In this document: positions 1 through 32,620 of the stretch, in pieces
How positions within the stretch are numbered: the stretch's first letter is position 1
Layout: each line of letters begins with the position of its first letter
Source: a virus
Reading direction: 5' to 3' (one strand)
Virus record (IMG/VR): IMGVR_UViG_3300022752_000246
Location: 1-32,620 of that record
DNA: 32,620 bases
The notes under the pieces: generated by a model
What the model was told of the DNA's origin: nothing
The model's database searches: none
What the model saw: only the letters and a program-made list of their open reading frames with translations
Made by a program: the position numbers and the translations under genes

Positions 1-72
1 GGTGGCACAGATACTTACGGCACACCTGGGGCTGGCGGTTCGGGCATCGTTCTCGTAAGGTTCAAGGTCTGA
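1..72 (+). CDS. C-terminal end of a glycine-rich tail/appendage protein (partial)
   Basis: The window opens inside a reading frame that ends with TGA at 70-72. The 23 visible residues are glycine-rich and finish with GGSGIVLVRFKV, a kind of ending often seen in phage tail-fibre or appendage proteins whose C-terminal glycine-rich domain closes with a short beta strand. The gene start is outside the window, so neither length nor attachment function can be read. The next gene starts 2 nt after the stop, which supports a shared virion-gene operon. Confidence 0.55.
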   Translation, partial: GGTDTYGTPGAGGSGIVLVRFKV

Positions 73-74
73 CG

Positions 75-329
75 ATGGCACACTTCGCACTACTGAACGG
101 CGATACCGTCGCACAGGTAATCGTCGTAAGCAACGATGACTGCGGCGGCGGCAACTTCCCTGAGAGCGAACCTATCGGTCAGGCGTTCATCGCTTCGCTA
201 GGTCTCGCAGGCGAATGGAAACAAACAAGTTATTCGGCAGGGTTTCGTTCTAAGTACGCAGGTATCGGTGACTTCTACGATGCCGAGAATGATGTGTTCG
301 TTTCACCTGCCACCGAAGTAGCCGAATGA
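75..329 (+). CDS. Small conserved phage virion-associated protein
   Basis: An 84-residue protein beginning MAHFALLNGDTVAQVIVVSN. The pattern (MAHFA, a VIVVSNDDC strand, then GEWKQTSY, YAGIGDFYDAENDVF) recalls a small protein found next to tail-fibre genes in many aquatic phages, including T4-like cyanophages; this is recognition from memory, not a search. No catalytic motif, signal peptide or membrane segment is visible. It sits 2 nt after the tail-fibre-like end and ahead of a spike-base-like gene, so a role in the tail tip or appendage is likely. The exact function of the family is unknown to me. Confidence 0.7.
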   Translation: MAHFALLNGDTVAQVIVVSNDDCGGGNFPESEPIGQAFIASLGLAGEWKQTSYSAGFRSKYAGIGDFYDAENDVFVSPATEVAE

Positions 330-356
330 CCACAAAAGTAGCAACAGGAGAAAATC

Positions 357-626
357 ATGCCAGCAGTAGATAGTTTCAGCAGGTTCCAGACACAGGACTT
401 CAGCCCACTCACAAGGGCGGCTTCGGTCACGCCACACAACACGAACGAACTGGGGTTCGTCACTCGTGCGCTGTATGTCGGCGGTGCTGGTGATGTCGCA
501 GTGACGATGCAGGACAGCGGCGAGGTCACCTTCGTCGATGTACCAGCGGGCACCGTGTTGCCGATTCGGGTCAAGGTAGTAAAGTCGACGGGAACGGATG
601 CGACGAGTATCATCGCCCTGTGGTGA
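357..626 (+). CDS. GTA-type spike base protein-like (Rcc01079 family)
   Basis: An 89-residue protein. The core (TRALYVGGAGDVAVTM, then VTFVDVPAGTVLPIRVK, then TDATSIIALW at the C-terminus) matches the pattern I know from the small 'spike base protein' family named after Rhodobacter capsulatus GTA Rcc01079, also carried by many phages. The start is supported by AGGAG at 347-351, just upstream. It is probably a small beta-sandwich decoration or appendage protein of the virion. A terminator-like hairpin follows, so it closes the late structural operon. Family assignment is fairly secure; where it sits in this particle is inference. Confidence 0.72.
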   Translation: MPAVDSFSRFQTQDFSPLTRAASVTPHNTNELGFVTRALYVGGAGDVAVTMQDSGEVTFVDVPAGTVLPIRVKVVKSTGTDATSIIALW

Positions 627-660
627 TGAGTCTTGCTCGTAGGTAGTTCCGTTTCGCCCA

Positions 661-698
661 GTAGCACAAGCCTTTTCGGGTCGGCGCTACGGTTTTTT
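661..698 (+). terminator. Rho-independent terminator after the virion genes
   Basis: GTAGC at 661-665 pairs with GCTAC at 686-690, with a possible small inner stem, and six T residues follow at 693-698. It lies 35 nt after the spike-base stop and before the lysis genes. The stem is short, so strength is uncertain. Confidence 0.55.
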
Positions 699-740
699 AT
701 TGAGATTGCCAGCATGGCTTTCGAGTTCGTTCTGGATTCT

Positions 741-770
741 TTGACCAGAGGGAATCTGGACGACGACTAT
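741..770 (+). promoter_or_regulatory. Possible promoter for the lysis cassette
   Basis: TTGACC at 741-746 and GACTAT at 765-770 are separated by 18 nt. The -10 match is modest. The 145-nt space between the terminator and the holin-like gene contains no convincing gene, so a promoter is expected here. Confidence 0.25.
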
Positions 771-843
771 CTCGCCTAGTCGAGCGGGGTTGATTCCGTG
801 GGGTGTGTGACATCCCTAGTGTTGGCGGAAACAGGAGATTCAC

Positions 844-1098
844 ATGGACCTTTGGAAGAAGATGCGAAAAGACCACCAAGAAATGTTGAAGTCGTGGTCA
901 AAGGTGTTCCTCGCCGCCGTCGCAACCTTGTGGCTTGCTGGAGAAACCGACCTTGAGACGCTTTGGACGGCTGGTGTTGCCGCCGTCATCCCGCTGGTTA
1001 TCACTTGGCTTGACCCCACCGACTATCGCTTCGGCAAGATGAAGGAAGTCGCCAAGCCAGTCAAGCCGTCCAAGAAGACCGCCAAGCCGTCGAAGTAG
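844..1098 (+). CDS. Holin-like small membrane protein
   Basis: An 84-residue protein with two predicted hydrophobic segments, roughly residues 20-33 (VFLAAVATLWLAGE) and 40-56 (LWTAGVAAVIPLVITWL), separated by a short acidic turn, and a Lys/Pro-rich tail (KPVKPSKKTAKPSK). This two-helix layout with a charged C-terminus is typical of phage holins, which form inner-membrane lesions that release the endolysin. It lies directly upstream of an M15 peptidase endolysin. AGGAG precedes the ATG. Family name is uncertain; function is inferred from topology and position. Confidence 0.7.
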   Translation: MDLWKKMRKDHQEMLKSWSKVFLAAVATLWLAGETDLETLWTAGVAAVIPLVITWLDPTDYRFGKMKEVAKPVKPSKKTAKPSK

Positions 1099-1107
1099 GC
1101 GACGCTG

Positions 1108-1599
1108 ATGCGTTTGCCCAAACGGAAAATCGTTGTGCCACGCCCGTTGAGAGGTGTGAAGCACGGGTTCGTACCCGACGAGTTGCTCAAGCCCATCAAA
1201 CCGTTTGGGTCGTTGTATGTCGAGGCGGCTGAAGCGTGGACGGTGATGCGACAGGCGGCTCGACAGGACGGGGTGAATCTACGACCCACATCATCTGGCG
1301 ATACCTACAGGTCGTATGAGATGCAGGCTCGGGCGTTTCTTCAGCGGTATCAACGGGAACCGATTGTCGGCGCCTCGACGAGGATTTGGGATGGCGTCAG
1401 GTGGTACAAGAAATCGGAGCGGTTGGCTGATTTGGCGGCGCCTGGCAAGTCTTGGCATAACCTTGGGTTGGCATGCGATGTGGCTTACGCCTCTGGCACA
1501 ATCCTTGATTGGATGATTGAGAACGAACTGAAGTACGGGTTTTGTCACGAGTTGGACTCGGAGCCTTGGCACATCGTATGGTTCGCTGGAAAGGCGTAG
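1108..1599 (+). CDS. Endolysin, peptidase M15 (VanY/D-Ala-D-Ala carboxypeptidase-like)
   Basis: A 163-residue protein with the M15 zinc peptidase signature: a YRSYEMQ segment at 67-73 (substrate-binding Arg68), SWHNLGLACDV at 115-125 giving ligands His117 and Asp124, and EPWHIVW with catalytic Glu152 and ligand His155. Family members cleave peptide cross-links or stem peptides of peptidoglycan. No signal peptide is seen, so export would depend on the adjacent holin. There is no separate cell-wall-binding domain, making it a single-domain lysin. Residues 1-50 are less recognisable. The start ATG lies 9 nt after the upstream stop. Confidence 0.88.
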   Translation: MRLPKRKIVVPRPLRGVKHGFVPDELLKPIKPFGSLYVEAAEAWTVMRQAARQDGVNLRPTSSGDTYRSYEMQARAFLQRYQREPIVGASTRIWDGVRWYKKSERLADLAAPGKSWHNLGLACDVAYASGTILDWMIENELKYGFCHELDSEPWHIVWFAGKA

Positions 1600-1603
1600 T
1601 GTC

Positions 1604-1828
1604 GTGGACGCTGGCATTGCCTCTGTCGTTGTGGCTGTCGTGGCTGGCTTTGCGGCGGTTCTTCAGCAGGTGTTTGCGGCTCGCAAGGAGAACAGGGTAG
1701 ACCACGGCAAGGTGCAGGAAAAACTGGACCATCTGGTTGATTCGGTTGACAGGGTGGAGGAGATGGTCGAAAAGGTCGAGGACAAGATAGACGGACACAT
1801 CACCGACCATGCTCGGGGTACCGTGTAA
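1604..1828 (+). CDS. Membrane-anchored coiled-coil lysis-region protein
   Basis: A 74-residue protein from a GTG start. Residues 4-24 are strongly hydrophobic (IASVVVAVVAGFAAVLQQVF) and are followed by a charged heptad-like helix (residues 35-68, VQEKLDHLVDSVDRVEEMVEK and onward) suited to a coiled coil. One N-terminal membrane segment plus a coiled coil is seen in second lysis proteins of actinophages (holin partner or spanin-like proteins). It lies 4 nt after the endolysin stop. Whether it acts as second holin, antiholin or envelope connector cannot be told from sequence. Confidence 0.65.
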   Translation: MDAGIASVVVAVVAGFAAVLQQVFAARKENRVDHGKVQEKLDHLVDSVDRVEEMVEKVEDKIDGHITDHARGTV

Positions 1829-1850
1829 AGTCTTCCCTACAGGAGGAACC

Positions 1851-2135
1851 GTGCAAAAGGAAAAGGCGCCGTCACCGCTCGAGGCTGAACTGACCACCGA
1901 GTGGAGTCCAGAGGGCAGGATGCTTCAGATTCTCGGCAGTTTGACCGACGCTGAACGCAAGGCTTTGGATTCCGTGTTCGCAAAGATTGAAGCGAAGAAC
2001 TCGGACCCGAGCATGAGAAGTACCCGCATCTACTCGTATGAGTGGCTTGCCGCAACATTGACGAAGCACGGTCACCCGATAACGAAACATCAGGTTCGTG
2101 CCTACATGAAGCGCACCAGAAAGAAAACTTCGTGA
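1851..2135 (+). CDS. Helix-turn-helix-like small protein
   Basis: A 94-residue protein. The GTG at 1851 is chosen over the upstream ATG at 1809 because AGGAGG (1841-1846) lies at ideal spacing and the upstream part overlaps the previous gene. Residues 60-90 (STRIYSYEWLAATLTKHGH, then PITKHQVRAYMKR) look like a helix-turn-helix with a basic end. It may bind DNA, perhaps as a regulator or packaging-type factor. Its stop overlaps the GTG of the phosphoesterase gene by 4 nt, so the two are translationally coupled. Confidence 0.6.
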   Translation: MQKEKAPSPLEAELTTEWSPEGRMLQILGSLTDAERKALDSVFAKIEAKNSDPSMRSTRIYSYEWLAATLTKHGHPITKHQVRAYMKRTRKKTS

Positions 2136-3283
2136 GCCTCGAGGAAGAACTGCAACGGCAACCTCTGTCCCAAAGAGACAAGTTGGGGAAACTGTTGGGA
2201 CTTCTCGAGCGGTCGGGTATCGACCCAGAGGACATCGGGCGCATCGACAAACTGAGCGTCTGGCAGGGGTTCTTGAAGAATCCTGAGGGCGAGGCGGAGT
2301 TAGTGGACTTGGCTTCCGTTGTTCTGTCTCCCGCTTGGGAACAGCCGCCGCAGTATCCAGTGGTTCAACCTGCCGCACCGACGACCGTGAGGTACACGCC
2401 GTTCAAGCCGAGGACCGACGATGCGAAGGTGACCGTGGTGTTGCCCGACCCTCAAATCGGTTTCAGGCGTTTGAGTGACGGTTCGCTGGTGCCGATGCAC
2501 GACGAACGGGCGATGGCTGTGGCACTTCAAGTGATGCGATTCATCAAACCAGATGTGGTCGTCAACTTGGGTGACTACATTGACCTCCCAGAGTGGTCGA
2601 GCAAGTTCTTGGTGTTGCCAGAGTTTGTGTTGACGACCCAACCATCCATCGACAGGGGGCACAAGTTTTTGGCGGAACAGAGGGCTACTGTCGGAGAGTT
2701 CTGCCACATCGTTCTCCTTGGCGGCAACCACGACGACCGTTTGGGCAAGGCGGTGGCTCGGAACGCTATGGCGGCGATGCGACTACGGCAAGCCAACATG
2801 CCCGAGAGTTTCCCTGTGCTGTCAATCCCGTTCCTTCTCAGACTCGAGGAACTGTCGGTTGAATACCACGGCGCCTATCCCGCCGCCCGCTTCAGGATTG
2901 CCCGAGGCGCCAACGGTCAGACTCCGCTGTATGCGATTCACGGTGAGCGTCTCGATGTCGTGAAGGTCGCCAAGAACGAGCGCCAGTCGTTCGTGCAGGG
3001 TCACATCCACCGCATCTCGGTCCACTCGGAAACCTACGAGGTCGCCGAGAAGATGGAGCAGGTCGTGGCTTTCTCGCCGGGGTGCTTGTGCAGGGTCGAC
3101 GGTGCAGTTCCCTCGACGAAATCTGGCACAGACGAGAGTGGCATGCCCATTCAGCGTTTCGAGTCATGGCAACAAGGAATGGCTGTAGTGACCGAACTGC
3201 CGAACGGCAGATGGTCGTATGAAATCATCCAAATCATCAACGGGGAGGCTGTCTACCGTGGACGAGTATTCGCAACTTCTTGA
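2132..3283 (+). CDS. Calcineurin-like metallophosphoesterase
   Basis: A 383-residue protein from GTG 2132, which overlaps the preceding stop (GTGA). The conserved phosphoesterase blocks are visible in order: DPQIG (106-110, D-x-H/Q block), NLGDYID (145-151, GD block), GGNHDD (197-202, GNH-D/E block), then IHGER and VQGHIHR for the last two metal-binding blocks. The enzyme should hold two metal ions and hydrolyse phosphoesters. Residues 1-95 form an extra N-terminal region ending in a proline-rich linker. Phage versions occur near DNA-repair or recombination genes and may be nucleases, but the substrate cannot be read here. Confidence 0.85.
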   Translation: MSLEEELQRQPLSQRDKLGKLLGLLERSGIDPEDIGRIDKLSVWQGFLKNPEGEAELVDLASVVLSPAWEQPPQYPVVQPAAPTTVRYTPFKPRTDDAKVTVVLPDPQIGFRRLSDGSLVPMHDERAMAVALQVMRFIKPDVVVNLGDYIDLPEWSSKFLVLPEFVLTTQPSIDRGHKFLAEQRATVGEFCHIVLLGGNHDDRLGKAVARNAMAAMRLRQANMPESFPVLSIPFLLRLEELSVEYHGAYPAARFRIARGANGQTPLYAIHGERLDVVKVAKNERQSFVQGHIHRISVHSETYEVAEKMEQVVAFSPGCLCRVDGAVPSTKSGTDESGMPIQRFESWQQGMAVVTELPNGRWSYEIIQIINGEAVYRGRVFATS

Positions 3284-3551
3284 TTCCGTGAAGGGTGTCG
3301 ACAAGGTTGAGGTTGCCGCCAAGGCGGTGTGTGTCGTGTGGGAAGACATCTGGGACCACACGGAGACTTGGATTGACTATCCTCTCGCCGAAGACGACAT
3401 TCAGCCGTTGCTCATGCGAACCATCGGATACCTCGTGCAGTCGACGGACACCGTTGTGGTCGTTGCTGGTACTCTCGACTTGAAGAACAACTCAGTGGGG
3501 CAGGTTTGTGTCCTGCCGAAAGGTTGCATCAGGTCCCTGACCGTGTTATGA
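3258..3551 (+). CDS. Hypothetical phage protein
   Basis: A 97-residue protein starting at GTG 3258 (MDEYSQLLDSVKGVDKVEV), chosen because GGGGAGG at 3242-3248 is well spaced; it overlaps the phosphoesterase end by 26 nt. No known motif is recognised. It has a mixed alpha/beta pattern with a hydrophobic strand (DTVVVVAGTLDL). The promoter for the following gene lies inside its last codons. Confidence 0.6.
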   Translation: MDEYSQLLDSVKGVDKVEVAAKAVCVVWEDIWDHTETWIDYPLAEDDIQPLLMRTIGYLVQSTDTVVVVAGTLDLKNNSVGQVCVLPKGCIRSLTVL

Positions 3552-3575
3552 TTGTCCCCAACAACTAAAGGAGGG
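3524..3575 (+). promoter_or_regulatory. Promoter and RBS upstream of the 3579 gene
   Basis: TTGCAT (3524-3529), a 17-nt spacer, and TATGAT (3547-3552) form a good sigma-70-type promoter. A strong RBS (AAAGGAGG, 3568-3575) precedes the ATG at 3579. It lies within the end of the upstream gene and could drive the recombination/replication operon. Confidence 0.55.
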
Positions 3576-3578
3576 TCA

Positions 3579-3869
3579 ATGGATTGGGCGGATTTCGAGG
3601 ATGAGCGACAGTTCTTCGTCGCCAAATACAAGCACACCGCCCTCGTTGCAGTCGTCTATCAGCCCGATGGTCACGATGCCCTGTTCGGACCGTTCGCCAA
3701 CGGTGAAGAGGCGATGGACTGGTTCAAGACCGTGCCGATGGGCGTCAGGATTCACCTCGTTCCGCTCCGCCGCCCCAACAAGAAACGCACCAAGGACGAC
3801 TTCTACCTGCCCGAGCGCATGCTCGCCGAGGACGAGTTCGTCGAAACCGTGCAACACCCCTCCGCTTGA
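3579..3869 (+). CDS. Hypothetical protein at head of the recombination operon
   Basis: A 96-residue protein (MDWADFEDERQFFVAKYKHT). The ATG at 3579 is preferred to the in-frame TTG at 3552, because 3552 falls inside the -10 element and a strong RBS sits just before 3579. There is an alpha/beta pattern with FGPFANGEEAMDWF and a basic RRPNKKRTK stretch. The segment resembles small 'gap-filling' phage proteins with a short beta-alpha-beta fold, but no family is recognised. The exonuclease gene follows after 32 nt. Confidence 0.65.
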   Translation: MDWADFEDERQFFVAKYKHTALVAVVYQPDGHDALFGPFANGEEAMDWFKTVPMGVRIHLVPLRRPNKKRTKDDFYLPERMLAEDEFVETVQHPSA

Positions 3870-3901
3870 ATGAACCTCAACAACCGAAACGGGAGAAAAC
3901 C

Positions 3902-4864
3902 ATGACATTCACGATGATTCCAAAACCGAAGCACGGGAGCCAGCAGTGGCTCGAGAACCGATGGCGGCACAACGGGCGATGCGTATTCGGCGCATCGGAC
4001 ATCCCAGTGCTGTTGGGTGTTTCGCCGTGGCGCACCAGAGGCGAGTTGTATTTCGACAAAATCACGCCGCCCACCGTGAAGGAAGAAACTGCGGCGATGC
4101 GTCGAGGCAACCTCCTCGAGGCGCCGTTGCTCGCCGAGGCGGGTCGAATCCTCGGGCAGGAGTTCGTAACACCAGAGTTCCAGTATCTCAAAGAGCGTTT
4201 GATGGTGTCGTTCGACGGTCTGCCAGCGAACTACCAAGACAAGACGCCAGAGGTCATCGTGGAAGTGAAGACGACCACGGCACACACGATTGAGAGCGGA
4301 GACGACCTGCCCGACGATTGGCGGGCGCAAGGCTGGGCGCAATCGGAGATTTTCGACGGCATCCCCGTGTTCTTCGTTGTGCTGGACAGGCGGCAAAACA
4401 TCTCGGTGGTCGAGTTGGCGGACAACCCGTCAGCCCGCCAATACATCCTCGAGGTGACCGAAGAGTTCGGTCAGTCGGTGGACGCTTCGGATGCGACCGA
4501 ACAGCACATCGCCGACCTCGACTCGGAGCAGATTGCCTCCTACTTCAAGGCAACCGACAAGATTGTCGAGTTCGACGAAGAGGCGATGCTACTGGTCGTG
4601 GAGTTGGATTTGGCTCGACGCACCAAGGCTGAGGCGGAGAAGCAGGAGAAGGCGGCTAAGGATGGTCTCGCCAAGATTCTGTTGGACGCCTCGGTCGGCA
4701 CCTTCAACGGTGACGCCGTGATTTCGTGGAAGGAGACGGCTGGTAGGGAGTCGTTCGATTCCAAGGCTTTCCAGAAGGCTCACCCAGAGATGTTCAAGGA
4801 TTTCACCAAGGTCACCGCCTCGTATCGGACGATGCGGCTTATCAACAGCAAGGGAGACAAGTAA
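3902..4864 (+). CDS. YqaJ-like viral recombinase / lambda-type exonuclease
   Basis: A 320-residue protein of the PD-(D/E)XK nuclease superfamily. Visible motifs are GASDIPVLLGVSPW (30-43), RRGNLLEAPL with Glu73, SFDGL with Asp105, and VEVKT with Glu121 and Lys123, the catalytic metal-binding set. Such enzymes resect dsDNA 5' to 3' and work with a single-strand annealing partner in phage recombination; the next gene is a candidate partner. Residues 230-265 form a charged helix. The start at 3902 is supported by GGGAG at 3891-3895 rather than the upstream in-frame TTG at 3866. It ends in a TAATG overlap with the partner gene. Confidence 0.85.
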   Translation: MTFTMIPKPKHGSQQWLENRWRHNGRCVFGASDIPVLLGVSPWRTRGELYFDKITPPTVKEETAAMRRGNLLEAPLLAEAGRILGQEFVTPEFQYLKERLMVSFDGLPANYQDKTPEVIVEVKTTTAHTIESGDDLPDDWRAQGWAQSEIFDGIPVFFVVLDRRQNISVVELADNPSARQYILEVTEEFGQSVDASDATEQHIADLDSEQIASYFKATDKIVEFDEEAMLLVVELDLARRTKAEAEKQEKAAKDGLAKILLDASVGTFNGDAVISWKETAGRESFDSKAFQKAHPEMFKDFTKVTASYRTMRLINSKGDK

Positions 4865-5526
4865 TGCCCATTTCAGACGACTATGTCACGGTTGCCGAGC
4901 GTTTGGCAATCTTCAAGGAGAAGTACCCAGAGGGTTCGCTTCGTCCGCTGAATCCAGAGAAGCCCTACGACATCATTCAACTCGGCGACAAGATGTTCGT
5001 CGTGGTGGTTGCCGCCGCTTACAGGAATCCTGAGGACAAGGCGGCGGGTGTCGGTATGGCGTGGGAACCGATTCCAGCGGTGTCGACGGGTTTGCGGGGT
5101 TCGGAGTTGATGGTGTGTGAGACCAGCGCTTGGGGTCGTGCGATTGTCGCCGCTCTTGCCGCTGACACGAAACGCTCCGTCGCCTCGGCTGACGAGGTCA
5201 CCAACCGTGGTGGAGGATTGACCGCCGAGAAGGTGACTACCATGTTCCCGAAGTCGAAGGTGGTGCCGTCTCCAGCCCGCCCTCCCTCCGCTGGGGGCGG
5301 CACTGCTACGCAGAAGCAGGTCAACTTCATCAAGCGTTTGACCGATGAGCGTGGACTTGAGGCGCTTCAGGCGGCGTCTGACTTCACTGGTCGCACCATC
5401 GAAGATTTGGGTCAGTTGACAGCCAAGGAGGCTTCGACGGTCATCGACTCGTTGATGAACGATGTGAAGCCTTCAGTGTCGACGGTGCAGAAGCGTCAGC
5501 CGACTCTCGACGAAGAACCCTTTTAG
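4864..5526 (+). CDS. Recombination partner, ssDNA-annealing/binding protein candidate
   Basis: A 220-residue protein overlapping the exonuclease stop by 1 nt. The N-terminal 120 residues, containing GSELMVCETSAWGRAIVAALAADT, resemble a family common in actinophages and sometimes labelled ERF/Sak-like or ssDNA-binding. A helical module follows (ATQKQVNFIKRLTDERGLE, then ASDFTGRTIEDLGQLTAKEAS). The last residues are LDEEPF, an acidic tip ending in Pro-Phe like the protein-interaction tail of bacterial SSB. Coupling to a YqaJ-type exonuclease supports a role as annealase or SSB-like mediator. The core family is uncertain; the tail similarity is seen directly. Confidence 0.7.
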   Translation: MPISDDYVTVAERLAIFKEKYPEGSLRPLNPEKPYDIIQLGDKMFVVVVAAAYRNPEDKAAGVGMAWEPIPAVSTGLRGSELMVCETSAWGRAIVAALAADTKRSVASADEVTNRGGGLTAEKVTTMFPKSKVVPSPARPPSAGGGTATQKQVNFIKRLTDERGLEALQAASDFTGRTIEDLGQLTAKEASTVIDSLMNDVKPSVSTVQKRQPTLDEEPF

Positions 5527-5603
5527 GTGTCGGCGGGGCGCCGTGCAATCGCCCCACCGCACCGAGTCAAAGGTTAGAGTGTCCGCCTCGAGGGGGTGTC
5601 GTC

Positions 5604-6320
5604 ATGTCCATTGAAGCAATCGTGTGGGCGTTGAATGACGCCGCATGCGAGTCACCGACAGAGAAACTGGTGTTGATAGCGTTGGCGAACCACGCCCGCC
5701 CCGATGGTACTGCGGCGTTCCCTGCGGTAGCCACCATCGGGCGGTACACGACGCTGTCGGAGCGGGCTATCCGCAACACGCTGAGGGTTCTTGAGGCTCG
5801 TGGTGTGATTGAGCGATGCGACGATGGCATCGTTGCGGCGTACATCAAGCGGGCTGACAAGCGCCCTTTCGGCTACAACCTGCTGATGTGCGGGGGGCAT
5901 GTGGCGCCCCTCGAAGGTGAGCGGGGGGCATCTGACGACATCGACGGGGGGCATCTGACGACCGAGCGGGGGGCACCAGATGCCCCCGAACCGTACAAGA
6001 ACCGTACAACAGAACCGTCCCTTTTTATGTCAGAAGCCGTCAGGTTGACGAACCTGTTGGCGGACCTCGTAGAGGCGAACGGGTTTGACCGACCCGCCAC
6101 GACCGACAAGGCGGTCGCCCACCTCGAGAAGGCGATGCGACTGGATGGGCGGACTTCGGAGCAGTTGGAGGCGGCAATCCACTGGGCGTGTCAACACGAT
6201 TTCTGGAGCATCAACATCAGGTCCACGGACAAGGTTCGTAAGCACTTTGACAGGTTGCGGGGTGAGGCTCGCCGCACGATGCGACCGTTGAGCGGCATCC
6301 GTGAGTTCATGGGCGAGTGA
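5604..6320 (+). CDS. Replication initiator with winged-helix domain
   Basis: A 238-residue protein. Residues 10-75 (SPTEKLVLIALANHARPDG, then YTTLSERAIRNTLRVLEARGVIER) are a winged helix-turn-helix of the phage replication-initiator type. A middle segment (about 95-135) is low complexity with repeated GGH and ERGA units encoded by DNA iterons. The C-terminal part (145-238) is helical with a WACQHDFW motif. The arrangement mirrors lambda O-type initiators, which bind iterons inside their own gene and recruit helicase. The next genes include a helicase-loader-like protein, which fits. GAGGGGG at 5590-5596 is the RBS. Confidence 0.78.
   Translation: MSIEAIVWALNDAACESPTEKLVLIALANHARPDGTAAFPAVATIGRYTTLSERAIRNTLRVLEARGVIERCDDGIVAAYIKRADKRPFGYNLLMCGGHVAPLEGERGASDDIDGGHLTTERGAPDAPEPYKNRTTEPSLFMSEAVRLTNLLADLVEANGFDRPATTDKAVAHLEKAMRLDGRTSEQLEAAIHWACQHDFWSINIRSTDKVRKHFDRLRGEARRTMRPLSGIREFMGE
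5891..5987 (+). repeat. Iteron cluster inside the initiator gene (candidate origin)
   Basis: CGGGGGGCAT occurs at 5891-5900, 5922-5931 and 5945-5954, with a one-base variant at 5967-5976. Copies 2 and 3 extend to GGGGGGCATCTGACGAC. The last three copies are spaced 23 and 22 nt, about two helical turns. An inverted copy, CAGATGCCCCC, lies at 5977-5987. Direct iterons in the initiator's own reading frame are the layout of lambda-type origins. Confidence 0.7.
5988..6018 (+). repeat. Tandem 11-bp repeat next to the iterons
   Basis: GAACCGTACAA is perfectly repeated at 5988-5998 and 5999-6009, and a partial third copy, GAACCGT, follows at 6012-6018. A short T-rich stretch (CCCTTTTTATG) comes next and could be the easily melted part of the proposed origin. 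Confidence 0.55.
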
Positions 6321-6736
6321 TGGCGGGGAAACCGTTTGATGCGGCGCTCTATGAGCAGGATGATGGGGCGAAGCATGTGGTCATCTCGATGTTGGAGGGA
6401 CGCAGGTTCGTGGCGTGGGTCAACGAGGATGATTTCGGTGTCGATGTGTTGGCTGAGCGTGACGGGTTGCGGTGGCAGTTCGAGGTGGAGGTCAAGCACG
6501 GGTGGCGTGGTCCCGTGTTCCCGTTCCCTAGCCTGCATTATGCGGCGAGGAAACTGAAGTGGGCGGACCATCCTCGCAGTTGGTACTGCACCCTGAACGA
6601 GGAGTGGGACCGTATGCTCCTCGTGTCTGGTGAGGTGCTGATGTCTTGTGCGGTGGTGGTGAAGGACACCATCTACACGCAAGCGGAGGCGTTCGTCGAG
6701 GTGCCGCTCGAGGAGTGTTGGCTGGTGGTGTTGTGA
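6320..6736 (+). CDS. PD-(D/E)XK nuclease-like protein
   Basis: A 138-residue protein. The ATG at 6320 overlaps the initiator stop by 1 nt; a GTG at 6317 is also possible. The segment DDFGVDVLAER (37-47), followed by WQFEVEVKHGW (52-62), gives Asp42, Glu57 and Lys59 in the D...ExK order expected of PD-(D/E)XK nucleases such as Holliday-junction or restriction-like enzymes. It lies between the initiator and helicase-loader genes, so a role in replication or recombination intermediates is plausible. Family assignment rests on motif and predicted strand pattern only. Confidence 0.62.
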   Translation: MAGKPFDAALYEQDDGAKHVVISMLEGRRFVAWVNEDDFGVDVLAERDGLRWQFEVEVKHGWRGPVFPFPSLHYAARKLKWADHPRSWYCTLNEEWDRMLLVSGEVLMSCAVVVKDTIYTQAEAFVEVPLEECWLVVL

Positions 6737-7284
6737 TGGAGAAGCGGGAGACAGCGGCGATACTGGCGTTGTTGGCGAGCGCCTACCCGTATGCGAAGGT
6801 CTCGAAGGAGACCGCCGCCGTGTATCACGGCGTCTGGTTGGATTTGGGGTTCGATGATTGTCGGCGGGCGGCGGAGACGCTGATTCGGGTGTCGGACCAC
6901 TTCCCTTCGGCGGCGGCGCTACGCAGGGAGGTGCTACGGGGCGCTGGGAGGCTCTCAGTGTCGCCAGCGGAGGCTTGGGCTATGGTGACGGCGGCGGTGA
7001 GGGAATCGGGGCGCTACAAGCGTCCACAGTTCGCTGACAGGGCGGTAGAGCAGGCTGTCACGACCATCGGGTGGCGGGAAATCTGTGATTCGGAGAATCA
7101 GGGCGTCCTGCGGGCGCACTTCTTCAAGGTGTTCGAGAAGATTGCCGAGGATTTGGACAGGTCGACCATGTTGCAGTTGGCGGGTCAACTATCGTCTGGC
7201 GGAGATGCGACGCCGAAAGCCGTTGGCTCGGGGAAAACCGTTGAGGCGGACCCATTTCAAGAGGCGGACGAAGTCGACCGCTGA
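6736..7284 (+). CDS. Helicase-loader-like protein (G39P/DnaD-like)
   Basis: A 182-residue protein starting at ATG 6736 (MEKRETAAILALLASAYPYA), which overlaps the previous stop as TGATG. The N-terminal pattern (helical domain, SKETAAVYHGVWLDLGFDDC, then HFPSAAALRREV) resembles phage helicase loaders/inhibitors of the G39P type. The remainder is mainly helical and ends in a flexible tail. Its position directly after the initiator supports a role in bringing a host or phage DnaB-type helicase to the origin. No helicase gene is visible in this window. Confidence 0.6.
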   Translation: MEKRETAAILALLASAYPYAKVSKETAAVYHGVWLDLGFDDCRRAAETLIRVSDHFPSAAALRREVLRGAGRLSVSPAEAWAMVTAAVRESGRYKRPQFADRAVEQAVTTIGWREICDSENQGVLRAHFFKVFEKIAEDLDRSTMLQLAGQLSSGGDATPKAVGSGKTVEADPFQEADEVDR

Positions 7285-7519
7285 ATGGAAGCAGGCACGG
7301 GGCGCCGTGTTGAAACGAAGCGACAGTCGATGCGAAGCCCGCACGACGAAATGTAGCGGGTCGGCTGAGCATGTGCATCACATTCTTCGCCGTTCGCAGG
7401 GCGGCGGGAACGAACCAGAGAACCTGCTCGCCGTCTGTTTCCAGTGCCACGAGTGGATTCACGGGAACCCTCGCAAGGCGGCGAACCTCGGACTGTTGAG
7501 GCTACGCAAGGTCGACTAG
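7205..7519 (+). CDS. HNH endonuclease
   Basis: A 104-residue protein with a basic N-terminus (RRRKPLARGKPLRR) and an HNH domain: Cys43 and Cys50, EHVHHILRRSQGG (55-67), NEPENLLAVCFQCHEWIHG (69-87) with Asn73, Cys78, Cys81 and His86. The cysteines form the structural zinc site and the HH pair and later Asn/His form the active site. The start at 7205 overlaps the preceding gene by 80 nt, and an RBS is weak, so the exact start is uncertain. Phage HNH proteins of this size often assist DNA packaging or processing, though the terminase here is 11 kb away. Confidence 0.82.
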   Translation: MRRRKPLARGKPLRRTHFKRRTKSTAEWKQARGAVLKRSDSRCEARTTKCSGSAEHVHHILRRSQGGGNEPENLLAVCFQCHEWIHGNPRKAANLGLLRLRKVD

Positions 7520-7530
7520 GGTTGACCGTC

Positions 7531-7968
7531 ATGCAGGAACCCGACCGCCCAATCAACATCGTCACGGACATCAACGACGAGGGCGAACTCGTCTACTCGT
7601 TCCACTACGGCAGGAGACCGTGGACGGTGAACTCGGAGCGGTCGGGCAACCGTTGGACGAGGGCAAAGAACACGAAACAGTGGCGGGAAGCGTACCGTGA
7701 TGCGATTCTCGAACATGGCTGTCACCAGTTGACGCAAGCCAGAATCGGCGTGTTCCTCGAGATGAGGGGCAGGTTGCAGGACACTGGCGCATGCATGCCA
7801 GCAGTCAAGGCGGCGGTCGACGGTATGGTCGACGCTGGGCTGTTCATCGACGACACTGGCGAGCATGTCGAAGCCATCGAGTTCCATGCACCTGAGCGGG
7901 CGAAGTTCGATTACATCACCATCGTCGTGACTGGCTACCCGATTGAAGCCACCACTGGCGAGTGGTAG
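7531..7968 (+). CDS. rusA: RusA-like Holliday junction resolvase
   Basis: A 145-residue protein. The core (DTGACMPAVKAAVDGMVDAG, then LFIDDTGEHVEAIEF) carries Asp84, Lys93, Asp97 and Asp107-Asp108, matching the acidic/lysine pattern of RusA resolvases, which cleave four-way junctions and help resolve replication or recombination intermediates. The start at ATG 7531 gives a normal family length; no strong RBS is seen, and a TTG at 7522 is an alternative. It follows the HNH gene by 11 nt. Confidence 0.8.
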   Translation: MQEPDRPINIVTDINDEGELVYSFHYGRRPWTVNSERSGNRWTRAKNTKQWREAYRDAILEHGCHQLTQARIGVFLEMRGRLQDTGACMPAVKAAVDGMVDAGLFIDDTGEHVEAIEFHAPERAKFDYITIVVTGYPIEATTGEW

Positions 7969-7988
7969 ATTGACCCCACACTAGGAGG
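7943..7988 (+). promoter_or_regulatory. Promoter-like element and RBS for the 7994 gene
   Basis: TTGAAG (7943-7948), 17 nt, and TAGATT (7966-7971) resemble a sigma-70 promoter overlapping the RusA stop. AGGAGG lies at 7983-7988, 5 nt before the GTG start. Confidence 0.4.
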
Positions 7989-7993
7989 CGACC

Positions 7994-8254
7994 GTGCAAG
8001 AGATGGGTGAAGTTTTCATCGACAACCTGATTGTCGACGACATTGACGACGAGTTGAAGAAGGTCAAGTTGTTGACGCAGATGATGAGGGAACACCAAAA
8101 CTCGGTGGTGCGATTGGGCAAACAGCGTCGCCAACTGGTCCGCCAACTTCGCCGCCGCCGTGTCCCGTACCGTCAGATTGCGGAATGGTGCGGCGTCACC
8201 GACCAAGCGCTGTTCGCCGACCTCCGCAAGCACCCCGAGGAAGAGAACGGGTGA
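7994..8254 (+). CDS. Small helix-turn-helix protein
   Basis: An 86-residue protein from GTG with a strong AGGAGG RBS. The N-terminal part is acidic (VDDIDDELKKVK); the C-terminal half has a very basic run (KQRRQLVRQLRRRRV), followed by a HTH-like PYRQIAEWCGVTDQALFADL. It probably binds DNA as a small regulator or accessory factor. Its stop overlaps the next GTG by 4 nt. No closer family is recognised. Confidence 0.65.
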   Translation: MQEMGEVFIDNLIVDDIDDELKKVKLLTQMMREHQNSVVRLGKQRRQLVRQLRRRRVPYRQIAEWCGVTDQALFADLRKHPEEENG

Positions 8255-8592
8255 GGTCGCAACCAATCACGCAGGTCGATGTCGAGCAGGAGATGATGCG
8301 ACTCGTAGCCCGCCTCGAGACCGAGACCGAGAACTTCGAGGCTCTGGCGGTCGACGCCGCCAACAAAGAAGCGGCGATGAAGGCGGCTTGGGCGGGCGCC
8401 TACCTGACCTCGACAGGGACGATTAGGGACAGGGAAGCGCTGTCGGATTCGGAATGTGCCGACCTTTTCCACCAGCACAAGGTCGCCGAGGCGCTCGTCA
8501 AATCCGCCCGAGAATCCCTCCTGTTCCTCCGCACCTCGATAGACGCCCTCCGCTCCCTCAACGCCAATGTGAGATTCCAGACCAACGACTAG
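8251..8592 (+). CDS. Coiled-coil hypothetical protein
   Basis: A 113-residue protein starting at GTG 8251 in a GTGA overlap. It is almost entirely helical (EMMRLVARLETETENFEAL, then HKVAEALVKSARESLLFLR), consistent with a coiled coil or helical hairpin. No catalytic residues are apparent. Being coupled to an HTH gene suggests a shared role, which cannot be specified. Confidence 0.6.
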   Translation: MRSQPITQVDVEQEMMRLVARLETETENFEALAVDAANKEAAMKAAWAGAYLTSTGTIRDREALSDSECADLFHQHKVAEALVKSARESLLFLRTSIDALRSLNANVRFQTND

Positions 8593-8648
8593 GTCACACC
8601 CCGCCACCCATCGTGCGTATCAACGATGTGGAACCCGAAAAACAACAC

Positions 8649-8701
8649 TTGACAAAGGGGCAAGAATGGGGTACGCTTGAATCGTGGCGAAAGGAGCAAC
8701 G
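8649..8701 (+). promoter_or_regulatory. Promoter cassette copy 1
   Basis: TTGACA (8649-8654), 17 nt ending GGGG, TACGCT (8672-8677), 6 nt, GTGG (8684), GAAAGGAG (8689-8696), ATGACC (8702). The predicted +1 falls near the GTGG box. This is one of seven near-identical cassettes in the window. Confidence 0.85.
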
Positions 8702-9100
8702 ATGACCACAGCAACAAAAACGGCAATGGATTACGGGGCAATCTTCGACGAGGCTGACAGGGCTGGCGTACTCGCTGGCACCGCCGCCATCCCGACACCG
8801 ATGGTCGTCGCCGAAGCCAAGGGACTCAGCAACGAGTTCGCCGAAGGCGCCACCAAGTATTTCGTCCCCGAGGGCGTGTGTGGGTTCGCTTGGGTCAACA
8901 TCAAGCCCGCAAGGGGCGGGTTCGTGGCTTGGCTCAAGAAGAGCGGCATCGGCAGGCTCGACGGCTACTACGGTGGCTGGACCATCTGGGTCCACGACTT
9001 CGGGCAGTCCTACGAAAGAAAGATTGCCTACGCAGGGGCGTTCGCCGAGGTCCTCCAGAAGTACGGCATCAAGGCTGACGCCAACGGGAGGTTGGACTGA
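8702..9100 (+). CDS. Conserved phage protein of unknown function
   Basis: A 132-residue protein. The ATG at 8702 is chosen because GAAAGGAG is 5 nt upstream; an in-frame GTG at 8684 coincides with the predicted transcription start. The sequence (TPMVVAEAKGL, VPEGVCGFAWVNIKPARGGF, WTIWVHDFGQSYERK, YAGAFAEVLQKYGI) recalls a protein I have seen widely in phages and annotated only as hypothetical. Cys and Trp are conserved-looking but no enzyme motif is evident. It is driven by promoter cassette 1 and followed by cassette 2, so it is likely a single-gene unit. Confidence 0.7.
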   Translation: MTTATKTAMDYGAIFDEADRAGVLAGTAAIPTPMVVAEAKGLSNEFAEGATKYFVPEGVCGFAWVNIKPARGGFVAWLKKSGIGRLDGYYGGWTIWVHDFGQSYERKIAYAGAFAEVLQKYGIKADANGRLD

Positions 9101-9101
9101 C

Positions 9102-9155
9102 TTGACAACTGAACCAAACATGGGGTATACTGAAAGCGTGGCGAAAGGAGAAAAC
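9102..9155 (+). promoter_or_regulatory. Promoter cassette copy 2
   Basis: TTGACA (9102-9107), 18 nt ending GGGG, TATACT (9126-9131), 6 nt, GTGG (9138), GAAAGGAG (9143-9150), ATGACC (9156). TATACT is the best -10 of the family. Confidence 0.88.
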
Positions 9156-9857
9156 ATGACCACGGCAACATCCACCGCTCCCACGGGAGGCACATTCAAG
9201 GAGAGGTATCCGCACGGATACACGCTCCTCAAGCGGGAGCGCAACCTCCACGACGACTCGTACTTCTACGAAATCATCTGGCTGGCGGACCTGAAGAAAA
9301 CCGAGACCATCGACACTGGCTCCACCGCCTACGACATCCCCGACGCCGTCGCTGGTCAGTCGGGACTGCCGACCATCTTCGAGGCACCAGCCGAGGTTCA
9401 GGCGGAGTTCCGTGCCTACGCAAGGGAAAAGGCGCTCGAGACCCGCAAGCGCTGGGCTGAGGGTGTCGCCAATGCGTACATCGAATCGTTCAACGACGCC
9501 GACGATGTCATCGTCGTCAAAGCGTTCAAGAACGGTGGCGTGAAGTACGAGGTCGGCACCAAGGGCAAGGTCTTCTGGCACGGCGCTGGCTACCTCAAGC
9601 ACTCGCCACGACGCATCGGCTTCAAGTTGGCGGACGGCACCAAGGTCTTCACCAACGAGGACAATGTCGAGAAACTCACCACCCTCGCCATCGACGAGCA
9701 GGCGGTCCACCACTGGGTCCACTCGATTGACGAGCATCTCGACAAGACCGACATCAAGAGCCTCCTCGGGTATGTGACGGGAATCCCGCACACCACCAAG
9801 GACTTCCAAGAGCGCAAGGCGGCGGGTGAGCAGTTCGTCCTGCGGGTGTTCGGATGA
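9156..9857 (+). CDS. Hypothetical protein with KOW/SH3-like segment
   Basis: A 233-residue protein. Residues about 115-175 contain VIVVKAFKNGGVKYEVG, TKGKVFWHGAGYL and IGFKLADGTKVFTNEDNVEKL, a beta-barrel pattern of the KOW/SH3-like kind seen in small nucleic-acid- or protein-binding domains. The N-terminal part includes YTLLKRERNLHDDSYFYEI and helical stretches. The start is set by promoter cassette 2 and its RBS. It overlaps the next gene by 4 nt (ATGA). Function is unknown. Confidence 0.65.
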   Translation: MTTATSTAPTGGTFKERYPHGYTLLKRERNLHDDSYFYEIIWLADLKKTETIDTGSTAYDIPDAVAGQSGLPTIFEAPAEVQAEFRAYAREKALETRKRWAEGVANAYIESFNDADDVIVVKAFKNGGVKYEVGTKGKVFWHGAGYLKHSPRRIGFKLADGTKVFTNEDNVEKLTTLAIDEQAVHHWVHSIDEHLDKTDIKSLLGYVTGIPHTTKDFQERKAAGEQFVLRVFG

Positions 9858-10312
9858 CCCGCTACCACCGCCGCTTCCGCAACCCGCACCGCAAGACGGT
9901 GGATGCGACCCGCCGCCTCATCCGTGGCTGGTCTACCGCCACCGAGGAAACCAAGTGGGAGAAGTCTCGCCAGTGGCTCGACGAGGTCTCACCCGTGTAC
10001 GGGATGACGGCACCGAAACTCAAGGTGCAGGAACGGGGCGTCGGTATCGGGTTGTACCACGCATCGGGCAACACCATCTACATGCCGTACCCGTCAATCA
10101 CGACGCTCCTCCACGAGTTCCGTCATGCGTTCCAGCACAGCCACCCGAGCCGCATGGTGCGGGACATCGAGGACGACGCCAGAGCGTGGTCCCTGAGCCT
10201 CTACTACCGTGTGGCGCCTCGCACGGTCCGCCGTCTCGCCGCCGAGGGTCGAATCCTGTTCCTCGAGGATTCGTTCCCGATGGTCCGCACGGGGCAGGGG
10301 GAACAGTTCTGA
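9854..10312 (+). CDS. Zincin-like metalloprotease-fold protein (HEFRH)
   Basis: A 152-residue protein with an HExxH motif in a helix: TLLHEFRHAFQH gives His87, Glu88 and His91. A downstream DIEDDARAWSLSLYY segment (104-118) offers Glu106 or an Asp as third zinc ligand, as in many small phage or IrrE/SprT-like zincins. The N-terminus is very basic (RYHRRFRNPHRK). It could be an active protease or an inactive DNA-associated zincin. It is translationally coupled to the previous gene. The motif is clear; substrate unknown. Confidence 0.68.
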   Translation: MTRYHRRFRNPHRKTVDATRRLIRGWSTATEETKWEKSRQWLDEVSPVYGMTAPKLKVQERGVGIGLYHASGNTIYMPYPSITTLLHEFRHAFQHSHPSRMVRDIEDDARAWSLSLYYRVAPRTVRRLAAEGRILFLEDSFPMVRTGQGEQF

Positions 10313-10321
10313 ACATCCGAC

Positions 10322-10377
10322 TTGACATCGGGACAAACATGGGGTACACTGGAATCGTGGAGAAGGGAGCCAAGTAG
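10322..10377 (+). promoter_or_regulatory. Promoter cassette copy 3
   Basis: TTGACA (10322-10327), 17 nt ending GGGG, TACACT (10345-10350), 6 nt, GTGG (10357), AAGGGAG, ATG (10378). Here a TAG codon lies between the GTG and the ATG, so the ATG must be the start. Confidence 0.85.
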
Positions 10378-11589
10378 ATGCCACGCAGAACATTCGTGAC
10401 CGAGATGACCGACCGCAGGGCGTATGAGATGCGCCAACTGTACGGTCTCTCCTACGCCGCAATCGCCGAGCAACTCGGCATGCGAGGCGAGTCGACCGCC
10501 CGTGTCGCCGCCAACCGCCACGCTCGCCGCCTCGGTCTCCAGCCGCTCACCCAGCCGATGACCGAAACCCAGCGTCAACGCCGACAGGCGGCTGGCGCCC
10601 GAGTCGCCCGACAGCGCTGGAACCAACCGACCAGCACCACCGTCACGACCTCACCGCTCACCACCGAGGTCGCCTCGACGATGTTGTCGATGCAGGACCG
10701 CACCTTCGGTATCGAACTCGAGTTCACTGGTCGCTACAAGCACGACACCGCCAACGCCATCGCCCAAGCGCTCGGCGTCCCGCACATCCACTCGATGGGC
10801 TATCACAGCCTCTCATGCGAAACCTGTGGTCGCCACATCCCCGAGAGCGAGCGCTACTCGCAGTGGCGTGTCGAGCGTGACGGCTCGGTGACACAGTTCC
10901 GTGGCGGTGGCGAGTGGGGCGGCGAGGTCGTGTCACCAGTCCTCAAACTCGCCGACCTGCCCATTGTCGAAAAAGTGTTGCGGGCGATGCGAACCCCAAC
11001 CGAGTCGATGGGACACGGTTTCGCCGCCACGACGAACCGCAGATGTGGTCTCCACATCCATGTGTTCACCAAGGACCTCACGAAGACCCAGCGAGCCAAC
11101 ATCGTCCGCCGCTGGGCGGCTCTCGACCAGTCGGTGATGCAGACACTCGTGGCGGTCTCCCGCCGAGGCAACTACTACTGCATGCCGATGTCATCACAGG
11201 AGGTCGACCGAGTGGCGTTCTTCCTCGAGAACGGAAACAGTGCGGCGCTCGAGACGGTCACCCAGAAGTACCGCTCGCTCAATGTGTTGCCGTTCAAGAA
11301 AATCGGCACCTTCGAGTTCCGACTCCACCAAGGCACACTCAACTTCAGCAAGGTGAAGAACTGGGTGACGCTACTGCTCGCCTTCGTCCAGAGCATGGGC
11401 GACGAACAGGAGGCGACGGTCGAGGGCGGAGCCGTCGAGCGCACCGAGCGCTTGCTCGACCTGCTCGTCGAGAAGACGCCAGTGACACAGAAACTCAAGA
11501 CCTTCTGGCTCAACCGCCAGCAACAGGTCAGCCCACAACTCCGCCGACAGGCGGCGTCAACAACACCAATACCACTGGAGGTAATCTAA
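10378..11589 (+). CDS. Amidoligase (COOH-NH2 ligase, Amidoligase_2-like) with N-terminal HTH
   Basis: A 403-residue protein. Residues 18-55 form a helix-turn-helix-like region (YGLSYAAIAEQLGMRGEST). The main domain carries family signatures: FGIELEFTG (110-118), WRVERDGSV (163-171), GGEVVSPVL (181-189), CGLHIHVF (223-230) and FEFRLHQGT (312-320). These are the metal/ATP-binding and catalytic blocks of amidoligases related to glutamine-synthetase-fold ligases, which join an amine to a carboxylate. A CETC pair at 147-150 and Cys223 are notable. It is coupled by 1 nt to a class II glutamine amidotransferase, an ammonia source. The target could be cell wall, a protein or a metabolite. Confidence 0.82.
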   Translation: MPRRTFVTEMTDRRAYEMRQLYGLSYAAIAEQLGMRGESTARVAANRHARRLGLQPLTQPMTETQRQRRQAAGARVARQRWNQPTSTTVTTSPLTTEVASTMLSMQDRTFGIELEFTGRYKHDTANAIAQALGVPHIHSMGYHSLSCETCGRHIPESERYSQWRVERDGSVTQFRGGGEWGGEVVSPVLKLADLPIVEKVLRAMRTPTESMGHGFAATTNRRCGLHIHVFTKDLTKTQRANIVRRWAALDQSVMQTLVAVSRRGNYYCMPMSSQEVDRVAFFLENGNSAALETVTQKYRSLNVLPFKKIGTFEFRLHQGTLNFSKVKNWVTLLLAFVQSMGDEQEATVEGGAVERTERLLDLLVEKTPVTQKLKTFWLNRQQQVSPQLRRQAASTTPIPLEVI

Positions 11590-12407
11590 TGTGCGGTATC
11601 GCAGGGTTCAGCATCAACGACCTTGACCACAAGAAACTCAAGACACGCCAGATAGCCGAGGCGCTGTTGCTCGCCATTCAGGAGCGTGGCGAGGATGCGA
11701 CTGGCGCCGCATGGTCCGAGAACGACAACGGCAAGCCAACCGTGTTCTACGCCAAGAGCGACATGCCAGCCCACGAGTTCGTCCAATCGCTGGACGAACT
11801 GATGCCGAGATTCGCACGGACCGCCATCCTGCACACCCGCTGGGCAACCAAGGGCGACCCTGCGGACAACGACAACAACCACCCCATCATCGTCGGCGAT
11901 ACGGTCGGCATCCATAACGGTGTAATCACGAACGACGACGAACTGTTCGAGGAGCATGGCTGGGAGCGTCAGGCTGAGGTCGACTCGGAGGCAATCTTCC
12001 AACTCATCGAGCATGCGAAAGACCCGCTCGTCGAACTGCCGAAACTAGAGGGTCGTGCCGCCATCGCATGGCTCGACACCAAGGAACCGAACACACTGCA
12101 CCTCGCCCGACTCGACGGCTCGCCGCTGTTCGTCGGCTACACGCAGAACGGTTCGGTGTTCTTCGCCTCGACGGCGACACTGCTCCGCCAAGCCGCCCAC
12201 GATGCGTTCCTCCGCCTCGTTCGGGTCGACGAGGTCGAGCCGTGGTCGTACATCAAGGTTGTCAAGGGTGTGATTCAAGCCCGCCGCAAACTGAAGCCGA
12301 ATCGTCCGCCGCTGGTGACCAAGCACGACGCACGATTCGCCGCCTTCCGTGCCGCCAAACAGCCGACGCTCGCCGAGATGGCGGGCAACGACTTCATGTG
12401 GGACTAA
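11589..12407 (+). CDS. Class II glutamine amidotransferase (Ntn hydrolase)
   Basis: A 272-residue protein beginning MCGIAGFSIN, where Cys2 becomes the N-terminal nucleophile after Met removal. Further family motifs are HTRWAT (82-87), NHPI (97-100), GIHNGVITN (107-115) and the EVDSEAIF block (130-137). The enzyme releases ammonia from glutamine; no synthetase domain is fused, and the C-terminal 60 residues are basic (RRKLKPNRPPLVTKH). RBS GGAGG lies at 11577-11581, and TAATG overlaps the amidoligase stop. The pair probably makes an amide bond using glutamine-derived nitrogen. Confidence 0.88.
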   Translation: MCGIAGFSINDLDHKKLKTRQIAEALLLAIQERGEDATGAAWSENDNGKPTVFYAKSDMPAHEFVQSLDELMPRFARTAILHTRWATKGDPADNDNNHPIIVGDTVGIHNGVITNDDELFEEHGWERQAEVDSEAIFQLIEHAKDPLVELPKLEGRAAIAWLDTKEPNTLHLARLDGSPLFVGYTQNGSVFFASTATLLRQAAHDAFLRLVRVDEVEPWSYIKVVKGVIQARRKLKPNRPPLVTKHDARFAAFRAAKQPTLAEMAGNDFMWD

Positions 12408-12436
12408 GCATCCACCATCTGCAGTCGTCGGATGCG

Positions 12437-12449
12437 TATGCTGTCCCCT
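12437..12449 (+). promoter_or_regulatory. Leaderless-type promoter for whiB
   Basis: TATGCT (12437-12442) is followed by 7 nt and then ATG at 12450, so the predicted transcript would begin at the start codon. No Shine-Dalgarno is visible. A clear -35 is lacking. Confidence 0.45.
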
Positions 12450-12890
12450 ATGTCTTGGCGTCAACAAGCCGCTTGTCTCGGTAAGCCCGCTTGCCTGTTC
12501 TTCGGGTCCGACGAAGAAACCCCAGAGGAACGCCAATCAAGGGAATCGACGGCGAAGGCTTTGTGCGCCACCTGCCCAGTGACCGAGCCGTGTCTCGAGG
12601 AGGGCAGATACGAGGAGGGCATTTGGGGCGGGTTGACTGTCGGTGAGCGCCGTGGGCGTCGCCGCACACACATCGTCCTCGAGCGCCCAATCGTGACCGT
12701 CGCCGACCAGCCGACTGATGCTAACCCGTGGACCGTCATCGAAACGAACGGAACCCACGCAATCTGGCAGAGGGAAACCGTCGACACTTGGCACGGCGCC
12801 GAGTGGGGTATCGCCCGCAACGGGATACTGACCACCACGCACGACGACCTCGACGCCGCCTACGCCGCCTACGGGCGCCTGTTAGAGTAG
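12450..12890 (+). CDS. whiB: WhiB-family Fe-S transcription regulator
   Basis: A 146-residue protein. MSWRQQAACLGKPACLFF, then ALCATCPVTEPC and GIWGGLTVGERR, are diagnostic of WhiB-like proteins: Cys9, Cys39, Cys42 and Cys48 bind a [4Fe-4S] cluster, followed by the G(I/V)WGG turn and a basic tail (RRGRRRTH). WhiB proteins are confined to Actinobacteria and their phages and act with the host sigma factor. The ATG at 12450 is preferred over 12432 because family members start just before the WR motif. A 70-residue extension after the basic tail (VIETNGTHAIWQRE, then TTTHDDLDAAYAAYGRL) is unusual. Confidence 0.9.
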   Translation: MSWRQQAACLGKPACLFFGSDEETPEERQSRESTAKALCATCPVTEPCLEEGRYEEGIWGGLTVGERRGRRRTHIVLERPIVTVADQPTDANPWTVIETNGTHAIWQRETVDTWHGAEWGIARNGILTTTHDDLDAAYAAYGRLLE

Positions 12891-12895
12891 CGCAC

Positions 12896-12970
12896 GGCGC
12901 CCACGGTAAGACTTCGTGAGGGTCGGAAACTCGAGCGTCTCCTTTCCGCCAGTTTCCAGCCGTGGGCGCC
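12896..12970 (+). repeat. Nested inverted repeat, candidate structured leader or operator
   Basis: GGCGCCCACGG (12896-12906) is the exact reverse complement of CCGTGGGCGCC (12960-12970). Inside it, GGAAACT (12925-12931) pairs with AGTTTCC (12951-12957). The 75-nt element fills the gap between whiB and the ParB-like gene and ends 13 nt before its GTG. There is no T tract, and tRNA consensus arms are absent. Confidence 0.6.
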
Positions 12971-12983
12971 AACCGAGGTAATC

Positions 12984-13541
12984 GTGCAACAGAACATCCT
13001 TCACCATGTACCAGTCGACGAACTGAAGTCGCACCCTGAGAACGCCCGCAAGGGCGACCTCGAGAAAATCATGGCGTCGATGCGAGCCAACGGATTCTTC
13101 GGGGCGCTCGTGGTCCAGTCTTCGACGAACTACATCCTCGTCGGGAACCACCGATGGCAGGCGGCGAAACGGATGGGGATGGAAACGGTCCCAGTGCTGT
13201 TCATCGACTGTGACGCCAAACAGGCGAGGAAGATAATGCTCGCCGACAACCGCTCGTCGGACTTGGCGACCTACGACTTCGACGAACTCGGCGACCTGCT
13301 GAAGAAGGTGATGACTGAGAGCGACCTTGGGGGCACTGGATTCGATGCGATTGACCTCCAGAAACTCATCGGGGAAGTCATCGACGAACCCAACGAGAAA
13401 CGCAAACGCAACCTCGAGCCGTTTCACAACTCGTATTGGCTGGTGAAGGCGCCAATCACCTTGCAGGGTGTGGTGACGGAGAAGTTGAACACCGCTCTCG
13501 CTCAGGTTGACGGTGTGGAGATTGCCTCGGCTACGCACTGA
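12984..13541 (+). CDS. ParB-like nuclease-domain protein
   Basis: A 185-residue protein from GTG. The N-terminal 75 residues show the ParB/Srx fold pattern: VDELKSHPENARKGDLEKIM (11-30), GFFGALVVQ (37-45) and ILVGNHRWQAAKRMG (51-65), the last being the 'G-x-HR' box. There is no centromere-binding HTH domain, so this is not a partition protein. Stand-alone phage ParB-like domains are often found beside DNA methylases and modification genes; here the next gene, coupled by TGATG, is methyltransferase-like. The C-terminal region is not recognised. Confidence 0.8.
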   Translation: MQQNILHHVPVDELKSHPENARKGDLEKIMASMRANGFFGALVVQSSTNYILVGNHRWQAAKRMGMETVPVLFIDCDAKQARKIMLADNRSSDLATYDFDELGDLLKKVMTESDLGGTGFDAIDLQKLIGEVIDEPNEKRKRNLEPFHNSYWLVKAPITLQGVVTEKLNTALAQVDGVEIASATH

Positions 13542-14116
13542 TGCGACGCCAAGTTCTCACCCCGAACAGCCACCTGTCGACGAAGTTGCGGGTCCGCAAG
13601 GAGGCGCTCGAGCGCATCGGAAAGTCGGAGGTGCATGTGCTGGACGCCTTCGCTGGTCAGGAAATCGTGTGGGGGGCGATGCGACGGGTCTGCCCAGACA
13701 TCAACATCACGACGCTGGGAATCGACAAGGCGAAGTACCTGAAGCCGTCAATCATCATGGGCGACAACCGCAAGGTGATGAAGGGTCTCGACCTCACGGA
13801 GTTCGACCTCATCGACTTGGACGCCTTCGGTTGCCCGTGGGAGCAACTCGCCATCTGCGCCGAGCAGGCGCCGCAGGTGCCCGTGGTGGCGACCCACATC
13901 ATCGTGACGCTCGGACCGACACCGAGGCAACTGTTGGAGGCTGGCGGCATCCCGAAGGATTGGACGGACCGCAAACGGGTGCCGCATGCGTTGTTCAATC
14001 GGTGGCGTTGGGACTGGTGGGAGAACTACTGCGCCACACTCGGGTACAAGGAAGCCAACTACGAACTGCATCTCGACAAGTCCGCCGTCAAGCGCTACGA
14101 ATCTCTATGGTGGTAA
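13541..14116 (+). CDS. Class I SAM methyltransferase-like protein (Trm1-like motifs)
   Basis: A 191-residue protein. VHVLDAFAGQ (31-40) fits SAM-binding motif I, TLGIDKAKYL (58-67) the acidic end of strand 2, and DLIDLDAFGCPWEQL (89-103) motif IV. The D-x-FG-x-P pattern is similar to the DPFGSP motif of Trm1 tRNA guanine methyltransferases rather than to DPPY/NPPY DNA adenine methylases. No target-recognition domain is visible at this size. It may methylate a nucleic acid or have lost activity. It is coupled to the ParB-like gene and precedes the ABC/Mom-like cluster. Confidence 0.68.
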   Translation: MRRQVLTPNSHLSTKLRVRKEALERIGKSEVHVLDAFAGQEIVWGAMRRVCPDINITTLGIDKAKYLKPSIIMGDNRKVMKGLDLTEFDLIDLDAFGCPWEQLAICAEQAPQVPVVATHIIVTLGPTPRQLLEAGGIPKDWTDRKRVPHALFNRWRWDWWENYCATLGYKEANYELHLDKSAVKRYESLWW

Positions 14117-14163
14117 AGTCACCATCACCACGGGCGCTCAACCGTGCTGTATCATGCACGGTG

Positions 14164-14376
14164 ATGTCAACGACCGACTTGGAAACCCGCTATGTCGAGG
14201 TGTGCGAACGCCTCGCCGCCGCACTTCAGGTCGTCGAGCGCCTCAACATGCAGATTCACCGACTCAAGGCGGAGTTAGCATCCTCGGAAGAGTTCATTGA
14301 CCGCATGTTGCAACGGGAGGAAACATGGGAGCCGACGAAAACGGTGGAACCGCCGCACCACATCAACATCGACTAA
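14164..14376 (+). CDS. Short coiled-coil protein
   Basis: A 70-residue protein starting at ATG 14164. Residues 5-52 form a heptad-like helix (RYVEVCERLAAALQVVERLN, then RLKAELASSEEFIDRML), so a coiled coil is likely. It has no Shine-Dalgarno; TATCAT at 14150-14155 lies 8 nt before the ATG, suggesting a very short or absent leader. It overlaps the ABC ATPase start by 52 nt. Confidence 0.55.
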   Translation: MSTTDLETRYVEVCERLAAALQVVERLNMQIHRLKAELASSEEFIDRMLQREETWEPTKTVEPPHHINID

Positions 14377-15050
14377 ACGCAACAAACGAAACGGCGTTCG
14401 TCTACGGGTCTACCGCCGCCGAGGTGTCGGTCATGTTCGACTACACGCCGCCAAAGACACACCAGCCGTTCGAGCCGTTCGACCTCACGCCGCTTCTCGA
14501 GGACTTCACCATCGGCATCGTGGTCGGCTCCTCGGGGTCGGGGAAGACGCAAGCGCTCAAGGCGGCTGGTTTCAACCCAGAAGAAGACTCGGAGCGTGGC
14601 TTGGACCAGTGGCACCCGAAGTTCTGTGTGCTGGACCACTTCTCGGTAGCCGCTGATGCGATTGAACTCCTGGGGGCGGCTGGTCTCAACTCGGTCCCGC
14701 AATGGTTCAAGCCCTTCCAACTACTGTCGAACGGCGAGCAGTATCGGGCGCAACTGGCACGGCGGATGAGCGTCTCCTCAAGGAATCGGACCACGCTGTT
14801 CGTCGACGAGTTCACGAGCGTCGTGGACCGCACGGTGGCACGAAGCCTATGCGAGTCCCTGAACCGCTACGCCTCGAAGGGGCGTCGAATCGTCGTGGCG
14901 ACCTGCCACCGTGATGTTGTGGGTTGGCTCCGCCACGATTGGGTGGTCGACACCGACCTGAACGAGGTCATCCGCCCCACGGAGCGCCGCCCCGCCTCAC
15001 ACTGGCTGGTATCGCTCGACGAGCATGTCGGCACCATCACCCGTGGCTGA
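14325..15050 (+). CDS. ABC-type ATPase of the Mom/COG2401-like kind
   Basis: A 241-residue soluble ATPase. IGIVVGSSGSGKT (63-75) is the Walker A, LSNGEQYRAQLARR (134-147) the ABC signature, TLFVDEFTS (157-165) the Walker B, and VVATCHRD (190-197) the switch histidine. No membrane segment or permease gene is present, so it is not a transporter. The N-terminal lead-in (FDLTPLLEDFTIGIVVG) resembles ABC ATPases that are fused to or encoded beside a predicted acetyltransferase (COG2401). The next gene is a GNAT-like protein, so the two probably act together, plausibly on DNA. GGAGG lies upstream of the ATG. Confidence 0.82.
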   Translation: MGADENGGTAAPHQHRLNATNETAFVYGSTAAEVSVMFDYTPPKTHQPFEPFDLTPLLEDFTIGIVVGSSGSGKTQALKAAGFNPEEDSERGLDQWHPKFCVLDHFSVAADAIELLGAAGLNSVPQWFKPFQLLSNGEQYRAQLARRMSVSSRNRTTLFVDEFTSVVDRTVARSLCESLNRYASKGRRIVVATCHRDVVGWLRHDWVVDTDLNEVIRPTERRPASHWLVSLDEHVGTITRG

Positions 15051-15591
15051 CACCGTAGACCTCTTCAGATGCGACGGAAGACGCCTCTGGAGCCTGTTCA
15101 GGCGGCACCACTACCTCTCAGGCACCTACAACGGGCACGGAGCCATCTGCGGGCTTCTGGAGGGCAATCTGGTGGGTTTCGCCTCATACATCACCTACCC
15201 GTCTGGCACGATTCCCCAACCTGCCCGTAGAGAGCATCGGACGGTCATCCTACCCGACTATCAGGGCATGGGCATCGGTGTGAGGCTGTCTGACGCCCTC
15301 GGCTGGATGATGCTTCTGGAGGGCTACCGATACTTCTCGAAAACCTCGCACCCTCGGATGGGCGGCTACCGCAACCAAAGCCCGCTATGGCGACCCACGA
15401 GCAAGAACGAGGTCGCCCGTGACGACGACACTGGGCGGAGCCGCTGGGAGTTGAAACGGACGGCATCGTTCTCCCACGAGTTCATCGGCGACAACCCCGA
15501 ACTGTATGCGACCGTCCTGTCGAACATCGTGACGCCTGATGTGTCTCAACTATCGTTGTTCGACGATGGCTCTCCTGACGCAGAACAGTGA
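15025..15591 (+). CDS. Mom-like GNAT-fold protein (putative DNA adenine modification)
   Basis: A 188-residue protein. Features are LWSLFRRHHYLSG (21-33), strands AICGLLEGNLVGFASYITYP (40-59), EHRTVILPDYQGMGIG (70-85), in which QGMGIG is the acyl-CoA-binding loop of GNAT folds, and a helix RLSDALGWMML. The pattern resembles the Mom family of phage Mu, which adds a carbamoylmethyl-type group to adenine N6. Mom-like proteins of this type are frequently paired with an ABC ATPase. It overlaps the ATPase gene by 26 nt; a GTG at 15043 is an alternative start. Mom-type activity is inference from family and context. Confidence 0.7.
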   Translation: MSAPSPVADTVDLFRCDGRRLWSLFRRHHYLSGTYNGHGAICGLLEGNLVGFASYITYPSGTIPQPARREHRTVILPDYQGMGIGVRLSDALGWMMLLEGYRYFSKTSHPRMGGYRNQSPLWRPTSKNEVARDDDTGRSRWELKRTASFSHEFIGDNPELYATVLSNIVTPDVSQLSLFDDGSPDAEQ

Positions 15592-16426
15592 ACTGAAGCC
15601 GCACGGCATCTGGAACTGGACGATTCCAGCGTGGTACACGACGCTCGCCGATGGCACGAGGTTCAAGACCTGCCCGCAGGCTGGCGTCTGCGCCCAGTTG
15701 TGCTACGCCCGAAACGGCACCTACCTGTTCAAGAATGTGCGGGCGGCGCACGACCGCAATCTCCAGTTCGTCCTCGACACACCGACCGAGTGGCGTGATG
15801 CGATGCTGTTCGAGTTGCGGAAACCGAAGTTCAACCGAATCGTCGGACCTCGGGACTTGCCGTATCCAATCGAATACACGATGCTGGATGACTGGATGCA
15901 GGGCTGGGCACGGAGCGGACTCCCAGCAATCAGAATCCACGACGCAGGCGACTTCTTCGCCGAATGGTACCTCGACCTTTGGCTCGAGATAGCGCATGCG
16001 AACCCCCATCTGCTTTTCTACGCCTACACCAAGGAAGTTTCGCTGTTCAACGGCTACAAGGGCGTCTTCCCGCCGAACTTCAGGTACCTGTTCTCCACTG
16101 GCGGACTCGAGGACCACCTCATCGACGGGCAACGCCACGCCGAGGTATTCCCCACGCTCGAGGCGCTCGAAACGGCGGGCTACATCTCGCAGGGTGCGAA
16201 CGACCTTCTCGCTATCATGTTGCCGACGAACAACATCGGAATCACGGCGAACAACATCGCCCACTTCAAGAAAAAGATGGCGGGCAAAACCTTCGGCGAG
16301 TTGACGAACGAGAAAAGGAGAGGCAGGCGTGACCAAACGCAAAACGGAATCGTTCAGGAGGTTTCTCTCGGCGGCGCCGTTGCTCCGCCTGTTCGACCCC
16401 GAGGCGACTCAAGCGGAGATTGCTGA
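15566..16426 (+). CDS. Gp88-like protein with cysteine cluster motif
   Basis: A 286-residue protein starting at ATG 15566. KTCPQAGVCAQLCYARNGTY contains Cys36, Cys42 and Cys46 (C-x5-C-x3-CY), a hallmark of the mycobacteriophage Gp88 type proteins. Further blocks include FRIHDAGDFF-like AIRIHDAGDFFAEWYL and LLFYAYTKEV. The cysteine arrangement recalls an Fe-S or radical-SAM-like cofactor site, though it is not the classical CxxxCxxC. It overlaps the Mom-like gene by 26 nt and an HTH gene by 98 nt; the last ~25 residues look unstructured. It may serve in DNA modification, judged by context only. Confidence 0.68.
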   Translation: MALLTQNSELKPHGIWNWTIPAWYTTLADGTRFKTCPQAGVCAQLCYARNGTYLFKNVRAAHDRNLQFVLDTPTEWRDAMLFELRKPKFNRIVGPRDLPYPIEYTMLDDWMQGWARSGLPAIRIHDAGDFFAEWYLDLWLEIAHANPHLLFYAYTKEVSLFNGYKGVFPPNFRYLFSTGGLEDHLIDGQRHAEVFPTLEALETAGYISQGANDLLAIMLPTNNIGITANNIAHFKKKMAGKTFGELTNEKRRGRRDQTQNGIVQEVSLGGAVAPPVRPRGDSSGDC

Positions 16427-16604
16427 TGCGTTGGGGGTAAGCCCCGCAACGGTCGCTGGTTGGCGCAAGGGTGGTCGAGTCGCTTGGCGGTGCGCCGACG
16501 AGTTCGCAATCAAACTCGGCACACACCCAGCGAACTTGTGGGGGGCTGAGTGGACCACCATTTATCCACTCCACTCGACGGAAGAGGACGCCGCCGCCGT
16601 CTAG
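16329..16604 (+). CDS. Helix-turn-helix regulator
   Basis: A 91-residue protein from GTG with AAAGGAG at 16314-16320. TQAEIADALGVSPATVAGWRKGG (26-49 region) is a clear HTH, followed by CADEFAIKLGTHPANLWGAEW. It probably binds DNA as a regulator. It overlaps the end of the Gp88-like gene by 98 nt in another frame, which is unusually long here and suggests that the Gp88 C-terminus is dispensable. Confidence 0.72.
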   Translation: MTKRKTESFRRFLSAAPLLRLFDPEATQAEIADALGVSPATVAGWRKGGRVAWRCADEFAIKLGTHPANLWGAEWTTIYPLHSTEEDAAAV

Positions 16605-16617
16605 TGTTCTGTCTCCC

Positions 16618-16773
16618 ATGACGGCACAAGACCTCGCCAACGCAATCGCCTACCTTCGCAAAGTTTTCGTCGGACCGATGGAGGTCGACACCTTCATCCG
16701 CACGATGAGGGCGCTCGAGGACGAGTATCGGAGGGTTAGCAACGACGAGGCGAAGATTCGCACCGATGCCTGA
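16618..16773 (+). CDS. Small helical hypothetical protein
   Basis: A 51-residue protein (MTAQDLANAIAYLRKVFVGP) that is helical and ends EAKIRTDA. A TAGTGT box at 16602-16607 lies 10 nt upstream of the ATG and there is no RBS, so expression may be from a nearly leaderless transcript. It overlaps the next start by 8 nt. No family recognised. Confidence 0.5.
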   Translation: MTAQDLANAIAYLRKVFVGPMEVDTFIRTMRALEDEYRRVSNDEAKIRTDA

Positions 16774-17410
16774 ACTCAACGCCAACATCCCCATCCAACA
16801 GTGGTATGTCAGGGGCAACTATCTGCGGGACCAGCGTGATTCGCACGACAAACTCTTCCCATGCGTCGTGTTCGGCGTCGCTTCGATGGTCGGGAAACCG
16901 CCACTCTTCCACTTTCTCATGGAGGACGGCGGATTGTGGTGGAGGATGCCCGTATCGGCGTTCTGCACACACGAGGACGCACCGCCGATGCACCTCGAGG
17001 ACCTGATTCTTTGGGACTGCCTCTCCAACTTCGTGACCGTCACCGAGTTCGACGCACTGAGCAAGATGCGTATGTCCTACCGTGACAGGGAGGGCGAAAC
17101 ACACCGTGGTCGCTACCTTTTCACGCTCGACTGGCACACACCCGACCCGAACACGCTGGATTGCGGCTACTCGAACTCGCCGAACGAACACAAGTGCGGG
17201 CATGTCATCGAACTCGACAACGGCAACATCGCCATCCAACCGAACAACAGGGTGAGACTGTTCGAGCCTTCGTTCACGGTGAAGAACGAGGTGGTGATTG
17301 AGAGACTGGTGAACACGCACGACTGGACCGTCGAAACGGGTGACGACTGGTTGACGGAGGACACCGAGAACTTCGAGTACGGCATGCGACAGCCCGAGCG
17401 CAACGACTGA
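16766..17410 (+). CDS. Conserved phage hypothetical protein
   Basis: A 214-residue protein beginning MPELNANIPIQQWYVRGNYL. The pattern (FHFLMEDGGLWWRMPVSAFC, LILWDCLSN, RYLFTLDWHTPDPN, EHKCGHVIELDNGNIAIQPN, VRLFEPS) matches a protein I recall from many marine T4-like phages, annotated only as hypothetical. It seems to be beta-rich with conserved Cys and Trp residues. No catalytic motif can be named. It overlaps the preceding small gene by 8 nt. Confidence 0.72.
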   Translation: MPELNANIPIQQWYVRGNYLRDQRDSHDKLFPCVVFGVASMVGKPPLFHFLMEDGGLWWRMPVSAFCTHEDAPPMHLEDLILWDCLSNFVTVTEFDALSKMRMSYRDREGETHRGRYLFTLDWHTPDPNTLDCGYSNSPNEHKCGHVIELDNGNIAIQPNNRVRLFEPSFTVKNEVVIERLVNTHDWTVETGDDWLTEDTENFEYGMRQPERND

Positions 17411-17421
17411 GAATCTCGGCG

Positions 17422-17601
17422 ATGGTTGGCGGCAGGATGGGCGAAGACCCCAAACTTGAGCCGTGGAAGGCGCCCGAGCATCTGGATTGGTCGGTTATCT
17501 GCGGGCATTGCTACCAGCCGATGCGACCAGAACACGCCCATTATCGCTGTCACAACTGCGGGGAGAGGGATTCGTGTTGTGAGGGCGGATTCATGGGCTG
17601 A
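17422..17601 (+). CDS. Small zinc-ribbon protein
   Basis: A 59-residue protein starting at ATG 17422. Two CxxC knuckles are seen, CGHC (27-30) and CHNC (43-46), followed by a GERDSCCEGG ending. This double-knuckle arrangement with an RDSCCEG tail is common in small phage proteins of unknown role and implies one structural zinc. It lies in the 200 bases between the preceding gene and promoter cassette 4. DNA or protein binding is possible. Confidence 0.7.
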   Translation: MVGGRMGEDPKLEPWKAPEHLDWSVICGHCYQPMRPEHAHYRCHNCGERDSCCEGGFMG

Positions 17602-17610
17602 TTCCCCGAC

Positions 17611-17663
17611 TTGACATCGGGGCACAAGTGGGGTACACTTGAATCGTGGGAAAGGAGACCACG
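17611..17663 (+). promoter_or_regulatory. Promoter cassette copy 4
   Basis: TTGACA (17611-17616), 17 nt ending GGGG, TACACT (17634-17639), 6 nt, GTGG (17646), AAAGGAG, ATGACC (17664). Confidence 0.86.
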
Positions 17664-17879
17664 ATGACCGAAAAACTGGTGACCATCGAAGAGTTCTTCA
17701 AGTGGGGAGTTCAACAAGGCGCCCAAAACACGCCTCTCGCCCAACTGAGGGAAGAGTTCAAGGCGCTCGAATGGGTCGCCGAAACGACCACCCAAAAGGC
17801 GCTGGAAACCAAGTGGAGAAAAGAGGCGCTCTTCGAGGTGCTGAACTGGAGAATCCCAGCCCTCGGCAAAGCCGCCTAA
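17664..17879 (+). CDS. Small hypothetical protein under cassette 4
   Basis: A 71-residue, mainly helical protein (MTEKLVTIEEFFKWGVQQG). The ATG 17664 is set by the RBS; the in-frame GTG at 17646 sits on the predicted transcription start. It is rich in Lys, Glu and Trp, with no motif. It appears to be a single-gene transcription unit. Confidence 0.65.
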   Translation: MTEKLVTIEEFFKWGVQQGAQNTPLAQLREEFKALEWVAETTTQKALETKWRKEALFEVLNWRIPALGKAA

Positions 17880-17911
17880 CGACCATCCACCACCCCGCAA
17901 CACCGCTCAAC

Positions 17912-17924
17912 TAAGGTGGTCGAC
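17912..17924 (+). promoter_or_regulatory. Leaderless-type -10 box
   Basis: TAAGGT at 17912-17917 is followed by 7 nt and the ATG at 17925, with no Shine-Dalgarno. This is the same spacing as at whiB. Confidence 0.35.
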
Positions 17925-18161
17925 ATGACAGAAAACCCCAAATACCTACTCGAAGCCCGCTCAAACAAGGTGTTTCTGAAGATTCAGTTCGCCGCCTCGA
18001 ACGACGAACAGGCGATACTCGACTGCATCGACATCATTCTGTCGGGCGCCGAACGCAACGCCGACCCGTGGTGTTTCGGCGAAATCCGCCTCAGCAACGA
18101 CCTCGGAGTCGAGTTGCTCGGAATCCCCACACTGCAAAAACCCGAACCATTCCACGGTTGA
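17925..18161 (+). CDS. Small hypothetical protein
   Basis: A 78-residue protein beginning MTENPKYLLEARSNKVFLKI. It has an alpha/beta pattern with a CIDIILSGAERN helix and GVELLGIPTLQKP strands. An in-frame GTG at 17916 lies inside the proposed -10 box, so ATG 17925 is preferred. Synonymous positions favour C and A. No family is recognised. Confidence 0.55.
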   Translation: MTENPKYLLEARSNKVFLKIQFAASNDEQAILDCIDIILSGAERNADPWCFGEIRLSNDLGVELLGIPTLQKPEPFHG

Positions 18162-18164
18162 GCC

Positions 18165-18446
18165 ATGCGACCAACCTTCGACGAATGGTTGAAACAGGGC
18201 TACGACCTCGGATTCTGCGGACCACCAATCTGCCCCGACCATGACGGAATCCCGATGTCGTTCGCCGAAGAAACGATTGTCGACGCTGACGGCGAATGGT
18301 GCTGTCACATCGTCCGCCTCTATGAGGACGCCCGCCACAAGTACGCAATCGAACGGCACCACTCGCCGAGCGTATGGAGAGCCGTGAACCTCGGATGGCA
18401 GGATGCGACCCTCAGAATCGTCGAACCACCATCTGAAGACGCCTAA
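18165..18446 (+). CDS. Conserved phage hypothetical protein
   Basis: A 93-residue protein with CGPPICPDHDGIPMS, ADGEWCCHIVRLYED and HHSPSVWRA. I recall this pattern from small proteins in many actinophages with conserved Cys/His and the NHSPSVWR-type end; no function is assigned to that family. Cys18, Cys23 and the CC pair might bind a metal. It starts 3 nt after the previous stop. Confidence 0.65.
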   Translation: MRPTFDEWLKQGYDLGFCGPPICPDHDGIPMSFAEETIVDADGEWCCHIVRLYEDARHKYAIERHHSPSVWRAVNLGWQDATLRIVEPPSEDA

Positions 18447-18452
18447 ACGCCG

Positions 18453-18671
18453 CTACAACGCCCTCTCCAGTTCTCGGGCTAACACCACCAAATCGTCATC
18501 CCCACTCAATCTCGAGTGAAGCAGGATGCGTCTGGCAAGCAATCTCACCATCCACCTCAACCGAGAGTTTTCGTCCCGCAACGCCTCCCGAGACGCTTTT
18601 TCGCCGTAATACTTCGCCCAGCCGACACGCCTAGACGCCTCGACCCCGTCAACAACCCTCGCTGACACCAT
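18453..18671 (-). CDS. Minus-strand small leucine-zipper-like protein
   Basis: A 72-residue protein read on the minus strand, ATG at 18671-18669, with GGAG 9 nt upstream, the best RBS of the possible starts. ALRDENSRLRWMVRLLARRI has a leucine/hydrophobic heptad and basic residues, followed by GDDDLVVLARELERAL. It is the only minus-strand ORF in the window that looks like a gene rather than a shadow: it fills otherwise empty sequence and is convergent with the + strand gene ending at 18446. Confidence 0.55.
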   Translation of the reverse strand: MVSARVVDGVEASRRVGWAKYYGEKASREALRDENSRLRWMVRLLARRILLHSRLSGDDDLVVLARELERAL

Positions 18672-18968
18672 GACATCGTTCTCCAATCGTGCTTGAACCT
18701 TGCACCCGTATCTGACGGTCGAAGAGGACCGTTGAACAGTCGAATGTCAGGTCGCTCATGTCACTTGACATCGAGAATCCCACGATTCGGTGATGCGACC
18801 GTTTTTGCCGGGGGAAGCAGATTCCAAAACCGCCGCAACCTCACCTACAAGGAAGAGAGAGAAACACACACACCACCACACACCCAAACCCCACTCAACA
18901 AAACACCCACCCAACCACCCCACTAAACCCACCCCAAACCACCAAAAACACCTAAAATCACACCCACC
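18672..18968. other. Noncoding gap before the terminase, A/C-rich
   Basis: About 297 nt without a convincing gene. The first half contains an isolated TTGACA (18765-18770) with no good -10 at the right distance. From about 18846 the + strand becomes very rich in A and C and almost free of G and T. TAAAAT at 18953-18958 lies 10 nt before the small-terminase ATG. A packaging (pac/cos) site could lie here, but none can be proved. Confidence 0.5.
18953..18968 (+). promoter_or_regulatory. -10-like box before terminase small subunit
   Basis: TAAAAT (18953-18958) matches the -10 consensus at five of six positions and is 10 nt from the ATG. There is no Shine-Dalgarno, so the transcript leader would be minimal. 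Confidence 0.35.
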
Positions 18969-19409
18969 ATGCCCCGCAAAATCGGAAGAACCACCAAACT
19001 CAACCCACAAACCCAACAAAAAATCATCGACGCCATCACCGCAGGCAACTACCTCGAAACCGCCGCAAACTACGCAAACATCAGCAAAACCACCCTCTAC
19101 CGATGGCTCGCCGAAGCAGAACAACCCAACGCACCCAAGCGCCTGCGGGAGTTTCGTGACGCCGTGGAGCAGGCTCGGGCGGCGTCAGAAGTTCGGAATG
19201 TGACGCTGGTTCAGCGGGCGGCGAATGATGGAAGTTGGCAGGCGGCGTCGTGGTATCTGGAGAGGTCGTTTCCCGCTCGTTGGGGGAAGAATCAGAAGGT
19301 GGAGGTGACTGGTGCGGATGGGGCGCCGTTGAAGTTGGATGTCTCGGTGGATGAACTGGCGTCGAAGATTGAGGGATTGCTCGGCGATGGCGGACCTAAA
19401 CCCGAGTAG
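18969..19409 (+). CDS. terS: Terminase small subunit
   Basis: A 146-residue protein. Residues 10-50 (KLNPQTQQKIIDAITAGNYL, then ANISKTTLYRWLAEAEQ) form the HTH domain used to recognise packaging-site DNA; a helical oligomerisation part follows (EFRDAVEQARAASEVRNVTL) and then a C-terminal segment with WYLERSFPARWG. It sits immediately before the large subunit and overlaps it by 23 nt. The synonymous-site composition changes abruptly at about 19137, from C/A-ending to G/T-ending codons, inside the gene. Confidence 0.85.
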   Translation: MPRKIGRTTKLNPQTQQKIIDAITAGNYLETAANYANISKTTLYRWLAEAEQPNAPKRLREFRDAVEQARAASEVRNVTLVQRAANDGSWQAASWYLERSFPARWGKNQKVEVTGADGAPLKLDVSVDELASKIEGLLGDGGPKPE

Positions 19410-21171
19410 CGCATCGTTGGAGGCGAGGATTGTCGCCTTTCTTCGTGATGCGACCCCGTTGAGGCGGCGGGAATGGCTCGCCAATCTCACCTATGAGGAG
19501 CGGGCGGCTGTCGCTGTCATCGTTCAGCGGATAGCGGAGGACCCGTGGAGCCAGTATCGAGGGGACCCTGTCGGATTCGTCGAGAGAGGCTTATGCGAGA
19601 CCATTTGGAGCAAACAGCGGGAGATTCTCGAGTCGGTTCGTGACAACAAGCGCACCGCAGTGCCCGCTTGTCACGCCCCCGGCAAGTCCCACCTCGCCGC
19701 CCGTATCGTCGCCTACTGGACGATGACAAACCCTCTCGGGACTAGTCAGGTAGTCACCACCGCTACCACCTTCAGACAAGTCCGCAACATTCTCTGGTCC
19801 CACATCCGCACACTGCACTCACGCCACAACCTCGACGGGGACTGTCTCACCACCGAATGGAAGCGTGATGCGAGCGTCGTAGCGTTCGGATTCGCCCCAG
19901 CCCAATACAACGAGACAGCACTGCAAGGAATCCACGCACCAAACCTACTCATCGTCGTAGACGAAGCAGGCGGAATCAGCGACACGATAGGCAACGCACT
20001 CGAAGCCCTAATGACAGGCGAAAACACACGCCTACTCTTACTCGGAAACCCACCCACCGACACAACAAACTCATGGTTCGAGCGAGCCTGCCGAAGCAAC
20101 CTCTACAACACAATCAGAATCAGCGCCTACGACACACCAAACTTCACAGGCGAACCAACAGGAACCTGCACAACCTGCCCACCAACCGTCAAAAAACACG
20201 CAATCGCCACCCACCTAGTCGACAAACAATGGGTCGACGACATAATCCACGAACTCGGAGACAACTCACCGTTCGCCCAAGCCAGAATCCACGCCAACTT
20301 CGTCGAAAACACCACAAACCGAATCATCCCCGCCTCATGGATAGACGAAGCAACACGCAACACCAACCCAGCCCACTCAAACGACATAAAACTCGGCGTA
20401 GACATCGCCTCAGACGGCGGAGACGAGTTCGTCATCGCCCGCATCGACGGCTACACCGCCCGAATCATCCACACCTCAAGCGGAGACGCCAACGCCAACG
20501 CCGTCACCGTCGCCCAAACCATACTCAAACACATCCACGACGCCGAAGCAACTTTACATAACAACCGTTATGGGCACCACGAACAGTGGTCACCCGACCA
20601 CCCACAGCGTTCACCCCACCAACATGAACAACAGGTAAACACAACCCAAACACCAGATGAACAACAGGTAAACACAAGGGGTGGGGGGTCCTTGCTCGGT
20701 CGTGCGAAGGGGGGCTTGCCGGGTATGGTCTCTGTGAAGGTTGATGCTATTGGGTTGGGTTGGGGGGTTGTTAGTTTGTTGGAGTTGTGGGGTCGGGAGG
20801 GGTTGCATGAGGCGAGGGTGGTTGGGGTGAATGTGGCGGAGCGGGCTGTTGATGCTGGTCGGTTCAAGAATGTGAGGGCGGAGATGTGGTGGAATCTTCG
20901 GGTGTTGTTGGAGCCTGATTCTGGTGGGGGGCAGTTGGTTTCGTTGGTTGGTTTGGATGTGCGTTCGGTGGGTCAGTTGGGGTTGGGTGAGTTTGTGGCT
21001 GATTCGTCGGGGCGGTTGAAGGTGGTTGGGAAGGGGGAGATGCGGGGTCGGGGTTTGGGGTCTCCTGACCGTGCTGAGGCGTTGTTGTTGGGTTTTTATG
21101 AGCCGAGGGTGTGGGTTGCGCCTGTTGTGGCTCCTGTGTCGGTGGGTCAGGTGAATCCTTGGTTGATGTGA
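19387..21171 (+). CDS. terL: Terminase large subunit with an insert in the nuclease domain
   Basis: A 594-residue packaging motor. ATPase: CHAPGKSH (95-102), a degenerate Walker A, and LLIVVDEAG (187-195), Walker B with catalytic Glu. Nuclease: LGVDIASDGGDE (336-347), VKVDAIGLGWG (450-460) and GSPDRAEALL near the C-terminus give the three acidic metal-binding blocks. ATG 19387 is chosen as it follows the small subunit by overlap. Residues about 388-446 are a Gln/His/Asn-rich insert with in-frame repeats, placed between the first and second nuclease blocks. Codon wobble switches from C/A-rich to G/T-rich at about the insert. Confidence 0.9.
   Translation: MADLNPSSASLEARIVAFLRDATPLRRREWLANLTYEERAAVAVIVQRIAEDPWSQYRGDPVGFVERGLCETIWSKQREILESVRDNKRTAVPACHAPGKSHLAARIVAYWTMTNPLGTSQVVTTATTFRQVRNILWSHIRTLHSRHNLDGDCLTTEWKRDASVVAFGFAPAQYNETALQGIHAPNLLIVVDEAGGISDTIGNALEALMTGENTRLLLLGNPPTDTTNSWFERACRSNLYNTIRISAYDTPNFTGEPTGTCTTCPPTVKKHAIATHLVDKQWVDDIIHELGDNSPFAQARIHANFVENTTNRIIPASWIDEATRNTNPAHSNDIKLGVDIASDGGDEFVIARIDGYTARIIHTSSGDANANAVTVAQTILKHIHDAEATLHNNRYGHHEQWSPDHPQRSPHQHEQQVNTTQTPDEQQVNTRGGGSLLGRAKGGLPGMVSVKVDAIGLGWGVVSLLELWGREGLHEARVVGVNVAERAVDAGRFKNVRAEMWWNLRVLLEPDSGGGQLVSLVGLDVRSVGQLGLGEFVADSSGRLKVVGKGEMRGRGLGSPDRAEALLLGFYEPRVWVAPVVAPVSVGQVNPWLM
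20557..20601 (+). repeat. Two adjacent hairpins inside terL
   Basis: CATAAC (20557-20562) pairs with GTTATG (20567-20572) across 4 nt, and GTGGTC (20586-20591) pairs with GACCAC (20596-20601) across 4 nt. Both are perfect 6-bp stems at the left edge of the low-complexity insert. Confidence 0.55.
20624..20677 (+). repeat. 33-bp-periodic direct repeat inside terL
   Basis: A perfect 21-bp repeat occurs at 20624-20644 and 20657-20677 (key sequence GAACAACAGGTAAACACAA), 33 nt apart, so it is in frame and encodes EQQVNT twice. It lies between the hairpins and the G/T-rich segment. Confidence 0.75.
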
Positions 21172-21262
21172 TGCGATGGGGGGGGGTTGTGTTTTGTAAA
21201 AAAAGTTGGTCGCCTTCGGCGAGGGGGGGTGTTTGGTTGGGGTGGGTTTTTTGGTGGGGTAC

Positions 21263-21312
21263 TTGACACGGGTACTAAAGCGGGGTAGAGTGGGATTGTC
21301 GAAAGGGGACCG
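21263..21312 (+). promoter_or_regulatory. Promoter cassette copy 5 (divergent)
   Basis: TTGACA (21263-21268), 17 nt ending GGGG, TAGAGT (21286-21291), 6 nt, GTCG in place of GTGG, AAAGGGG, ATGACC (21313). It is the first gene unit after the terminase. Confidence 0.82.
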
Positions 21313-21666
21313 ATGACCACCTTCACCGTTCAGTTCCAATACAACGAGTTCGGACCGCTCGGCTTCTACGCCGAGTCGCAAAAGTTCGCCACCAAGGACC
21401 AAGCCGAGGCGTTTCTCGCCACCCTCCCGAAGAGCCTGAGGGCTTTCGTTCGTGAATACGCCCCCGCCGTCTCGTTCACCGTCATGCTCAGGGTTCCGTA
21501 CTTCCATCAGAGGGCGCAAAGCGGACCCCGCAACGAGACGGGTCTGAAGCGAGCCAAGCGACTCCTGACCGACCCCCGTTTCAACATCGAGATGGTGCAA
21601 ACCCCCTACTCCTACGGGACGGTCGAAGAAGCCCTCGCCGCCATCGAAAAAGAACTCGCCCTGTGA
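21313..21666 (+). CDS. Hypothetical accessory protein
   Basis: A 117-residue protein (MTTFTVQFQYNEFGPLGFYA). It is alpha/beta with a SFTVMLRVPYF strand and a C-terminal helix (TVEEALAAIEKELAL). There is no recognised domain. It is expressed from cassette 5, and its stop overlaps the next GTG by 4 nt. Confidence 0.65.
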   Translation: MTTFTVQFQYNEFGPLGFYAESQKFATKDQAEAFLATLPKSLRAFVREYAPAVSFTVMLRVPYFHQRAQSGPRNETGLKRAKRLLTDPRFNIEMVQTPYSYGTVEEALAAIEKELAL

Positions 21667-21923
21667 CCGAGTTCGTTCTCCAGCGCCGCACCGCTGATGG
21701 GTGGCGCCGCTTCCTCGTGGACGGGCAGGCAACCCAAACCTCGGCAAGACTCACCTCGGCGATGCGATTCGCCACCGCCGTCGAAGCCGACTTCTACAGG
21801 CTCAGGTTCGGGCTGTGGGACTTCGAGGTCGTGCAGGCGGTCGACGACGACCATGAGGCGGAGCGGGCGGAGTTCCAAAAGAATCGCACCAAGATGTCAC
21901 ACCCGAGAAAGGACCGTGCGTAG
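21663..21923 (+). CDS. Hypothetical accessory protein
   Basis: An 86-residue protein from GTG in a GTGA overlap. MTEFVLQRRTADGWRRFLVD and FGLWDFEVVQAVDDDHE suggest a small beta-alpha fold; the tail is basic (KNRTKMSHPRKDRA). It is translationally coupled to its neighbour. No family recognised. Confidence 0.6.
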   Translation: MTEFVLQRRTADGWRRFLVDGQATQTSARLTSAMRFATAVEADFYRLRFGLWDFEVVQAVDDDHEAERAEFQKNRTKMSHPRKDRA

Positions 21924-21930
21924 TTAGAGC

Positions 21931-22239
21931 ATGACAACGACAACGGAATACAGCGAAACATTCACCCTGACCTTCGACGAGATGTGGCTCATCGTCAAAT
22001 CGTTGAACGCCCGCATCGGTCCGCTCATCGAGGAGGGCAAAATCTACGGTGAGCAGATGCAGATGGTCTTGCGGCTCAGCGAGATGTTTCAGGATGCGAT
22101 GGCTCGGGGCGCCGCCGACCTCGAGGATGCCGTCGAAAAGGACACCGAACACCCGTTCGTGGAGGTGGTGAGCCGTTTTCATTTGTACGAAGATTTGACG
22201 AAACCACTTGACGAATGGGACACTGGTGGGGTAGAATGA
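21931..22239 (+). CDS. Hypothetical helical protein
   Basis: A 102-residue protein (MTTTTEYSETFTLTFDEMWL). It has mainly helical segments (IVKSLNARIGPLIEEGKIYG, QMVLRLSEMFQDAMARGAAD) and an acidic C-terminus. No RBS is visible; a TAGTTA box ends 4 nt before the ATG. The next promoter cassette lies in its last codons. Confidence 0.6.
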   Translation: MTTTTEYSETFTLTFDEMWLIVKSLNARIGPLIEEGKIYGEQMQMVLRLSEMFQDAMARGAADLEDAVEKDTEHPFVEVVSRFHLYEDLTKPLDEWDTGGVE

Positions 22240-22261
22240 AGTCGTGGGGAAAGGAGCCACA
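22208..22261 (+). promoter_or_regulatory. Promoter cassette copy 6
   Basis: TTGACG (22208-22213), 18 nt ending GGGG, TAGAAT (22232-22237), 6 nt, GTGG (22244), GAAAGGAG, ATGACC (22262). Confidence 0.84.
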
Positions 22262-22489
22262 ATGACCACGAAAACCAAGAAGCGCTACTACCTGATGGTC
22301 GTCATCCTCGAGTTGGCTGACGGCGGCACCCAGTTCGAGGAGTTCATCGAGGAGTTCGCCAACGACGAGCAGGCAGACAAGGCAGTCAAGGTGCTTGCCA
22401 AGCGGCTCAAGAAGGAGTTTGGTGCCAAGCACATCGAAGACGCCTACGCCCAGTACGAACCAGAAGAAGGAACCTACGGTCAAGCCTGA
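22262..22489 (+). CDS. Small hypothetical protein under cassette 6
   Basis: A 75-residue protein starting at ATG 22262. YYLMVVILELADGG is a strand and EEFANDEQADKAVKVLAKRL a helix, giving a simple beta-alpha pattern; no known domain. It is followed 13 nt later by another start, so the unit is probably bicistronic. Confidence 0.62.
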   Translation: MTTKTKKRYYLMVVILELADGGTQFEEFIEEFANDEQADKAVKVLAKRLKKEFGAKHIEDAYAQYEPEEGTYGQA

Positions 22490-22502
22490 AAGGGGGCAAG
22501 CA

Positions 22503-22844
22503 ATGACATACAAACTGAGCAAGTCCGAATGGGCGGTGGGTCGGGACATCCTCGGCTACGCCGACGAGGCGAAGTTCGCCGAACTCGTGGAGTGGGCGGA
22601 CCGCAAGGGCTACTGGGCTGACTGGTCCGAGTTCGACGACGACCAGTTCATCGAGTGGCACACCACGGTCATCCAAGCCCAGCACGACGAGTACGCCACC
22701 GCCATGAGCGAGATGGAGGCGGCAGGGCTGACCGCCAAAGAGGCGGCTAAGCAGTTCGCCGTCAAGCAGGCGCTCGCCAAGATGAAGACGGTCCTCGAGA
22801 GTCCCGAGTTCGTCGCCATCGTCGAGGCGGACATCCCGAGTTGA
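22503..22844 (+). CDS. Hypothetical helical protein
   Basis: A 113-residue protein starting at ATG 22503 with a purine-rich AAGGGGG upstream. It is almost entirely helical, with acidic and Trp residues (WADRKGYWADWSEFDDDQF), and ends in a long helix (LTAKEAAKQFAVKQALAKMK). No motif is seen. Promoter cassette 7 starts inside its last codons. Confidence 0.6.
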   Translation: MTYKLSKSEWAVGRDILGYADEAKFAELVEWADRKGYWADWSEFDDDQFIEWHTTVIQAQHDEYATAMSEMEAAGLTAKEAAKQFAVKQALAKMKTVLESPEFVAIVEADIPS

Positions 22845-22893
22845 CAACGGGGCAGAAACGGGGTATGATGGAGTCGTGGGGAGAGGAGGAAAA
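22841..22893 (+). promoter_or_regulatory. Promoter cassette copy 7
   Basis: TTGACA (22841-22846), 17 nt ending GGGG, TATGAT (22864-22869), 6 nt, GTGG (22876), GAGAGGAGG, GTGACC (22894). Confidence 0.84.
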
Positions 22894-23142
22894 GTGACCA
22901 GCCAAAAGGTTCTGTTGGGGGTGCTGGCGGCGGCGGTTCTCGTGACCATGCCAGTCAAGTTCGGCACCACCACCAGAGGCAACCAGTTCAAGAAGGGCAC
23001 CAAGGCGCCCGCCGCCGAGGTGGTCGGGGCGGTCATCGATAAAGATGCCGCCGCCAAGTTGAAGGCGCTCGAGACGCCCATCGACTGGGCTGACCCGCTC
23101 GCCAGCCAAGTCACTCATCCAAAGAAAGGGGAACAGCAATGA
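22894..23142 (+). CDS. Small membrane or secreted protein
   Basis: An 82-residue protein from GTG with GGAGG upstream. Residues 5-20 (KVLLGVLAAAVLVTMPV) are strongly hydrophobic and could be a membrane anchor or uncleaved signal; the remainder is Lys/Ala-rich and soluble. Such early small membrane proteins in phages often interfere with superinfection or host functions, but nothing specific can be claimed. Its end carries the first copy of a 31-bp repeat that also contains the next gene's RBS and ATG. Confidence 0.62.
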   Translation: MTSQKVLLGVLAAAVLVTMPVKFGTTTRGNQFKKGTKAPAAEVVGAVIDKDAAAKLKALETPIDWADPLASQVTHPKKGEQQ

Positions 23143-23421
23143 CCACGACCAGCCGCTACATCATTGTCAAGCAAGAGCAGGACATGAATGTCTTTGACTG
23201 CGAGCATCCGCTTTGCGAGAGATTGCACAAGAAGTGGATACAAGGCGGAATCTGCCACAAGCCTCGGGCGCCACGAGCGGAGTATGTCATCGTGGACACG
23301 GCAACCGATGAGCGTGTTGACGGCTACGACGAAGCATTTGACACGAAACGGGAAGCCACAGCCGCCCTAACCCGATTTCTCAACCTTCTCAAGAAAGGGG
23401 AACAGCAATGACCACAACCAG
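23122..23421 (+). repeat. Duplicated 31-bp RBS/start segment
   Basis: Positions 23122-23152 and 23391-23421 differ at one base and share AAGAAAGGGGAACAGCAATG, the end of the upstream coding sequence (KKGEQQ), the RBS and the start codon of the next gene. The copies are 269 nt apart and the intervening gene ends with the same peptide. Confidence 0.8.
23139..23411 (+). CDS. Hypothetical Cys/His-containing protein
   Basis: A 90-residue protein. FDCEHPLCERLHKKWIQGG, then CHKP, places Cys21, His23, Cys26, Cys40 and His41 in a cluster that could bind zinc. The second half is alpha/beta (YVIVDTATDERVDGYDEAFD). It is coupled by ATGA to the previous gene and ends with the duplicated KKGEQQ peptide. 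No family recognised. Confidence 0.62.
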   Translation: MTTTSRYIIVKQEQDMNVFDCEHPLCERLHKKWIQGGICHKPRAPRAEYVIVDTATDERVDGYDEAFDTKREATAALTRFLNLLKKGEQQ

Positions 23422-23860
23422 TCCGCTCTACGAGGCGACACGCACCCTGCCGTTGAAGCAGGTGACGGCGCTCGTGCGAACCGAGGTCCGCAAGACCGTC
23501 AAGGCGTTCAACGAATCCTCGGGCACCGCACCAATCGGCGTGTCGGTGACGATGGACGGCTACCGCTCAATCAGCGTCGACCTTCAACTCCCCGAGCCGC
23601 TCTACGATTTCAACGCCGAGTTCATCAACGACATTTACATCGAAAGACCCCTGCCTCGATGGACGGCTGGCGACGCCGACTTCATGCGAACCTACAAGGA
23701 CGGCAAATACTCCCGCCTCATCAAGTTCTACGAACTGCTCAGCGTGGTCGAGTCAATCCGCCAACAATACAACTACAACAACTCGGACCCGATGACGGAC
23801 TACTTCGATGTCCGCTACTACGGGACCACCAAGTTCACCAGAGGAAAGAGAGGATGGTAG
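23408..23860 (+). CDS. Hypothetical protein, possibly LPD29-like
   Basis: A 150-residue protein. The segment ATRTLPLKQVTALVRTEVRK, followed by PIGVSVTMDGYRSISVDLQL, resembles the large-polyvalent-protein associated domain 29 pattern (helix, then paired strands with an S-I-x-V motif), a small domain of unknown function in mobile elements. The C-terminus has ERPLPRW and an Asn/Tyr-rich stretch (QQYNYNNSDPMTDYFDVRYY). It is coupled by ATGA to the upstream gene. The domain assignment is tentative. Confidence 0.58.
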   Translation: MTTTSPLYEATRTLPLKQVTALVRTEVRKTVKAFNESSGTAPIGVSVTMDGYRSISVDLQLPEPLYDFNAEFINDIYIERPLPRWTAGDADFMRTYKDGKYSRLIKFYELLSVVESIRQQYNYNNSDPMTDYFDVRYYGTTKFTRGKRGW

Positions 23861-24060
23861 TCATGCGAAACGAAAAAGGGATGCCGACCGTGTCGGAGTT
23901 CGAGGAGTTCGAGTTGGGGATGATGACCAACGATGAGGTCGTCGACTTCTTCCAGCGGCTCGTCGACTTCGGGGTGATTCAACATCTCCAAGGCACCTAC
24001 CAGCGGACGCTCCGCCAACTCGTGCAGGCAGAACTGGTAAATCTTCCGCCCAAGGGTTGA
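23854..24060 (+). CDS. Small acidic hypothetical protein
   Basis: A 68-residue protein from ATG 23854 (or 23863) with GAGG upstream. It is acidic and helical (VSEFEEFELGMMTNDEVVDF), and ends AELVNLPPKG. The region DEVVDFFQRLVDFGVIQHLQ resembles small phage helical proteins of unknown function. Its stop overlaps the next promoter -35. Confidence 0.55.
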   Translation: MVVMRNEKGMPTVSEFEEFELGMMTNDEVVDFFQRLVDFGVIQHLQGTYQRTLRQLVQAELVNLPPKG

Positions 24061-24116
24061 CAACCCACGACTGTCCCGCTATCATCTAATCCAACAAACA
24101 ACGAAAGGAAAGAAAC
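24057..24116 (+). promoter_or_regulatory. Sigma-70 promoter, not of the cassette family
   Basis: TTGACA (24057-24062), 17 nt, TATCAT (24080-24085), then a 31-nt leader with GAAAGGAA before ATG 24117. It lacks the GGGG and GTGG boxes of the cassettes. Confidence 0.75.
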
Positions 24117-24470
24117 ATGCCCAGAACAAAGGCTTTACCGCCACATCTCGAAGAGGTCAAGGTGCCGTCGCTCAGCGACATCCACCGCTTCGGCAGGGGA
24201 AGACACACCCGCCTGTTGCAGGACATCTCGCAGTACCCGAACCGCTGGTTCGTGGTCAAGAAGTACCTTCTCCCGTTGACGGAGAACGGCACCCTCGGAC
24301 TCTCACGGAAGGAGAACAAGCGGGCGTACATGCGTCCGCAGGCGACCCGCCAGCACCTCGCTAGGCGGTTCAGCAAGGACGGGTTCGAGTTCGCAATCCA
24401 CCAAGAGAAAACGAAGACCCACGCCGTTCGTGTCGTCATCGCCCGATACAACCCGAAAAGGAGCAAGTAA
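24117..24470 (+). CDS. Basic hypothetical protein, possible nucleic-acid binder
   Basis: A 117-residue protein rich in Arg and Lys (FGRGRHTRLLQDISQYP, RKENKRAYMRPQATRQHLAR). A WFVVKKYLLPL strand and FEFAIHQEKTKTHAVRVVIA suggest a small alpha/beta fold. The basic character and coupling (TAATG) to an XRE-type repressor suggest a DNA- or RNA-related job. No family is recognised. Confidence 0.62.
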   Translation: MPRTKALPPHLEEVKVPSLSDIHRFGRGRHTRLLQDISQYPNRWFVVKKYLLPLTENGTLGLSRKENKRAYMRPQATRQHLARRFSKDGFEFAIHQEKTKTHAVRVVIARYNPKRSK

Positions 24471-24727
24471 TGTCCACCCGTACACGCCGCCTGTCCCGCA
24501 AACAGTCAACCGCCGCCATCGGCGACTATCTCCGTGAGCGTCGCCTCCAGAGGGAACTCAGCCAAGAGGCGCTCGCCGTCAAGGCTGGGTTGGACCGCAA
24601 AACGGTGAACCGCATCGAGAACGGGCTGTTCTCGCCGTCCATCGACACGCTGGTCCGCCTGTGCCATGTCCTCGACGAGGACGCTGGCGACTTCATCACG
24701 GTGGCGTTTCGTGGGGTGAAACGATGA
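24470..24727 (+). CDS. XRE/Cro-CI family HTH regulator
   Basis: An 85-residue protein of minimal repressor size. GDYLRERRLQRELSQEALAV, then AGLDRKTVNRIENGLFSPSI and LVRLCHVLDE, is a textbook HTH_3 domain (recognition helix around KTVNRIEN). It lies in a three-gene operon behind the 24057 promoter and overlaps neighbours at both ends. No integrase is visible, so it may control accessory gene expression rather than lysogeny. The operators are not identified. Confidence 0.85.
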   Translation: MSTRTRRLSRKQSTAAIGDYLRERRLQRELSQEALAVKAGLDRKTVNRIENGLFSPSIDTLVRLCHVLDEDAGDFITVAFRGVKR

Positions 24728-25140
24728 GCGGAACCATCGAGTTCGATTCCGTTGTTCTGCCAGAGTTCACGGTCGCCTCGGCTATCCCCGACGAAGAACT
24801 GAAGCGGCTTCCGCCGCTGTTCTACCACGAGGACGAGGCGCTCGAGAGTGAACTGCTGATACTCAAACTCGTGTCGCTGGAAAACCCCAGCAACGGGGTC
24901 TACCTGTACGAGTATGACGGCATCGACATTTACTCCGTGATGATGGTCGTGGACGACCCGACAGGGATGCGATTCGCCTTTGACCTCGCCACCGTGAAAG
25001 TCGTCGAGAAACCGAAGTTTGCTTTCGTGTCGGTGTTCAAGCCGAGGACCGTCCACGAGTTGCTTCTGGAGGGTCGTTTCAGCGGTGCCGAGCCGATAGC
25101 CGTGGAGTCGGAGAACATCCAGCAGGCTCTCGGCATCTGA
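24724..25140 (+). CDS. Hypothetical partner of the XRE regulator
   Basis: A 138-residue acidic protein overlapping the repressor gene by ATGA. MSGTIEFDSVVLPEF, VYLYEYDGIDIYSVMMVVDD and MRFAFDLATVKVVEKPKFAFVSVFKP are strand-rich. A regulator plus overlapping partner could be a regulatory or toxin-antitoxin-like pair, but no toxin motif is seen. It is followed by a 10-bp inverted repeat. Confidence 0.6.
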   Translation: MSGTIEFDSVVLPEFTVASAIPDEELKRLPPLFYHEDEALESELLILKLVSLENPSNGVYLYEYDGIDIYSVMMVVDDPTGMRFAFDLATVKVVEKPKFAFVSVFKPRTVHELLLEGRFSGAEPIAVESENIQQALGI

Positions 25141-25158
25141 GGAGCCGAATCGGCGCTT

Positions 25159-25197
25159 TAGCACCCGAGCGGACATCCTCTTTCTGTTCGGGTGCTA
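25159..25197 (+). repeat. 10-bp inverted repeat between regulator operon and next gene
   Basis: TAGCACCCGA (25159-25168) pairs with TCGGGTGCTA (25188-25197) across 19 nt. No T tract follows, and the right arm overlaps the proposed -10 (TATGGT, 25196-25201) of the next gene, so it may be an operator as much as a terminator. Confidence 0.6.
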
Positions 25198-25207
25198 TGG
25201 TGCCCGC

Positions 25208-25369
25208 ATGCGAAATCCCGAAGAGTCACCTTTGATGGGTGCCGCCGTGGCGTTGAACGAGATGTTCCTGACCTTGTGTGTGTCGGGTTTTAGCGAGGAG
25301 CAGGCGCTCCGCCTGATTGCCTTCCTGATTGAGGACATGCAGTTCTCGACGCCAGAGCAACCCCACTAG
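25208..25369 (+). CDS. Small hypothetical protein before portal
   Basis: A 53-residue protein, MRNPEESPLMGAAVALNEMF, with a helical pattern GFSEEQALRLIAFLIEDMQ that I have often seen in small actinophage proteins. It starts 6 nt after the TATGGT box, with no RBS, suggesting a leaderless transcript. It ends 40 nt before the portal gene. Confidence 0.6.
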   Translation: MRNPEESPLMGAAVALNEMFLTLCVSGFSEEQALRLIAFLIEDMQFSTPEQPH

Positions 25370-25394
25370 ACCGCCCCTCTACCGCCGTTTATCT

Positions 25395-25409
25395 TAGACT
25401 TCGTCAATC
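25395..25409 (+). promoter_or_regulatory. -10-like box before portal
   Basis: TAGACT (25395-25400) lies 9 nt before ATG 25410 and there is no Shine-Dalgarno; a -35 is not apparent. It fits the leaderless pattern seen at several other genes. Confidence 0.3.
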
Positions 25410-26879
25410 ATGGCGAGCGCCGACGATTTCATTGAACTTGGCTCATCTGGTCTGCAACGAACCTCTGGGTTCGTCATCGACGAGTTCATCTCCGACCTCC
25501 GAGGAATCAGGGGCGCCCGTGTCTATCGGGAGATGTCGGACAACGACCCAGTCATCGGGGCGATGCTTTATGCGATTGAGAAACTGATTCTTGCCATCAA
25601 GTGGGAAGTTGAACCTTGGCACGAGAAGGACAAGGATGTCAAGAAGAAGGACAAAGAAAACGCCATCTTTGTCGAGGAGTGCATGCACGACATGAGCGAG
25701 TCGTGGTCGGCGATGATTTCGCAGGTCCTCTCGTTCCTCACCTACGGATACGCCTTCTGTGAAATCGTCTACAAGAAGCGTGTGTCGCCAGACGCCAAGA
25801 CGGGGATGAAGCGCTCGAAGTTCACTGACGGCAAAATCGGTTGGCGCAAGATTGCGCTCCGAGGTCAGGAAACCCTGTGGGACTGGGTGTTCGATGACGG
25901 CGGCGGCGTGAGGGCTTTCCAGCAGTCGGACCCTTCGGTGCCGAAGGGTTTGGTGACCATCCCCATCGAGAAGGGTTTGTTGTTCCGCACCGCCAACCCT
26001 CGCAACAACCCAGAGGGCAGGTCGGTTCTTCGCAACGCTTACCGTCCGTGGAAGTTCAAGAAGACCATCGAAGAGATTGAGGCGGTCGGTATCGAGCGTG
26101 ATTTGGCTGGTTTGCCTGTCGCCTATGTTCCGCCGTCGATGCTGTCTTCTGCCGCTACGAGCGCCGAGGTCTCAGCCCGTAATGCGATGCAGGATTTGAT
26201 TCGCCGCATCAAACGGAACGAGAACGAGGGCGTCTTGTTCCCGTTGGCTTACGACGAGCAGGGTCGGGAACTCTACAAACTGACGCTTCTCAACTCTGGT
26301 GGCACACGCCAGTTCAACACGGATGCGGTGGTCACCCGATACGACCAGCGAATCGCCATGACGGTCCTCGCAGACTTCATCCTTCTCGGGCACGACAAGG
26401 TCGGCTCGTTCGCCTTGGGTGCGTCGAAGATTGACCTGTTCACTTCCGCCATCCAGCAGATTGCGGACACGATTGCGGACACCTTCAACGACCACGCCAT
26501 CCCACGCCTGTTTAGGCTGAACGGGATGAACACTTCGAGACTGCCGAAAATCAAGGCGGGCGAAATCACGCATGTCGACTTGGGTGTGTTGGGCGACTTC
26601 GTCTCGAAGATGACTTCGGCTGGTGCGATGCAACCCGACGCTGGTATGGACAACTATCTGAGGGCGCTCGCCAATCTTCCGCCTCGGAACGAGGAGGAGG
26701 GCGGCATGATGGCTCCGCAGGGGATGGACCCGTTGACGGGTCAACCAGTTCCGCCAGCCCCGCCCGCAGGCGCACCCGCAGGCGCACCCGCAGGGGCGCC
26801 CGCAGGAGAGCCGCCGCCCCCAGAGGCGACGAACCTCTACGAGATGGTGTCCCAGCAGGAACAGCAAAAAGGCGGCTGA
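25410..26879 (+). CDS. Portal protein (Mu gp29 / DUF935-like)
   Basis: A 489-residue protein. The pattern DNDPVIGAMLYAIEKLILAI, WSAMISQVLSFLTYGYAFCE, WDWVFDDGGGVRAFQQ, PRNNPEGRSVLRNAYRPWKF and LADFILLGHDKVGSFALGASK is that of Mu-like and related portal proteins, which form the dodecameric ring at the capsid vertex. The C-terminal tail carries a Pro/Ala/Gly repeat (PAGAP units repeated) between residues about 447 and 467. It lies 4.2 kb from the terminase, unusual for phages that keep them adjacent. The MuF-like gene starts 1 nt after its stop. Confidence 0.88.
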   Translation: MASADDFIELGSSGLQRTSGFVIDEFISDLRGIRGARVYREMSDNDPVIGAMLYAIEKLILAIKWEVEPWHEKDKDVKKKDKENAIFVEECMHDMSESWSAMISQVLSFLTYGYAFCEIVYKKRVSPDAKTGMKRSKFTDGKIGWRKIALRGQETLWDWVFDDGGGVRAFQQSDPSVPKGLVTIPIEKGLLFRTANPRNNPEGRSVLRNAYRPWKFKKTIEEIEAVGIERDLAGLPVAYVPPSMLSSAATSAEVSARNAMQDLIRRIKRNENEGVLFPLAYDEQGRELYKLTLLNSGGTRQFNTDAVVTRYDQRIAMTVLADFILLGHDKVGSFALGASKIDLFTSAIQQIADTIADTFNDHAIPRLFRLNGMNTSRLPKIKAGEITHVDLGVLGDFVSKMTSAGAMQPDAGMDNYLRALANLPPRNEEEGGMMAPQGMDPLTGQPVPPAPPAGAPAGAPAGAPAGEPPPPEATNLYEMVSQQEQQKGG

Positions 26880-26880
26880 C

Positions 26881-27825
26881 ATGCCGCACGACCACACGCA
26901 CGAGGCGGTCACCAAGGCTGAAATCCTCGACCCAGTTCTCCGTGAGGAGATAGCGGCTCTCGCCAACCTGTACGACACGGCGTTCCGTGGTCTCGCCGCC
27001 GCCGCCGAGCGGGCACGAAACGCCATGATTGCGGCAGGTCGTACAGGTACCGCTGACCTTCGCAGTTTCCAAGAAGTGTTTGCCGCCGAAGTCCAACGCT
27101 CGCTCGGAGCCTCGCTGGCAGATGTTTCGGACGGGACCCGTGAACAGTTGTTGCGGGATGTCGAACGCTCCATCAGGGAACTCCCAGAGGGCATCTCGGT
27201 GTCGATGCGATTCGACCGACTCGACCCTCGAGCCATCCAGTGGGCGTCAACTCGGGCAGGAACCCTCATCCAGCAGATTCAGACCGAGACCTTGACCGCC
27301 GTTCGACGCATCATCGCAGACGCCCTCGCAGGCGGCGGTGGCGTCATCGGCGCATCCCAGCAACTCGTCAGGGTCATCGGGTTGCACGATAGGTGGCAGG
27401 CGGCTGTCGACAACTTCTACGAGAGCCAAATCGAGGATTTGACCGAGATGTTCCCAGAGTTGGGGGCGGAGGAGATTGCCACTCGGGCGCAAGGCGCCGC
27501 CGAGGAGTACCGTGCCCGTCTGGTGCGAACTCGAGCGGACACGATTGCTCGCACGGAAATCATCGCCGCCCAGAACACGGGTCAGTTGGTGTCGTGGCTT
27601 CAAGCCGCCGACCAAGGGTTCTTGGACTTGAACAACGCCTACAAGGAGTGGGTGGTCGGTCCCGATGGTTGGGCGGGGATAGGAGTATGCGACATCTGTT
27701 TGGAGTTGGGCGGGGAGACGGTGCCCGTGTTGGGGGTGTTCTCGAACGGTGAGGCGTATCCGCCAGCGCACCCGAACTGTCGTTGCAACATGAATCTCAT
27801 CGTCGACTTCGGCGAGGAGGAGTAG
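26881..27825 (+). CDS. MuF-like minor head / head morphogenesis protein
   Basis: A 314-residue protein. A helical N-terminal part (IAALANLYDTAFRGLAAAAE) is followed by ARTEIIAAQNTGQLVSWLQA and the diagnostic C-terminal zinc-like motif CDICLELGGETVPV, then PPAHPNCRCNMNLIV. Such proteins enter the capsid with the portal. Related MuF proteins in other phages carry toxin or ART domains at their C-terminus; here the effector-like domains instead sit in the separate downstream genes. It is the head gene nearest the effector array. Confidence 0.86.
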   Translation: MPHDHTHEAVTKAEILDPVLREEIAALANLYDTAFRGLAAAAERARNAMIAAGRTGTADLRSFQEVFAAEVQRSLGASLADVSDGTREQLLRDVERSIRELPEGISVSMRFDRLDPRAIQWASTRAGTLIQQIQTETLTAVRRIIADALAGGGGVIGASQQLVRVIGLHDRWQAAVDNFYESQIEDLTEMFPELGAEEIATRAQGAAEEYRARLVRTRADTIARTEIIAAQNTGQLVSWLQAADQGFLDLNNAYKEWVVGPDGWAGIGVCDICLELGGETVPVLGVFSNGEAYPPAHPNCRCNMNLIVDFGEEE

Positions 27826-27827
27826 CC

Positions 27828-30800
27828 GTGGCTGACATCAGGTGCCTCGTCAGGGTTGATGCGATGGTCCGCCACGCTTTACGCAAAGCCTCTTTCGGCG
27901 GGGACCGCTCGGCGGCAGGCAGGTATGCCGCCGAGCAACGCTGGAAGGGGCATGTCGTTCAATCTGATAAGCCGAGCGGGAGAAGCACCGATGCGAAACT
28001 CGCCGAGGGTCCAAGCAACCTTCTCTATGGGCGTGACGAGTTCGGGATGCCGAAGATGGGGTCGCTTCCCGAGTTGAAGAAACGGTACGGCTCGTCGGCG
28101 GATAAACGGTCGCAATACTTCCGCCTCGTGTACGGGCTTCGTGTGGCTGTTCAGCCAGTAAAGGCTGGTAGCCCAGAAGAGGCGACACAGTTGGGCGGTT
28201 TGCAGGCGCTCGAGGAACTCTGCATGAGCATCGAGGATGTGCCGTCCTTGGTGAAGAAGGTGAGTTTGACGCCACAGGTTGAGCGGTACAACGGAATAGC
28301 AACTGGCGTTCACGGGCAGTATTCATCTGGCTATGTAGACCTTGCCACGAAAGAAACGGCGAAGTACGCCACGGACACGGTCAAGAACATTGCCGCCATT
28401 CAGCGCATCATGCTCGAGAGGGGCGTGGTCGGGGAAGCGGAAGCCGCTACTTCTGGCGTCTTGGCATCAAGAAGGGATGCCGTGAGCGACATTTTTGCCA
28501 GCGCTGAAGCGGCAAGAACCAAACCATCTTCTTCGCCCGAGACCTCGCCGACAGACATCAAGAGGGCAAGTCAGCGGGCGGGTTATGCGGTGATGGTCCA
28601 CGAGTTCGGGCATGCGATTGACTTTGGAGAAGGCGCAGAGCAGAGCAGGGATACGGCTTTGTCCACCCGACAAGCCGACAGATTGGCTGAACTCGAAAGC
28701 CCTTCTCGGTACGGGATGATGAACCAGTATGAAAAGGTTGCCGAGTCGTGGGCGTCGTGGTGGCTGTTTGGTGGCGCTTCCGAGGGCAACTCGCCCGCAT
28801 GGGCAACCAGAATCAGGGGTCAAGCCGTACAGATTTTGGGTCCGATTCTGGAGGAGCGTCAGGATGTCGTGAAGAGCGAGGAGTTGTCCTTGCGATTGCT
28901 CGACCTGCCTGTGACCCACCCCGTCACCCTGTTCACGGTGGCGCCGTTCATTTCGAGCGCCGCTCTTATCAAGGCTTCTTTTGGTGGCGACCGCTCCGCC
29001 GCTGGTCGCTATGCCGCCGAGCAGAGGTGGAAGAACCATCAAAAGAAGGAGCGGGCTGGCGGCAATGCGACTACCCCGCCGACAGCAACGCCCGCCGTTC
29101 GCACCACCGAGGAAAAACTCGCCAACGGTCCGCAGAACCTCATTTTTGGATTGGACCAGTACGGCATGCCGAAGATGGGCACACTCGACGAGTTGAAGAA
29201 ACGGTATGGTCGTGGCGCCGACGCCCGCTCAAAGTATTTCATGGACAAGCACGGGGTGAAGGTGAAGATTGTTCCCGTGCAGGCGGAAAGCATAGAAGAA
29301 ACAACCCAGTTGGGTGCGCTCCAAGCAATCGAAGAAGTGTTGATGAACACCGAGAACCATGACCGTCTGGTGAAGAACATCTCGTTGGGGGATGACGGCA
29401 CAGCCACCTACAAAAAGTTCGACGCCAACGGCTATTTCCAAGACGGCTACATCACCCTGAAGCAGGAGTCGATTATGGAGCGACTCAGAAAGATTATCCC
29501 GAACTGGATGTCGAACGCTGTTGACATCACTCAAAATCTTTCGTTCAGGTTTGCTCAGCAAGGCGTCCCCGCCCAGCAGGATAATGTCTTCGGGATTCTT
29601 AGGACGATGTGCCAGCGGGCGGGTTATGCGGTGATGGTTCACGAGTTCGGTCATGCGATGGACATGGGCGGTGAAGCGTCGGAGGGGCGAAGGTCTGATG
29701 CCTCGTCGTCAAGGCACTATCAGGAGATTTTCGACCGAGGGGGTGCGGGTTTGCCGAAGTCCGTTTCGGGCTACGGCAACAGAAACGAGTTTGAGTTTGT
29801 GGCGGAGGCGTGGACGGCGTGGTTCTTGTTCGGTCGCTCGTCGATTGCAACTGGTTTCAGCGGGGATTCGTATGGGGAGTTGGCGGCACCGATTCTTCGC
29901 CCGATTTTCGACGACAGGAAAGATGTCGTCAAGGCGGTGGAGCGGTCCATTGACATCGCCGATTTGCCACTAGGGCATCCAGTCGTCATGTTTATTTTGG
30001 CGCCGTTCATTTCGAGCGCCACCCTCATCAAAGCCTCTTTCGGTGGTGATAGGTCCGCCGCTGGGCGCTATGCGGCGAACATTCGTTGGCAGGGTGCTGG
30101 TGCGGCAAAGAACGAGGCTTGGATAAGGTCGTTCAAGCGACTCCACGAACAGATAATGAAACCCAAAAATACGGATAGTTCGCTGAACACACGCCCAGTT
30201 CGCCACGACGCCGCTGACATCTCCCAAGAACTCAAAACCTATTTCGGCGAAACAGAAGACGCCTATCTCGTCTCACAGGGCTATCAAGACATCCAAAAAA
30301 AGGTCGCTGACGATAGCAGGTACAAAGAAGATGTTGGCGACACGATGCTGGAAATAATCGCAGAAAAACAGGGTTTCACTGGTGCGCCAAGAGTCGTGTC
30401 AGCCGAAGAAATGGCACAACTAGAGAAAGACGGATGGACCATTGCGTATCGTGGAATAGCAGACCAATACACTCGCACGGCGTCTTTTGACGAAAAACCA
30501 GTGAAACTGGCTTCGGGAGAGGATTTGGCGGAGCAGTTCAGAACAGGGCAGTATTTCGCTGGTTTTGGGAATGTGGGGAATGGAATCTTTTTTGTTGAGC
30601 AAGAACTGGTGGCACATGCCTATGCGGGCAATGCTTACATGGTAAGCACTGGTGTGTTGGGAATGGGGACGACAAAAAATGGGGCGGTGTTGAAGATTGC
30701 GGTCCCGCCGGGCGTTTTGATGAGCGAATCAGAGTTTAGGGAGGAGATAAGGAAACACAGGGACGAAAGAGGTGAGGGCGATTTCTTTGGTTCCGATGAT

Positions 30801-30938
30801 TTGGGAAGAAAACTGGCGGCTAGGGGTATTAGGGGCGTGAAGATTACGATAGGCGTGGGCGGTGGCGTCGACGGCAAAATCGTTCTGATTTGGGATAGGT
30901 CTATGGTTGCGGTACAAGAAGCGGAGACACAAACATGA
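27828..30938 (+). CDS. Large modular effector: two HExxH domains plus ART-like domain, tag-linked
   Basis: A 1036-residue protein from GTG 27828 (GAGGAGG upstream). It contains three copies of a tag (core ASFGGDRSAAGRYAA) at residues 20-42, 382-404 and 735-756. After tag 1 and tag 2 lie two homologous modules with HEFGH zinc motifs (His258, Glu259, His262; His605, Glu606, His609) and possible third ligand Glu in VAESWASW (306) and VAEAWTAW (660). After tag 3 comes an ART-like module: IAYRGIAD (Arg875), GNGIFFV and AHAYAG. A hydrophobic helix precedes tags 2 and 3. It starts right after the MuF-like gene, suggesting packaging in the virion. Enzyme activities are unproven. Confidence 0.75.
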   Translation: MADIRCLVRVDAMVRHALRKASFGGDRSAAGRYAAEQRWKGHVVQSDKPSGRSTDAKLAEGPSNLLYGRDEFGMPKMGSLPELKKRYGSSADKRSQYFRLVYGLRVAVQPVKAGSPEEATQLGGLQALEELCMSIEDVPSLVKKVSLTPQVERYNGIATGVHGQYSSGYVDLATKETAKYATDTVKNIAAIQRIMLERGVVGEAEAATSGVLASRRDAVSDIFASAEAARTKPSSSPETSPTDIKRASQRAGYAVMVHEFGHAIDFGEGAEQSRDTALSTRQADRLAELESPSRYGMMNQYEKVAESWASWWLFGGASEGNSPAWATRIRGQAVQILGPILEERQDVVKSEELSLRLLDLPVTHPVTLFTVAPFISSAALIKASFGGDRSAAGRYAAEQRWKNHQKKERAGGNATTPPTATPAVRTTEEKLANGPQNLIFGLDQYGMPKMGTLDELKKRYGRGADARSKYFMDKHGVKVKIVPVQAESIEETTQLGALQAIEEVLMNTENHDRLVKNISLGDDGTATYKKFDANGYFQDGYITLKQESIMERLRKIIPNWMSNAVDITQNLSFRFAQQGVPAQQDNVFGILRTMCQRAGYAVMVHEFGHAMDMGGEASEGRRSDASSSRHYQEIFDRGGAGLPKSVSGYGNRNEFEFVAEAWTAWFLFGRSSIATGFSGDSYGELAAPILRPIFDDRKDVVKAVERSIDIADLPLGHPVVMFILAPFISSATLIKASFGGDRSAAGRYAANIRWQGAGAAKNEAWIRSFKRLHEQIMKPKNTDSSLNTRPVRHDAADISQELKTYFGETEDAYLVSQGYQDIQKKVADDSRYKEDVGDTMLEIIAEKQGFTGAPRVVSAEEMAQLEKDGWTIAYRGIADQYTRTASFDEKPVKLASGEDLAEQFRTGQYFAGFGNVGNGIFFVEQELVAHAYAGNAYMVSTGVLGMGTTKNGAVLKIAVPPGVLMSESEFREEIRKHRDERGEGDFFGSDDLGRKLAARGIRGVKITIGVGGGVDGKIVLIWDRSMVAVQEAETQT

Positions 30939-32470
30939 CCCCTGACCAGTCGAGACAGGTGGCGTCGCTCATACAGAGTTTTTCGCCATCAGAGCGAGCC
31001 GATTTCTATTATGACACGATTATTTTGGGGAAAGACCCCGTGGCTTATCTCCCAGCGGAGCGGTCTGTTTCCGCTACGCAAGAGTCGCTCGCCGAGTTGT
31101 TGAAGGCGTCCTTCGGCGGTGACAGGTCGGCGGCAGGACGGTATGCGGCGGAGCAGAGATGGAAAGGTCATGTGAAGAAGGAGCCTGCTGGCAGTCCGCC
31201 GTCTGGTGGGGCAGGGGACTTCATGCGTTTGATAAACGGCACACCACAGACCTACACGATGAGAGGCGCTATTAGGACCGCTTTTTGGTCGGTGGAAGGC
31301 GACGACGATTATGAGGACCAAGAAAAAGCGATGGCGGATGCGAAATACAAGCCGAGAGAGTTCCCTTGGGGATACGCAAAAATGACGGTCAAAGAGTTTC
31401 GGGAGATGGTCAAATCTGGCAAGTTGGACCACACCAACGAACAACGAGAGTTCCTATTAGGACAACTCGAAGACTATGGTGACGGCAAAAAAGTCATCAT
31501 TGAGATTGGTGCTGACACGATTGTCGTAAGAAACAATCCGATAGTGGCAATCAGACCAGACCAGCCGCACACGCCTCAAGACATTTTTCACCTCAGCCTC
31601 AGGAGCGACAACACCGCCCAAGAAGGGGAAGACCAAGGCTACAACAGCGAAACCGAGAAAAAGTTGACCTTGAACACCAGCCCGAGGAACGCTGGTCCTG
31701 TCAAAACAGCCACGCTGGGTCGCTGGGAGAAGGCTTGGCTTGACGACCCGTACAACAATAACTATTGCAAAGACATCGCCCACCACGCCGCAAACATAAT
31801 GGGTCAACGAGACACTCGCCCAGGACCATTTGACACCAGCATGGGTGGCAGAACCCCATCCCAAGAAATGTTGAGAAAAGACGCTACCGACATGCTTGCC
31901 AGCATCAACAATGGAACAGAAGGACAACCCGTCTTGTGGAGAGGAATCGACACGAGACATTCTCAGGCTAAAAAAAATGTTGGCAACGCCGATGCTGGCG
32001 ACACATTTGTGTTGGGATTGGCTTCAACAAGTAGGGATGTTTTTGCGGCGGTCAGATACTCCAGAGACGAACAGCCAGTCTTATTGAGGATTGAGGAAGG
32101 CTCGAAGGGTATTTCCATTGGCGACAGGGCTATTTATCGGCACGACCAAGAGGTGATAACAAGCGGCAGATTTGAGGTTGTTGAGGTTGAAAAGATAACC
32201 GTTCCCAGATGGCAAGTTCCCTATGATTACCAAAGCACAACAGAACAAACACTGTCCCCGACCCAACGAACGGCGTTGATGAGGGAGCCGCTAGAGAGAT
32301 TGAAGCGCATTGTGACACCCGAACAGTTCTCCGTGATGGAGCGTGGTTTTGCGGCTGTTGAAGCAAAAGCAAGGAAAACCGAGAAGGAGACTGTGACGGT
32401 GAAGATTATTTCGGTTCGCCAAACCGAAACCTTCAACCCTGAGACCGAGGAGTTTGAGGCGAATGGCTGA
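30935..32470 (+). CDS. Tagged protein with C-terminal ADP-ribosyltransferase-like domain
   Basis: A 511-residue protein overlapping the previous stop (ATGA). Residues 57-79 are a fourth copy of the tag. The C-terminal half has the ART R-S-E pattern: VLWRGID (Arg336), LASTSRD (Ser364-Thr-Ser366) and HDQEVITSGRFEVVEV (Glu406). Such enzymes transfer ADP-ribose from NAD+ to proteins. The central region (about 90-320) is not recognised, and much of it is AT-richer than the head genes. Packaged ARTs such as T4 Alt act on host RNA polymerase at infection; a similar role here is inference from family and position. Confidence 0.75.
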   Translation: MTPDQSRQVASLIQSFSPSERADFYYDTIILGKDPVAYLPAERSVSATQESLAELLKASFGGDRSAAGRYAAEQRWKGHVKKEPAGSPPSGGAGDFMRLINGTPQTYTMRGAIRTAFWSVEGDDDYEDQEKAMADAKYKPREFPWGYAKMTVKEFREMVKSGKLDHTNEQREFLLGQLEDYGDGKKVIIEIGADTIVVRNNPIVAIRPDQPHTPQDIFHLSLRSDNTAQEGEDQGYNSETEKKLTLNTSPRNAGPVKTATLGRWEKAWLDDPYNNNYCKDIAHHAANIMGQRDTRPGPFDTSMGGRTPSQEMLRKDATDMLASINNGTEGQPVLWRGIDTRHSQAKKNVGNADAGDTFVLGLASTSRDVFAAVRYSRDEQPVLLRIEEGSKGISIGDRAIYRHDQEVITSGRFEVVEVEKITVPRWQVPYDYQSTTEQTLSPTQRTALMREPLERLKRIVTPEQFSVMERGFAAVEAKARKTEKETVTVKIISVRQTETFNPETEEFEANG

Positions 32471-32620
32471 CTTGGGTTTTATCGACGACCTTTGGTTTGA
32501 CAGAGGTGGGGGACTGGATGAGTCGATGCGATTGGTTGACCTCATCAAAGCCTCGTTCGGTGGCGACAGGTCGGCGGCGGGGCGGTATGCCGCAGAGCAG
32601 AGATGGAAAGGGCATGTCAA
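32463..32620 (+). CDS. Next tagged effector (partial, runs off the window)
   Basis: Starts at ATG 32463, overlapping the previous stop by 8 nt. A short helix (SMRLVDLIKA) leads into a fifth copy of the tag at residues 29-51, after which the window ends. The downstream effector domain is not visible. Its presence shows that the array continues. Confidence 0.7.
   Translation, partial: MADLGFIDDLWFDRGGGLDESMRLVDLIKASFGGDRSAAGRYAAEQRWKGHV

Follow-up and report, generated by a model that had tools for sequence, protein, structure and literature searches.

Repeated promoter cassettes with tandem G-box sites and predicted 5′-terminal start codons in an uncultured phage

Leaderless initiation is common in actinobacteria. 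A distance of 12 bp between the first T of TAnnnT and the start codon defines actinobacterial leaderless genes (PMC3160421), and in mycobacteria a 5′-end ATG or GTG is necessary and sufficient for such initiation (PMC4633059). We analyzed a 32,620-nucleotide viral DNA, IMG/VR record IMGVR_UViG_3300022752_000246 (positions 1 to 32,620, hereafter the window), which carries seven promoter cassettes resembling these genes in the 12-bp distance to ATG or GTG, in the predicted use of that 5′-end codon, and in having predicted leaderless small open reading frames upstream of genes (PMC3160421, PMC3898074, PMC4633059). Unlike known leaderless genes, the cassettes mostly add a second start led by a Shine-Dalgarno (SD) sequence, usually in frame, and they are repeated together with a putative operator within one phage genome.

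The 13-bp stoperator consensus of L5-type cluster A phages, GGTGGMTGTCAAG, is not enriched in the window (two matches at up to two mismatches versus 1.95 expected). As in cluster A (L5, TipsytheTRex; PMC9283540), the putative repressor sites described here are asymmetric and repeated genome-wide, most of them facing the same way with respect to transcription. Unlike stoperators, every site sits inside a full promoter, and unlike the cluster A repressor, the candidate regulator is an 85-aa HTH_3 protein without room for a second DNA-binding domain. The earlier note had likened the cassettes in concept, but not in sequence, to the start-associated sequences (SAS) of cluster K mycobacteriophages, and the difference in sequence is confirmed. 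SAS of cluster K (PMC3203893) and of cluster EF Microbacterium phages (PMC7302621) are likewise repeated blocks near the starts of small genes, but they cover the ribosome-binding site, which is not specially conserved in the cassettes, and have an extended form with upstream inverted repeats, whereas the cassettes comprise a full -35/-10 promoter and a putative tandem operator. Only two of the seven cassettes (17648, 22247) come within two mismatches of GGGATAGGAGCCC (K) or GGGAAAGGACCCC (EF), through the AAAGGAG SD itself. Sequence matching thus ruled out identity with the cluster K/EF SAS and with the L5 stoperator.

Among cultured phages, the closest by terminase and portal proteins (46-52% aa identity) are the Laroyevirus phages (Arthrobacter phage Laroye, cluster AL). 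Laroye has a similar order of terminase, small genes and portal, and several TTGACA/TAnnnT promoters with a repeated spacer element; unlike in the window, that element is CTAACAGNCTGTTA, the leaders are longer and GTG is not patterned at +1. The same cassette is absent from Laroye, Ottawa and ValentiniPuff. Given that a WhiB gene is present and that Arthrobacter hosts the nearest cultured phages, the window probably derives from an uncultured phage of actinobacteria.

A scan of the 32.6-kb record with GGGGTANNNTN6GTSG returned exactly seven matches, all on the plus strand and at the places previously described, and no further exact copies. Six have GTG as the +1 triplet, and GGGGTANNNTN6GTG is expected only 0.04 times by shuffling (0 of 100 shuffles contained six). 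TTGAC(A/G) and the 17- or 18-nt spacer, counted from -35 to -10 with GGGG included, are as reported earlier, as is the (A/G)TGACC start in six cassettes; the copy at 10322 has ATGCCA instead. All seven have the TTGACA-like -35, 16-18-nt spacing and TAnnnT -10 of housekeeping-sigma promoters, and six match at least 10 of the 12 consensus positions. The cassettes are very probably host-type promoters that begin transcription at the GTG. The features are as follows, +1 being the predicted transcript start.

8649..8704, plus strand: cassette 1; -35 8649-8654; G-boxes 8657-8662 and 8668-8673; -10 8672-8677; +1 GTG 8684, then SD and ATG 8702 in frame, +18
8702-9100, plus strand: cassette 1 gene, unknown function; orthologues L011:6031(-) and L012:1809
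9102..9158, plus strand: cassette 2; -35 9102-9107; degenerate box GAACCA 9111-9116; GGGGTA 9122-9127; -10 9126-9131; +1 GTG 9138; ATG 9156 in frame, +18
10322..10380, plus strand: cassette 3; boxes 10330-10335 and 10341-10346; -10 10345-10350; +1 GTG 10357, opening a short frame of 6 codons to TAG 10375-10377, directly followed by ATG 10378; TAG-ATG arrangement kept in L011:4032(-) and, in different sequence, in L012:3190
10378-11589, plus strand: HTH-amidoligase gene downstream of cassette 3
17611..17666, plus strand: cassette 4; boxes 17619-17624 and 17630-17635; -10 17634-17639; +1 GTG 17646; ATG 17664 in frame, +18
21263..21315, plus strand: cassette 5; boxes GGTACT 21271-21276 and GGGGTA 21282-21287; -10 21286-21291; +1 triplet GTC (21298), not a start codon; SD-led ATG 21313
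22208..22264, plus strand: cassette 6; TTGACG, 18-nt spacer; boxes 22217-22222 and 22228-22233; -10 22232-22237; +1 GTG 22244; ATG 22262 in frame, +18
22841..22896, plus strand: cassette 7; boxes 22849-22854 and 22860-22865; -10 22864-22869; +1 GTG 22876; second start GTG 22894 in frame, +18
24057..24119, plus strand: XRE-operon promoter; TTGACA-17-TATCAT; ordinary SD leader to ATG 24117; no start codon at +1
24064..24077, minus strand: reversed G-box pair GGGACA-N4-TGGG within the XRE-operon promoter spacer, putative autoregulatory operator
24470..24727, plus strand: XRE gene; small HTH_3 protein (XRE/Cro-C1 type), 85 aa, candidate cassette repressor

The conservation beyond RNA polymerase recognition that the earlier note had proposed was confirmed in relatives, which retain both GGGG and GTGG; GGGG, however, is not a lone box but forms the downstream half of a direct tandem repeat, GGG(R)CA-N5-GGGGTA. 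The GGG(R)CA box at -27..-22 precedes GGGGTA by exactly 11 bp; the earlier description lacked it, as it did the placing of the GTG at the predicted +1, the frame shared by the GTG with the next start, and the reversed pair in an eighth promoter (24057). The information content of the GGG(R)CA box reaches 1.6 bits per position, and the 11-bp distance is kept in 18-nt spacers. The strict pattern GGGRCAN4TGGG occurs five times in the window versus 0.18 expected, the fifth being the reversed copy in the XRE-operon promoter. With the degenerate copies included, the sites comprise seven forward and one reversed at the candidate regulator's own promoter. The reversed site is kept in three other lineages (L063/L064, L065 and L069-L071), with differing inner bases. 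With the full PWM this site does no better than background, so its assignment depends on the strict pattern together with its position and conservation; a PWM scan for more operators was dropped for that reason.

The 24470-24727 product matches Pfam HTH_3 (4.6e-15) and PHROG transcriptional repressor families, and the XRE proteins share an invariant RKT[VI]NRIE segment. Its closest natural solved sequence relatives are the restriction-modification C-proteins C.AhdI (1e-5) and C.BclI (2e-4), which are small autoregulating HTH_3 proteins, as proposed here; unlike theirs, its targets would be phage promoters, and no restriction-modification genes were identified beside the XRE gene. Scores against an XRE profile split cleanly (at least 102 versus at most 15 bits). 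Among the relatives, all 17 contigs with the tandem box carry the XRE gene, while none of the 38 contigs lacking the gene has the box. The portal tree shows only about two changes in XRE presence; the Fisher p of 2e-10 for this co-occurrence therefore overstates independence, and we did not take it as independent proof. By TerL, a lineage without the gene (lineage 2) is nearer to the window than one with it (lineage 3). Six XRE-bearing contigs have a palindromic GGGGC-N6-GCCCC in place of the tandem box. Inverted repeats are the usual preference of XRE proteins, which counts against tandem-box binding; SinR binds them 10-fold better than tandem ones (PMC3163267). We consider the chances that the XRE protein binds the tandem box to be about even.

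The GTGG of the cassettes, previously thought a possible protein-binding box, is indeed conserved but reads better as a start codon at the 5′ end. It begins exactly 12 bp past the first T of TAnnnT, at the predicted +1, with C or T at -1 and G at +1. A GTG or ATG about 12 bp past that T is strongly enriched in relatives: among 271 non-redundant TTG-type promoters, the exact +1 offset holds 37 GTG, 16 ATG and 2 TTG, whereas most other offsets have counts of about 0-9, mostly 1-5. Offset 4 shows a further GTG peak (23), most of which belongs to another leader, GTGGAGGG. In 42 of 53 cases the frame opened at +1 extends for at least 40 codons, a length that the other two frames reach in 4 and 20. 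An ordinary SD-led start follows about 18 nt past the GTG, usually in frame. The distance from GTG to the next start is a multiple of three in all six GTG cassettes (at 10322, TAG directly precedes the ATG), and the frame is preserved at altered leader lengths of 15, 24 and 30 nt. Permuting SD-to-start spacing gave a mean of 11.0 in frame versus 22 of 25 observed (p<1e-5). Cassettes without a +1 start codon are also in frame above expectation (11 of 16, p=0.005), indicating that part of the signal reflects an inherited 18-nt leader; we therefore dropped the in-frame statistic as sole proof of a leaderless start. The codons between the two starts showed no clear signal of coding constraint.

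It is possible, though unlikely, that these are ordinary host-type promoters with an 18-nt SD leader, in which TCGTGG is a favored initial transcribed sequence copied along and only the downstream ATG or GTG is used. All seven window copies do have such a downstream start with an SD-like purine run, the cassettes lacking ATG or GTG at +1 likewise tend to the 18-nt leader, and the GTC of cassette 5, like ATC or AAC in some relatives, implies that a start codon there is dispensable. Against this, TTG is not enriched at +1, and GTG and ATG replace one another there between orthologues (L012:2722 versus L081:93). L074:746 (ATG), L102:3814 (GTG) and L078:2004 (ATG) have no SD; they are orthologues from residue 1 onward and differ mainly by synonymous changes. 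In L012:1809, the second start has become ATT, and the next ATG, GTG or TTG lies 38 codons past the GTG. Genes depending on the +1 codon are confined to relatives (these last four). Taken together, GTGG most likely holds a leaderless start codon used for initiation.

The G-boxes could instead be recognized by a host factor, or reflect an extended -10 or spacer preference of the host polymerase, a reading that we regard as less probable than not but of real weight, given that GGGG adjoins the -10, where extended -10 contacts occur. However, the upstream box at -27..-22 lies outside the known base contacts of polymerase, spacer sequences differ in lineages that have similar phage genes and lack the XRE gene, and the XRE-operon promoter holds the reversed pair. 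That the XRE protein activates the cassettes appears improbable. The pair lies forward in the cassettes and reversed in the protein's own promoter, so opposite effects are conceivable, but a protein bound between -35 and -10 should block polymerase, and near-consensus hexamers at a near-optimal 17-18-nt spacing should make activation unneeded.

We favor, with somewhat better than even confidence, a reading in which the cassettes are XRE-repressed internal promoters for the host polymerase whose transcripts begin with a start codon. The host's housekeeping RNA polymerase would use each cassette as a promoter, to which two layers are added. In the first, tandem half-sites on the same face of the DNA, separated by one helical turn, would form an operator in the -35/-10 spacer that reaches into the -10; the phage's own XRE-type protein would be the most likely ligand, blocking polymerase at all seven cassettes and controlling its own operon through the reversed copy. 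In the second, transcription from the G of GTG would make the start codon the first three bases of the mRNA. Ribosomes could begin directly at this 5′ GTG as well as at the SD-led start, which usually follows 18 nt later and in frame, so that the protein would have two N-terminal forms. In the case of the amidoligase gene, the frame opened by the GTG stops just short of the ATG and may encode a leader peptide coupled to the gene.

The single- or few-gene units proposed earlier did not find support. Terminator-like sites are at background (20 versus 17.7 +/- 4.8), and two cassettes, 22208 and 22841, start within the gene before them or at its stop codon (22208 within ORF 21931-22239), so the cassettes look like internal promoters of one long rightward series. 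Copies lie on either side of the terminase gene. The SD and (A/G)TGACC, noted before as part of the cassette, are present but ordinary here, as SD-led ATGACC or ATGACA also occurs at 21931, 23139 and 23408, where the cassette promoter is absent. No near-identical phage DNA was found in 50,697 phage records and no strict cassette in 84,980 species genomes. A looser viral scan returned, beyond the phage's own relatives, mostly single unrelated chance or other-phage matches, suggesting that the motif is clade-specific. A portal protein search turned up a single MAG contig, which is assigned to Gammaproteobacteria and is probably a misbinned phage; Rfam and tRNA scans gave no matches.

If the favored reading is true, a vague conserved motif becomes a testable circuit of a repressor, eight operators, a promoter and two start codons, and the true 5′ ends and N-termini of many small phage genes could be called by rule. 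More tentatively, one small XRE repressor might govern many identical modules through half-sites that are tandem rather than palindromic and are fused to the -10, each module with two in-phase starts (a leaderless GTG and an SD-led start about 18 nt on), so that a gene could be translated under either regime during infection. Under the favored reading, the cassettes would be natural constructs for asking why an actinobacterial phage keeps two modes of initiation, leaderless and Shine-Dalgarno, on one message, and repeated phage elements near start codons could be composites of promoter, operator and start codon.

All seven cassettes, the repeated promoter-leader-start units that the earlier note had placed in the window, were confirmed at their positions, and each is exact to GGGGTAnnnTn6GT(G/C)G:

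8649, 9102, 10322, 17611, 21263, 22208 and 22841, + strand: cassettes

No further exact copy was found elsewhere in the 32,620-base record. Since GGGGTANNNTN6GTG occurs six times in the window versus 0.04 expected, a chance origin of the repeats is excluded. We aligned 30 non-redundant clade cassettes on the -10 and obtained the consensus TTGACA (-35), GGG(G/A)CA (-27 to -22) and T-GGGG (-17 to -13) running into TAnnnT (-12 to -7), followed by six bases ending (T)C and then G1 T2 G3 G4. The earlier note had missed the -27 box. Its 11-bp distance to GGGGTA is retained even with 18-nt spacers, and the box is therefore tied to the -10 side, not the -35. The purine-rich SD and (A/G)TGACC, also listed as shared, are present but ordinary for this phage, and they precede non-cassette genes as well (e.g., 23139 and 23408, successive genes with a common SD-start block, AAGAAAGGGGAACAGCAATGACCAC, and no promoter).

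The reading of the cassettes as heads of small separate units was not borne out: those at 22208 and 22841 share sequence with the gene before them, and the window has no more terminator-like sites than background, which makes these two internal promoters. Strand-asymmetric G and T runs occur in 21170-21262, the stretch that separates the terminase gene from cassette 5, along with a terminator-like hairpin (21211-21231).

The phage, which is uncultured, encodes terminase, portal, head-morphogenesis, RecE-like and replication-initiation genes. A 24-residue motif resembling KASFGGDRSAAGRYAAEQRWKGHV recurs five times across large ORFs downstream of portal, three copies lying within 27783-30938.

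12432-12890: WhiB-family gene
27912, 28998, 30057, 31130 and 32574: KASFGGDRSAAGRYAAEQRWKGHV-like motif copies

The WhiB gene points to an actinobacterial host and to another possible regulator. Because, in addition, the nearest cultured kin (46-52% in terminase and portal) infect Arthrobacter, the host is probably an actinobacterium. One relative with an 80% identical portal protein, L168, is labelled a Gammaproteobacteria MAG in a genome collection and is probably a misbinned phage contig.

Counted from the first T of TAnnnT, the G of GTG comes 12 bp later, a distance typical of leaderless genes in actinobacteria (PMC3160421; PMC3898074). In mycobacteria, an ATG or GTG at the very 5' end of a message is both required and enough for such initiation (PMC4633059). 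Among 271 non-redundant promoter matches in relatives, exactly this offset, the predicted +1, holds GTG in 37 and ATG in 16; the +1 frame is long in 42 of these 53 cases, the other two frames in 4 and 20. GTG peaks again at offset 4 (n=23), largely owing to another leader, GTGGAGGG, which has a 5' hairpin. In other relatives this 5'-terminal hairpin leader stands between promoter and SD in place of the +1 start codon (positions are contig:coordinate):

L081:1759, L095:8788, L100:842, L105:3435, L108:1433 and L114:361: GTGGAGGG...CCTCC hairpin leader

Three genes that start at +1 without an SD (L074:746 ATG, L102:3814 GTG, L078:2004 ATG) are orthologous from residue 1, and L074 and L102 differ mostly synonymously. 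The +1 codon also differs between the orthologues L012:2722 (GTG) and L081:93 (ATG). In L012:1809, an orthologue of the cassette 1 gene, ATT replaces the window's SD-led ATG and the next ATG/GTG/TTG is 38 codons away, although weak initiation at ATT is possible with an SD.

Of 25 cassettes having both the GTG and an SD-led start, usually 18 nt downstream, 22 keep the two in one frame, versus a mean of 11.0 for permuted SD-to-start spacings (p<1e-5). Among 16 cassettes with no start codon at +1, 11 are likewise in frame (p=0.005), and an inherited 18-nt leader thus explains part of the signal. The frame is preserved at leader lengths of 15, 24 and 30 nt; the orthologues L028:2459 and L065:7602 have leaders of 18 and 30 nt. 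Where it is not kept, the +1 frame terminates at or near the next start:

10322 (window) and L012:3190: TAG, then ATG
L041:8419 and L084:6659: TGA inside ATGA, automatic for that frame
L041:1033: +1 frame ends a few bases beyond the next start
L075:1734: +1 frame ends before the next start

The putative leader-peptide arrangement at the amidoligase gene recurs in four relatives. This gene (10378-11589) encodes an Amidoligase_2 protein with an N-terminal sigma-70-region-4-like HTH, and the next ORF (11589-12407; MCGIAGF...) resembles class II glutamine amidotransferases; the two are likewise neighbours in the cultured Arthrobacter phage Laroye (L169).

We compared the occurrence of the tandem box, GGG(R)CA-N5-GGGGTA, with that of a candidate regulator, the 85-aa HTH_3 protein XRE (24470-24727), in 61 portal-anchored contigs that extend 1.5 kb or more upstream. 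All 17 contigs with the box encode an XRE homologue, 38 have neither, and six, all of one clade, have XRE and no box; examined members of that clade carry a palindrome, GGGGC-N6-GCCCC, in a promoter ~670-700 bp upstream of XRE. Profile searches detected no weaker homologues in other lineages (at least 102 bits versus at most 15), and the HTH segment RKT[VI]NRIE is invariant among carriers. These contigs are not 61 independent points, since XRE changes only about twice on the portal tree. On the terminase tree, lineage 2, without XRE, clusters with the window and apart from lineage 3, which has it, indicating that the box tracks XRE rather than terminase. The window has five copies of the strict core GGGRCAN4TGGG versus 0.18 expected. 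Four are cassettes; the fifth, in reverse orientation, sits in the spacer of the promoter at 24057, which belongs to the operon 24117-XRE-24724, and this reversed core is retained in L063/L064, L065 and L069-L071 with different inner bases. The case for this putative site rests on position and conservation, as the full PWM does not score it above background.

We propose the following mechanism, in which the action of a repressor, the direction of its effect and translation from the +1 codon are inferred. XRE would most likely bind in the -35/-10 interval and in this way repress the cassettes as well as its own operon. Once repression is lifted, transcription by host polymerase would begin at GTG, and translation at the 5'-terminal codon, at the SD-led codon or at both. 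Inverted repeats would be the expected preference of a symmetric XRE dimer, and SinR binds tandem repeats ~10x more weakly (PMC3163267), so two dimers could occupy the tandem box or the binding idea could be wrong.

Sequence comparison with the start-associated sequences of cluster K/EF phages and the stoperators of cluster A phages led us to reject membership in either family. In one XRE-lacking lineage of relatives, the same spacer position holds an inverted CCCC-N7-GGGG (L074:3364, L075:1234, L075:1734), suggesting that this lineage has its own operator. In Laroye, several promoters have a CTAACAGNCTGTTA palindrome directly adjoining the -10, and these sites look like an as yet undescribed operator array:

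27192, 30725, 31309, 33665, 47327(-) and 47853(-): Laroye CTAACAGNCTGTTA promoters

The cassettes are promoter-operator-start-codon composites that are genuine and confined to this clade; every ingredient belongs to a known kind, and their combination makes a new variant.
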